Below, piece by piece: positions 1 through 64,000 of a stretch of DNA of 64,000 nucleotides. How positions within the stretch are numbered: the stretch's first letter is position 1; each line of letters opens with the position of its first letter. This stretch comes from Daphnia carinata (Eukaryota > Arthropoda > Branchiopoda > Diplostraca > Daphniidae), in the NCBI RefSeq assembly GCF_022539665.2, contig NC_081336.1, positions 9,090,778 through 9,154,777 on the forward strand, in the 5' to 3' direction. The notes below the pieces were generated by a model. The model was not told the DNA's origin. It made no database searches and worked only from the letters and a program-made list of their open reading frames with translations. The position numbers were made by a program, and so were the translations under genes.

Positions 1-248
1 TTTGTCATTTGGGGGTTCACTAACCGCTGCCAATCTGAAAGTAAAAGAGGAAATAAAGTGGAACATCAACCAATAACTTTCATTGTTTTGTTATTTGGGG
101 GATCGCATGCTAACACTACCTGAACCCGATCAAAACTCAATACTGAAACCTAGGAAGAAAAAAAAAATCTGCTTTTTAAAGTTGATTGGGACACAGGCTC
201 CATGGTAGTTGAAAAATCATTTTCATTTATCAATAAATGATGGCCAAT

Positions 249-525
249 TCAGACACAATTCTTGTTGCTGTGATTCCTAATACAGTTGAAATCACTTTTG
301 CAGTCTCGCCTTGGTTTTATTCTGTACAGAAAAACAAACAACAATTAAGGTAATTTGCTTAGTCTTCAATACAAGGTGAAAAACATAACTAAAGAATTAC
401 ATGATACTTACAGACTGTTTGTTCCAATGACTCCGGATGGGACCCATACGCTTCCAGCTGAATCAAAGGAACTTGGAATTGACTCTAATGCAAAAGATAA
501 AACAGGAACAATTAGATTTTTGTGC
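249..525 (-). other. Two candidate minus-strand exons of an unknown gene
   Basis: Read on the minus strand, a frame opens after an acceptor (TTTCAACAG) at 525 and runs to a GTAAGT donor after 412. A second piece starts after TGTACAG at 321 and reads through three cysteines to a stop at 249. Joined in phase, the end reads T-N-S-L-I-K-P-R-R-D-C-K-S-D-F-N-C. In the copy near 12.8-13.0 kb a 2-bp gain and a 1-bp loss break this frame, so at least one copy is dead. I do not recognise the product. Confidence 0.25.
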
Positions 526-770
526 CTGTTGAAACAACTTTTTTTTTGTGGTATGTTTTCATTCATTTTTTTAGTTGAATGGTGGCAATTAAAGTTAAAT
601 GGCACTCATAGCATAGAGAAAAGAATATGATGATTCCATTTGATCTTGACTTTTATTTCCAACTGACTTGATCGTACAGGACATTTGCAGTCTTGTTGGT
701 TAACTCATTCAAACTATCCATCAGCCCCAACAAACTTCTGTTGAACTCTCAACTCCATTTAAGGGTGAAG

Positions 771-944
771 CTAAGGCAGAATAGTTTCGACATCAGGTGA
801 AGTTCCTGGACAAGAGAATTCTCCCAAGCCAGTTTCTTTTAACGTGTTAATTTCACAGTAGATGTTAATACTTCCATCTTTCTGGGAGCATTCTTTGAGA
901 GTTTTTTTGACTATACAAAGAACTTCACAGTAAGAAACTCGATC
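771..944 (-). other. Candidate minus-strand terminal exon, 57 codons
   Basis: After an acceptor CTTTCCTAG the minus strand is open from 944 to a TAG at 771. It begins D-R-V-S-Y-C-E-V-L and ends C-P-G-T-S-P-D-V-E-T-I-L-P. The copy in block A at 13.27-13.45 kb is also open with a few amino-acid changes. A possible preceding short exon (11 codons, AG to GTATG) lies at about 1030-1062. The product is not recognised, and because the two copies are very similar, conservation of the frame is weak evidence. Confidence 0.3.
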
Positions 945-1733
945 CTAGGAAAGACATATGTTACGTGGTAAAAACAGCATGGGCCTCGACCTCGTTGCTA
1001 GGAAATTGTTTTACTTGAACTATCTAACATACCGTTTGCTTGAATGTCCAACGACGTACAACTTTCTGAAATGAATAGAATGAAACAGCAACATACGGAA
1101 CGAAATTCACTTGACGAGTATAAAAACATGAACAAACAATCGCAGGGAAGCACCAGAACTAATGAACTTTTCAATCTTACCCTTCGAAATGCTGACGTTG
1201 TCAAGGGAGGGACTAGCAAACGGTCGGCCATTTTGGGTTTCCTTTCTCACCCTTCCCTTTTCTTTAACGCACTGGAATGAAAACAACCCAATCTGCCACC
1301 TCTTTGCCTCAGGTAACTGTTTCGATAACATTGACCTGGGCGTGAGGAAAACAATTGCTAACGGCAACAGACAGCCAGCCCCCAGCCAACATCAGTTCAT
1401 CCTTCATCTCTAATAAAGGTCACTGAAGCACGTTTGATTCACTTTTCTGTGTGCACTTTCTTGTATTTTTTTTATTTTCTTGATCCTCCAATACAACATA
1501 ATAGACGCAACTTTAGCAAAACGTAATAAACACAACTACAAACAGCAATTCTGACATGCCAGTTTTAGATTAACTCTTGATTAACCGATATCGAGTTATC
1601 GATTAACTTTCATCTGACAATAGTCTTTTGTTACATAGCGCTAGACGTCCAACAACATCAGTGTGGCAGCTCTTGTCTGTGGAATGGGTATGCTTTGAAA
1701 AAAAAAAAGCGTGTTACGCTCCAGAGGTGACAG

Positions 1734-2136
1734 CAAAGAAAGAAATAGCAAAGCAGTGCATCTATTGGCCGCAGCACAACGCGTGAATGAAAATGTGTCA
1801 CGTCACCGGCATGAGCCAGTTCCGGAGTCATGAAATGTCTATATTATGTTATGGACTACAGGCATCGATGACGAAACGGGGTTGTATGACGTCGAAGGTT
1901 CTCGCTGCAAAAGACAACGCCCACAGTGTGTCGCCAATGCAGCTATAATTCAAATGGAGAGAAGTTCTCAGCTGTCAACCCTTTCGTGCACTCTCTCGCT
2001 TTTCATCCTCTTCTTGTAAATGACTTTTCAATCAAATTGATTGAAACGGCGAGTTTTAAAACGAGTGAACCTTGTTGTGCCAATATTCATTCGTTTGCGG
2101 GTTGTTTCAAGTGGGTGACGTCACCAACAGCTGAGA
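1734..2136 (+). promoter_or_regulatory. 5' leader/promoter region of F1 with TGACGTCA
   Basis: The 400 bp upstream of F1 are closely related to those upstream of F2 (about 4900-5274), including the shared C-G-T-C-G-A-A-G-G box and the leader GTTTCAAGTGGGTGACGTCA. A perfect CRE/ATF-type palindrome TGACGTCA lies at 2116-2123, starting exactly 21 bp before the ATG. The same spacing recurs at F2 and F7. No clear TATA box is placed with confidence. Confidence 0.5.
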
Positions 2137-3441
2137 ATGTCGTCAAGCAAAATTTGTAAATCGAGTGGTGGCAACTACACTAGCAAAGTGTACTTTGATC
2201 CTAGGGCCGATCAACCGTCCACGGATGGCTATTGGATTACAGATGACCAACTTCGCCAGAAATTGTCAAACTTAATCGACGCGGAAGAAGAGATTCACTA
2301 TGCTTACGTCTACAGCAATCCGCTATCTTCTTTGCAGTTGACAAACAGCATATTTTATCACGCGTTCGTCATAGTAAAAACGAAGAATTGGTGGTGGTCG
2401 ATCGAGAAAAACACGGAATGCATCACGATTCAACGCTCGAAGAACATCGGGAGTGTTCGTGACATGTACCAGAGGAAGAAACGGACGACTGGTGCAACTC
2501 CGATGACAAGCATTAGGCAGAATGAAACAGCGCTGCCCGAGGAGACAATAACAATTATAGAACTCGTCAATTACATTTGGAGGAAAGATTATTTAAACGA
2601 TGTTTACCATCTTGTGGATGCAAACTGCCAAAAGTTTGCTGATGCGATTTTTAATCGCATTAAATTCCCATGGGATGATCACGTCTATTTTGATGAGGCT
2701 GCCGATGATCCCCGATCCTCTGCAAGTAGTCGTGACATGAGTGTGGATAAATTTTTTAGTCAAGTACAACGTTTAAGCAATTCAGAGACATTATCCAAAC
2801 TAGAGCTGTATACTGTGGAACGATTAAGATGCGTAATTTTATTAAACATTATTATGTACGTTTTTATTTTTATTTTGCTATTTTTATTACACTTGAAAGT
2901 AAAGGTAACTTCCGAATCGGATATGACCATCCAATCTTTCCTTTCTTTCGTTATGTTTTTATTCGTATGTGCCTTTTGCGTATGGCCTTTGGCGTACGTC
3001 AAGTTGCGTTGCATCTTACAGGTTAACGAATTGCTATCGCGTCACTCCTTCGTAATTTTTGAAACGAACGAGAGAACTTACTGGTCGTTTGAGCGATTTC
3101 CGACACACTTCGTCATCCATCGCGCCAGAAACAAAGACATCCTTTTGAAAGAGTGCAAGCGGGCTTCACAACACAACTGGTTCTTCAAACCGAAATTGCA
3201 CAGCGAAGCACTTGCTATGGAGTGGAGCACAATGGCAATACTGGAATTCATCTGGAAGAAGGATAAGCTGAACTCTAAAACTGATTTGCCCTTAGAAGAT
3301 TGCGGCCAAGTCGCGTCTATCATCTTCGAGAATTTCAAACGACCCATCATTTTTGGGTATGAATTGTTTTTTGTTTTTTTGCTCTATTTGTTTTTGTTCT
3401 TGCTTTTCATTAATTGGCTGAATTCAAAATTGTTGCAATAA
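2137..3441 (+). CDS. Array family member F1, membrane (A) type
   Basis: I do not recognise this 434-residue protein. It holds two copies of one module. Module 1 has Y-F-D-P-R-A-D (19-25), Y-H-A-F with His75, W-W-W-S-I-E-K (85-91), I-T-I-Q-R, Y-I-W-R-K-D and N-C-Q-K-F with Cys164. Module 2 has R-H-S-F with His303, Y-W-S-F-E-R and D-C-G-Q with Cys389. Between them lie two strongly hydrophobic segments (about 231-253 and 265-288), and a third ends the protein (about 410-428). If the first two form a hairpin, both modules lie on the same membrane side. The ATG is 21 bp after TGACGTCA. The CDS is one exon. The His-then-Cys order suggests a permuted papain-like fold (LRAT/PPPDE-like); this is inference only. 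Confidence 0.85.
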   Translation: MSSSKICKSSGGNYTSKVYFDPRADQPSTDGYWITDDQLRQKLSNLIDAEEEIHYAYVYSNPLSSLQLTNSIFYHAFVIVKTKNWWWSIEKNTECITIQRSKNIGSVRDMYQRKKRTTGATPMTSIRQNETALPEETITIIELVNYIWRKDYLNDVYHLVDANCQKFADAIFNRIKFPWDDHVYFDEAADDPRSSASSRDMSVDKFFSQVQRLSNSETLSKLELYTVERLRCVILLNIIMYVFIFILLFLLHLKVKVTSESDMTIQSFLSFVMFLFVCAFCVWPLAYVKLRCILQVNELLSRHSFVIFETNERTYWSFERFPTHFVIHRARNKDILLKECKRASQHNWFFKPKLHSEALAMEWSTMAILEFIWKKDKLNSKTDLPLEDCGQVASIIFENFKRPIIFGYELFFVFLLYLFLFLLFINWLNSKLLQ

Positions 3442-5253
3442 CGACTGGTCCGCCATCCTGTATGAATTACAGTCCATGAATACTGAAACAATGCGGTACT
3501 TTTTGTCCATGAACACTGAAACAAACAATTTGGTACTTTGAATTTTTTCTTACTCAATTCACTGTCCATTAAGAATGCCCTTACCCTGTTTAACGTGTTC
3601 TGTATACGCCAGTAGAGATGTTCATCTAATAACAGAATACATTATTTTAACACACTATAAGGATAATATTTTTGATACTGACAGACATGACCTTCCATAG
3701 TTTAGAGTCCCAAAATCGCCAATTAAAATCGCATCGTCCTTGACGGTGTCCAAATGCTGTACCATTTCGGGATCCTGTTGCTGCTGCTGGTCTGAAAAGA
3801 AGTAAAGAAAATGAGCATTAGTAGGTAATGATTGATTGCGATATGCAGAGATCCTATTTTTTTAGAGAAGCAAAACAACGCCCTAGAACTGCCCAGATCG
3901 CTGGAGGCTTTTTATTTCCCATTTTGGGTGAAGTTAATGTCTAAAAAAGAAACGAGAATGTGGCAGGTGCTAATCTACAGCTCCATCGAAAATACGCCCG
4001 ACTATAAAACTGACAGCAGAGCAGAGTGCAATTCACACAGGAAACAACTGACTACGCCGTAGGCAAGCTGCGTATTTGCCTTTTTAAAATTTTAAGGGAA
4101 AAGACTCGCTTCAACGTGACAATTTGAAGGACACCAAATGTTTCCTTTTCTTTTCAAGTTGCGGCTTCGCGAAATTTCGGGACCACTCAAGTCATTCAAA
4201 CAACCGAGATACAATTCACGATCCTGCTGCTAAAATTTGACTTTGTTTACAAAATGTTACCACCACCGCATAGAAAAGCGAACGCAACGGGTCTCCAATG
4301 CAAGAAACGCCGAGATAATTTATCTCAAATACAGACAAAACAAAAACAACATTGAATGTTGAGAGAAGTTTAAGATTGCAACATTAAAGACAGAAAGCGT
4401 AAAGGCACAGAACATAAGCATTTGGTTTTTTTCTTCGGTCAGTTCCGTATTGGTACAAGCACGTCATAGCAAACATAAGCCATTCGCACGAAACAGCTTT
4501 GAAAGAGATGTGTGACGTTCACGCCACACATAGAAGTTTGAATTCAACGACTATGCCCGGCGCTCTTCCAGTGGTCCAGCCGTCTACGATATACGGCCGT
4601 TTGACCATAGCACTATTTTAAGCTCACAGAGTCCGACTCAGCTGGGTTTTTTTTTCAAATAGCTAGCTTGTTGAACTTGACAGTGCATTTCCTGGAAGAG
4701 CTCAGCTAAAAGCAAACACAACCGACCGGAGCCTTAGAGATATTTTGAAATGTCATTCCAGGACAATCCTTTATGCAAACAAATAGCAGAAAGTGGCAAA
4801 TGAAATTGCCCGAATATGTAATCGAATAATGTTGTTAATTAACGAAACCGTTAAGAAGGCTTCGACATGATTAAACTACTCGCAATAAAAGGGCTCTTCC
4901 TTTTTCACGGTTGCTAAAGCGCAGCCGCGGATGCGAATTGAGGTTATAAACAAGACGAACGCGAGGATTGAAATAGAAACAGCCGCGGGACTAAAGACGC
5001 CAATGATGAAACGGGGTTGTATGACGTCGAAGGTTCTCGCTGTAAAAGGCAACGCCCACAGTGTGTCGCCACAGCAGTTACAATCAAATGGAGAGAACAG
5101 TTCTCAGCCGTCAACCCTTTCGTGCATTCTCTCGCTTTTCATTCTCTTGATGAAAATGACTTTTCAATCAAGTTGATTGAAACGGCGAGTTTTAAAAAAA
5201 AAGTGAACCTAGTTGTGCCAATATTCACTCGTTTGCGGATTGTTTCAAGTGGG
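3442..5253. repeat. Spacer between F1 and F2
   Basis: The spacer is a mosaic of array repeats. On the minus strand, after an acceptor TTCTTTTCAG near 3793, a frame reads D-Q-Q-Q-Q-Q-D-P-E-M-V-Q-H-L-D and continues to a TAG at about 3660; other units have decayed versions of this exon starting D-W-Q-Q-Q. Positions about 3790-4455 recur at 14257-14936 directly upstream of F5. Positions 4780-5253 are related to 10700-10980 and to the leader of F1. No plus-strand gene is supported. Confidence 0.5.
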
Positions 5254-5261
5254 TGACGTCA
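5254..5261 (+). promoter_or_regulatory. TGACGTCA palindrome in the F2 leader
   Basis: A perfect 8-bp CRE/ATF palindrome starts 21 bp before the F2 ATG, embedded in a leader nearly identical to that of F1 (2116) and F7 (20811). In F9 the same position is mutated to GAACGTCA. Its position just before the start codon makes a downstream core or leader element as likely as a distal enhancer. Confidence 0.4.
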
Positions 5262-5274
5262 CCAACAACTGAGA

Positions 5275-6342
5275 ATGTCGCCAAACAAAAAGGGTGTATT
5301 GGCTGGTGACGAATACACTCACAAATTGTACTTTGATCCTAGGGCCGATAAAGCGGACACTGGTGGCTATTGGATTACGGATGAACAACTTCGCGAAAAA
5401 TTGTCAGATTTAATTGACACGGAAGAAAAGATTGAAAAGGCTTCCGTTTACAGTAATCCGCTCTCTTCGTGGCAAGCGACGAACGCTCTGCTGTATCACG
5501 CGTTCATTGTAATGGAAACAAATAATTGGTGGTGGTCGATTGAGAAAAACACGGAAGGCATCACGATTCAACGCTCGAAGGACATCAAAAGTGTTCGCGA
5601 TATGTACCAGAGGAAGAAACGGACGACTGGTTGGACTCCGTTAACAAAAATCAGGAAGAATGAAACTACGCAAGGCGGCAATACCACAATCGAAGAGCTC
5701 ATCAATTACATTTGGAGGAAAGATTATTTAAACGATGTTTACCATCTACTTAAGGAGAATTGCCAAAAATTTGCTGCCATGATTTTTGATCGTATCAAAT
5801 CACCGTACAATGATCGTGTCTATTTTGACGAGGCTGCCGATGAACCCCGATCTTCATTTAATAGTTACTACATGAATGTGGATCGAGTGTTCAGCGAAGT
5901 GCAACGTTTAAGCACTTCAGAGAATTTTACTAGATTAGAGATTTATAAAATTCCAATAAGTTCATGGAACATCCCAGATTTTTTTGTGCCCGGCATTTTC
6001 GCTTTCCTCTTTAGGCAAATATCAGGATTATTTTCGCATCATTACTTCGTGATTTTTGAAACGAACAAGGGAACTTACTGGTCGTTCGAACGATTACCGA
6101 CTCGTTTCACCATTCAGCGAGCCAAAAATAAACAGATCCTTCTGAAAGAATGTCAACGGGAATCACGCGAAACTTTACTCTCCAAAGCAAATTTGGAAAA
6201 ATCAGATGTTGCCGTGCCGCAGAATATGAATGCAGTTTTGGATTTTACCTGGAAGAAGAGGAACCTGGAAATTTTTTATTTGCCCGTAAACTTTTGCTAC
6301 TTGGTAGCCTTGGGCATCTACGAAAAATTTAAAAGGAACTAA
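5275..6342 (+). CDS. Array family member F2, soluble (B) type
   Basis: This 355-residue protein belongs to the array family; the function is unknown. Module 1 spans about 17-189: Y-F-D-P-R-A-D (19-25), G-G-Y-W-I-T (30-35), His75 in Y-H-A-F, W-W-W-S-I-E (85-90), T-I-Q-R-S, V-R-D-M-Y-Q-R, and Cys163 in E-N-C-Q-K-F. Module 2 spans about 250-355: His256 in H-H-Y-F-V-I-F, Y-W-S-F-E-R, F-T-I-Q-R-A, L-D-F-T-W-K-K and Cys341 in F-C-Y-L-V-A-L. The linker (W-N-I-P-D-F-F-V-P-G, then a short hydrophobic run) has no full membrane hairpin, unlike F1. It is a single exon. From about codon 140 to beyond the stop it is nearly identical to the truncated F8, so the two share a recent duplication. Confidence 0.85.
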   Translation: MSPNKKGVLAGDEYTHKLYFDPRADKADTGGYWITDEQLREKLSDLIDTEEKIEKASVYSNPLSSWQATNALLYHAFIVMETNNWWWSIEKNTEGITIQRSKDIKSVRDMYQRKKRTTGWTPLTKIRKNETTQGGNTTIEELINYIWRKDYLNDVYHLLKENCQKFAAMIFDRIKSPYNDRVYFDEAADEPRSSFNSYYMNVDRVFSEVQRLSTSENFTRLEIYKIPISSWNIPDFFVPGIFAFLFRQISGLFSHHYFVIFETNKGTYWSFERLPTRFTIQRAKNKQILLKECQRESRETLLSKANLEKSDVAVPQNMNAVLDFTWKKRNLEIFYLPVNFCYLVALGIYEKFKRN

Positions 6343-8320
6343 TGTTGCCGCCCAGAAATCCAGTACAAATAACTGCCAATGAGCTTTAATACAAACTATT
6401 CGCTATTTTTCATAATTTTTCGTTAACTCCAAAAGTTGCGGCATAGAGACGAGGAAATAATTGGCCGATAAAAATTTTGATCAACACGGTACATCTCACC
6501 ACGAAGTAAATGCAACCTTTTTTTTTAGCTAAACTGATAGAAAAATGGTAATTCCTACCTTGACGTTCGGGATGACACTCCTCCGGCCGGGATGTTTTCC
6601 CACTGATTAGGGCTAAATCAGTGGGCCATAAAGGATTTCCATAATCTTCTGTCATTTGGGGGTTCACGAATGGCTGCCAGTCTGAAAGGAAAAAAGGAAA
6701 TAAAGTGGAACATCAACCAATAACTTTCATTGTTTTGTTATTTGGTGGACCTCATGGTAACACTACCTGAATCCAATCAAAATTCAACTCCGGAACTAAA
6801 GTAGAAAAATACAAATCTGCTTTTTAAAGTTGATTGGGACATAGGACCCCTGGTCGTTGACAAGTCATTTTCATATATCAATAAATAATGAAGGGTTACT
6901 TACGTTAATTCAATAATGTTCAGTTTGCAAGTTCAGTTTCACTGGAAAGACCTGTATGTAGTAATGGTGATTTGACTGTCCCAGATCCATAATTACTGTA
7001 GACTTTAAGGACAGGACAACTGCTGTCTATCTGTGAAGAGCAACAATACAAATTTCTAAACATTAAAAAAGGAGCTAAGGCAGTGAAAAATAACGTCAAC
7101 TTGCTGCATTGCATTGAATTTTTTCTTACTCCATTCACTCTCCATTAAGAATGCCCTTACCCTGTTTTACGTGATCTGTGTACGCCAGTAGAGATGTTCA
7201 TCTAATAATAAAATAAATTATTGTACTGCAAAATAAGGATAATACTTTTGCTACTGAGAAATATGACCTTTTATACTTTTAAGTCCGTAACGATACTCTA
7301 TCCAGGCCGGAAGGTTCTTTACTGACTCAAACCGTATCGTCCTTCACAACGCCCAAAACGCTGCTCCGTTTCGAGATTCAGTTGCTGTTGCCAGTCTGAA
7401 AAGAAAAGAGAGGAAAGAAAATGAGCATTAACAGGAATTCTTTGTTTTTCTAGGTGACGGTTGGTTGAGATATGCGGGGAGATTCGAATGCTATATTTGA
7501 GGAAGCAAAACAACGGGTTAGAACTGTCCCACATCATTGGAGGCTTTTTATTTCCATTTGGGCGAAGTTAATGTTCATAAACGCAACGATAGTGTTGCGT
7601 TGGTAATGTACTTTTCCTTAGAAAATAAGTCCGAATATAAAACTGACAGCAGAGCAAAGTGCAGTCCAGGTGGAACACAACTGATTACGTTGTAAACAAA
7701 CTCCGTTTTCCCCCCATTTAACATTCCAGGAGATACGATTCGTTTCTACGTGATAATATGAAGGACATTCAATGTCATTTAGTTTTGTTTGTTTGTTGCT
7801 TCGCGGCATTTAGGGACCACTCGAGTCGTTAAAACACCGAAAGAAAAATTCATATCAGCTGTTAAAGTTGGAACTTGTAAACAAAATGTTACCACAGCCC
7901 CATAAAGAGGTTAACACAATGAGTATCTAATGCAAGAAAAGCCGAGATAATTTATCACAAACACGAACGAACGAACGAAAAGGGCCATTAGAATATGAAT
8001 TCGTATTGGGCAACAATGGAAAGGCTAACTTTGCTATTCGGTAACCGCAAAGCACGAAGCGTTATTGGGTGTGTGTGGCAACATTTGTTCCAAGATATGA
8101 CGACCACAACCACCTCTTTCCAATCGCAGCGACGTAGAAAAGATAAAGTCTGATGTTTCACCTGGTTCTATTCACTATTCAACGTGAATAAGATACCAAG
8201 TTCAGTATGGTTGTGAAAGCATTCCCGTGACAATCAACACATCGCCACACACGCACAAGTTCAAGCTAAAAGTCCTAACTAAGGCGAACATAGAAAAATT
8301 GTAACAAGCAGTAAAAGGAA
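6343..8320. repeat. Spacer between F2 and F3 with minus-strand pieces
   Basis: Beyond the D-W-Q exon the spacer contains, on the minus strand, a piece reading I-D-S-S-C-P-V-L-K-V-Y-S-N-Y-G-S-G (about 6945-7035), a terminal piece starting D-W-Q-Q-Q-L-N-L-E-T (7395-7319, stop TAA), and an interrupted copy of a 91-codon frame starting M-P-R-S-N-K-Q-T-K (7809 downward, nonsense at about 7618). Positions 7980-8320 form the second promoter class of the array, shared with F6, F10 and F11. A short GAAC tandem run sits near 7965-7980. Confidence 0.45.
6559..6681 (-). other. Intact D-W-Q spacer exon (minus strand)
   Basis: A 123-nt piece is bounded by a polypyrimidine acceptor (CCTTTCAG) and a CAAG/GTAGGA donor, and its frame is open: D-W-Q-P-F-V-N-P-Q-M-T-E-D-Y-G through S-G-K-T-S-R-P-E-E-C-H-P-E-R-Q. 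The same exon follows each B-type gene on the opposite strand; five of about ten copies remain open. The product is unrecognised. It could be a real antisense-oriented gene, or a relic carried along by the tandem duplication. Confidence 0.4.
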
Positions 8321-9481
8321 ATGTCGCGGTCGCTGTCGCCAAGCGCGCCTACTGGTTGCAGCTACACCTGCCAATTGTATTTTGATCCTAGAGCGGATCA
8401 GCTAATCACAGGTGGCTATTGGATTACAGCTGACGAGCTTCGCGAAAAATTGTCAAACTTAATTGACACGGAAGAAATCATTAAAAATGCTTCCGTTTAC
8501 AGCAATCCGCTCAGTTCGTGGCAGGGGACGAACGCTAATTTTTATCACGCGTTCATTGTAATGGAAACAAACGATTGGTGGTGGTCGATCGAGAAAAACA
8601 TGGAAAATATCACGATTCAACGCTCGAAGAACCTAGAAAGTGTTCGCGATATGTACCAGAGGACGAAACGGACGACTGGTTGGACTCGGTTCACACAAAT
8701 CAGGAAGAATGAAACTACGGGACGCGGCAATACAACAATCAAAGAACTCATCAATTACATTTGGAGGGAAGATTATTTAAACAACGTTTACCATTTTCTT
8801 GTTGCGAATTGCCAAAAATTTGCTGCCATGGTTTTTGATCGTATCAAATCACCACACAATGATCAAGTCTATTTTGACGAGGCTGCCGATCAACCCCCAT
8901 CTTCAGCAGATAATTACATGAATGTGGATCGAGCGTTCAGCGAAGTGCAACGTTTAGGCGCTTCTGAAATTTTTACTAAATTAGAGATTTATAAAATTCC
9001 AATAAGTTCATTGAATATTCCAGATTTCTTTGTGCCAAGCTTTTTGCTTCCTTTGATAACATATGGGCCAATATCTGGGCCAATATCTGGGCCAATGTAT
9101 GCGCCAATGTTATCGCCAATGCATGGGCCTGAGACCCTACTTTTAGGAATATTAAAATGGAGCCATGACAAACCACATCATTACTTCCTGATTTTTGAAA
9201 CGAACGAGGGAACTTACTGGTCGTTCGAACGATTACCGACTCGTTTCACCATTCAGCGAGCAAGAGATAAAGACGTCCTTTTGAAAGAATGTCAACGTGT
9301 TCCCCGAAGTACCTCGAACGACAGAGCAAAGTTTGAAAAGTCAGATGTTGCCATGGCGCAGAATTTGAATGCACTTTTGGATTTCATCTGGGGGGAGAAT
9401 CGCCAGGGCACATTTTTTTTGCCCATGCAATATTGCGGCGAAATAGCCTTGCAAATCTACGAAAAATTTAAAAAGAAGTAA
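8321..9481 (+). CDS. Array family member F3, B type with G-P/M-P repeat linker
   Basis: This 386-residue family member has module 1 with His76 and Cys164 (N-C-Q-K-F-A), and module 2 with His287 and Cys372 (Y-C-G-E). Its linker differs from the sisters: residues about 249-270 are a short imperfect repeat of G-P-I-S / G-P-M, written in the DNA as tandem 12-bp units of GGGCCAATATCT type (about 9063-9128). The relic F4 carries decayed versions of the same linker, so F4 derives from an F3-like parent. The N-terminus (M-S-R-S-L-S-P-S-A-P-T-G-C) is shared with F6 and F11, as is the upstream region. Function unknown. Confidence 0.85.
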   Translation: MSRSLSPSAPTGCSYTCQLYFDPRADQLITGGYWITADELREKLSNLIDTEEIIKNASVYSNPLSSWQGTNANFYHAFIVMETNDWWWSIEKNMENITIQRSKNLESVRDMYQRTKRTTGWTRFTQIRKNETTGRGNTTIKELINYIWREDYLNNVYHFLVANCQKFAAMVFDRIKSPHNDQVYFDEAADQPPSSADNYMNVDRAFSEVQRLGASEIFTKLEIYKIPISSLNIPDFFVPSFLLPLITYGPISGPISGPMYAPMLSPMHGPETLLLGILKWSHDKPHHYFLIFETNEGTYWSFERLPTRFTIQRARDKDVLLKECQRVPRSTSNDRAKFEKSDVAMAQNLNALLDFIWGENRQGTFFLPMQYCGEIALQIYEKFKKK

Positions 9482-10078
9482 TGTTACTGCCCAGAAATCC
9501 TGTACGAATTGCTGCCAATGAGCTCTAATACAAACTATTCGCTATTTTCTGTCATTTTTCTTAAACTACCAAAGTTGCGGCTTAGAGAGGCCAAAATAAT
9601 TGGCCGATAAAAATTCTGATCAACACGGTACATCTCCCCCCGAAGTAAATGCAGCCTTTTTTTTGTTAAACTGATGAAAAATGGTATTTCCTACCTTGAC
9701 ATTCGGGGTGACACTCCTCCGGCCGGGATGTTTTCCCACTGATTGCTAAATCAGTGGGACGGCTAAATCATTGGGTCGTAAAGGATGTGCATAATCTTCT
9801 TTCATTTCAGGAATCACGAAATGCTGCCAGTCTGAAAGCAAAAGAGGAAATAAAGTGGAACATCAACCAATAACTTTCATTGTTCTGTTATTTGATGGAT
9901 TTTATGCTTACACTTTAAAAAATCTAATCAAAATTCAGTACTGAAACTAAGATTCAATAAGATTAACGTTTAATTTTCATGTTACCACAGCAAGTAGAAG
10001 GATGAATGGATGGGCGTTGGTTGTGCAATCCCGGACTTCAATCGTGGTGATTTGGTTGGCCAAAATATTCACAAATAT
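9482..10078. repeat. 3' spacer of F3
   Basis: Standard B-type 3' flank. The D-W-Q exon here is broken by a short duplication that repeats part of the A-C-T-G-A-T-T-T-A-G-C motif and introduces an in-frame stop (about 9735-9770). The terminal minus-strand frame with R-L-H-L-L-R-G-E-M-Y-R-V-D-Q-N-F-Y-R-P remains open (about 9545-9665). Sequence after about 9990 is unique to this unit. Confidence 0.45.
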
Positions 10079-10588
10079 TTAATTAGATTTATCAAATCTC
10101 TTTCGAAAAGCTTTAGTTAACTTGTCCCAGCTTTTCCTCCGATTAAACTTTCTCCGCAAATCTTGACGAAGTATCTCTCCCGAACTTCTACGCTGATAAT
10201 GACTAAAATGGTAAGGAAATAAAAAGGTATTATTAATCAAAATGGCTGCTATGTCTTGTTTCCCGAATCTCACGCGTCTTCCCGGAGCCAAAAAGGTTTT
10301 CCCAAACGTGTCTATCAAAGTGAACTCTTTGAACGGGCACCAGGTTTTGGTCCAAGTGGGTGGTTGTTTTGGAGGTGCACTACACTTGGAAGATGCTTGA
10401 AGTTTGGACTTGCTTTTCTTTCTGATACTGATACAAGAGATAGATTTTGTTCCAGTTTTTGCGGGGTTTTTCCCTTTGTTTTCTTTTTCAATTGCCCTAA
10501 GTTGTGCAACCTTATTTAAGTAATCCAGAAAGCAAAACGATGTTAAAACGTACCTCGTTTCGTTACTTTGGCCTGGTATTGCAATGCG
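10079..10588 (-). other. 169-codon open frame without ATG, basic product
   Basis: The minus strand is open from 10588 (just after a TAA) to a TAA at 10079, with no ATG, GTG or TTG until near residue 91. The reading starts R-I-A-I-P-G-Q-S-N-E-T-R-Y-V-L and ends R-R-K-S-W-D-K-L-T-K-A-F-R-K-R-F. It is rich in Lys and Arg. A chance open run of this length is unlikely in AT-rich DNA, so it is probably a coding exon or the remains of one, perhaps from a mobile element. No acceptor in the right phase was found. The product is unrecognised. Confidence 0.35.
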
Positions 10589-10667
10589 TTACAGATACCT
10601 GTAAATAGAACGTGATTCTATACAGACTGTGACACGAAATAATTTAAATATCAGATGTGTCATTACC

Positions 10668-10702
10668 TCTCGTGGGACTCGAACCCACAATCCTTACATT
10701 TT
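10668..10702 (-). other. tRNA 3'-half-like sequence
   Basis: On the minus strand the sequence GTGGG TTCGAGT CCCAC forms a perfect 5-bp T-arm with a canonical seven-base T-loop, followed by a plausible acceptor-stem half GAGAGG. Upstream, where D- and anticodon arms should be, the sequence is ordinary array spacer (compare about 4775 onward). It is therefore a tRNA fragment or the remnant of a tRNA-derived SINE, not a functional tRNA. Confidence 0.4.
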
Positions 10703-11267
10703 TTATGCAAACAACAAATAGCAGAAAGTGACAAATTAAATTATCCGAACATGTAACCGAATAATGTTGTTAGTTAACGAAATCGTTTAGAAGATTTCAA
10801 CATGGGAAACTACTCGCAACGGTTGCTAAAGCGCAGCCGCGGATGCGAATTGTGGTTATAAACACGACGGACGCGAGGGTAGAAATAGCCGCGGGACTAA
10901 AGACGCCAATGATGAAACGGGGTTGTATGGCGTCCAAGGTTCTCGCTACAAAAAGCAACGCAGCATCACTGTGGCAACTCTTGCCTATGGAATGGGTATG
11001 CTTTGCAAAAAATGTGTGTTACACTTCAGAGGTGACTGCAAAGAAAGAAATAACGAAGCAATGCAACTATTGGCCGCAGCACAACGCGTGATGGGGTGAA
11101 TCAATGATGTCTGATGCTTCAGGGGATGAAGAAACTGAAATTTCCCTTTGTTGACCTTTGGGCTCAACCTTCCAACACCGTGATTCCATTTGATTTACGC
11201 AGTAGTTTGGTGCTAAAATCAAAGTGGTCATGGGACACTGTAACCCTCTTCTGTGTCTCCCGTTCCA

Positions 11268-11275
11268 TATAAAAG
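11268..11275 (+). promoter_or_regulatory. TATA box of the cysteine-rich peptide gene
   Basis: TATAAAAG lies about 30-38 bp upstream of an initiator-like ACATTCAGAC (about 11300-11310). A 5' untranslated exon follows, ending TTG/GTAAGT at 11361, then a 91-nt intron ending CCCGCAG at 11452, then the coding ATG at 11461. The full set of elements argues that the small ORF downstream is a real expressed gene. Confidence 0.6.
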
Positions 11276-11460
11276 AGGCAGATCCCGATGCCGACATCCA
11301 CATTCAGACATTTGTCGTTGATCAAGCCAATACCTAAATCCGCCTGTCGTTTGAAAAGTTGGTAAGTTTAAAACAATTATTTGCTACACCTACTAGCTTA
11401 ATGTAATCCTTTTGTTAAATGCTAATAGATTGTTCAATTTACGATCCCGCAGATTGAAAC

Positions 11461-11658
11461 ATGTCAAAGATAACACTTACGTTCAGCATCATTGTTGTGT
11501 TAGCTGCTCTTGTAATGACGTGTGGACTGGTGGATGCAGATTGTTGCTTCAAAGTTAACGATTGCTGTTGTCGTGATGGCACAGCTGGAACTCCGTACCG
11601 CGGAGTTGGAGGATGCAATATCTTTGGGTGCAACTGCGATGGCGGCTGTCGTAGATAG
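11461..11658 (+). CDS. Small secreted cysteine-rich peptide
   Basis: A 65-residue precursor starts with a clear signal peptide (M-S-K-I-T-L-T-F-S-I-I-V-V-L-A-A-L) with likely cleavage after V-D-A. The mature part, about 40 residues, has nine cysteines: C-C, C-C-C, then the end C-N-I-F-G-C-N-C-D-G-G-C-R-R. This last motif recalls the C-terminal motif of Diedel-type small secreted arthropod proteins; that comparison is from memory and unproven. It has its own TATA box and a spliced 5' leader. Frame and orientation are independent of the family relic F4, which begins less than 200 bp downstream. Possible roles are an immune or signalling peptide. Confidence 0.65.
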   Translation: MSKITLTFSIIVVLAALVMTCGLVDADCCFKVNDCCCRDGTAGTPYRGVGGCNIFGCNCDGGCRR

Positions 11659-11816
11659 CATTCCGTTAGAGAATTCCATGGGATGGGAGCTCCCATATTT
11701 CGTGGCTCAAACCATGAATTTAATCAGGGATTCTAGTTTAGCAATCCAGTCCAATCAATCTGCCACTAATAACGACGCATATTTGTCCTCTGACGATTTC
11801 CAATTTGATTTCTCTG

Positions 11817-12217
11817 CTTCAATGCTTGCGCCAATACTTGCGCCAAGACATTGGTCATCACTTGGGCCACGACTTCGGCCAATATCAATAATGCAACCAC
11901 TTAACAAACCACATCATTACTTCGTGATTTTTGAAACGAACGAGGGAACTTATTGGACGTTTGAGCGATTGCCGACTCGTTTCACCATTCAGCGCGCAAG
12001 AGATAAAGACATCCTTTTGAAAGAATATCAACGTGTTCCCCAAGTACTTCGAACGACAGAGCAAATTTGGAAAAGTCAGATGTTGCCGTGTGCTAGAATA
12101 TGAATACAGTTTTGGATTTTACCTGGAAAAACGAAAACCATGGCATATTTTGTTTGGCCGCAGAAGAGTGTGGCAAAATAGCATTGCAAATCTACGAAAA
12201 ATTTAAAAACAAGTAAT
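11817..12217 (+). pseudogene. Array family relic F4 (second module only)
   Basis: Only the linker and module 2 of a B-type member survive. The linker shows decayed G-P/A-P repeats like F3. Module 2 reads H-H-Y-F-V-I-F-E-T-N, Y-W-T-F-E-R, I-Q-R-A-R-D-K-D, then a frameshift at about 12050-12100 drops the frame. The remaining part, L-D-F-T-W-K-N through E-C-G-K-I-A-L-Q-I-Y-E-K-F-K, is open in the new frame and ends at the family's usual stop and 3' flank. The first module is missing. It is fused in frame with nothing meaningful upstream; the long frame at 11522-12103 is an accident of overlap with the peptide gene. Confidence 0.8.
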
Positions 12218-12428
12218 GTTGCCGCCCAGAAATACTGTTCCAATTACTGCAAATGAGCTTTAATACAAACTATTCGATATTTTTCGTAATTTTTCTTAAA
12301 CTCCAAAAGTTGCGCCTTAGAGGCGACGAAATAATTAGACGATACAAATTTTGATCAACACAGTACATCTCACCACGAAGTAAATGCAACCTTTTTTTTC
12401 TAAACTGATGACAAATGGTATTTCCTAC

Positions 12429-12551
12429 CTTGACGTTCGCGGTGGCACTCCTCCGGCCATGATGTTTTCCCACTGATTATGGCTAAATCATTGGGACATA
12501 AAGAATGTCCATAATCTTTTGTCATTTGGGGGTTCACTAACCGCTGCCAAT
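12429..12551 (-). other. Intact D-W-Q spacer exon (minus strand)
   Basis: This is the 123-nt exon described at 6559-6681, again bounded by an AG acceptor and a GTAGG donor and fully open: D-W-Q-R-L-V-N-P-Q-M-T-K-D-Y-G through K-T-S-W-P-E-E-C-H. In this unit the next minus-strand frame (12270-12390), with R-L-H-L-L-R-G-E-M-Y, is open too and ends with a TAG. Confidence 0.4.
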
Positions 12552-14256
12552 CTGAAAGTAAAAGAGGAAATAAAGTGGAACATCAACCAAAATAACTTTC
12601 AGTGTTTTGTTATTTGGGGGATCACATGCTAACACTACTTGAACCCGATCAAAACTCAATACTGAAACTTAGGAAGAAAAAAAAAATCTGCTTTTTAAAG
12701 TTGATTGGGACACAGGCTCCATGGTAGTTGAAAAATCATTTTCATTTATCAATAAATGATGGCCAATTCAGACACAATTCTTGTTGCTGTGATTCCTAAT
12801 ACAGTTGAATCACTTTCGCAGTCTCGCCTTGGTTTTATTCTGTACAGAAAAAGAAACAACAATTAAGGTAATTTGCTTAGTCTTCAATACAAGGTGAAAA
12901 ACCTAACTAAAGAATTACATGATACTTACAGACTGTTTTAGTTCCAATGACTCCGGATGGGACCCATACGCTTCCAGCTGAATCAAAGGAACTTGGAATT
13001 GACTCTAATGCAAAAGATAAAACAGAAACAATTAGATTTTTGTGCCTGTTGAAACAACTTTTTTTTTTGTTGTATGTTTTCATTCATTTTTTTAGTTGAA
13101 TGGTGGCAACTAAAGTTAAATGGCACTCATAGCATAAAGAAAAGAATTTGATGATTCCATTTGATCTTGACTTTTATTTCCAACTGACTTGATCGTACAG
13201 GACATCTGCAGTCTTGTTGGTTAACTCATTCAAACTATCCCTCAGCCCCAACAAACTTCTGTTGAACTCTCAACTCCATTTAAGGGTGAAGCTAAGGCAG
13301 AATAGTTTCGACATCAGGTGAAGTTCCTGGACAAGAGAATTCTCCCAAGCCAGTTTCTTTTAACGTGTCAATTTCACAGTAGATGTTAATACTTCCATCT
13401 TTCTGGGAGCATTCTTTGAGAGTTTTTTTGTCTAGACGAAGAACTTCACAGTAAGAAACTCGATCCTAGGAAAGACATATGCTACGTGGTAAAAACAGCA
13501 TGGGCCTCGACCTCGTTGCTAGGAAATTGTTTTCCTTGAACTATCTAACATACCGTTTGCTTGAATGTCCAACGACGTACAACTTTATGAAATGAATAGA
13601 ATGAAACAGCAACATACGGAACGAAATTCACTTGACGAGTATAAAAACAAGAACAAACAATCGCAGGGAAGCACCAGAACTAAATGAACTTTTCAATCTT
13701 ACCTTCGAAATGCTGACGTTGTCAAGGGAGGGTCTAGCTAACGGTCGGCCATTTTGGGTTTCCTTTCTCACCCTTCCCTTTTCTTTAACGCACTGGAATG
13801 AAAACAACCAAATCTGCCACCTCTTTGCCTCAGGTAACTGTTTCGATAACATTGACCTGGGCGTGAGGAAAACAATTGCTAACGGCAACAGGCAGCCAGC
13901 CCCCAGCCAACATCAGTTCATCCTTCATCTCTAATAAAGGTCACTGAAGCACGTTTGATTCACTTTTCTGTGTGCACTTTCTTGTATTTTTTTTATTTTC
14001 TTGATCTTCCAACACAACATAATAGACGCAACTTTAGCAAAACGTAATAAACACAACTACAAACAGCAATTCTGACATGCCAGTTTTTAGATTAACTCTT
14101 GATTAGCCGATATCGAGTTATCGATTAACTTTCATCTGACAATAGTCTTTTGTTACATAGCGCTAGACGTCCAACAACATCAGTGTGGCAGCTCTTGTCT
14201 GTGGAATGGGTATGCTTTGAAAAAAAAAGCGTGTTACGCTCCAGAGGTGACAGCAA
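12518..14256. repeat. Segmental duplication block A, copy 2
   Basis: Near-identical to 1-1733. It keeps the 57-codon minus-strand frame (D-R-V-S-Y-C-E-V-L-R-L-D), but the two candidate exons near 12.8-13.0 kb carry a frameshifting indel each. The copy ends at an AAAGAAAAG-rich tract at about 14257, where the sequence switches to the block that follows F1. Confidence 0.85.
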
Positions 14257-14955
14257 ATAAAGAAAAGAAAAGAAAAGAGAGGAAAGAAAATGAGCATTAG
14301 TAGGTAATGATTGATTGCGATATGCAGAGATCCTATTTTTTTAGAGAAGCAAAACAACGCGCTAGAACTGCCCAGATCGCTGGAGGCTTTTTATTTCCCA
14401 TTTTGGGTGAGGTTAATGTCTAAAAAGAAACGAGAATGTGGCAGGTGCTAATCTACAGCTCCATCGAAAATACGCCCGACTATAAAACTGACAGCAGAGC
14501 ACAGTGTAATTCAGACAGGAAACAACTGACTACGCCGTAGGCAAGCTGCGTATTTGCCTTTTTAAAATTTTAAGGGAAAAGACTCGCTTCAACATGACAA
14601 TTTGAAGGACACCAAATGTTTCCTTTTCTTTTCAAGTTGCGGCTTCGCGAAATTTCGAGACCACTCAAGTCATTCAAACAACCGAGATACAATTCACGAT
14701 CCTGCTGCTAAAATTTGACTTTGTTTACAAAATGTTACCACCACCGCATAGAAAAGTGAACGCAACGGGTCTCCAATGCAAGAAACGCCGAGATAATTTA
14801 TCTCAAATACAGGCAAAACAAAAACAAAAACAGCATTGAATGTTGAGAGAAGTTTAAGATTGCAACATTAAAGACGGAAAGCGTAAAGGCACAGAACATA
14901 AGCATTTGGTTTTTTTCTTCGGTCAGTTCTGTATTGGTACAGCAGACAACAGAGA
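14257..14955 (+). repeat. Block B upstream of F5 (copy of 3790-4455)
   Basis: Positions 14257-14936 match the DNA downstream of F1 (3790-4455) closely. F5 therefore uses, as its upstream region, sequence that in the other copy lies in a spacer far from any ATG. The last 20 bp before the F5 ATG (C-A-G-C-A-G-A-C-A-A-C-A-G-A-G-A) resemble the end of the F1-type leader, but the TGACGTCA is gone. Confidence 0.7.
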
Positions 14956-16212
14956 ATGTCGATGTCGTCAAGCAAAAAAAGTAGTTCTTCGGGTGGTAAC
15001 GAATACACTCACAAATTGTACTTTGATCCTGAGGCCGATAAAGCGGACATGGGTGGCCATTGGATTACAGATGACAAACTTCGCCAGATATTGTCAAACG
15101 TAATCGACGCGGAAGAAAAGATTGAAAAGGCTTCCATCTACAGCAATCCGCTACCATTTGGCAAACTGAATCCATTGCAGTTGGCAAACGTCATACTTTA
15201 TCACGCGTATGTCGTAATAAAAACGAAGAATTGGTGGTGGTCGATCGAGAAAAACATGGAATCCATCACGATACAACGCTCGGAGAGTCTCGAGAGTGTT
15301 CGTGACATGTACCAAAGGGAGGAACGGACGACTGGTGCAACTCCGGAGAAAAGCATTAGGGAGAGGAAAACAGCGCTGCCTGATAAGACAATAACAATTA
15401 TAGAACTCATCAATTACATTTGGAGGAAAGATTATTTAAACGATGTTTACCATCTTTTGAATACAAATTGCCAAACGTTTGCTGATGCGATTTTTAATCG
15501 CATTAAATCACCATGCGATGATCACGTCTATTTTGATGAGGCTGCCGATCATCCCCGATCCTCAGCAAGTAGTTGCGACATGAGTGTGGATAAATTTTTT
15601 AGTCAAGTGCAACGTTTAAGCAATTCAGAGACATTGTCTGAACTAGAGCTTTATACTGTGAAACGAGTAAAATCCGTAACTTTTGTAAACAATATTATGT
15701 ATGTTTTTATTTTTATTTTGCTATTTTTATTATTTTTGACAAAAGATATAATTTTCCTGTCGGATATAACCATCCGATTTTTCCTTTTTTTCGTTGTGTT
15801 TTTATTTGGCTATGCCGTTGTTGCGTATGTCATAGTGGATGCCATCTTAGATCAATATGGATTGCTTTCACGTCACTCCTTCGTGATTTTTAAAACAAAA
15901 ACAGAAACTTACTGGTCGTTTGAGCGATTCCCGACACATTTCGTCATCCATCGAGCCAGAACCAAAGACATCCTTTTGAAAGAGTGCAAGCGGGCTTCAC
16001 AACACATTTGGTTCTTCATACCGAAATTGCATAGCAAAGCACTTGCCGCCGAGCGGAGCACAATCGCAATATTGGATTTCATCTGGAAGAAGGATAACCT
16101 AAACTCTGTAAGTCAGTTGCCCTTAGAAGATTGCCACCAAATTGCGTCTATCATCTTCGAGAATTTCAAACAACCCACAATGTTCGATGGCATATTTTCA
16201 TTAATTCGCTGA
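14956..16212 (+). CDS. Array family member F5, membrane (A) type, C-terminal anchor lost
   Basis: This 418-residue protein is a close sister of F9 and F1. Module 1 has Y-F-D-P-E-A-D, the Y-H-A-Y variant of the His box, W-W-W-S-I-E-K and N-C-Q-T-F-A. Two hydrophobic segments follow (I-M-Y-V-F-I-F-I-L-L-F-L and the I-R-F-F-L-F-F-V-V-F-L-F region), then module 2 with R-H-S-F, Y-W-S-F-E-R and D-C-H-Q. Compared with F9 and F1, a deletion of roughly 60 bp near 16185 removes the last hydrophobic segment and shifts the frame, so the protein ends P-T-M-F-D-G-I-F-S-L-I-R. The start has two nearby ATGs (M-S-M-S-S-S); the first is used here. Confidence 0.8.
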   Translation: MSMSSSKKSSSSGGNEYTHKLYFDPEADKADMGGHWITDDKLRQILSNVIDAEEKIEKASIYSNPLPFGKLNPLQLANVILYHAYVVIKTKNWWWSIEKNMESITIQRSESLESVRDMYQREERTTGATPEKSIRERKTALPDKTITIIELINYIWRKDYLNDVYHLLNTNCQTFADAIFNRIKSPCDDHVYFDEAADHPRSSASSCDMSVDKFFSQVQRLSNSETLSELELYTVKRVKSVTFVNNIMYVFIFILLFLLFLTKDIIFLSDITIRFFLFFVVFLFGYAVVAYVIVDAILDQYGLLSRHSFVIFKTKTETYWSFERFPTHFVIHRARTKDILLKECKRASQHIWFFIPKLHSKALAAERSTIAILDFIWKKDNLNSVSQLPLEDCHQIASIIFENFKQPTMFDGIFSLIR

Positions 16213-17667
16213 ATTCAAATTGCAGCAATAACGACTGGGCCGCCCTCCTGTAAGAATTATTGTCCATGAATTGCTGAAACAATGTGGTACTTCGAATTTT
16301 TCTTACTCCATTCCACTGTCCATTACGCATGTCCTTACACTGTGTTACGTGTTTTGTATACACCAGTAGAGATGTTCATCTAATAATAAAAAAAATTACT
16401 TTACTACAAAATAAGAATAATAGTTTTGCTACTGAGAAACATGACCTTTTATACTTTTAAGTCCTTAACGATACTCTATCCAGGCCGGAGTGTTTTACGA
16501 ACTAAAATCGTATCGTTCTTGACAATGCCCAAAATGCTGCACCATTTCGAGATTCAGTTTCTGCTGCCAGTCTGAAAAGAAAAGAGATGAAAGAGAATGA
16601 GCATTAACGAGAAATCTTTGTTTTTCTACGTGACGGTCGGTTGAGATATGCGGGGAGATTCGAATGCTACTTTTGAGGAAGCAAAATAACGAGTTAGAGC
16701 TGTACCACATCATTGGAAGCTTTTTATTTCCATTTGGGCGAATTTAATGTTCATAAACGCAACGAAGGTGTTGCTTTGGTAATCTGTTTTTCCATCGCAA
16801 ATATGTTCGAATGCAAAATTGACAACTGAGCAAAGTGCAATCCAGGTGGAAAACAACTGCTTACGTCGTAAACAAACTGCGTTTTTCCCCCATTTAATAT
16901 TCCAGGAGATACGATTCGTTTCTACGTGATAATATGAAGGACATTCAATGTCATTTAGTTTCGTTTGTTTGTTGCTTCGCGGCATTTCTGACCACTCGAT
17001 TCGTTAAAACACCAAAAGAAAAATTCATATCAGCTGTTAAAGTTGGACCTTGTAAACAAAATGTTACCACAGCCCAATAGAGAGGTAAACACAAGGAGTA
17101 TCTAATGCAAGAAAAGCCGAGATAATTTATCACAAACACAAATACAAAAACTAACAAAATTCGCTTTTTGTTTCTGGTCTTGGTAACAAAGACTTGTTCA
17201 CTAAATTTCTCTGCTCGTCCACTTAACATTGAGCACCAGAAAACCTCAATAAAATAGGAGCGGGATGATAAGGGTGGCTTTTACGTGGCATTTGAAACGA
17301 CGCTTAAGCTTATACGCCAAAGAGAAAAGGGCCATTAGAATTCGAATTCGTATTGGGCAACAATGGAAAGGCTAACTTTGCTATTCGGTAACCGTAAAGC
17401 ACGAAGCGTTATTGGGTGTGTGTGGCAACATTTGTTCCAAAATATGACGACCACAACCACCTCTTTCCAACTGCAGTGACGTAGAAAAGATAAAGTCTGA
17501 TGTTTCACCTGGTTCTATTCACTATTCAACGTGAATAAGATAGCAAGTTCAGTATGGTTGTGAAAGCATTCCCGTGACAATCAACACATCGCCACACACG
17601 CACAAGTTCAAGCTAAAAGTCCTAACTAAGGCGAACATAGATAAATTGTAACAAGCAGTAAAAGGAA
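16213..17667. repeat. Spacer between F5 and F6
   Basis: Contains a decayed D-W-Q-Q-K-L-N-L-E-M terminal piece on the minus strand (about 16495-16570) and the intact 91-codon minus frame listed separately. Positions 17330-17667 are nearly identical to 7980-8320, the promoter region of F3, and serve F6. Confidence 0.5.
16710..16985 (-). CDS. Unrecognised 91-residue minus-strand ORF (copy with intact frame)
   Basis: Starts M-P-R-S-N-K-Q-T-K-L-N-D-I-E-C and contains Y-Y-H-V-E-T-N-R-I-S-W-N, a basic stretch and a short hydrophobic run (W-I-A-L-C-S). An intact second copy lies at 29342-29617. The copy at 7618-7809 has a nonsense change, and those near 4.1 and 33.9 kb are decayed. It reads away from the plus-strand gene F6, in head-to-head arrangement. 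It could be a small gene or the first exon of the D-W-Q transcript; equally it may be chance in a duplicated spacer. Confidence 0.25.
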   Translation of the reverse strand: MPRSNKQTKLNDIECPSYYHVETNRISWNIKWGKNAVCLRRKQLFSTWIALCSVVNFAFEHICDGKTDYQSNTFVAFMNIKFAQMEIKSFQ

Positions 17668-18738
17668 ATGTCGCTGTCGCTGTCGCCAAGCGCGCCTACT
17701 GGTTGCAACTACACCCGCAAATTGCATTTTGATCCTAGAGCGGATCAGCCAAGCACAGGTGGCTATTGGATTACAGCTGACGAGCTTCGCGAAAAATTGT
17801 CAAACTTGATTGACACGGAAGAAATCATTAAAAATGCTTCCGTCTACAGTAATCCGCTCACTTCGTGGCAGCTGACAAACGCTCTGCTGTATCACGCGTT
17901 CATTGTAATGGAAACAAACGATTGGTGGTGGTCGATCGAGAGAAACACGGAAGGAATCACGATTCAACGCTCGAAGAACCTCGAAAGTGTTCGCGATATG
18001 TACCAGAGGGAGAACCGGACGACTGGTTTGACTCCTTTAACACAAATCAGAAAGTATGAAACTACGCAAGGGGGGAATACCACAATCAAAGAACTCATCA
18101 ATTACATTTGGACGAAAGATTGTATAAACGACGTTTACCATCCTGTTGCGGAGAATAGCCAAAAATTTGCTGCCATGATTTTTGATCGTATCAAATCAGC
18201 ATAGAATGATCTAGTCTATTTTGACGAGCCTGACGATCAACCCCGATCGTCACGTAATAGTTACTAGATGAATGTGGATCAAGTAATCAGTCAAGTGCAA
18301 CGTTTAAGCGCTTTAGAGGTTTTTACTAAAGTAGTGATTTATGAAGTTTCAAGTAGTTCATGGATCATCCCACATCTTTTTGTGCCCGACTTTTTGTTTT
18401 CCCCTTTTCTACAAACAGCTGCTATTTCTTCGCATCATTACTTCGTGATTTTTGAAACGAACGAGAGAACTGACTGGTTGTTCGAACGATTACCGACTCT
18501 TTTCACCATTCAGCGAGCCAGAAATAAACAGATCCTTCTGAAAGAATGTCGACGGGAATTACGCGATACTGTACTCTTCAAAGCAAATATGGAAAAATCA
18601 GATGTTGCCGTTAGCCAGAATATGAATGCAGTTTTGGATTTTACCTGGAACAAGGACAACCTGGACATATGTTATTTGCCGTTAAAATATTGCGGCACAA
18701 TAGCCTTGCAAATCTACGACAAATTTAAAATGAAGTAA
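17668..18738 (+). pseudogene. Array family pseudogene F6 (two nonsense mutations, Cys lost)
   Basis: The frame is collinear with F11 and F3 over 357 codons, with no frameshift, but two tyrosine TAC codons have become TAG: at 18202 (S-A-stop instead of S-P-Y-N-D) and at 18265 (S-Y-stop-M-N-V). The N-C-Q-K-F box of module 1 reads N-S-Q-K-F, so the proposed catalytic Cys is also gone. Module 2 shows T-D-W-L-F-E-R in place of T-Y-W-S-F-E-R. Upstream DNA is intact and promoter-like, so a truncated 178-residue product could still be transcribed. Confidence 0.85.
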
Positions 18739-20810
18739 TGTTGCTGCCCAGAAATCCTGTACGAATTACTATCACTCAGCTTTAATACAAACTATTCGCT
18801 ATTTTTCGTTATTTTCTTTTACTCCAAAAGTTGCGGTTTAGAAACGATGAAATAGTTGGCCGATAAAAATTCTAATCGAAACGGTAGATCTCACCACGAA
18901 GTAAATACAACGTTTCTTTTCTAAACTGATGAAAAATGGTATTTCCTACCTTGACGTTCGGGGTGACACTCCTCCAGCCGGGGTGTTTTCCCACTGATTA
19001 TGGCTAAATGAGTGGGTCATAAAGGATGTCCATAATCTTCTGTCATTTAGTGGGGGGGTTCACTGACCGCTGCCAATCTGAAAGTAAAAGAGGAAATAAA
19101 GTGGAACATCAACCAATAACTTTCATTATTCTGTTATGTGGTGGATCTCATGCTAACACTATCTGATCCCGATCACAACAAAATACTGAAACTAAAGTAG
19201 AGAAAATGCATATAAGCTTTTTAAAGATGATTAGGACATAGGCCCCCTGGTAGTTGACAAATCATTTTCATTTATCAATAAATAATGAAGAGATACTCAC
19301 ATTAATTCAGTGAAGTTCGGTGTGCAATTTAAATTTTCATTATTAAGACCTAAACGTAGAAATGGTGATTTGACTGTCCCAGATCCATAATTACTGTAGA
19401 CTTTACGGATAGGGCAACTGCTGTCCATCTGTGAAGGCAACAGTACAAATGTCTAAAGATTAAAAAATGAGCTAAGGCAGTGAAGAATAATGTCAACTTA
19501 CTGAATGAAAAAGACATGTGAATTTTTCCAGAATCACACTGCACATCTGATATTCATGTGAAACGTGTTATCTCACTTTTGGTTTGTCCAGTTTAAAAAA
19601 AAAAGGAGTTGATATTCACCCCTAGTAACTTTTTTTCTTAAAATTCACGATGTTGGTTGGTCTCAGCTTGATGATGATTCTACTGCCGGTTTCCATCCAT
19701 CAGCTCGATTATTGTGCATCATACACTCCAACAAAATTTCAACTTTAGTGGTTTTCCTAAAAGAACAAAAAAACAAAAATACTCTGTTGTAAGACATTGC
19801 CATTAGTAGGGTTCCAGTTTTTAGAATTTCTTCACGTCAGAAAACCACTTTAGATAACGAACATAGAAGGTGCATTTGTATAGAAAATTTGGCTATTTTC
19901 ATATTGAATATCTTAATTGTGGAATCGCAGAAACAGCATTTTGTTTTTATGATTTTTTTTACTTCCATAGGCTAATGATTTCTTAAGTGAGCACCCTAAA
20001 TCGCATTGAAAATTCTGAACCTTCGGCAAAAAGTGACAGAAAAAAAAATCAAGCAATCAACTCATTTCATGTCTGACAACGAGTGCCCCACAACTGCGCG
20101 GCAGATAACAAGCGTGTTATCGAAATCAAGTTATGCCGCTACGAGATCGACATCGTGAAATTGCTGGAGAGATAGTGTCAATTGGCTACGTGCACGATTT
20201 TGTTCGGAGCGGCGATAAAGTTTCCTATCATTCCTCTATGATTTGTTGCTTAACAATGATGCAAAAAGCTGAAGCTCGCCAATTTTGTTGCACCTGTGAA
20301 TTGTGATAAGCTCATCTCTTCGTGACTTGACCCGTTCGTCGATCGATCGTCAACATCGGTGCATCTCCAACAAGGTAAGGAACCTAGTCTTATTTAAGAA
20401 TCCCAAATCGTTCTCGATCAAATTTAAATCAAGTTACTTGGAGGGGGGTGGGCACAATAATCACGTAATAAACTGGCGTGCAACGTTTTCTATTTCTGTA
20501 GGTTGCAGGTTTCATTGTTGGTCATTGCAACAGTATTTTTGTGTTTGATGGCCCTAAAAAAGGACTAAAATCTGATCGGCATCCATCGAGAAAACGTTAT
20601 CTCCTATTGACATTATCTGCCAAGATAGGATATTTTGCCTCGAGAAAAGTGGTAACGTTTTACTTAAAACAAGTTCTTCAAATTAGCGCAGTGAAATCAT
20701 TTTACATTCCATTTGGGGTTCCAATGTTCCTCATGTTGGTTAGAAAAACAGTCCCGAGGGTGAAACTTGTCGTGCCTATATTCACTCGTTTCCGGATTGT
20801 TTCAAGTGCG
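18739..20810. repeat. Spacer between F6 and F7
   Basis: The D-W-Q exon at about 18960-19075 is frameshifted by a G tract. The minus-strand piece at 19301-19428 is open (separate entry). From about 19560 to 20540 the sequence is related to 26500-27200, the leader of F9, and carries no convincing gene; short frames at 20303-20813 are not conserved. Confidence 0.45.
19301..19428 (-). other. Open spacer exon M-D-S-S-C-P type (minus strand)
   Basis: After a CTTCACAG acceptor the minus strand reads M-D-S-S-C-P-I-R-K-V-Y-S-N-Y-G-S-G-T-V-K and on to N-F-T-E-L, ending at a GTGAGT donor. Copies near 6.95, 22.5, 26.3, 32.2, 33.45 and 36.9 kb exist; the one at 22.5 kb has an in-frame stop. It lies upstream, on the minus strand, of the D-W-Q exon, and the two probably belong to one transcript. 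Product unknown. Confidence 0.35.
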
Positions 20811-20818
20811 TGACGTCA
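20811..20818 (+). promoter_or_regulatory. TGACGTCA palindrome in the F7 leader
   Basis: Same palindrome and same 21-bp distance to the ATG as at F1 and F2, in the leader GTGCCTATATTCACTCGTTT...GTTTCAAGTGCG. Confidence 0.4.
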
Positions 20819-20831
20819 CCAACAACCGAGA

Positions 20832-21938
20832 ATGTCGTTCAGCAGCAGTTTTGGATCGGTTGGTAGCTATTACAATCAAAAATTGTACTTCGATCATAGG
20901 GCCGATCAAGAGTACACGGGTGGCTATTGGATTACGGATGACCAACTTCGCGAAAAATTGTCAAACTTAATTGACACGGAAGAAAAGATTGAAAATGCTT
21001 CCGTTTACAGCAATCCGCTCTCTTCGTTGCAGGCGACGAACGCTCTGCTGTATCACGCGTTCATTGTAATGAAAACAAATAACTGGTGGTGGTCGATCGA
21101 GAAAAACTCGGAATGCATCACGATTCAACGAGCGAAGAACCTCGAAAGTGTTCGCGATAAGTACCAGAGGACGAAACGGACGACTGGTTTGACTCCTTTA
21201 ACACAAATCAGGGAGAATGAAACTACAGAAGGCGGGAATACAACAATCAGAGAACTCATCAATTACATTTGGAGGGGGGACTGTTTAAAGGACGTTTACC
21301 ATATTCTTATGGAGAATTGCCAAATATTTGCTAACCTGATTTTTGCTCGTATCAACTCACCACGCAATGATCAAGTCTATTTTGACGAAGCTGCCGATCA
21401 ACCCCCATCTTCAGCTAACAGTTACTATATGAATGTGGATCAAGTGTTCAACGAGGTGCAACGGTTAAGCGCTTCCGAGAATTTTACCAAATTAGAGATT
21501 TATAAAGCGCCAATAAGTTCACATTACATCCCAGTTCCTCTTGAGGCCGAAAATATATCCTCCATACTTAAGAAAATATCTGGATATTTTTCGCATCATT
21601 ACTTCGTGATTTTTGAAACGAACGAGGGAACTTACTGGTCGTTCGAACGATTCCCGACTAGTTTCACCATTCAGCGGGCCAGAAATAAGCAGATCCTTTT
21701 GAAAGAATGTCAACGGGAATTACGCGACACTTTACTCTTACAAGTAAATTTGGAAAAGTCAGATGTTGCCAAGCGGCAGAATATGAAAGCAGTTTTGGAT
21801 TTTACCTGGAAAGAGTTCGAACCGGAAATATCTTACGTGCCCGCAAGAAATTGCGACACAACAGCCTTGCAAATCTACGACAAATTTAAAATGAACTCTT
21901 TTGCTGCCCAGAAATCCTGGACGAATTACTTCCAATGA
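20832..21938 (+). CDS. Array family member F7, B type, extended C-terminus
   Basis: This 368-residue family member has module 1 with His75 and Cys163 (E-N-C-Q-I-F), and module 2 with H-H-Y-F, Y-W-S-F-E-R and N-C-D-T. D-H-R-A-D replaces D-P-R-A-D and V-R-D-K-Y replaces V-R-D-M-Y. The usual stop after K-F-K-M-K is lost (AAC TCT replaces AAG TAA), so translation runs 14 residues into the former 3' untranslated region (S-F-A-A-Q-K-S-W-T). Single exon. Function unknown. Confidence 0.85.
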   Translation: MSFSSSFGSVGSYYNQKLYFDHRADQEYTGGYWITDDQLREKLSNLIDTEEKIENASVYSNPLSSLQATNALLYHAFIVMKTNNWWWSIEKNSECITIQRAKNLESVRDKYQRTKRTTGLTPLTQIRENETTEGGNTTIRELINYIWRGDCLKDVYHILMENCQIFANLIFARINSPRNDQVYFDEAADQPPSSANSYYMNVDQVFNEVQRLSASENFTKLEIYKAPISSHYIPVPLEAENISSILKKISGYFSHHYFVIFETNEGTYWSFERFPTSFTIQRARNKQILLKECQRELRDTLLLQVNLEKSDVAKRQNMKAVLDFTWKEFEPEISYVPARNCDTTALQIYDKFKMNSFAAQKSWTNYFQ

Positions 21939-23204
21939 GCACTAATACAAACTATTCGCTATTTTTTGTAATTTTTTTTTAACTCCCAAAGTTGCGGCTT
22001 AGAGGCGATGAAATAGTTGGTCGATAAAAATTCTGATCAACACGGTAGATCTCACCACGAAGTAAATGCAACCTTTTTTATAAACTGATGAAAAATGGTA
22101 TTTCCTACCTTGAAGTTCGGAGTGACACTCCTCCGGCCGGGATGTTTTCCCACTGGTTAGGGCTAAATCAGTGAGTCATAAAGGATGTCCATAATCTTCT
22201 GTCATTTAGTGGGGGGGGGGGGGGGGGGTTCACTTACCGCTGCCAATCTGAAAGTAAAAGAGGAAATAAAGTGAAACATCAACCCATAACTTTCATTATT
22301 CTGTTATGTGGTGGATCTTGTGCTAACACTACCTGAACCCGATCAAAACTCAATACTGAAATTTAGGTAGAAAAAAAATCTGCTTTTTAAAGTTGATTGG
22401 GACGTTGCCCCCTTGATAGATGACAAGTCATTTTCATTTATCAATTTATAATGAAGGGTTACTCGCATTAATTTGGTGAAGTTCAGTTTGCAAGAGTTCA
22501 ATTTTCATTGGAAAGACCCAAATCTCGAAATGGCAAGTTGACTTTCCCAGATCCATGATTACTGTAAACTTTAATGACAGAACAACTGCTGTATCTCTGT
22601 GAGGACTACATCACACATTTTCAACATTAAAAATGGAGCTAAGGCAATGAAAAATAGTGTCAATTTACTGCATGAAACATACATGTGAATCACACTGCAC
22701 AACTGATATTCGTGTGAAATGTGTTCTCACTTTTGCTTTGTCCAAGCAAAATAAAAAATAAAATGAATTGATATACTCACCTCTAGTAACTTCTTTTCTA
22801 AAAAAGTTCACAATGTGGTTGAACTTCAACTTTCACGATGGTGATTCTTCTGCCGGTTGCCAGTCTTCTAGAATCTACCTTGGGTGCACAACAATAAGTT
22901 GTTTAAACGTTATATACATAAAAATTAAAAAGAAATCGAAAAACGAGTGGCATTCGTAAAGACATTAACTAAAATTTTCGGGGGAAAAAAATTACACAGA
23001 ATAAAAAGAAAATAATAATAAAAAAAGCGCGATGTTTGCAGCCAATCAGGATGCATAGAACTTGGGGCGGTGTGTTTCCGATATTGTTTTGGAAGAATTT
23101 TCGTCTGCTAATGTTACGTAACAAAATACTACGTGCAGAAGTTCGAAGGAGATCTCTGCATCGCCTGCTTGACATTCGAAGGTTAACCATTAAACATCGT
23201 CAAC
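21939..23204. repeat. Spacer between F7 and the first FAM162 copy
   Basis: Standard 3' flank. The D-W-Q exon here contains an 18-base G run (22211-22228) in place of the short C run of the coding copies, so it is dead. From about 22650 the DNA matches 32300-32850 and, except for the large insertion there, 37050-39007: this is the left arm of the FAM162/copine duplication. Confidence 0.6.
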
Positions 23205-23762
23205 ATGTCAATGTTGAACAAATTTCGTACGTCTCAAGTAATTTGCAAGTTGAATAAAATTACGAGGCGTGGAATGGCTGAATCGAAACCTGATACCAGT
23301 ATTAAACCTCATACTGAAGCCGCATACACATCCCCTAATTCAGCACTAGGCAAATCGGCATTGGTATTCAATGTGGAAAAGTTTGATTAATTATTTCTAT
23401 TTTATACAGGAGATGTTCACAGGGTTAGTAAAGTGGAAAGATATTTCCTGGTTTGGACAAAAAAATTCAAGTCTACAAAAGATGTTCCTGGCTATGTTTC
23501 ATAAGTGAAAATTGAATTAATTTGGCAAAAAGTCTCAAGTATGAAACATGAAATACAATTTAGGAGAGACATGATGGAAAAGGCTAGAAACATCATGCGT
23601 ATAAGACTTAACTTATCCATCATAGCTCTTTGCTTGATTGGGGCATTATTTGCAGCCAAAAGTGGGAAAAAGGCTGCTGCTAGGGGAGAATCCGTCACTA
23701 AGAATAACCTTCAGTGGCATAAAGATTACAATAATTCCCAAAATGCACAGCTCCCTAAGTGA
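23205..23762 (+). pseudogene. FAM162-like gene, copy 1, splice donor lost
   Basis: This is a copy of the complete gene at 39008-39561. Exon 1 (23205-23349) and exon 3 (23564-23762) are open, and exon 2 (23410-23500) is preserved, but the donor of intron 2 has changed from GT to AT (T-T-T-C-A-T-A-A-G-T-G at 23498-23508). Normal splicing of the UPF0389/FAM162 domain is therefore unlikely. An alternative is intron retention, giving an early stop or use of the downstream ATG. Confidence 0.65.
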
Positions 23763-23886
23763 AAAAAGTAAATATTAAATTCAAGTGATAATCCTATTAA
23801 TCACTCAGCTGGAATCTATCGTTGCATGAACACTTAGATAATAAAAGATGGAAATATAACAAACTTCTTAACTAAGGCCTTGGCTT

Positions 23887-25060
23887 TTAATTTGAAAGAT
23901 TGGATAATATCCCCTTGTTCTTTGGTAAAATACCCTTCATTTTCATGTACGACACTATCTGCTCAGGAATATCTGCCAGCATGTGCTTGGCCAGTTGAAA
24001 ACCACCCGCCGTGACGTCATATTTCTCTAAAAACTCGTTGAACTGGGCGTACTGAACGACATCTCTCGCCGCATTACGGCCATTTTGGCTGAGCTTTTGT
24101 ATGTCCTCTTCTAGCCGATTCATCGATGTGAATGAAGTCGGTCCCATCCCAACAATCAATACCGACATTGGAAGCTCCGAAGCTTCTGCAATCGCCTAAA
24201 TATCACATTGAATTTTAATTGAGTTCCGGCACAGCAAACGTATCTTTACCTTCGCAACTTGGCTGGCGTCAGCAATTTCTCTGCAAGTCAAAATAACCAG
24301 TACAAAGTAGTCATCGCAATCGAGTCCACGCCATTCCAAATGTTTTTTGGCTGAGCGTGCGACGTGCTCAATTGGAGGACTGAGGCATCCCGTCTGGCCC
24401 AATTGAATCGAATGCAGACAAGAGCGGTAAGCATTAATGACGCCTTCTACGCCACGAACGTGCAATTCGTGTGAAACTGGAGCCGAGCGGGCGCCGAAAT
24501 TGAGCAACGAAAACATTTCCCCAGTGTAATCCTAGACGATTAAACGTAAAATAATAGAAGAAAAACATTTCAAATGCAGCTGACATAAGAACAAAGTAGC
24601 GCTAGTCCTACCTGAATGACGTCTCCGATGGCTCTCATTGCAAGCTCATATTGCGTGGGGTCTCGTCCAATATGATGTAAACTCGGTGGATTATGCGGAT
24701 CACCGTTGGAATCTGTTTTCAATAATCATCACAATAAACGGGTCGAATAACCCTGCACTCAAATTAATTTGTTCCTTTACCAGTGAAGTCGATTGCGAAA
24801 GTGAAGTGCAGTTTGGTCCCACTAGAAATATAATCGAGGAAGGAATGTACACGTTTCGTCTTGCTCGTAGTCAATTCAATTACAGCTTCGCTGGAATGCT
24901 GTCAAATAAAACAAAATTTTTCAAAATAAAGAAATAAAAGTTTTACAATTTCCAATGCAAATTACACTTTTCTTTAGTGGAAGCGAAGCTGGAGCTTCTA
25001 GCAATTGGCGGGCGTGAATTTCGGTTTCTCCAAGAAGCTGATGATGACCATCTTTACATA
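23887..25060 (-). pseudogene. 5'-truncated copine copy
   Basis: Copy of copine exons 2 (3' end only), 3, 4, 5 and 6 (24898-24781, 24712-24612, 24531-24250, 24195-23887) with intact splice sites and open frames. The exons for the first C2 domain and nearly all of the second are missing because the duplication ends at about 25060, where the DNA switches to the middle of an array family gene. What remains encodes the von Willebrand A-type copine domain only (A-I-D-F-T, N-F-G-A-R, I-V-G-M-G-P). It has no evident start exon, so it is probably not made as protein. Confidence 0.8.
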
Positions 25061-25061
25061 C

Positions 25062-25742
25062 AATTACATTTGGAGGAATGATTATTTAAACTATGTTTAC
25101 CATCTACTTAAGGAGAATTGCAAAAAATTTGCTGCCATGATTTTTGATCGTATCAAATCACCGTACAATGATCAAGTCTATTTTGACGAGGCTGCCGATC
25201 AACCCCGATCTTCAGCAAATAGTTATTACATGAATGTGGATCGAGCGTTCAGCGAAGTGCAACGTTTAAGCGCTTCAAAGAATTTTACTATATTAGAGAT
25301 TTATAAAATTCCAATAAGTTCATGGAACATCCCAGATTTTTTTGTGCCCGACATTTTCGCTTTCCTCTTTAGGCAATTAACTGGATTATTTTCGCATCAT
25401 TACTTCGTGATTTTTGAAACGAACGAGGGAACTTACTGGTCGTTCGAACGATTACCGACTCGTTTCACCATTCAACGAGCCAAAAATAAACAGATCCTTC
25501 TGAAAGAGTGTCAACGGGAATCACGCGAGACTTTACTCTCCAAAGCAAATTTGGAAAAATCCGATGTTGCCGTGCCGCAGAATATGAATGCAGTTTTGGA
25601 TTTTACCTGGAAGAAGAGGAACCTGGACATATTTTATTTGCCCGTAAACTTTTGCTACTTGGTAGCCTTGGACATCTACGAAAAAAATTTAAAAGGAAGT
25701 AATGTTGCCGCCCAGAAATCCTGTACGAATGGCTGCCAATGA
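25062..25742 (+). pseudogene. Array family fragment F8, truncated and fused to copine DNA
   Basis: The first 143 or so codons, including the His of module 1, are missing; the fragment starts in the middle of N-Y-I-W-R (25062 onward) and is otherwise close to F2. It keeps the Cys of module 1 (N-C-K-K-F) and all of module 2. Two extra A bases before the end (about 25683) shift the frame and add a tail (S-N-V-A-A-Q-K-S-C). The open frame beginning at 25005 uses antisense copine codons as an artificial N-terminus. Confidence 0.8.
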
Positions 25743-27523
25743 GCTTTAATACAAACTATTCGCTATTTTTCATAATTTTTCGTAAACGTTTCGTTTTTCG
25801 TAAAAAGTTGCGGCATAGAGACGAGGAAATAATTGGCCGATAAAAATTCTGATGAACACGGTACATCTCACCACGAAGTAAAATCAACCTTTTTTTTTAG
25901 CTAAACTGATGAAAAATGGTATTTCCTACCTTGACGTTCGAGGTGGCACTGCTCCGACCGGGATGTTTTCCCACTGATTATGGCTAAATGGCTGGGTTGT
26001 AAAGGATGTCCATAATCTTCTGCCATTTCAGGAATTCACAAATTGTTGCCAGTCTGAAAGGAAAAAAGGAAATAAAGTGGAACATCAACCAATAACTTTC
26101 ATTGTTCTGTTATTTGGTGGATCACATGATAACACTACCTGACTCCAATTAAAATTCAACTCCAGAACTAAAGCAGAAAAATACAAATCTGCTTTTTAAA
26201 GTTGGTTGGGACATAGGACCCCTGGTCGTTGACAAGTCATTTTCATGTATCAATAAATAATGAAGGGTTACTTACGTTAATTCAATAAAGTTCAGCTTGC
26301 AAGTTCAGTTTCACTGGAAAGACTCAAATGTAGTAATGGTGATTTGACTGTCCCAGATCCATAATTACTGTAGACTTTAAGGACAGGACAACTGCTGTCT
26401 ATCTGTGAAGAGCAACAATAAAAATTTCAAAACAGTAAAAAAAGGAGCTAAGGCAGTGAAAAATAACGTCAACTTACTGCATGAAACAGACATGTGAATT
26501 CTTCAATTTGTCCAGAATCACACTGCACAATTGGTATTCTAGTGAAACATGTTATTTCAGTTTTGTTTGGTCCAACCCACAATAGAAAAGAGTTGATATT
26601 CATCCATAGTAACTTTTTTTTCTTAAAACCTCACGATGTGGTTGGATTTCAGCTTACATGATGATGATTCTACTGCCGGTTGCCATCCATCAGATCGATT
26701 GTGCATCATACACTCCAACAAAGATTCAACTTTGGTGACTCTCCTAAAAGAACGAAAAACAAAAATACATTGTAATACGACGTTGCCATTAGTAGTATTC
26801 CAGTCTTCTAGAATTTCTTCACATCAGAAAAGCAGGTTAGATGATCAAGGACATAGAGGGTGCAAATGTATAGAAAATTTGGCTATTTTCAGATTGAATA
26901 TAATAATCTTGGAATCATAGAAAAAGTATTTTGCTTTTCTGACTTTTTTTTACTTCTATATGTTAATGATTTCTAAAGTGAGCACAGTAAATTACATTGG
27001 AAATTTTGAACCATTGGCCAAAAGTGGTAGGAAAAAAACAATCATCATTCGTTGCTTAACAATGATTCAAAATGCTGCAGCCCGCCAAGTTTGTTGAACA
27101 TGTGAATTGTGACATTCAAATCAAGTCACTCGGGGAAGGGGACACAATGATCACGTAATAAACTGGCAAACAACGTTATCTATTTCAGCTGGTTGCAGTT
27201 ATCTTTGCTAATCATTATAACAGTAATTTTGTAGCGGATCGCCTTAGAGAACGGACTGAAATCCAGTCGGCTTCCATCGAGGTAACGTTATCTTCTATTG
27301 GGATTATATGCCAAGATAAGGTTTTTATTGCGTCGTGAAAAGTGGTGGAACACTTTATTCCGAAACAAGTTCTTCAAAGCAGAGCAGTGAAATTATTTAA
27401 CATCCCGTCTAGGGTTGCCAAGCTCCTCATTTTGGTTAGGAAAACAGCCTGAGATTGAACCTTGTTGTGCCACTTTTCACTCGTTTGCGGATTGTTTCAA
27501 GAGCGGAACGTCATCAACAGAAA
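25743..27523. repeat. Spacer between F8 and F9
   Basis: B-type 3' flank with a frameshifted D-W-Q exon (about 25940-26055). Positions about 26500-27520 share the arrangement of 19560-20830 and end in an F1-like leader, in which the TGACGTCA palindrome reads GAACGTCA. No gene is supported; the frame at 26636-26920 is a spacer ORF. Confidence 0.45.
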
Positions 27524-28825
27524 ATGTCGTCAACCACCATTTGTACATCGTGTGGTAGCAATTACACTTGCAAATTGTACTTTGATCCTGGGGCCGATAA
27601 AGCGGACATGGGTGGCTATTGGATTACAGATGACCAACTTCGCCAGATATTGTCTAACCTAATTAACACGGAAGAAAAGATTGAAAAGGCTTCCATCTAC
27701 AGCAATCCGCTATCAGTTGGCAAAAAATTGCAGTTGGCAAACCGCATATTTTATCACGCGTATGTCGTAATAAAAACGAAGAATTGGTGGTGGTCGATCG
27801 AGAAAAACACGGAATGCATCACGATTCAACGATCGGAGAGTCTAGAGAGTGTTCGTGACATGTACCAAAAGAAGAAACGGTTGACTGGTCCAACTACGGA
27901 GACAAGCATTAGGGAGAAGAAAACAGCGCTGCCAGATAAGACAATAACAATTATAGAACTCATCAATTACATTTGGAGGAAAGATTATTTAAACGATGTT
28001 AACCATCTTGTAAATGCAAATTGCCAAAAGTTTGCTGATGCGATTTTTAATCGCATTAAATCACCATGGGATGATCACGTCTATTTTGATGAGGCTGCCG
28101 ATCATCCCCGATCCTCAGCAAGTAGTTGCTACATGAGTGTGGATAAATTTTTTAGTCAAGTGCAACGTTTAAGCAATTCAGAGACATTGTCTGAACTAGA
28201 GCTTTATACTGTGAAACGAGTAAAATCCGTAACTTTTGTAAACAATATTATGTATGTTTTTATTTTTATTTTGCTATTTTTATTATTTTTGACAAAAGAT
28301 ATAATTTTCCTGTCGGATATAACCATCCGATTTTTCCTTTTTTTCGTTTTGTTTTTATTTGGCTATGCCGTTGTTGCGTATGTCATAGTGGATGCCATCT
28401 TAGATCAATATGGATTGCTTTCACGTCACTCCTTCGTGATTTTTAAAACAAAAACAGAAACTTACTGGTCGTTTGAGCGATTCCCGACACATTTCGTCAT
28501 CCATCGAGCCAGAACCAAAGACATCCTTTTGAAAGAGTGCAAGCGGGCTTCACAAGACATTTGGTTCTTCATACCGCAATTGCATAGCAAAGCACTTGCC
28601 GCCGAGCGGAGCACAATCGCAATATTGGATTTCATCTGGAAGAAGGATAACCTAAACTCTGTAAGTCAGTTGCCCTTAGAAGATTGCGGCCAAGTCGCGT
28701 CTATCATCTTCGAGAATTTCAAACGACCCACAATTTGTGGGAATGAATCGTTTTTTGTTTTTTTGCTCTATTTGTTTTTGTTCTTCCTTTTCATTAATTG
28801 GCTGAATTCAAAATTTTTGCAATAA
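27524..28825 (+). CDS. Array family member F9, membrane (A) type
   Basis: I choose the ATG at 27524 (M-S-S-T-T-I-C), which aligns with F1; the frame is open upstream to 27455 but that part is leader sequence. The protein has 433 residues. Module 1 has Y-F-D-P-G-A-D, Y-H-A-Y, W-W-W-S-I-E-K and N-C-Q-K-F-A. Two hydrophobic segments follow, then module 2 with R-H-S-F, Y-W-S-F-E-R and D-C-G-Q, then a C-terminal hydrophobic segment (F-F-V-F-L-L-Y-L-F-L-F-F-L). The central region is almost identical to F5, the C-terminus to F1, suggesting recombination or conversion among A-type genes. Function unknown. Confidence 0.85.
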   Translation: MSSTTICTSCGSNYTCKLYFDPGADKADMGGYWITDDQLRQILSNLINTEEKIEKASIYSNPLSVGKKLQLANRIFYHAYVVIKTKNWWWSIEKNTECITIQRSESLESVRDMYQKKKRLTGPTTETSIREKKTALPDKTITIIELINYIWRKDYLNDVNHLVNANCQKFADAIFNRIKSPWDDHVYFDEAADHPRSSASSCYMSVDKFFSQVQRLSNSETLSELELYTVKRVKSVTFVNNIMYVFIFILLFLLFLTKDIIFLSDITIRFFLFFVLFLFGYAVVAYVIVDAILDQYGLLSRHSFVIFKTKTETYWSFERFPTHFVIHRARTKDILLKECKRASQDIWFFIPQLHSKALAAERSTIAILDFIWKKDNLNSVSQLPLEDCGQVASIIFENFKRPTICGNESFFVFLLYLFLFFLFINWLNSKFLQ

Positions 28826-30423
28826 CGACTGGCCCGCCATCCTGTATGAATTATTGTCCATGAATACTGAAACAATGCGGTACTTTTTGTCCATGAACAC
28901 TGAAACAAACAATGGGGTACTTTGAATTTTTTCTTACTCCATTCACTCTCCATTAAGAATGCCCTTACCCTGTTTTACGTGATCTGTGTACGCCAGTAGA
29001 GATGTTCATCTAATAATAAAATAAATTATTGTACTGCAAAATAAGGATAATACTTTTGCTACTGAGAAACATGACCTTTTATACTTTTAAGTCCGTAACG
29101 ATACTCTATCCAGGCTGGAAGGTTCTTTACTGACTCAAATCGTATCGTCCTTCACAACGGCCAAAACGCTGCTCCGTTTCGAGATTCAGTTGCTGTTGCC
29201 AGTCTGAAAAGAAAAGAGAGGAAAGAAAATGAGCATTAACAGGAATTCTTTGTTTTTCTAGGTGACGGTTGGTTGAGATATGCGGGGAGATTCGAATGCT
29301 ACATTTGAGGAAGCAAAACAACGGGTTAGAACTGTCCCACATCATTGAAGGCTTTTTATTTCCATTTGGGCAAAGTTAATGTTCTTAACCGCAACTAGAG
29401 TGTTGCGTTGATAATATACTTTTCCATCGAAAATATGTCCCAATATAAAAGTGACAGCAGAGCAAAGTGCAATCCAGTCGGAAAACAACTGCTTACGTCG
29501 TAAACAAACTGCGTTTTTCCCCCATTTTATATTCCAGGAGATACGATTCGTTTCTACGTGATAATATGAAGGACATTCAATGTCATTTAGTTTCGTTTGT
29601 TTGTTGCTTCGCGGCATTTCTGGACCACTCGATTCGTTAAAACACCAAAAGAAAAATTCATATCAGCTGTTAAAGTTGGACCTTGTAAACAAAATGTTAC
29701 CACAGCCCCATAAAGAGGTAAACACAATGAGTATCTAATGCAAGAAAAGCCGAGATAATTTATCACAAATACAAATACAAAAACAAACAAACGATGCACT
29801 TTTTTTCTGGTCTTGGCAACAAAATTTTGTTGATTAAATTTCTCCACATCGCTCACTAAATATCGAACAGCGTAAAACTTCAAAAAAGTAGGAGCAGGAT
29901 GATAAGCGTGGCTTTTGCGTGGCATTCGAAACGCAGCCGATATACACCAAAGATAAGAGGCCACAAGAACTTGAATCGTTTTCATATTGGACAGCAACGC
30001 ATCGGCTTAATTTGCCAATCAGTAACCGTAAACAACGAATCGTTCTTGAGGGTGTGAGGCAAAAGTCGGGTGCAACACACGGCTGAAGGTGAATAGATCG
30101 AACAAACGAAATAAGTTTCTTTCAACTCAAACGCATAGCTTAATCTCTGTTCCAAGATATGACGACCACAACACCTCCCTCCAATCGCAGTGACGCAGAG
30201 AAGATTAAGTCTGATGTTTCACCTGGTTCTATTTACTGTATATATTATTTCTACGTGAATTCTATTTACTGTATATATTATTTCTACGTGAATTAAGGAC
30301 CAAGTTCAGTGTGGTGGTCCAAGCATTCGCTCGTCGATCAAGACATCGCCCCATACACAGTAGTTCACGCTAAAAGTCCTAACTAGGCCAATACAGAAAA
30401 ATTATAACCAGCAGTAACAGAAA
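28826..30423. repeat. Spacer between F9 and F10
   Basis: Contains a D-W-Q-Q-Q-L-N-L-E-T minus-strand piece (about 29127-29203) nearly identical to that at 7319-7395, and the intact 91-codon minus frame. A 33-bp unit starting T-T-C-T-A-T-T-T-A-C-T-G is tandemly duplicated at 30227-30292 in the F10 promoter region. Confidence 0.5.
29342..29617 (-). CDS. Unrecognised 91-residue minus-strand ORF (second intact copy)
   Basis: Counterpart of 16710-16985, starting M-P-R-S-N-K-Q-T-K and ending N-I-N-F-A-Q-M-E-I-K-S-L-Q. Differences between the two copies are partly amino-acid changing. It lies head-to-head with F10. See the other copy for the alternatives. Confidence 0.25.
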   Translation of the reverse strand: MPRSNKQTKLNDIECPSYYHVETNRISWNIKWGKNAVCLRRKQLFSDWIALCSAVTFILGHIFDGKVYYQRNTLVAVKNINFAQMEIKSLQ

Positions 30424-31554
30424 ATGGCGCAGTCGTCAAGTGCGTCTATCAAAAGTGGTACATACACCTGCAAAATGTATTTTGATCCTCGGGCGGATGC
30501 ACCCGACACAGGTGGCTATTTGGTTCAGGATGATGAACTTCGCCAAATATGGTCAAACTTAATTGACACGGAAGAAAAGATCGAAAATGCTTCCGTCTAC
30601 AGTAATGCGCTCAATTCGTGGCAGTTGACGAACGCTCTGCTGTATCACGCGTTTCTTGTAATAGAAACAAAAAAGTGGTGGTGGTCGATCGAAAAAAACT
30701 CGGAATGCATCACGATTCAACGCTCGAAGAACCTCGAAAGTGTTCGCGATATGTACCAGAGGACGAAACGGACGACTGGTTTGACTCCTTTAACACAAAT
30801 CAGAAAGAATGAAACTACGCAAGGCGGCAATACAACAATCAAAGAACTCATCAATTACATTTGGAGGAAAAACTGCTTAAACGACGTTTACCATCTTCAG
30901 GATGCAAATTGCAAAGTATTTGCTGCCCTGATTTTTGATCGCATAAGATCACCGTACAATGATTTAGTCTATTTTGACGAGGATGCCGATCAACCCCGAT
31001 CGTCACCTAATAGTTGCTACATGAATGTGGATCAAGTATTCAATCAAGTGGAAGATTTAAGCGCTTCAGAGATTTTTACTAAAACAGAGATTTATGAAGT
31101 TTCATATAGTTCATGGATCATCCCAGATCTTTTCGCACCCGCCTTTCTGTTGCCCGCCCTTTTGCTAGCTGTGCCGATATCTATAATATTACCTCCAGCA
31201 ATATTCGCATTAATTGCAATACAATTTAGAATAAAAAAAACTTTAGCAATTAAGCCTCACGTCGTGATTTTTGAAACGAACCAAGGAACTTACTGGTCGT
31301 TCGAACGATTGCCGACTCGTTTCACCATTCAGCGAGCAAAAAATAAATACATTCTTTTGAAAGAATGTCAACGTCTTCGCCGAAAAACATTACCGACCTT
31401 GATAAAGTCAGGTGATGCCGTGCAGAAAAATATGAATGCAGTTTTGGATTTTACGTGGAAGAAGGACAACCTAAATAAAAATGAAATATTTTATTTGCCC
31501 TCAGCCTTTTGCGGAATGGTAGCCATGCAAATATACAACAGATTTACAAAGTAA
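30424..31554 (+). CDS. Array family member F10, hydrophobic linker
   Basis: This 376-residue protein is the most divergent B-type member. Module 1 has Y-F-D-P-R-A-D, His75, W-W-W-S-I-E-K and Cys163 (N-C-K-V-F-A); Y-L-V-Q replaces Y-W-I-T. The linker (about 237-268) is a long hydrophobic stretch with Pro (F-A-P-A-F-L-L-P-A-L-L-L and on), enough for one or two membrane passes, unlike other B members. Module 2 has K-P-H-V-V-I-F where others have H-H-Y-F-V-I-F, so its His sits one position later than the conserved one, while the Cys (F-C-G-M) is kept. Module 2 may be inactive or altered. Confidence 0.82.
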   Translation: MAQSSSASIKSGTYTCKMYFDPRADAPDTGGYLVQDDELRQIWSNLIDTEEKIENASVYSNALNSWQLTNALLYHAFLVIETKKWWWSIEKNSECITIQRSKNLESVRDMYQRTKRTTGLTPLTQIRKNETTQGGNTTIKELINYIWRKNCLNDVYHLQDANCKVFAALIFDRIRSPYNDLVYFDEDADQPRSSPNSCYMNVDQVFNQVEDLSASEIFTKTEIYEVSYSSWIIPDLFAPAFLLPALLLAVPISIILPPAIFALIAIQFRIKKTLAIKPHVVIFETNQGTYWSFERLPTRFTIQRAKNKYILLKECQRLRRKTLPTLIKSGDAVQKNMNAVLDFTWKKDNLNKNEIFYLPSAFCGMVAMQIYNRFTK

Positions 31555-32848
31555 TGTTGCTGCCCAGAAAACCTGTACGAATTACTACCAATGAGCTTTA
31601 ATACAAACTATTCGCTATTTTTCGTAATTTTTCTTATACACAAAAGTTGCGGTTTAGGGACTATGAAATAGTTGGCCGATAAAAATTGTTATCAAAACGG
31701 TGCGTCTCACCACGACGTAAATGCAAAATATACGTTTCTTTGGTAAACTGATGAAAAATGGTATTTCCTACCTTGACGTTTGGGGTGGCACACCTCCGGT
31801 CGGGACGTTTTCCCACTGATTATGACTAAATCACTGGGTCATAAAGAATGTCCATAATCTTCTGCCTTTGAGGGGTTCACTATTTGCTGCCAATCTGAAA
31901 GTAAAAGAGGAAATAAGTGGAACATCAACCAATAACTTTCCTTGTTGTTATTTGGTGGATTTCATGTTAACAAATCCTAAATCCAATCAAAATTCAATCT
32001 TGAAACTAAAATATAAAAAAAAAAAAAGATTTTCAAAGGTGATTGGGATGTTGGCCCCATGGTAGTTCAAAAACCATTTTCATTTACCAATAAATAATGA
32101 AAGAGGTAACTCACATTAATTTGGCGAAGTTCAGTTTGCAAGAGTTCAATTTTCATTGGAAGGACCCAAATCTAGAAATGGATTTGACTTTCCCAAATCC
32201 GTGATTACTGTAGACTTTAATGACAGAACTGCTGTGTCTGTGAGGACTACAATGTACAATTCCAACATTAAAAATGAAGCTAAGGTAATGAAAAATAGTG
32301 CCAACTTACTGCATGAAACATACATCTGAATCACACTGCACAACTGATATTCGTGTGAAATGTGTTCTCACTTTTGTTTTGTCCAATCAAAATAAAAATG
32401 AAACGAGTTGATATGCTCACCTCTTGTAACTTCTTTTTTCCAAAAAATTCACGATGTGGTTGAATTTCAACTTTCATGATGGTGATCCTTCTGCCGGTTG
32501 CCAGTTTTCTAGAATTTACCTTGGGTGCACAACAAGTTGTTAAAACGTTATAAACATATAAGTTAAAAACAGAAACTAAAAAGAAAAAAATTGTGGCATT
32601 TGTAGAAACATTAACTAAAATTTTTTGGGGAAAAAAATTACACAGAATAAAAAGAAAATAATAAAAAAAAGCGCTCTGTTTGAAGCCAATCAGGATGCAT
32701 AGAACTTGGGACGGTGTGTTTCAGATATTGTTTTGGAAAATTTTTCGTCTGCTAATGTTACGTAACAAAACACTACGTGCAGAAGTTCGAAGGAGATCTC
32801 CGCATCGCCTGCTTGACATTCGAAGGTTAACCATTAAACAACGTCAAT
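31555..32848. repeat. Spacer between F10 and the FAM162 fragment
   Basis: B-type 3' flank with a D-W-Q exon containing a nonsense codon (about 31780-31890). From about 32300 it matches the left arm of the FAM162/copine duplication. Confidence 0.5.
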
Positions 32849-33034
32849 ATGTCAATGTTGAACAAATTTCGTACGTCTCAAGTAATGTGCAAGTTGAATA
32901 AATGTACAAGGCGTGGAATGGCTGAATTGAAACCTGATGCTAGTATTAAACCTCATACTGAAGCCGCATACACGTCCCCTAATTCAACACTAGGCAAATT
33001 GGCATTAGTATTCAATGTGGAAAAGTTTGATTAA
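32849..33034 (+). pseudogene. FAM162-like fragment, copy 2 (exon 1 only)
   Basis: Exon 1 (M-S-M-L-N-K-F-R-T-S-Q-V) is preserved, but at about 33040 the sequence jumps to the array spacer (C-C-T-T-G-A-C-G-T-T-C-G-G). Exons 2 and 3 with the membrane domain, and the copine gene, are absent. Confidence 0.8.
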
Positions 33035-33046
33035 CTATTTCTATAC

Positions 33047-33169
33047 CTTGACGTTCGGGGTGACACTCCTCCGGCAGGGATGTTTTCCCACTATTTATGG
33101 CTAAATGGCTAGGTCGTAAAGGATGTCCATAATCTTCTGCCATTTCAGGATTCACGAAATGCTGCCAGT
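33047..33169 (-). other. Intact D-W-Q spacer exon (minus strand)
   Basis: 123 nt, open frame D-W-Q-H-F-V-N-P-E-M-A-E-D-Y-G through K-T-S-L-P-E-E-C-H, with acceptor CTTTCAG and donor GTATAG in place of GTAGG. It lies directly at the breakpoint of the FAM162 fragment. Confidence 0.35.
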
Positions 33170-35246
33170 CTGAAAGCAAAAGAGGAAATAAAGTGGAACA
33201 TCAACCAATAACTTTCATTGTTCTGTTATTTGGTGGATCTCATGGCAACACTACCTGAATCCAATCAAAATTCAACTACGGAACTAAAGTAGAAAAAATA
33301 CAAATCTGCTTTTTGAAGTTGATTGGGACATAGGACCCCTGGTCGTTGACAAGTCATTTTTATGTATCAATAAATAATGAAGGGTTACTTACGTTAATTC
33401 AATAAAGTTCAGTTTCACTGGAAAAACCCAAATGTAGTAATGGTGATTTGACTGCCCCAGATCCATAATTACTGTAGACTTTAAGGACAGGACAACTGCT
33501 GTCTATCTGTGAAGACAACAGCACAAATTCTTAACATAAAAAAAGGAGCTAAGGCAGTGAAAAATAACGTCAACTTACTGTGACAACAGATATGTGAATT
33601 GTTTCGGAATGTTCTTTACTGGCTAAAATTGTATCGTTCTTGACCATGGCCAAAATGCTATACCGTTTTGAGATTCAGTTGTTGCTGCCAGTCTGAAAAG
33701 AAAAGAGAGGAAAGAAAATGAGCATTAATGGGAAATATTTGTTTTTCTAGGACACGGTTCGTTGAGATATGAGGGGAAATTCGAATGCTATTTTTTAGGA
33801 AGCAAAACAACGGGTTAGAACTGTCCCACATCGTTGGAGGCCTTTAATTTCCATTTGGAAGAGGCTAATGTCCATAAACGCAACGAGAATGTGGCGGTTG
33901 GTAATATACTTTCACATCGAAAATATGTCCGAATATAAAACTGACAGCAGAGCAAATTGCAAGCCAGGTAGATAACAACTGATTACGTCGTAAACATCGC
34001 TTGTCCCGCATTTGATATTCCAGAAAATATGACTCGTTTCTACGTGACAATCTGAAGAACATCCAATGTCATTGCCGGACCATTCGAGTCGTTAAAAAAT
34101 CGAAAGAAAAATTCACTGTCTCCTGCTAGAGTTGGACCTTGTAAAGTAAGTGTTACCACGGCCCCATAGAGGGCTATACACAATGGTATGTAATGCATGG
34201 AAAGCCGAGATAATTTACCACAAATACAAACACAAAAACAAACACAAAAAATATGCGGTTTTTTTCCTGGTCTTGGTAACAAAAATTTGTTGACGCAATT
34301 TCTCCACGTCGTCCACTAAGTATTGAACAGCGTAAAACTTCAATAAAGTAGGAGCGGGATGATAATGAATGGCTTTTGCGTGGCATTTAAAATGATGCCA
34401 GAGTTAACTGCTTATAACTTTTCTGCTTCGTGAAATTGGTTATTGGACTTTGACGTTACGGAAATGTTACATCGCGCAATCTTATCAGAATGCAATAGAC
34501 AATAGGTTCCGATAAAAGGGCAAGTAACATTCATCTTGAAAATATTTAAAAAAATTAATTTAACGTCCTTGGCGTAAAAGACTACTACAAAATTCAAAAC
34601 CATAAGCGCCTTCACACTCGTTTCGATAAACACGCCACTACTGTACAACAAGCAAATTTCAAGAAACATCATATCAATTTTAGTACATCAAAAATTATAA
34701 TTGAACCCGCCCCCCCCCCCCCCCCCCCCCCCAGCCGATACACGCAAAACAGAACAGTCCACAAGACTTGAATCGTTTTCATATTGTGCAACAACGCATC
34801 GGGCAACCGTAAACGACGACACCTGATAAGGTGCGTCGTTCACACGGCTGAAGATCAATAGGTCAAACCAAAGGAAATATCTTTCTTTGAATTCATGTAC
34901 ATAGCTTAGTCTGGCTGTTTTAAGGTATGACGACCACAATTATCTCCACCACCCAATCGCAATGATCGTAGAAGATAAGGTCTGATCACCACCCACTCAT
35001 CTGACTTCACTTAGTTATCTACACTGTATCACTATTTCAACGTGAATTAGAGGCCAAAAGTTCAGTAGAAGCATTCGGTCTGCCTTCTCTTCACGTAAAA
35101 GACGTGAAACGTGAATCAGAGAACAAGTCTAGTGTGGTGGTCAAAGGATTCCCGTGACAATCAACACATCGGCCCGTACACACTAGTTGACGCTCAAAAC
35201 CCTAACTGGACGGATGCAAAATAATTATAACCAACAGTAACAGGAA
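33170..35246. repeat. Spacer upstream of F11
   Basis: Holds decayed versions of the minus-strand pieces (I-D-S-S-C-P type near 33450-33520; D-W-Q-Q-Q near 33640-33690; the 91-codon frame broken near 33870-34080). A 23-base C run lies at 34710-34732. About 34390-34690 is not seen elsewhere in the window. Positions 34900-35246 are a diverged promoter of the F3 class with an internal partial duplication of A-C-G-T-G-A-A-T-(T/C)-A-G-A-G. Confidence 0.45.
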
Positions 35247-36314
35247 ATGTCGCTGTCGCCGTCGCCAAGCGCATCTACTGGTTGCAACTACACCTGCGAA
35301 TTGTATTTTGACCCTAAAGCGGATGAGAAAAGAACAGGTGGCTATTGGATTACGAATGGCGAGCTTCTCGAAAAAATGGAAAAGATCGTCGGCACGGATG
35401 AAGCGATTCTAAGTGCTTTCGTTTTCAGCAATCCGCTCTCTTCGTGGCAGGGGACGAACGCTCTGCTGTATCACGCGTTCATTGTAATGGAAACAAATAG
35501 ATCGTGGTGGTCGATTGAGAAAAACATGGAAGGCATCACGATTCAAACATCGAAGGACATCGAAAGTGTTCGTGACATGTATCAGAGGAAGAAACGGACG
35601 ACTGGTTGGACTCCGTTGGCACAAATCAGAGAGAATGAAACTATGCAAGGCGGCAATACAACAATCCGTGACCTCATCAATTACATTTGGAGGAGAGACT
35701 GTTTAAACAACGTTTACCATTTTCTTGGTGAGAATTGCCAAAAATTTGCTGCCTTGGTTTTTGATCGTATCAAATCACCACACAATGATCAAGTCTATTT
35801 TGACGATGCTGCCGATCAACCCCCATCTTCAGCTAATACTTACTACATGAATGTGGATCAAGTGTACAGTCAAGTGCAACGTTTAAGCGCTTCAGAGAAT
35901 TTGACTAAATTAGAGATTTATAAAGTGCCAATAAGTTCATGGAACATCCCAGATTTTTTTGTGCCCGGCTTTTTGGCTTTCCTCTTTAGGCAAATAACAG
36001 GAATCTCTTCGTATCATTACTTCGTGATTTTTGAAACGAACGAGGGAACTTACTGGTCGTTCGAACGATTACCGACTCGTTTCGCCATTCAGCGAGCGAG
36101 AAATAAACAGATCCTTCTGAAAGAATGCCAACGGGAATTACGTGACACTTTACTCTCCAAAGCAAATTTGGAAAAATCAGATGTTGCCGTGCCGCAGAAT
36201 ATGAAGGAAGTTTTGGATTTTACTTGGAAGGACAACCTGGACACATTTTATTTGCCTGTAGAACGTTGCGGCAAAATAGCCTTGCAAATCTACGACAAAT
36301 TTAAAAGGAAGTAA
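35247..36314 (+). CDS. Array family member F11, B type
   Basis: This 355-residue family member has module 1 with His76 and Cys164 (E-N-C-Q-K-F-A) and module 2 with S-Y-H-Y-F, Y-W-S-F-E-R and R-C-G-K. The tryptophan box reads N-R-S-W-W-S-I-E-K, one Trp short of its sisters, and N-G-E-L-L-E-K-M-E-K-I-V-G replaces the usual D-E-L-R-E-K-L-S-N-L-I-D helix. N-terminal M-S-L-S-P-S-P-S-A-S-T-G-C is of F3/F6 type. Single exon. It is the last full member of the array on this side. Confidence 0.85.
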   Translation: MSLSPSPSASTGCNYTCELYFDPKADEKRTGGYWITNGELLEKMEKIVGTDEAILSAFVFSNPLSSWQGTNALLYHAFIVMETNRSWWSIEKNMEGITIQTSKDIESVRDMYQRKKRTTGWTPLAQIRENETMQGGNTTIRDLINYIWRRDCLNNVYHFLGENCQKFAALVFDRIKSPHNDQVYFDDAADQPPSSANTYYMNVDQVYSQVQRLSASENLTKLEIYKVPISSWNIPDFFVPGFLAFLFRQITGISSYHYFVIFETNEGTYWSFERLPTRFAIQRARNKQILLKECQRELRDTLLSKANLEKSDVAVPQNMKEVLDFTWKDNLDTFYLPVERCGKIALQIYDKFKRK

Positions 36315-36519
36315 TGTTGCTGCCCAGAAATCCTGTACGAACTACTGCCAATGAGCTCTAATACAAACTATCCGCTATTTTTTGCCATTTTTCTTAAATT
36401 CCCAAAGTTGCGGCTTAGAGACGATGATGGTCGATAAAAATTCTAATCAACACCGTACATCTCACCACGAAGCAAATGCAACTATTTTTCCTAAGCTGAT
36501 GAAAAATGGTATTTCCTAC

Positions 36520-36642
36520 CTTGACGTTCGGAGTGACACTTTGCTGGCCGGGATGTTTTCCCACTGATTACGGCTAAGTCATTGGGTCGTAAGCGATGTC
36601 CATAATCTTTTTTCATTTCAGGATTCACGAAATGCTGCCAGT
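36520..36642 (-). other. Intact D-W-Q spacer exon (minus strand)
   Basis: 123 nt, open frame D-W-Q-H-F-V-N-P-E-M-K-K-D-Y-G through K-T-S-R-P-A-K-C-H-S, with AG acceptor and GTAGG donor as in the 6.6 and 12.4 kb copies. E-E to A-K is the main change. Confidence 0.38.
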
Positions 36643-37245
36643 CTGAAAGCAAAAGAGGAAATAAAGTGGAACATCAACCAATAACTTTCATTGTTCTATT
36701 ATTTGGTGGATTTCATGCTAACACTTTTTTGTACACTTCCTGAATCCAATCCAAATTCAGTACTGAAACTAAAGTATTAAAAAAAAATCTGCTGTTTAAA
36801 GTTGCTCTGGACATTGGCCCCCTGGTAGTTGACAAGTCGTTTTCATTTACCAATAAATAATGAAGGGTTACTCACAGTAATTTGGTGAAGTTCAGTTTGC
36901 AAAAGTTCAATTTTCATTGGAAAAACCCAAATCTAGAAATGGCAAGTTGACTTTCCCAGATCCATGGTTACTGTAGGCTTTAATGACAGAACAACGGCTG
37001 TTTCTCTGTGAGGACATTTGCAAACATTAAAAATGGAGCTAAGGCAATGAAAAATAGTGTCAACTTACTGCATGAAATATACATGTGAATCACATTGCAC
37101 AACTGATATTTGTGTGAAGCGTGTTATCTCACTTTTGTTTTGTCCAGTCAAAATAAAAATGAAATGAGTTGACATACTCACCTCTAGTAACTTCTTTTCT
37201 AAAAAATTCACGATGTGGTTGAATTTCAACTTTCATGATGGTGAC

Positions 37246-38640
37246 TAGTAACTTTGGGCCCGTCCAGGGCCGGGGGATAGGTGGCGCTAGCGTATTTTAA
37301 CGCTATTTTTAAGAAAATTGGCCCACGCCTATTTATCGCCCGTCTACCCTTAATTGCTTTTCCAAATCACCCGAACTCAGCTGAAATTTCCCGTCGACCC
37401 CCTATTTTCTCGACAAACTACTCTCTGCCGTCAACCCACTCTCTGCCCGTCAACCCGCTTTCTGCCCGTAAAACCACTCTCGGCCCGTCAACCCCCTCTT
37501 TGCCCGTAAAACAACATTCTGCCCACAAAAATGCCTACTGGGGGCACATCTACCTTTTTTTGCATTTGCCCACCCTTTCGTCATAGTCTTTGCCCGTCAA
37601 AAACCCCGCTATAGTTGTCCATCCACCCACTTTTTGCTTTTGCCCGCTAAGAAGCCCGCTATTATTGCCCGTCGACCCTTTCTCTGGCCGTCGGCCCCGT
37701 CGCTGCCCGTCAACCCACTCATCTGCCCGTCGGCCCACTCATCTGCCCGTCGTCCCACGCGCTGCCCGTCGACCCACTCGCTGCCCTTCGACCCACTCGC
37801 TGCCCGTCGACCCACTCGCTGCCCGTCGAACCACTCGCTGCCGCTCAGCCCACTCGCTGCCGGTCGATCCCCTCTCTGCCCGTCACCCCACTCGCTACCC
37901 GCCAAAACAAATGCTATAGTGGCGCATTGACCTTTTCATTTGCTTTTTCCCGTCTTTCCCTCACAGTCTCAGCCAGGAAAACGCCCGTTGTAGTTGCCCG
38001 TCCACCCATTTTTTTCCCTTTGCCCATCTTTTCTTGAATAGTCTATGCCCGTTTACCCACCAAAAAAAATCGCTGTAGTTGTAGCCAAGCCCGTAGACTA
38101 AAAAATTGCATTTATCCGACCTATTGAACAGTCTCTGCCCGTCAAAAGACCCCTTTAGTTGCCCGTCCACTCATTTTTTGCCTCTGCCCGTCAACCCACT
38201 TTGCTCACTAAGAAACTCGCCGTTGTTGCCCATCGACCCCCTCTCTGCCCGCCAAAACGCCTACCGTAGTGGCCAATAAAAATAATAAATAAAATTAATA
38301 AAATAAAATAAATTAAAAGTTAATTATTATAATAATAAGATAAATTAAAAATTAATTCGAATAATAATAATAAAATGCCCTACCCGTCAGCATATGTGCC
38401 GTTGCCCACCCATTTACGCAAAACCCGTAGACTGGCCTAAATCCGCAATTCCACCCGCAGTTTAGTTTTCCAAATCCTCATCCCACTAATTCACTGTAGC
38501 AGACGACGGTTTTGGCGCCAGCCAATCACAGCATCCCACAGCCTACGCCAACCAATCACAGCAGCCGACGGCATCAACCAATCACAGCATGTGCACAGCA
38601 GGCTCCACCTCCAATTCCCTTGTTTTTTTATATAGTATAG
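37246..38640. mobile_element. 1.4-kb minisatellite-bearing insertion
   Basis: Comparison with the FAM162/copine copies at 22.84 and 32.48 kb shows that about 1.4 kb is inserted here between G-A-T-G-G-T-G-A and C-G-G-T-T-G-C-C-A-G. The left end is GC-rich with a palindrome GGGCCCGTCCAGGGCC. A long array of about 19-20-bp units of the type CTGCCCGTCGACCCACTCG follows (about 37430-37905, more scattered to 38260), then an AT-only stretch (38275-38385), three copies of CCAATCACAGCA (38520-38595), and the right end TATATAGTATAGAT. No transposase frame. It is probably a non-autonomous mobile element; class uncertain. Confidence 0.6.
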
Positions 38641-39007
38641 ATTCATCTCTCGGTTGCCAGTCTTCTAGAATTTACCTTGGGTGCACAACAATAAGTTATT
38701 AACACGTTATATACATAAAAATAAAAAAAAATAGAAAAAAATGAGTAGCATTCGTAAAAACAGTAGCTAAAATTTTTTTAGGGAAAAAATTACACAGAAT
38801 AAAAAGAAAATAATAAGAAAAAAGGGCGATATTTGCAGCCAATCAGGATGCATAGAACTTGGGGCGGTGCGTTCCCCCTATTGTTTTGGAAGATATTTCG
38901 TCTGCTAATGTTACGTAACAAAATACTACGTGCAGAAGTTCGAAAGAGATCTCCGCATCGCCTGCTTGACATTTGAAGGTTAACAATTAAAAATCGTCAA
39001 CATATCA

Positions 39008-39561
39008 ATGTTGAACAAATTTCGTACGTCTCAAGTAATGTGTAAGCTGAATAAAATTACGAGGCGCGGAATGGCTGAATCGAAACCTGATGCCAGTATT
39101 AAACCTCATAGTGAAGCCGCATACACGTCCCCTAATTCAGCACTAGGCAAATTGGCATTAGTATTCAATGTGGAAAAATTTGATTAATTATTTCTATTAT
39201 GCATATAGGAGATGTTCACAGGGTTAGTAATGTGGAGAGGTATTTCCTGGTTTGGACAAAAAAGTTTAAATCAGTGAAAGATGTTCCTGGCTATGTATCG
39301 TAAGTGAAAATTGAATTAATTTGGCAAAAAGTCTCAAGCATGAAACATGAAATACAATTTAGGAGAGACATGATGGAAAAGGCTAGAAACATTATGAGGA
39401 TAAGAGTAAACCTATCTATCATAGCCATCTGCTTGGTTGGAGCATTACTGGCAGCTCAAAGTGGGAAAAAAGCTGCCGGGAGAGGAGAAACCCTCACTAA
39501 GAATAACCTTCAGTGGCATAAAGATTACAATGATTCCCAAAATGCACAGCCACCCAAGTGA
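39008..39561 (+). CDS. FAM162 / UPF0389 family mitochondrial membrane protein
   Basis: Three exons give 142 residues: 39008-39146, 39209-39299, 39363-39561. Both introns are 62 nt. Intron 1 starts with GC (C-T-A-G/GCAAAT) and ends ATAG; this junction is the only one that keeps phase. The product has a basic, Ser/Thr-rich N-terminus that could be a mitochondrial presequence, then the family core: Y-F-L-V-W-T-K-K-F-K, V-P-G-Y-V-S, E-K-A-R-N-I-M-R-I-R, one membrane segment (about L-S-I-I-A-I-C-L-V-G-A-L), then G-K-K-A-A and E-T-L-T. FAM162 proteins are small mitochondrial or membrane proteins linked to hypoxia and cell-death responses in vertebrates. It is tail-to-tail with copine, 121 bp apart. 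This is the only complete copy of three. Confidence 0.75.
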
Positions 39562-39682
39562 AAAAAGTAAATATGAAATTCAAGTGATAATCCTATAATC
39601 ACTCAGCTGGAATCTATCGTTGCATGAACAATTAGACAATAAAAATGGAAATATATCAAATGTCTTAACTAAGGCTTTGGCT

Positions 39683-41578
39683 TTAATTCTTAATTGAGAG
39701 TGGACACAATATCCCCTTGTTCTTTGGTAAAATACCCTTCATTTTCATGTACGACACTATCTGCTCAGGAATATCTGCCAGCATGTGCTTGGCCAGTTGA
39801 AAACCACCCGCCGTGACGTCATATTTCTCTAAAAACTCGTTGAACTGGGCGTACTGAACAACATCTCTCGCCGCATTACGGCCACTTTGGCTGAGCTTTT
39901 GTATATCCTCTTCTAGCCGATTCACCGATGTGAATGAAGTCGGTCCGATCCCAACGATCAATACCGACATTGGAAGCTCCGACGCTTCTGTAATCGCCTA
40001 AACATCACATTGAATTTTAATTGAGTTCCGTCACAGCAAACGTATCTTTACCTTCGCAACTTGGTTGGTGTCGGCAATTTCTCTGCAAGTCAAAATAACC
40101 AGTACAAAGTAGTCATCGCAATCGAGTCCACGCCATTCCAAATGTTTTTTGGCTGAGCGTGCGACGTGCTCAATTGGAGGACTGAGGCATCCCGTCTGGC
40201 CCAATTGAATCGAATGCAGACAAGAGCGGTAAGCATTAATGACGCCCTCTACGCCACGAACGTGCAATTCGTGTGAAACTGGAGCCGAGCGGGCGCCGAA
40301 ATTGAGCAACGAAAACATTTCCCCAGTGTAATCCTAGACGATTAAACGTAAAATAATAGAAGAAAAACATCTCAAAATGCAGCTGACATAAGAACAAAGT
40401 AGCGCTAGTCCTACCTGAATGACGTCTCCGATGGCTCTCATTGCAAGCTCATATTGCGTGGGATCTCGCCCAATATGATGTAAACTCGTTGGATTATGCG
40501 GATCACCGTTGGAATCTGTTTTCAATAATTATCACAATAAACGGGTCGAATAAGCCTGCACTCAAATTAATTTGTTTCTTTACCAGTGAAGTCGATTGCA
40601 AAAGTGAAGTGCAGTTTGGTCCCACTAGAAATATAATCGAGGAAGGAATGTACACGTTTCGTCTTGCTAGTAGTCAATTCAATTACAGCTTTGCTGGAAT
40701 GCTGTCAAATAAAACAGATATTTTCAAAATAAAGAAATAAAAGCTTTACCATTTCCAATGCAAATTACACTTTTCTTTAGTGGAAACGAAACTGGAGCTT
40801 CTAGCAATTGGCGGGCGTGAATTTCGGTTTCTCCAAGAAGCTGATGATGACCATCTTTGCAATGATGATAGCACTGAAGGGTTAGCTGTTTGTATTCACC
40901 GCGATTGTTCCGTAGAACACGGAAGGGTACGGATATGGCAGGCCAAACTGGGTTCTTCGTGTTAGACAAGTAGGTTGTCCGTTTCATGAGTGTTTTCTTT
41001 GAACTGAGAATGTCCAAAAAGGGGTCAGGAAGCGAAAAAGAAAGCCCACTCTTGCGAAGATGGCTAGCTGAGAAAATTAGCTCCAGCTCCTCTCGATTGT
41101 GGCTCACATCCATTACAGTAATAATGAGCTGGCCATGCTTGACGCCATTGAGCATTATGTCGGCAGTGTAGGCTTGAACGGTAACGATATCGGCCAATGT
41201 GCATTCTACTTTACCCACATAGGTATGCTTGCTTAATGAATGGCTGCAACTATCGGTGTCAAATATCTGGAACTTGAGTTTTTGTTCTTCCTCAAAGCAG
41301 TAATGGATTTTGATTTTGTTGTGGAAATCTGGGTTGACAACATCCCTCAATATCTCTGTGCGTGCATATTCCTGCCAACCCCGGCCAAAGGGGTGGTTGA
41401 ATACCACACATAGAGGATCAGGTTTGAGGGACGCATCATTCTCGAGCAGGAGCCTGAATCGAGGCAGAAAAAGTCAATTGAGTTATTAAGGTAGACTGAT
41501 AAAAACATTAAAACCAAACCTTGCTGATATTGAGAGTTCGACTTCAATGGAAGGGACAGAAGAATGGAGCGATGTCAT
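39683..41578 (-). CDS. Copine
   Basis: Copines are cytosolic Ca2+-dependent phospholipid-binding proteins with two C2 domains and a von Willebrand A-like domain. Six exons on the minus strand give 519 residues: 41578-41520, 41453-40769, 40701-40584, 40515-40415, 40333-40052, 39997-39683; all junctions keep frame. First C2: E-V-E-L-S-I-S-A and D-P-L-C-V-V-F. Second C2: from G-Q-L-I-I-T-V to L-L-G-E-T-E. The A-like domain shows F-L-D-Y-I, A-I-D-F-T, N-F-G-A-R and I-V-G-I-G-P. The MIDAS-type D-x-T/S-x-S reads D-F-T-D-S-N-G. Length is slightly below the family's usual 530-560. A 5'-truncated copy lies at 23887-25060. Confidence 0.88.
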
Positions 41579-43312
41579 TACGAATATCAAATGCACTAAT
41601 TTATTTCGTCAGTGCGGGTTGTACTGCATAATGGGACGAATCCTCTCGTGTATGCAAATGTTACGGGTACACAATTGAGCGTATTTCCTTGAAGGGTAAT
41701 ATCAAACCTGTTTTCCGAAAAGAATAGAGCTGAATATATGTATCTTCTATTAAGAATACGAATACTACCAAGGCTGAACAAACAAGACGTGCTCTAATTA
41801 GATTAACGGATGCTGAAAGGAAGAGAAAAAAAAAAAGAAACAACAATAAAACCAAGCAGACGACAGACTTTGCACGTTTAATGAAGACGTATAAAAACCA
41901 ATCGATAGGTGGCGTTTATGTTTTGATACACGAATGCACGAACGATCCCAATGTTAGCGTGAGCTGGAACGTGAATAATTCAGGCTTGATAATAATTAAA
42001 TAGTTACATTCACCATTTCTAGAATTTCTTGTTTAAGTGCACGTAAATTCTGTCCAAGTTTGTGGGGCAACTAGCTCTTTCTGCCTTTTTCTTTTGCATC
42101 TAAGCAAGAAGATTTGCATTACTTGCCTCGTTTTGACAGAATTTTATCACGTTTGGAGCCAAAATGGGCAGGGCAAAACGAGAGGGAAAAAAACTTAGAA
42201 ATATAATGCATGCTTGTCTATTCGCTATCCAAACTAAGCCATGTCTGATAAAATTTATTAGGTGCGATTACAATTGCTTTAGCACCGGCTTACTGACGAC
42301 TTAGCCCGGTGCTGAGCCAGCGAGTGCTGGGTGGTCTTTGGATAGACGTCTGGCTTCTCATCGAAACGTGTATTAAATCAGCTTTATCTTATGCAAGCCT
42401 TGGGGAACCTAGTCGTCGAAGCATGCCATTTTTCAACACCAAAAATATCAGTATATCAAGTGACGTTTGCAGTGAATAGCTTTTATGACTGCTGTATCCA
42501 AAACATTAGCATTATGTTTTGTGCTTTTATAATATGTCATACAACCAATAAACTCAAAATAAAATGTAATGGCGAGGGACACCTAATCGAGTTTGATTTT
42601 TCAAATGTTTTATTTACGTGGCAGCTAATGGGTTTGGGCATCACCTCAGGTGGTTACCTTCCCCCTTATCCTATCAGCTACGTGTTTACCATTTGCACAT
42701 TTTTTAAATTTCGACAGTTCCGAGAACTCGCATTATTTTGTGAGGTAGAGAATCCACCAGGCCATCGGAACTGAAGGAAGGGTGTCACAAAAAGCCATAA
42801 TGGCCACTTTTCTTTCTTTTTTTCATTACCCCACCTCTACCTGTTTAGCTCCAGAGGGTAAGTGATGAGATTTGGGCAAATGAGACGAGAACTTCGACTG
42901 TTGAAGTTGTCTCTATCTGTGTCTCCACTGACAATGTTCAAGGTAGATTTTGTACTGCCGTTATCATCAAGCTGTTGCTGGGCTCATCTTGTCAGGTGTC
43001 GTAATTCAACAATGAGCGAACAATAAAGGTACACGTCACAAATTCGAAGTAAATTGGCTAAGAGGTATTTCTTATCAATTATTTTAAGTTCGCTTGTTAC
43101 TTCTTTAGAATGTGTGTTTTGTGATTGATTGTCGAATGATGTGAAATCAGGATTCAAATAAAGGAAATGAACTTTGTTATTTTCGTGTAATGTTTTTTTA
43201 AATTTTGACTCCAACTTCAGTGTCGTGCCACATGAATAAGTTGGGCATTATTCCACATTCTTGTTTCATTGTTCAATAGCTACTTCGTACGGTAGAGCTG
43301 GAGCACTGGGTG
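41579..43312. other. Intergenic, no supported gene
   Basis: Unique, AT-rich sequence between the copine start and the cuticle gene end. The largest frame (42391-42774 plus, 127 codons) has no recognisable motif, no convincing splice or promoter context and unusual composition; it is left uncalled. An AATAAA with nearby GT-rich DNA occurs near 43157. Confidence 0.4.
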
Positions 43313-43902
43313 CTAATAGACGTGGACGGGAGCAACTGGAAGTTCGTAGACGTGGACGGGAGCAACGGGGAGTTCGTAGGTGTGGACGGGAGCAACAGGC
43401 AAGTGTTTGCCACTGGGACGGAATCCATTTTCATCGGCAGTCCAGGTCAGTGTGAATGTCTCACCTTCAGGAGAAACCCAGTAGGAAGATCCCTGGTTCG
43501 TGTTACCCTGGACGTCACCGTAAATGGCCTTGCCGTAAGAATCGTAAGTGGTGCCTTGGAATTTCTTCTGCATCTGGGATTCTTCACGGGTGGCATAATC
43601 CGATCCGGCATAACTTTAATTGAATATCATTGTTTAAATTATTATTTTCATTTTTATGCAGATTTGTAAAACTATATACCTCCACTTGCTGCTCCCGTCG
43701 GCGTTACGTTCATCAGATTGGCTGGTGATGGTGATTAGGGGTGCCTTGTAGCCGGGGGCAGCATATTCTGATGGAGCTGCGTAAACAGCGACGATCAAGA
43801 GGACAGCGACAATAAACTTTAAATGCAAGTAAGTTTCAACGGTTTAGATTCAATCTTGAATTTGCAAATGTAAGATTTTAAATGTTGGCTTACCACTTTC
43901 AT
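43313..43902 (-). CDS. Cuticle protein with chitin-binding R&R domain
   Basis: Structural protein of the exoskeleton. Three exons give 148 residues: 43902-43894 (M-K-V only), 43816-43680, 43613-43313, all in phase. A signal peptide (F-I-V-A-V-L-L-I-V-A-V-Y-A-A) spans the first intron, the typical layout of arthropod cuticle genes. The chitin-binding domain runs from about D-G-S-S-K-W-S-Y through G-S-S-Y-W-V-S-P-E-G-E, T-W-T-A-D-E-N-G-F and P-S-G-K-H-L-P. After it the protein ends in three 9-residue repeats of the form E-L-P-V-A-P-V-H-V-Y, 27 bp each in the DNA. A TATA box lies upstream. Confidence 0.9.
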
Positions 43903-43929
43903 GTTGGATTCGTTCGATTGGGTTGAACA

Positions 43930-43967
43930 ACTGATGCCTTTTCATCGTGAATCTCTAAGCTTTTATA
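43930..43967 (-). promoter_or_regulatory. Core promoter of the cuticle gene
   Basis: On the minus strand TATAAAA (43967-43961) is followed about 31 bp downstream by the arthropod initiator TCAGT (43934-43930), and then by the short 5' leader and ATG at 43902. Confidence 0.65.
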
Positions 43968-44960
43968 GTCGAGTTGCAGTGAAAGGATAACTAGACTTGT
44001 ATTGAAAAATTGAATTCTAATTGTCTGCCAAATTTGGAATGTGTGCTCCGTGTGATGGCGGGGATTTTTAGCTTCTGCCAGGTAGACTGGTGATGTTCTT
44101 TATTTACCAATCTTGTTTGCTTTCAAGTACGACTGCATAGTTAAATTTTTTAGGTGTTCGATTGATGAGGTTGGATTCTGTGTGGCGCAGAGTTCTGTTG
44201 CTGTATTTGGAATAATTGATAGCATCCCTGTTTTTGATTTTGGTATACATTTACATGAGATTTTGGTTGTTTGCTGTTATCCAGTCGGTATTTTGTCAGT
44301 TTAAGATATGGGTGCAGCAGTTTTACGTTATTGGTTGTCCAGGTACGATTGGTAGTTGATTGTTTAAGGCGAATCCTGCAGACGATTGGAATGTTCACAA
44401 AATAATCCAGGGTTGACTTTCGTGATTCAAGGTGATTCCTAAATGGCCGCAAAGGGACTGGATTTTCAAGGTTGGATTTTCTTCCGCTTTAACTTAAGGT
44501 AACCGCCCATTCGTCCGTCAACACCATGACATGTGTCGCAGAAAGTCAAAACTGTTTTTGTAATTGCAGGAAACATGGCGTTTGGCTTTGCTTTTCATTT
44601 TATATCTGCAGTGGGCAATAAGCGCTGCCCAGCTGCTGGTCTTCTTCCTGAACCTCAATTGGAAAAGGGTTTTCCAAGTTCATGGATAGGACCAAAAAAC
44701 TATTGGCTCATTTAACAGGAAAATCGCTTACGTTTGTACTACGTGGAGCATCTGCAGTTTTTAAATTCACTTTATTTTATTCTAGTCCATGGCATTTAAA
44801 GAAGAACTTTGTTGAAAGCAAGACGCATTACCGAGCAGCATTGACTAAACGGACCATCTTCCTATACGTTTTCCAAATGCATTTCGTCGTGTATACGGTA
44901 ATTTTCTTTATATGCATCTTTTCCAAGAATTCATTTATTAAGTATAATGTACGTTCACCG
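43968..44960. other. Intergenic, no firmly supported gene
   Basis: Short frames occur on both strands (44113-44452, 44533-44975) with no recognisable domain. A hydrophobic run after a TTGCAG near 44570 (A-L-L-F-I-L-Y-L-Q-W in one frame) resembles a signal or membrane segment but has no start codon in phase. Confidence 0.3.
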
Positions 44961-44970
44961 TTTCTAAGGT

Positions 44971-45549
44971 TCTAATAGTCGTCTGCACGGTCTCGAGAAT
45001 CTTTGCTGCTCCCGCTACGATTGGTGAGATGAACGGGCCGAGAGGACGAAGAGATACGACTGACGGTGACAAGGAAAAGGGCGATTTTCTATCGTCAGTT
45101 GCGACAGCTGCCAATGCAGCGAAACTTGTTGCGGTATAGTTTATATTTGGTTAATTTCGGGGGTTGGACTAAAATGCTAATGGAAATTGTTTTGGAACAG
45201 CAATACGGGTGTCCGATCGCCCGACTGGCTTATACCCAATGCAACAAGGAACAAAATCCAAGTGGATACAACCAGAAATTAATTGATGGTACATTAATTA
45301 TTAACAGAATTATGGGATTATGTTAATTCAAGAAAATTATAACGTTATACAGCAACTTGGGAGCATTTTACCAAAGACGTTGATCAAGGTGATGGAGCAA
45401 CAGTGGCAAAAGCAATTCGGGTAATAAATTTCAAATTAAATTCTTTTTAAAGATGGGAGGTGTTGAGCAATTGGAACGTTTCTTTAAATGAACAGGAATA
45501 TGGATGTCCAGCCGTAGGATTTGTTACCAAACTGTGTGTGCTCGCCTAA
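44971..45549 (+). CDS. Candidate secreted protein with Y-G-C-P motif, exons partly resolved
   Basis: Pieces on the plus strand suggest a small multi-exon secreted protein. After CTAAG at about 44970 a frame reads V-L-I-V-V-C-T-V-S-R-I-F-A-A-P-A-T, like the end of a signal peptide, then a polar stretch with G-R-R-D-T-T-D, up to a GTATAG at 45136. A second piece has E-Q-Q-Y-G-C-P-I-A-R-L-A-Y-T-Q-C. A third (after TATACAG, about 45352-45418) has W-E-H-F-T-K-D-V. The last has E-Y-G-C-P-A-V-G-F-V-T-K-L-C and a stop at 45549. The repeated Y-G-C-P motif suggests an internal duplication. The start exon and exact junctions are not settled. Confidence 0.3.
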
Positions 45550-45763
45550 GGATTGAAGGGAATTAGTTCAAACCGTTACATGCTCCAATTTATTGCACCT
45601 ATTAGTATTCGCAAATTATCCAATCTAAATTTTATGAAGTAGCATGTTTCTACCCTTTAAAAGAAAAGCTTAGTATTGTGTAATCCCTACCTTCTCCATG
45701 TGTCATAATGTCTGTACGCTATTAGCATGTGATGAATAATTAACCATATGCATACTTCCCACA

Positions 45764-45792
45764 TGGCATTAGCCTATTTTAGGCTAATGCCA
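45764..45792. other. Perfect 13-bp inverted repeat with 3-nt loop
   Basis: TGGCATTAGCCTA, loop TTT, then TAGGCTAATGCCA. The hairpin lies about 220 bp upstream of the FEM1-like ATG. It could act as an RNA hairpin in a leader, a protein-binding palindrome or the tip of a small foldback element. Confidence 0.7.
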
Positions 45793-46011
45793 CAAGGGAA
45801 ATGTTATCAAAAAGAAAGTGGAAAGATAACGGTCGTCGTTGTGATGACTGACCAATAGCCTAAAGCAAAGCTATTCTCAAGAAAACGGTTCATTTCTTTG
45901 TCTTTTCTAACGGTAAAAAAAAGATCGCTTCTTTCGTATGCACCATCTTCATTTAGTTCCGTCTCAAAATCGAGAAATGTTTGGCCGATTCTCGTCTTCC
46001 TGAAATCAAAA

Positions 46012-47724
46012 ATGGATTCACAAATTGTGCAAAAGTTAATTTTTCAAGCGGCTAGTGAAGGATCAGTAGATGTGTTGAATGATGTTATTCAACAGCACGG
46101 ACCTTTATCCAAAGTGATTGCAAATCTCACTGTATGTAACGATGAAGGGGATACACCTTTATACGTCGCGATTCGAAATGGGCACGACAAGATGGTTGAA
46201 TTCATTTTAGCTAAAATACAGGAATGCATCGTGAGTAGCATCAACGTGACACATTGCAAAACAAAGACTACGTTATTTTGGCAAGGGAAACCTTCGATTC
46301 GTATGGCACATTGTCTTGGGATTTGTGAACATGTACCTGTCATGTACATCATGGAACATCTGATTGGAAATATTATGCCTAATTACCTTCCTTGGTTGGA
46401 TTTCGTGTTGAATTGCGTGATTGAAAGTAACATCAGTCGGTCAGAGAAAATTATTGCGCTGGAATTGTTAGGATCTGCTTTCATCTTTTTACATTCCCAG
46501 CATCCACCAGAGAAGACGGGATGTCGTCAAGGATTGTACTGCTGGAACGAAGCCATGATTCTCCGCTATTCCACCGTCAATACCATCCCAAAAATCCCGC
46601 ACGATTCTTCTGAAATCGCTCGCAACGCTTACGGAGGTGTTGTTGAATGGATGACTGTCCAACAACTGGAACATCTAATGAAAGAGCAATGTTCATTTAG
46701 AGGATTTTTAAAGGAGTGGGAAGCTATTTGCATGGCACCTTTACGGATTCAAGCTCTGCTTGTTCTCGAACGTACATTCAAACAAAATCAACGTGATAGT
46801 CCCAATTCATTTCATCTCAAATTCTTATTGGATTACGTTTACGAATGTGAAGCTCGTAAACAGTTTACTAAAGTGATCAACATTTCTTTGCTTATTCTAG
46901 AAGAGTGTATCGATTTAAAACAAACGTCATCTGCTAAATGTATCGATATTTTCATTCAAACGTTCATTATCATATTCGATTGTTTGATGCAACCGAACAC
47001 GTCCAAAGAAAAATTTTCAAACTCAAATTTCTTACTCATCGTCAAATTGAGTTCAAAGATCTTAACGAACTTGTCAACAGGACCGGACATGCCCATCATC
47101 GATCCTAAATTCCAAAAGTACGGCGTTCTAAAGAAGTTTGTCAAGTTGATCGCCGTTTGGTTATCTTGGTTGAACGACGAAGAGCAACGACAACTAGAAG
47201 AACATCTACACGAATTCATTCGTCTTGGTGTACCTGATGGCTATTCGAGTCCTCTTCATTACGCCATTTGGGTCTTTGTTTCGCACGGAGTCGTCATCAG
47301 TTTGAACGCGGTTAAAGTCATCCGGTTGTTCCTCCGACTCGGGGCGAATCCAAACACGTTCGATCAAAACGGCAAAACTCCGATGCATTGCTTGGCCAAT
47401 CATTGGTGCTGGATGATTTACCTTGATTTGTATTTGACGGTGTTCCAGTCGTTGGTGGATGCTGGTGGTCGACTGGACAAAGCCACTCCCGAAGGCGAAA
47501 CTGTGATGAGCATTTTGAAAGAGCAGCGGATTAAATTGTCACCTCACATTAATCGATTTGATCCTTACCTGGAATCGATGATGAACACTGTTCTACCATT
47601 CTCCTTGTCCGACCTTTGTGCCCAGGTGATACGTCATCGTCAAGTTGCCTATGAGAATCAACTTCCCTGCAGCTTGCAATCGTTCGTTCGGCGTGATTAC
47701 ACTGTTCATCGTAAATACTTTTGA
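46012..47724 (+). CDS. FEM1-like ankyrin-repeat protein, intronless
   Basis: I choose the ATG at 46012 (M-D-S-Q-I-V-Q-K-L); the frame is open upstream but begins with no ATG. The product has 570 residues. N-terminal ankyrin-like repeats (about 8-75; G-D-T-P-L-Y-V-A-I-R-N-G-H) are fewer than the usual seven of FEM1. The middle matches the FEM1 helical region: A-L-E-L-L-G-S-A-F, W-N-E-A-M-I-L-R-Y-S and R-I-Q-A-L-L-V-L-E-R. C-terminal ankyrin repeats include L-F-L-R-L-G-A-N-P-N-T and G-K-T-P-M-H-C-L-A. FEM1 proteins are substrate receptors of CUL2 ubiquitin ligases that read C-terminal degrons. The shortened N-terminus and lack of introns suggest a divergent, perhaps retrotransposed, lineage-specific copy. 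Confidence 0.75.
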   Translation: MDSQIVQKLIFQAASEGSVDVLNDVIQQHGPLSKVIANLTVCNDEGDTPLYVAIRNGHDKMVEFILAKIQECIVSSINVTHCKTKTTLFWQGKPSIRMAHCLGICEHVPVMYIMEHLIGNIMPNYLPWLDFVLNCVIESNISRSEKIIALELLGSAFIFLHSQHPPEKTGCRQGLYCWNEAMILRYSTVNTIPKIPHDSSEIARNAYGGVVEWMTVQQLEHLMKEQCSFRGFLKEWEAICMAPLRIQALLVLERTFKQNQRDSPNSFHLKFLLDYVYECEARKQFTKVINISLLILEECIDLKQTSSAKCIDIFIQTFIIIFDCLMQPNTSKEKFSNSNFLLIVKLSSKILTNLSTGPDMPIIDPKFQKYGVLKKFVKLIAVWLSWLNDEEQRQLEEHLHEFIRLGVPDGYSSPLHYAIWVFVSHGVVISLNAVKVIRLFLRLGANPNTFDQNGKTPMHCLANHWCWMIYLDLYLTVFQSLVDAGGRLDKATPEGETVMSILKEQRIKLSPHINRFDPYLESMMNTVLPFSLSDLCAQVIRHRQVAYENQLPCSLQSFVRRDYTVHRKYF

Positions 47725-47994
47725 TTTATGTAAAAGCATCTCTCATTTGTCAATTGAAATACAAAACGATGTAATATACGTAAGTAGATGTAAAGAAAAC
47801 ACGATTACATGACAGCACATTTGAGTATTTGAATAGGCATAATTGTACGAATGGAGTTTTAAACTGTGGGTGCGTCTGCTGATTGCAATTCGAGTCTTGT
47901 GTGACACGTCGGTATGAAATAATTTGCCTCTATTAAACACATTAAAGTATGGATAAGATTTTAAATTTGTTACCAGTGTTGGGTCAATGAAGAT

Positions 47995-48489
47995 TCATCC
48001 GCTGTTCGTCTGCAATTCCTGACTGGGATCTGACTCCTGAAGACCAGCTGTTGCCTTGTCAGCTGCTTCAATTATTTTGCTACCGTAAGCGCCCGTGAGG
48101 CCGTCAGCTGTCACATCAACGGTGGCATCAATCCACGCGTTCAAATTGGCCGGATCTTCGACAACTTTACAAATGCCTTGAATCTTTTTTCCATGTGATG
48201 GGATAATTGTTCCTAAATCCCATTCAGCACCGGCTGTTGCGCCCAACAGGACGGCCAAGGGAACACCGGCCAGAAGGAATCCAGCCGCACCTGCCAACAG
48301 CACAGCCGTCGTGCGATTGGCTTCTGAAATGGCTTGCTCTGCTGCCTCTTCGTCACCACATAGACGTTGAATGACGCCTTTAAGATGGCCGATGATTGGT
48401 ACGCTATTCAACACGTCTAACGCACTCTGCGCCATTTGCGATTTGTTCAGGCGATTCACTAGAATTTGAGTCCTTCCCACGATTTGCAA
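47995..48489 (-). CDS. Unrecognised 164-residue protein with Ala/Gly-rich hydrophobic segment
   Basis: Single frame starting M-Q-I-V-G-R-T; an alternative start is Met19 (M-A-Q-S-A-L-D-V-L-N-S). After V-P-I-I-G-H-L-K-G-V-I and R-L-C-G-D-E-E-A-A comes a hydrophobic Ala/Gly/Leu-rich stretch (about 59-90) that could insert in a membrane. The C-terminal half is polar with D-A-T-V-D-V-T-A-D. Similar P-V-V-G-H-x-K-G plus glycine-rich segments occur in uncharacterised animal proteins, as far as I recall; no function is known to me. It is convergent with the FEM1-like gene. Confidence 0.6.
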   Translation of the reverse strand: MQIVGRTQILVNRLNKSQMAQSALDVLNSVPIIGHLKGVIQRLCGDEEAAEQAISEANRTTAVLLAGAAGFLLAGVPLAVLLGATAGAEWDLGTIIPSHGKKIQGICKVVEDPANLNAWIDATVDVTADGLTGAYGSKIIEAADKATAGLQESDPSQELQTNSG

Positions 48490-49928
48490 GTAGAAGGCAC
48501 TTCACGATTATCGGTTTGTAACAATTAATGAGATTTTATTTTAATTTTTATTGGCACTAATGGATATATTTTTTTTAAAATATTTACCTCTTGTCGTATG
48601 AAACGTGAAGAAAACTGGCTAGGACGGCGTTCACCAACACAGTGAACTAGTTTACTTACGTAATTAGGAAAAATAAAACAAATTTGAAAGAGTGTCGGAT
48701 CAACGTCGATAACCTACAAAAGTAGAAGAAACAAATGAAGAAGGGCATACGGTATAACAAGCATCCAAGGTCTTTCACATCTGCAGCCAACTTAACAAGA
48801 TGGACCAAAATACTGAGAATATGCCCACGTTTTGTTCTAAGCGAAATGTAAAGACCTTTCTTACTGGTCGAGAGCTCGAGACTTACTCTTTCTCTTCATA
48901 TTTTGGAATGGTTAAAAATATAAAAGATAATGGAATAAAGTAGGCAATAGGTCCTCATCTATCACGTGTCTCCTCTGGGAAAACATGTTTTTTCACATTT
49001 TGTTTGTCATTTTAGTACTTTATTAGTTGCGAAAGAACCTCTTTGTGGCTGATTGTTTTAGTTTCGAAATTGTGTCAGTTTCTTCTTTGTAGTTTTCATC
49101 TTTAAAATAATAATAATGGCAAAAATTTGATTTGCCGGAACATCTGTCAAGTGAAAACGATTAAAAAAGGATAATTGATATAATGATTATTTTTCTTATA
49201 AATAACTTTTAATTGTTCAATTAAAAATTGGAAATACAATTAAATTCGTGGAACCGTGCATAAATTTAGTTCTAATAAGATTCTATTCTCCCAAAGGATT
49301 CACATTTTTTTTTGCCATGTATTTGCATGTTTTTCTGGCTTTTGGATTTCCTTCCCCTGCCTCTAATGTCAAACCCGCTGAAAATCACTGTCCTTGAAGC
49401 TATTTGCATGACAATGGACATTCAACCTCATTACTCAACGAATTTTATGCAAACGTTTTGTTTCTATACCACCCCACCACTTGTTTTTCTAAAGTCTTGC
49501 CTCTCTTTTTGTTTGTTTCTTACCCTGCCTTTTTCTCAGGGGACCAGCTTAACGAAAAAAGCAAAAAAAAAAGACAAGAAACAAAAAACAAAAAACAGGG
49601 TGTATAAATTATGCAAAAATTAGTCAAATCCCACAAAACATATCCCTTGAGAATGGTGAAAATTTGAAGCGGGAATGCATTATTTTAACAAGGTTTTGGA
49701 TTCATTACATCATAATTTTAAAACGAAAAAATTTAACTATTTCAAAAGCATGGTAAACGTATAAATTCCTGCTGGAAGCTGGATGCGAATCTGAATGGGT
49801 AAAAATTCCATCGGCAGATGGCGTTTTGTTTACAATTTGTATTGTGGTTTTCATGTGTTTGACTCCCAAAAATCAATTCCGCGACTGTTCCCCTTTTTTT
49901 CAATTAAAATGTACATTTAAATGGCATA
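48490..49928. other. Intergenic, no supported gene
   Basis: AT-rich sequence. The frames at 49312-49623 arise from low-complexity A-rich DNA (49555-49610) and are not called. The final part is presumably the promoter and leader of the zinc-finger gene; no clear core element was placed. Confidence 0.4.
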
Positions 49929-51956
49929 ATGAGCTCAGAAGAACAGAACCTCCATCTTCTAAGCAATAATCTCCCCGGGCAACTGTCTGAATGCCGGCTC
50001 TGCTGCCGGCCCAACGAAACGTGTATCGATTTATCTGCTGTTGCAGATGTTATTCCTCTGAGTTATATTCAGAAAAACATAGGAATTAAGCTAAAATTCA
50101 ATGAAGTTACCCCTAATTTTATTTGTAAACAGTGCACACAGCAGATCCTTGATTGGCAAAAATTTGTTAGGTCCTGCACTGAAGCTCAGTCAGTTGCCAA
50201 AGATCGGTGAGATTACAGAATAATAAACTGGGAATGTGTTAAATTTATAGTTTCTTTTTATTCTCCAGGGAAAATTACATCAAAGAGGCTACAGAACAAG
50301 TAAATGAAAAACACTTACTTGCAGATGAAACAACACAAAACAACATGACAGAAGAGAAGGATTCGTCTCAGGAGAATAGCCTACCAACAATTCCAGATAA
50401 AAGATCCCGTTTTACGCTAGAATACCTGGAGCAAAAAATAGGCAGAGTGCTCAAGTCAGAAGAAGTCGACCAGTTGAAAAAGTTTATTGACAAAGGGGAT
50501 GACAGAGGCATCTATTCCTTCCTTTTTGGCAGTGGCAACAACCAGACATGGCCCTGCCAGCTGTGCGATGAAGTCATCAAAGGGACCATGAAGCAAGTGA
50601 CCAAGCACTATGCCCACGAGCACCAAGCCCCACCACTCTACCCGTGCCAACTATGTGGCAAAGTGATCAAATCGAGCCATACTTACAAAAGACACAGGAC
50701 GGCCCATTTATCCGAGTACAAATGCCCGTCTTGCGACAAAGTCTTCCAGGATCGATCCAAGCTGCTTGCCCACAAAGTGGCGCATTCCGACAACCGGCCT
50801 CACGTTTGCGCCGAGTGCGGCAAGCAGTACAAGCTGGCCTCGCATCTCAAATCCCACATGGCCCGCTCTCATTTGCCAGAATCCGATCGGTTGGCATTCA
50901 CTTGCGAGATTTGCGGTAAACGCTTTTCTGCCAAGGGCAATTTAACCACTCATGTTCAAACCACTCATTCGGATTCCAAACCTTACGTAAATCATGTCTT
51001 CCTTGTTGTTATTAAGTTTTAATTACATATTTTTCTTTACAGGTTTGTGATCTTTGTGGTAAAGGAGTCAAGACGAAACAGGCCCTCCAATTTCACCTCA
51101 ATTCGCACAATGGTGTCAAACAGTTTAGCTGCCAAATTTGTTTCATGTCCTTCACCTCAAGGTCCAGCATGGCCTCGCACACCCGTCGACACGTAATTAC
51201 GCGTAATCTCTTATCATTTATCTCAACCTAATTATAAAAATTGACATGAATTAGACGGGAGAGAAGCCGTATCCCTGCAAACAATGCAGTAAGACTTTCA
51301 CGTCCAGCTCGGCCCGGAGTAGCCATCGGCAACACGTTCACGCCACGTCACGACAGCACGTCTGTCCTCACTGCAGTAAATCTTTCAAAGTCTTACGGGA
51401 TTTGAAAGTCCATCAATCGATTCACGTGAGTTATTCTTAGAAAACTGCTTTTATTTAAATCTCTCCGTGAAATGATTTGTAATTAAAACAGACGGGGGAG
51501 AAGCCTTACGTTTGTGACACTTGCGGCAAAGCCTTCCGAGTCGCAGCCAATTTTTACGCTCACCGTAAGACGCACCGTAAAGCTGTGGAGAAAATATCAC
51601 TGGATGCAGCCGTAGCTGAAATCGGCCAATTCATTGAGGAACAGCAGCAACAAGAAGAACAGCAGCAGCCGGACGAAGAGACGGAACAAATTCACACGCT
51701 GCAAATGGCACAGCCGAGATTGAACGACGCCCTGAGTCAAGCCATTCAAGAACATTTGACTCAATCTTGTCTTGTGGTTGGCGGGGATTTCAGCAACGAT
51801 CCATCTGGAAGTGCTTCCATGCTTAATCCATATTCAACTGGGATAGGGACCACCTCTGATGGTCTGGATTATGCAACCATTCATCCAGACGAGCAATCAT
51901 CCACGCCGGGCTATTTAAAGTCCATCCTCATGGGCCAGTTTGACGATAAGGATTAG
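49929..51956 (+). CDS. ZAD C2H2 zinc-finger protein
   Basis: Five exons give 593 residues: 49929-50206, 50269-50986, 51043-51192, 51255-51425, 51492-51956; all introns are about 55-65 nt and keep frame. An N-terminal ZAD, a zinc-binding dimerisation domain characteristic of arthropod transcription factors, has Cys22, Cys25, Cys66 and Cys69 (E-C-R-L-C-C ... F-I-C-K-Q-C). After a polar linker come about ten C2H2 fingers, starting P-C-Q-L-C-D and ending Y-V-C-D-T-C-G-K-A-F, several joined by T-G-E-K-P. The fourth and fifth exons begin exactly at T-G-E-K-P. The C-terminus is Gln/Glu-rich. It is expected to be a nuclear DNA-binding regulator; target unknown. Confidence 0.9.
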
Positions 51957-52277
51957 CTTAACGTTCATTGCAATTTTTCATTCGTTCTTTTATTTTTGCT
52001 GTTATCAGAACTATAGTTTTAACAAAATATCTAATTGGTTTACATTGAATAAGTTGTATTACATTTAGTAAGCTACATGAATAATTTCAGGATTTAACTG
52101 AAGTTGCTGACTATCAAAATGGAAATGAATTCAACAAAGTTTGAGATAAATTGGCTTTTATAGTCAGGTGGGTGTATGTTGGATTGTGATGACTGCGTTA
52201 TGTTTTTAAAAATGGAGGTTAAAGAACAGGAAAGAGATGACACTTTCTTTTTTAAGCTCGTTGGATCGATAAAGGCG
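51957..52277. other. Convergent 3' region
   Basis: The 3' flanks of the zinc-finger gene (plus) and the cytidylyltransferase gene (minus) meet here. Nothing else is seen. Confidence 0.5.
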
Positions 52278-53753
<1,476 letters not shown>

Positions 53754-54408
53754 CTTCGATTACGGGCTACAGGAAGTCAAGTAATTGGATTCAAATTTTT
53801 CTTCTTTTGTCTGGAGGGGGTGGGGAAGTCTAATCTAATCTCATTAAGTCCAAAGGTGATGGCAGCTGAAATTAAAAAACGCTACTGCAGCTGCTTAAAA
53901 CGTGAGCCTTGCGTCCTTAAAAAAAGAATTAAAGAATGGGAAAACGCGTTTTCTTTTCCAAAGGTTTCCCGTCAGTACAATACTCTGTGTAATGAATAGA
54001 GAGATTTCGTTACACACACAATTACTTGAAAATGTAATGAAAAAAAACCGATAGTACGCTAACACAGCAGACAGACAAGGACATACAGTCTAAAATAAAA
54101 ATAATAGAAATTGGCGAATGGTCGGGCTTGTTACAGTGGCTCCAAGTCCTTGAAAACGTGCACGAAAAAGAGAAGGGGATTTTCAACTTTTATGGGAGTT
54201 TAAAAAAAAATAATAATTAAGGCACTGGAATGTTGAAAAAACTGGGACGTTACAATTTACTAGACAAATGAGAAAAAATGGCACAAAAATAATGTTTAAA
54301 AAAATGTTTTGTTTTTCTCTGACGATCTTCGCTATTTACTTTATATATATTTATATATACCCCTAGTAATTTCCAATGCAGAAATATTTAAAGAATTATT
54401 ATTTTTAT
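53754..54408. other. Intergenic between the cytidylyltransferase start and the CDR2-like stop
   Basis: About 650 bp holding the cytidylyltransferase promoter side and the 3' flank of the CDR2-like gene. The plus-strand frame at 53733-53999 overlaps the first coding exon of the cytidylyltransferase and is not called. Confidence 0.4.
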
Positions 54409-57400
54409 TTAAAGGTTTTGTTGTATGACGGCAAAGATTTCACGGAAGAGACTCCTGACATCCGCCCAATCACCGGACGACGTTGTTGTTGCAATTGTTT
54501 TCGCTGTGGCTGGGAGATCGATGGCAAACGCATCGGTTTGAGTGGCTTTGGCGACAGACGATCGTTGATTCTCTTCCGAGAATCCGGACGAAGACGAATC
54601 CGAACATAATTCTTCATCTTCGCCGCACAATTTGCGGATCATCCCGGACCCGATGAGCGAAACGGACCCGCTGTTGTCCCACGCGTCCCGCCATTGAGCC
54701 GAACTGAAATCCGTCGTGGACGAAATGAGGAGCTCTTCACTCAGCGACAGACTCACCGGAGCTAACGAGGTCGGATCGCATCCGACGGACGCACTGCTGC
54801 TGAGATTCCCAGCCATGATGGATGGCTGTTGATGTAGCCGTTGATTCTCTTGCTGCAATCCGATGACTTCAGCCTCTAATTGCATCCGCTTTCGCTTCTC
54901 CTCCATCCAGTCAGTTTCCATCAAATGGAGACGCTCCTCCACTTCGGCCAGGTCATCCACCAGTCGGCAGACGGTCATCGTGTCCTCCATTTGAACCTTG
55001 CGGCTGTTGGCGTGGCAAGGCAGAGAGTGAAAATGATTCTCGTGATGGACGGACGTGATGGCCGTCGATGGGAACTCGTCCAGCACGTCATCGTTTTGTT
55101 CTTCCATGAGCAAAAGTTGTTGCTGTTGTCTCTGTTGTTGCAGCAATCGCAGTTGGCATCGCGATTGAGATTCAGCGGCCCGTGACGCGTCCAGCAGCCG
55201 TTGCAATTCGTCTCCTCTCTCCTCGGCCGCCTCCATGTTCGTCTTCAAACTAATTGAGAACAACGGAAAGAAAAGAAATGGAGAAAATGAATTTGTTTGT
55301 TGTTTTGCCGCGAAACGTAGAAATCGATTTTCACTTTCTTTCCCTTTTTGGAATCAATTGCGGAGATGACCACCAGCCACCAAAGTGTCCACTACCCACA
55401 AACTGAATTTGATTTTCCATTTCGAAAAAAAAAGAAAACTTTATAAAGTGGGTTTTCTTTTTTATTTCTAAAGGTAATATATTTTTATTTTAAATAAATT
55501 GAAATGATTAATCAGATTTTTTTCCCCCTTTAATTCAAGATAATGCGCACGACTGCGGAATGAGGCAATGGAGCATCTCAAATAAAAATCTTTCATTTTC
55601 TTCTGAAAAATTGAATGACGTATTAACAATCACACGGACTTGCAGTCATCTCGTCCAAATCCAGCTGCACGCCAGATCCGGGACAGCGGCCAACCGCAAA
55701 TTCGTTTTTTTTTCAAAGAATTAAAAACGTACGTTTTTGTAACAAGTGGGTATCAGAACATAACAAACAAAAAAATAGATCGTCTGATATGACATTTTTT
55801 TTTCCTTTTTTGGTAGTTGAACGTATAAAACACATCACGCTCGGGATGATTTCGTGAAAGTGGTGCGCTGGCGTCCATTCCCTTCCAACCGGCGCAAACC
55901 GAACGATCTTGACACAGTCAGCGAAGAAAAAACAAGTGCACACACCAATATTTTTGGTTCAACTAGATTTCAAAAAGAAGAAATGGAGAGAGAAATGCGG
56001 TCAGTTCGGCGACCGCTCTTTTTGAGCGTTTCACGCTGTTTTTTTTTCGTCGCAGTCCACTGATGTCGTGAAAAAGGCTACAACATTTCGGGAGAAGAAA
56101 AAGGAATGCGACCTTGGCCAGTCTAAAACCATATAAGGCAACTCGTAAAAAATGGATCATAACAACGGGGACTATTAAAACTAAGGTAGGAACATTTTAA
56201 CTTAAAATAATAATAGTAATAAGCGAATCGGGAATTTGAATATTATGTGAAGAAGGTCATTGATCTGTTAAACCGGTTCGTTTTAACCTTTCGGCGTGAT
56301 TTTCAATCAACGTCAAACGAAATTTCAAAAAGGTCAGAAACTGAAAGGAGCACCGACGCTCCTTACCTCCCCCGTTTTTTAATACTTTTGACAGCGGGAT
56401 GATGAATTAGGGGTACAATAATCATTTGCGCAGGGGGTACGGGATTCGTGAGTCTAATAAAAAAAAACTTAAAAGCCGTGAACGGGATTTAAGTTTTTTT
56501 TTATGAACGGATGTGTCGATAGGCACGTACTATACAACCCCTGTCGCTACGGGGGTTATTACTATTCTTACGATTTTCTCAAATTCTTTCTCAGTGCGGG
56601 GAGTTTCAGTGAGAGCTCAGTGACACGAAGCCTCGATGCGTTGCCAACCGTAACGGAATCTCACACTCCATTTTCCTAGTCTCAAATTCAACGGGAAATG
56701 AACGGCCATTTCTTTTTATTTCGATGAAGACGTGCATATAGACGTTAACTGCGTTAATTAATTTAGAAAATGATTAAATAGTTACGTCATGTGTCGCTGT
56801 CGTTCCGCTTCGATCTGATGACGTAGACGAAGTTTAGTGCGTTCGCACTCGGCCACCGACGCTTCCAGCTGCTCGCAGAGACGCAGTCGCGATTCGGCGG
56901 CTTGACGTAATAGCCGATTCTGCTTGCTCAAGTACTGTAATGTAAAACAGCCAAACATGTCCAAAACAAATGAATTAATTTTTTTTGAAAAACGAGTTCC
57001 AAAAACATCCTCCTCCCTTTGAATTTCGTGTTGACAGTGACCCCGATGCGTTTGATTTTTGCTACGGGAGTTGAAGACCCGCTATGACACACGTAGAAAA
57101 ATAAAGGTGGACGGGTTCCTTATGTTATATTCCCCAAAGATATGGCACCAACCTGTTACGTGTGTGTGTGGCCGTAATCAGTCGCCTCTTTTTTTTTCAT
57201 TATTCTAACGGGGGATGGATAGAGAACAGCGGGCCCCAAGTTTTATTTTTAAAGAGCAAAAACGCTTTGTGTGTTCCGTTAAGTCGAACCCTTAACAAAA
57301 AAAAGATTTCCCTCTTACTTCTGCACGATTTAAATTCCTTGTTTTTTTAAGTAAGAAATGAATAACGATGTCGTTTGTGTTTGACAATTTCGGGAGTTTT

Positions 57401-59009
57401 TTTCCCGCGAAGGACTTCCGCTATCGTGATGAATGGGTTGATAGTCGGAGGTCGTTTCCTGTCTGGCTCATTTGAATAGTTTATACATTTCGTTTTTATT
57501 TTCAAGGGGGGGGGGGAAGGCGCCATCGTAAAAAAAAAAATGCAGAAACAAATGGAAAAGAATAAAATCGTTTACGAGAAGGGGCGTGAAGAATGGCAAC
57601 GGGCCCAAACGAACGGAACTGACGGAAGTTCACGCGAGCGGGAAAACATGAAGGAGTGGAAACGAACGGGTTTTCGTCGGCTTAAGTTGGGACAGAAAGA
57701 AAAACAAATGCGAAACGGAACACATTGATTATGAATTTTTACCTCCATTTCTTGCGTTTGGTCGTCGATGACGGCTTGTTGCTGACGGACCGTCGTTTCC
57801 AGTTCCCGGTTGCGTTCCAAAAGCGTCCGCCCGAGTTCCGCTGCCGCTTCCACATCTTTAAAGTAAAAATTGGTATGCAAATCATTTCGTGAAAATTGGC
57901 GGATATCAATAAGAAAAAAAAACCTTGAGGGCCTTTAAGACATTCGATTTCGACTGAATAATCCCAATACTCCATTGAATTCTGACCGGAATCGTAATAC
58001 AAACGATTAGGTAGATGTTGACTAGCGGTTGATTTATGAACCTCATCACGCGACATTGAAACAAACCCGGGAATAGATCACGACACGCACTAAAAAATCG
58101 GTTCAATTATCACGTTGCACACAGTTTTAAGGGGATTTTGAATTAAAAACACCGCTGAGATAGAGATACTGTTGCGCTAACTGCGTGAATCGTCTAAACA
58201 AAAAAAAAGGCACACGGACGGCCGCGCTCGATGAACGTCGAGTCAATGCCACAACTGCGGATCCTCTCAACCGAGTTGCTACGTTTTCTCTTCAAACGAC
58301 ACACACACACACACACAGCCGGTGTGTGTGTGTACCTTCGGTTTCTTTTTTAAGGAGAAAATGCTACAAGTGGTGGCGCCACTAAACAGCTCGCCTATTT
58401 TTCTTAAACCCATCAAAAAGCGCTAATAACATTTTCACGGATGTCGTCGATGGTGGTCCGCGTTTTAAAATACTCATCGCTTTTATTTTCGGTGGCCATT
58501 TTCATTTTGTTCCGTAGTTGGTTTAGATGAATTGAAATGAGCGAACATTCGGTCCAAAACGGGAAGTCATCGTGGTTCATTTTTTCTTTGATGCTAATCT
58601 ACCGCTTGCCCTTTTGTTCCTTAGTTTTTATGAATCGTTTGATCAAAGAAAAAAAAAAGAATTTCGGCTTTTCTGCTAAGTGAAAGTTTTCGTTCGAGGC
58701 TTTTCACGTCACGATTGACTGATCATTTCTTCCCGAACTAACCCAATTTTATTTTAAATTTCCATCTTCTTCTATTCAAACAACCCAATAAAAAAATACC
58801 TGTCGATGAGATAACACATTTCTACGATCGGAAGTCGATCATTTTGAAAAAACAAAACAAGAAAGAGATGATGGAATGGTACCTTGAGCGATCCAACACC
58901 AGTTCCACTCGTTGAGGAATTCTTCATGACTCAGTTTGGTCCTGTTGCTCTCGGCTACGCTCACGGCGGCGGTCAAACTGGCGCTCGTTGCGGCTAAATT
59001 GAACGCCAT
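54409..59009 (-). CDS. CDR2/centrocortin-like coiled-coil protein, two first exons
   Basis: Common exons on the minus strand are 57855-57743, 56934-56786 and 55249-54409. Two alternative first exons splice to them in the same phase: A, 59009-58883 (M-A-F-N-L-A-A-T; 409 residues in all) and B, 58056-57924 (M-S-R-D-E-V-H-K; 411 residues). The conserved core of the CDR2 family is clear: A-A-E-L-G-R-T-L-L-E-R-N-R-E-L-E, Q-E-M-E-Y-L-S-K-Q-N-R-L-L-R and C-E-Q-L-E-A-S-V. Long heptad-rich stretches follow, then a Gln-rich run, and a Ser-rich C-terminal half with E-E-R-L-H-L-M-E. In flies the relative centrocortin acts at centrosomes and in local mRNA control; vertebrate CDR2 is a neuronal antigen. 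A further ATG at 59030 is possible for form A. Confidence 0.82.
58301..58336. repeat. AC/GT dinucleotide inverted repeat
   Basis: An (AC)n run of about 20 nt is followed by GCCG and then a (GT)n run of about 12 nt. The two runs are complementary and can fold into a hairpin; Z-DNA formation is also plausible. It lies between the two alternative first exons of the CDR2-like gene. Confidence 0.7.
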
Positions 59010-59030
59010 CCACACAGAACGCGCACACAC

Positions 59031-62000
59031 AAATCCTCAACTTCTTCTTTCTTCTTCTTTAACAACAACACAACACAAAAGTAAAAGTAATTACATCAAC
59101 CAAAAGACCTTCGCCGAACGAAAAACGGTTTCGAATTTCAAGGACGTTCCGATAGTAGATCCTCTAGAGCTCATCTCTGAATGTTTTGAACGCCATCTTC
59201 ATGGCGCCTCCAGGTGTTCCATGCGTGTGCCCAGCGATTCGTGACCAGAACAAAAGAGACGTGTGTGCAATCCGACCAAAGACTGGCAGACGACTGAAGG
59301 CAAACAAACGGAGGGGGGGGGGGGGGGGGGGCCAAGATGGCCGTCCTTCTTTTCGAAACCCGTTGATGAAATATGCAAAACAGATGCGTGACCCTTCACC
59401 TGTTTTTCATGTTTTGTTTTTTCACAGCCGGTTGTTGGCCTTGATGAACTTTAGCTGCCCTTAACGGGTCGCTTGGAACAATGGGCCGTGCCGGCCGTCG
59501 GTCGGGACCCGACAACGAACACTACATGATTCTTCCATCATCATTGATAGTCGTCATTTGATTATTACAAAACACTTAATAAGTGTGGGCACTGATTGTT
59601 TCACACAATCGCACGGGAGATAAGAAGAATTGCGTCAACGGGTTATTCGATGGTTCGTTCGTTCGAATTTCTTGGAATGGCAACACCGCGTTGACCAGTG
59701 TTTGTTTTTTTCCTTATTAGGGATTTGTCAACTGAATTTGCACACACGCACGAACCAAGTGAGACGTTAAGAAACCCCAGTAAGACGCAACCGAGAACGA
59801 CAAATGCAGCCGGCCGGGTGTAACACAAAAACAGCTGAGTGAAAGTGTTTCACGCGTTCGTTTTTTTTAAATTTTTATGTAAAGAAGAATTCGCTAAAGC
59901 GAAACCGAGCCATTCTCAGACACCCAACTGAAAACGACGTTCTTAATTTTTTGCGCTTCACACTTTCATTTTTTTTTTGCGTGCAGAAAACACAACCGAA
60001 GAAGAATTGTTGATGACGTCACACTCACGACACGCTCACGCACTCAAAAGGTTCAATTTCGGACGTCCAATCGGTCCATCAGACGGACAACGACTGACGT
60101 CTGTGAAAAAGAAACGTGCCAGGTTCGTGAATCTGTTGGAGCCGATAGCAGCGGCCGTGAGGGTGTGGCAATCTTGAGGGGGGGATTTGTTACACACTGA
60201 GAGGAGGAATGGAGAACCACACGCTCACACAGTTTAGTATTTTCTGAACGATCGAAACGAGTGGAAAATTGATGAAAAGATCAAAACAGGTCTTGTATGT
60301 ATACCCCGCCTTCTCATCCCGATAGCCACGCCCACCTTTTTTAACTCGTTTTATTTCGAATGGAAAAGAAAAGAAAATGCAGAGCTTGTTTTTTCGTTCA
60401 GCCAAGGCCATTGTTTATCATCACGTTCAGGTCATAGCTCTCTTTTTCGATTTGCTCAAGCGTTTGATATAGGCTATGTATATACTCTTGCATTGTTCTC
60501 ACGTGGCGACATCACACGGCGTGAAAATAAGTATCACCTTTTTTTATTGTTTCATCTTCATCGCTGCGTGACTCGATTTGCTCTGTCACATTTTATTTTT
60601 AAATTCTTTAAATGCAAATGAGGCAAATTTTGTTCGCTAAATATTTCCTGATTTCATGCGAAAGTTTGAATTAGCCCGGATGGCTCAAGTCGACCGGTCA
60701 GATGCTGTGCGAAATCACGACCGCGTACACAAAAAAGAGAAGTTGGGCAGGGAAATTCACGTTCTTGCGCAATTCGAAAAAAACAAACTTTCATTTCGTG
60801 AAGCCGGGCGGAATTGCGGCGATTAAAGACGAGGAGAAAGAATAAAATCAAAATCATCTAGAGGAAAGGCTTAGATGTAATTATAGTAGCATATTTCTTT
60901 TTTTTTAGATCGGACCGAGCACAAAAGAAAGTTATTCAAATTCATTTTCTCCCCCCGTTATTCTTTTGTTTGTTTTTCTCTTTAAAAGAGGAAGAGGGAG
61001 GTTTGTTCACCTAGAAATACCTGAAATTCTGGGCCACGAACAAAACAGAACCTGCTGTTGACATCTGAACAGTTCATCTGCATTTTTCTTCTTGTTTTTC
61101 AACGGTTTAACAAGTTTCGCACCCCAAGTCATCGATTGCTGTTAACACAGTGCCCTGATTACCATGTATAATGGCGGGGTCGCATACCTTGTCATTGATT
61201 GACTGCCCCCCTCTGATGATTAGCAAGGCACACGAATCGTGAAAAGGGTTTTTGTTCTAATCGAAAATGATTGTTCATTGAACGCACTGTTCTGCCATGC
61301 AGAAAAGAGACGCCCTAATTGCTCAGATTTGAATTGTTGTGACGTACTTTGTTTCCTTCTTTTGGTTATGATTCATTAACCTCGTCAGACCTCTTCAATG
61401 TTTTTGAGGGGGTACAGCAATTTCTCTTCAGATTTTCATTGGGAGGATTTTTATTTTTTAATTGGATGGTTTTGACATCATCGTGAAATGCTCGTAAAAG
61501 AGAGAAGAAAAAAGGCTAATTGAAAAATAGGCACTCAACTTTCAATTGATGACCTGCGTGATTCGTTTTTTTAAAGAATAAATTATACCACCGATTAAGA
61601 TTTCCGAAACGTGAGACACGGAAGAATAAAAGAAAAAGAACATACCGCCAGTACTTGTAAGAATATTTTCTTGTTTCCCGAACGCTATGCAAATTCTCTT
61701 TTTTTTTTGTGCGGAAGAAACAAAAGTATGCACGCTTTCACCGTGCGTGCTGTTATTAGACGCTGAGAATTGCAGGTTTCTTTTTTGAATCGCTAAGACA
61801 CGATGATGAGATGAACTTGGCAGATATCACATGACCTATACGAGTAGATTGTTTTTTTTTCTGAATAATTCTCTGTTTTTATATCTTCCAGATTTTTATG
61901 CTAATATTTAATGTGACGCAGTTTTACTTCTAAAGTTACTCATTTCTTTATGATAATAATGAATGATACAGGTATAAAGTTGCTCTCCGTTAGCAGCAAT

Positions 62001-62459
62001 TGAATTATCATGTGTTGACGATTGAAAAACGATTGTACCAACTTGTTAAACTAAAACCAGTTGTCTTGTATGAGCTAGAAGCTAATCAAGTGTGTCGGGA
62101 GGTCGACTTATGACATCAAATTCGTATCCTAACGTTATTCGAACTGGAAAGTAATAGCAACATCTCGTAAAGATGCAAATCTAAACAGGAAGAAAATGTT
62201 GGATTTTTTGGAATTTAAAGTTACATTTACCATGTTCCAAAACTGTTTGTTTTTATTGAAAAGTATAATGATCGCTACGCCCTCTATGATCACTTTTCAA
62301 TACTCCGTTAGAGCAACAGGCACATGAAATCAAATATGTCGAATGGAATTTTCTTTCTTTTTAAATGTTGGAACTCTTGTCTTGTTCTCTTGTTCTTTGT
62401 CTTGTTGTTAGGAATTGATGGGCTCCTGTACCACCATTGGAATGTGCTTATGTGAATCG
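59031..62459. other. Long non-coding stretch upstream of the CDR2-like gene
   Basis: More than 3 kb of AT-rich DNA with no credible gene. It contains a 19-base G run at 59313-59331 and several T and A tracts. It probably holds upstream regulatory DNA and the 5' leader of form A. The frames at 59199-60857 lack motifs and context. Confidence 0.45.
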
Positions 62460-63815
62460 CAGGTGAAGCCATGCTGGATGGACTCATCAAAGAGGGACAA
62501 GCAGATCCTAACGTTTTAACCACAGAGGTCCGACAAGCTTTGAGCAGAGATCTGTATGCAGAGGACGTCGCTTGATGTGCAATTTCATTTTATTTTCCTT
62601 GTCATATCTGCCTATCTTAATTGTGTGAATTGCAGGTCAGTTATGAGCCAAGACTATTCCTGACCTTGGTATCGAAGCAGCCCTTTTTTATTTTATAGAA
62701 GGAAGGAAATCCATACTCCAGCATTGCATTCAAGCATGAAGTTGAAAGATGTATGTAAACACGTAAGTACATTTTACCATTTTACGTATTCTGTCAAGGC
62801 TGGATGTTTCCATTTCTTTTATTTAGATATTGTCCCCATATGGGATTTCGAGTAAGGACGTCAACTCTGCCGCCTTCAATCAGCCTGGCAATGAGCGCCG
62901 CTTTTATTCTTGCCATCCCTGGTGTCGAATCACGATAATTCAAAGGTTTACACATCGCGATCTTTTTCCACTTCCGACTTTAATCCTATATTGTTTCATG
63001 TAATCCAGGGCAAGCTGGGGCCGTTATGGGGTCTCAACTGCCTTGCGGTGGACGAACTTATGATCGCAGACACACATCCAGGTTGACGAATATTCGCCTT
63101 CACAGCTGTATTCAGCATCTTTGCTTACCTCCTCTTCGTTGGGTTTGTGATGGGGATAAGCAAATCTGTGGTAAAGTCAATCGGTATGATTACAAAAGAA
63201 AAAACGAGCCATGGACTAACGGTTTTAATTTTTGGTTTGGGTTTAGTTGAATGCCTGGGAGGCGGTAGGGACTTGCCTCATTTCCCTTTGTTCGTTTGCG
63301 TGGCATGTTAGGCTGGTAAAGCCAATCGAACTTGGCACCAGGCTGTCGGGGGAGGGTAAGCTACATTTTTCTTTTGCTTTTCCTTTCTTTTTCTTCATTT
63401 GTGCACCACACCCCGTGGCATGTAGACGTGGCCAGATTTGACTTTTTGTTAGAAAGATCATTGTGCTATCGCTTGTTGATGCGACTCGATGTGTTCATGT
63501 ACATCGCCGCCATTGAAATGTGTTTGTGTGAGTCGCAGGTGAAGCCATGCTGGATGGACTTGCCCTCACCAGAGACGGACAAGGGGATCCCATCGTTTTA
63601 GCCAAATGGGTCCGACAAGCCTCGCTCAGAGGTCTCAGTGGAGAGGCCGGTGCGAAATTGGCTGCATACAAGTGAAATAACGTTTTACTTCAACTATTTC
63701 AACAGATGATAATTTAAGAAATGTCAGCTTGATTATGAGCAAAGAACATTCCAAGGCATGGTATAGGTCCAGCCCCAGCGCAACACGAAGCTGAAAGAGG
63801 TGTGTAAAAAATGTT
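62460..63815 (+). pseudogene. Tandem decayed fragments of a Na+/Ca2+ exchanger (NCX/Calx)
   Basis: Several exon fragments on the plus strand resemble the Na+/Ca2+ exchanger. One reads M-S-A-A-F-I-L-A-I-P-G-V-E-S-R followed by a stop (62891), like the segment after G-S-A-A-F-N. Another reads F-T-A-V-F-S-I-F-A-Y-L (63096) and another A-W-E-A-V-G-T-C-L (63251), like membrane segment 5 and its exit. Two copies of a cytosolic-loop exon follow AG acceptors: G-E-A-M-L-D-G-L-I (62463) and G-E-A-M-L-D-G-L-A ending L-A-A-Y-K (63540-63676). Each is followed by an M-S-(Q/K)...W-Y-R-S-S-P relic. Stops and frame breaks show decay. Family assignment is from motif memory. Confidence 0.5.
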
Positions 63816-63910
63816 TTTTATCCGTTAAAGTTATCAGCACAGCTTCAATCTCAAACAGGTGTGTAAAAAATGTTTTTTGAACCGTTAAAGTTATCAGAAA
63901 AGCACGTTTG
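63798..63910. repeat. 59-bp tandem duplication
   Basis: A unit starting AGGTGTGTAAAAAATG and containing CCGTTAAAGTTATCAG occurs at 63798 and again at 63857. It lies directly after the exchanger relic. Confidence 0.75.
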
Positions 63911-64000
63911 AGTTAGCTAACGTCTTATCTCGTTGTAAAATGTTTTGAACCGGCTAACTACAGAAACTTTGTTTCTTTGACTTTGTTGTTTTTATGACTC
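63911..64000. other. Window end, nothing called
   Basis: Ninety bases of AT-rich DNA with no feature. Confidence 0.5.

Follow-up and report, generated by a model that had tools for sequence, protein, structure and literature searches.

What does a tandem array of two-module genes in Daphnia carinata encode, and do both halves of each protein carry a working active site? The array lies on the + strand at positions 2137-36314 of the window, the whole 64,000-nucleotide stretch analyzed here (C6:9090778-9154777). It holds eight unbroken open reading frames (355-434 aa) and three broken or partial copies, arranged head to tail. Judged from sequence comparison, the most probable reading, which we hold with moderate confidence, is that module 1 would be a membrane-associated thiol hydrolase and module 2 an eroded partner with an anchoring or regulatory role. 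The enzyme type is already known; the double-module arrangement may be new.

Organization and growth of the array

The original prediction counted eleven members, a figure that holds if the three broken copies (F4, F6, and F8) are included; only eight copies are intact. The features, all on the + strand, are as follows.

F1, 2137..3441 (+): type B two-module gene, 434 aa; predicted TM hairpin within module 2 and a C-terminal hydrophobic segment
F2, 5275..6342 (+): type A two-module gene, 355 aa; module 1 at 5275-5811, module 2 at 5812-6339
F2 key residues: module 1, H75, E90, Q99, Y156, N162, C163; module 2, H256, E272, Q281, C341
F3, 8321..9481 (+): type A two-module gene, 386 aa
F4, 11909..12210 (+): module-2 fragment, two pieces in different frames
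F5, 14956..16212 (+): type B two-module gene, 418 aa, whose module 2 has a predicted TM hairpin
F6, 17668..18738 (+): broken type A copy with two in-frame TAG; module-1 Cys replaced by Ser (by eye)
F7, 20832..21938 (+): type A two-module gene, 368 aa
F8, 25061..25742 (+): truncated copy without the front of module 1; a duplicated copine-region piece adjoins at ~25058/25061
F9, 27524..28825 (+): type B two-module gene, 433 aa; Asn in place of the module-1 Tyr
F10, 30424..31554 (+): type A two-module gene, 376 aa; Pro in place of the module-2 His; module-2 loop with one long hydrophobic stretch
F11, 35247..36314 (+): type A two-module gene, 355 aa

The intact copies form two subtypes, type A (F2, F3, F7, F10, and F11) and type B (F1, F5, and F9). 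Since their eight reading frames are uninterrupted, no intron is needed. Elsewhere in the same genome, PF05903 genes with higher scores are interrupted by stops or split into pieces (C5:804142 and C9:6900092/6901055), pointing to introns at those loci. An additional module-2 fragment is found just outside the window, at C6:9090169-9090470.

The type B copies are spaced 12.8 and 12.6 kb apart, and positions 1-1753 recur at 12518-14272 with 97.6% identity, so that part of the array seems to have expanded through duplication of ~12.6 kb blocks. The front of module 1 in F8 was lost where a 2.2 kb segment abuts, itself 93.5% identical to 38640-40861 beside a copine gene. Amplification together with broken copies fits birth-and-death evolution, of which the eight intact and three broken copies and the 97.6% identical repeated block make a clear case. 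A role of the array in defence is possible.

Internal duplication

The repeat unit spans ~175 residues, the YFDP-AD lead-in included. Comparison by hhalign of profile A2 (the eight module-1 sequences and 32 relatives) with the eight module-2 sequences gave a probability of 99.3 and E 5e-20 over 155 columns. An HMM built from the 32 relatives without window sequences matched module 2 in all eight window proteins, the best piece scoring 35.5-60.9 bits (i-E 3e-12 to 5e-20 for an eight-sequence search). Both results bear out the internal duplication proposed from the letters alone, and the F2 numbering given with it (His75/Cys163 and His256/Cys341) proved correct by position check. The module-2 match is split in two in F1, F3, F5, F9, and F10 because of an insertion in the loop before the His strand.

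The proposed His...Cys signature of both halves largely stands, with the Cys present in 8/8 window proteins and the module-2 His in 7/8, F10 being the exception. In module 2, the Asn of the N-C box is kept in only one of the eight.

Family and active site of module 1

By sequence, module 1 is a PPPDE-type match with a conserved His-before-Cys order. Pfam PF05903 (Peptidase C97) scored above its curated cut-off in three of the eight window proteins and below it in four, with no match in F10; among 40 module-1 and relative sequences, 36 matched at E<=0.01. The VIA structural rows for module 1 are headed by the deSUMOylase 2wp7, followed by TseH and CLN5. A Foldseek search against the PDB returned no significant match for the predicted model of either module, so the fold support rests on the VIA rows and Pfam. 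The structure prediction and fold search proposed for F2 thus gave a PPPDE-like top row for module 1 by one route and no significant match by the other. Sequence searches of the PDB found none for F2 or profile A2 and only four chance-like TRPC4 rows (E ~0.5) for A5, and NCBIfam gave no match in six proteins.

Of the two permuted papain-like families originally named, PPPDE is upheld by the PF05903 match and the top VIA row, but LRAT is not upheld by profiles: PF04970 had no match in the eight window proteins and reached E 0.078 in one of ten relatives. The listed VIA fold rows do not include LRAT, though it and other unlisted families may still fit the fold.

The putative active site is highly conserved. 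Across 34 aligned two-module proteins (8 from the window and 26 others), His, Glu, and Asn are present in all 34 and Cys in 32. Within the 25 Daphnia proteins among them, the corresponding counts are 25 for each of His, Glu, and Asn and 23 for both Cys and Tyr. In 148 single-domain proteins (<=300 aa, all six positions aligned, out of 203 collected, and including a few cut-off Daphnia two-module proteins), we counted His 145, Glu 148, Gln 140, Tyr 143, Asn 141, and Cys 144; the conservation of the WWWSIEKN box, which carries the Glu, is inflated because candidates were collected by exact words. Subject to that search bias, the Glu stands 15 residues after the His in 148/148, and the Tyr stands seven before the Cys. 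Glu90 is probably the third, acidic residue of the triad.

From this pattern we infer that an intact gene encodes a protein of two PPPDE modules (Peptidase C97-like, permuted papain), the first of which would act as a thiol hydrolase with Cys163 as the nucleophile and His75 as the base. Tyr156 and Asn162 would sit in the same active site. The presumed reaction is cleavage of an isopeptide or thioester bond, in a Ub/SUMO-type conjugate or an S-acyl group, on membrane-associated proteins. That module 1 is instead a CLN5-like or LRAT/PLAAT-like thioesterase or acyltransferase, working on S-acyl groups or lipids and not as an isopeptidase, is rather unlikely; it overlaps the thiol-hydrolase reading, which leaves the bond open.

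Probable erosion of module 2

Module 2 departs from this pattern. His, Glu, and Cys occur together in seven of the eight window copies, the Asn before the Cys is missing in seven, and the aligned Tyr is missing in all eight, a Tyr standing one place off in four. Of the 25 Daphnia proteins, 24 have the Glu, 15 the His, 14 the Cys, and one the Asn, and none has a Tyr at the aligned place; among the 11 lacking the Cys, one shows a gap. These conservation tallies omit Daphnia proteins without a full module 2 (e.g. P0008, P0019, P0020, P0021, P0023, P0028, and P0031). The nine other two-module relatives have no Cys at the Cys position (0/9), with Ser in eight and Arg in one; the eight Ser rows comprise six distinct sequences, since module 2 is identical in P0016/P0029 and nearly so in P0030/P0032. 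The same nine keep His (9), Glu (9), Gln (9), Asn (8), and Tyr (7).

None of the eight window module-2 sequences matched PF05903 at E<=10, their homology being visible only through the family profile, and 2wp7 is absent from the module-2 VIA rows. The predicted model of module 2 is confident and shows a similar order of elements.

Sequence divergence differs between the halves. Pairs of module-1 sequences from 21 Daphnia proteins have a mean identity of 0.68, and pairs of module-2 sequences one of 0.47; the corresponding means are 0.69 and 0.56 for the eight window proteins and 0.60 and 0.52 for the nine others. Mean NG86 dN/dS is 0.58 for module 1 and 0.71 for module 2 over ten A-A pairs (module 2 higher in 7/10), 0.37 and 0.49 over 15 A-B pairs, and 1.24 and 1.03 over three B-B pairs, which carry few changes. 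Between subtypes, module 2 looks to be under weaker constraint than module 1, yet still constrained.

The hypothesis of a tandem hydrolase survives for module 1, which is PPPDE-like with a conserved active site, but not as readily for module 2, given the absence of His or Cys in many Daphnia proteins and of Cys in all nine other relatives. Two active thiol hydrolase sites in one protein are clearly unlikely: the module-2 residues retained in seven window copies, the confident model, and a mean dN/dS under 1 for both A-A and A-B pairs favor them, as do Lineus P0123/P0124 and P0121/P0122, which keep His and Cys in both modules, against the missing Cys, Asn, and aligned Tyr counted above. The preferred reading is that module 2 is an old duplicate in which catalysis would have been lost or weakened, kept as a regulatory, substrate-binding, or anchoring partner.

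Because His, Glu, Gln, and Asn are kept while Cys is replaced by Ser in 8/9 (six distinct sequences), the non-Daphnia module 2 could also be read as a PPPDE hydrolase that has naturally turned to Ser. One polypeptide would then combine a site of the Cys type with one of the Ser type, both on the same fold, and the Daphnia pair would have become an enzyme and a partly membrane-inserted pseudoenzyme. We give this idea little credence. A hand count on the tree ties Ser-ancestral with Cys-ancestral in module 2.

A wholly non-enzymatic protein, for example a binding or structural membrane protein, is similarly improbable. Ser does replace the module-1 Cys in two Daphnia proteins (P0022 and P0025), in the broken F6, and in 3/148 single-domain relatives, with Gly in 1/148, but the six active-site positions are highly conserved both in those relatives and in module 1.

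Predicted membrane features

Type B proteins (F1, F5, and F9) carry two hydrophobic segments in the module-2 insertion, with 19-residue mean Kyte-Doolittle values of 2.38 to 3.12. The TM hairpin predicted from them lies between the two matched module-2 pieces in all three, overlapping the first piece by ~10 residues in F1. This placement would hold both module-2 halves on the same side of the membrane, and module 2 of type B would thereby also serve as a membrane anchor. F1 and F9 have in addition a C-terminal hydrophobic segment, and F10 has one loop segment. Pfam DUF2207_C also matched the three type B proteins, though below its cut-off (lowest E 1.6e-4); this match spans the hydrophobic stretch and was taken as composition. 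In D. magna, P0011 (619 aa) and P0012 (539 aa) show far longer hydrophobic insertions at the same place (by eye).

Among the single-domain relatives, 37 of 136 N-terminally complete proteins (a set that includes a few cut-off Daphnia two-module proteins) begin with MGxxxS/T, against 4.3 on average and 12 at most when residues 2-16 were shuffled in 2000 trials that ignore kinship; the pattern is a simple myristoylation-type rule of our own making. None of the eight window proteins has an MG start, type B having predicted TM segments instead. P0181 has a hydrophobic C-terminal tail (by eye).

Relatives and origin

Two-module homologues occur in D. magna and D. sinensis (best 82% by sequence search) and in further assemblies; those of D. 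magna bear locus numbers close to one another, OUZ56_020433 to 020447. Among the matches listed (best 120 of 138), one-module or other relatives come from Exaiptasia, Oculina, Lineus, Dreissena, Hyalella, D. pulicaria, and D. galeata; a EukProt relative with the prefix scpid is presumably from the sponge Sycon. With relatives in cnidarians, a nemertean, a mollusc, and crustaceans, the family looks to be of ancient standing in animals. D. carinata itself has six complete one-module genes and one partial at C6:9194397-9572914. A distant relative on C3 has N-S in place of the usual N-C and carries a Cys two positions before it (by eye).

Recent capture of a viral or bacterial gene by Daphnia has next to no plausibility: two giant-virus models (BFVD) match at the fold level only (Foldseek probability 1.00, E 2-3e-3, low TM-scores), 11 viral and 16 prokaryote motif-bearing stretches encode no relative in a scan that reaches motif-keeping relatives only, and the animal relatives just listed speak against it.

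We built a tree of 98 rows by a quick method with a midpoint root. It draws on the aligned set of 34 two-module proteins minus P0015, P0017, P0026, and P0040 (hence 30), on five further two-module proteins, and on a selection of 28 with one module. A single branch (99*) sets module 2 of Daphnia and of the nine others apart, pointing to one fusion that they share. Module 1 speaks against this, since that of the nine forms no single group with its Daphnia counterpart: in the P0016 group it clusters with one-module proteins of crustaceans (support 83), while P0033/P0039 and P0034 are placed elsewhere. Given this scatter, one has to reckon with gene conversion, with one-module genes that have lost module 2, or with a poorly resolved tree. 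Lineus, P0121/P0122, and P0087 lie outside the Daphnia-type clade, with Lineus module 1 and P0087 on long branches, and the tree suggests tandem fusion more than once (Daphnia type, Lineus, P0121/P0122, and P0087).

Discussion

The findings point to a subfamily of animal PPPDE proteins in which an acidic residue, strongly conserved, occupies a position that has no such residue in DESI enzymes. They also point to a natural series of fused pairs: one module of the two may decay, may have Ser in exchange for Cys, or may acquire a TM hairpin. In a classification paper of 2023, the replacement of Cys by Ser among papain-like proteins is described as especially intriguing and as poorly explored (PMC10318531); here it becomes testable inside single proteins. 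In the open-licence literature we found no paper on PPPDE or deSUMOylating isopeptidase in Daphnia, and for PPPDE in crustaceans nothing beyond a moth virome paper; the papers listed there on PPPDE gene families, DESI2, and thioesterases gave no further help.

Comparison with known systems

The S-depalmitoylase CLN5, which is lysosomal, has no sequence match to the family and a weak Z; no feature of the family suggests a lysosomal location. LRAT/PLAAT proteins (PF04970), which are membrane-associated, have the permuted papain layout in common with the Daphnia proteins. The third residue of LRAT is a second His according to the 2023 classification (PMC10318531). BcPPNE/YiiX (permuted NlpC/P60, C92 type) has no sequence match to the family and a different N-terminus, yet the 15-residue spacing of His49/Glu64 in BcPPNE, as given in PMC3142127, equals that of His and Glu in module 1.

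The closest likeness is to DESI1, DESI2 (PPPDE1), and PF05903, which resemble module 1 in having a His followed by N-C-x-x-F and a Tyr seven residues before the Cys; PMC3142127 gives the corresponding pair of PPPDE1 as Tyr101/Cys108 and Phe at the third position. In contrast to that Phe, the single-domain relatives have Glu 15 residues after the His. The proteins of the family have ~50 extra N-terminal residues relative to DESI/PPPDE1, with 2wp7 aligning only from residue 50, and the family adds to the DESI plan the WWWSIEKN box, a second, eroded module, and a TM insertion.

The truncated array copy F8 (25061..25742, + strand), which lacks the front of module 1, is cut short by an abutting copy of a 2.2 kb copine-region segment. 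This segment is duplicated within the window (22843-25058 versus 38640-40861, 93.5% identity), adjoins the copine gene and takes in part of it. Tandem repeats with a 19-base unit are present at 37415-37524 and 37666-37901; the larger tract comprises 12.3 copies, and several frames are open across these repeats. The array also has ordinary neighbours:

43316-43615, cuticle protein
45859-47721, ankyrin-repeat protein
49908-51019, ZAD/C2H2 zinc-finger gene
53105-53665, cytidylyltransferase-like exon

The Daphnia magna relative P0024 (621 aa) carries module 1 followed by a long DNDNDADQH-type repeat. Its database name, probable ATP-dependent helicase, looks like a misannotation.

A distant one-module relative is located on another D. 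carinata contig, C3 (L044:2026-2763, within C3:12636000-12641000). A Pfam search of this relative returned no match. By eye, N-S replaces N-C, the Asn and putative catalytic Cys. The SIEKN (part of the Glu-bearing box) and LQRSK boxes are retained.
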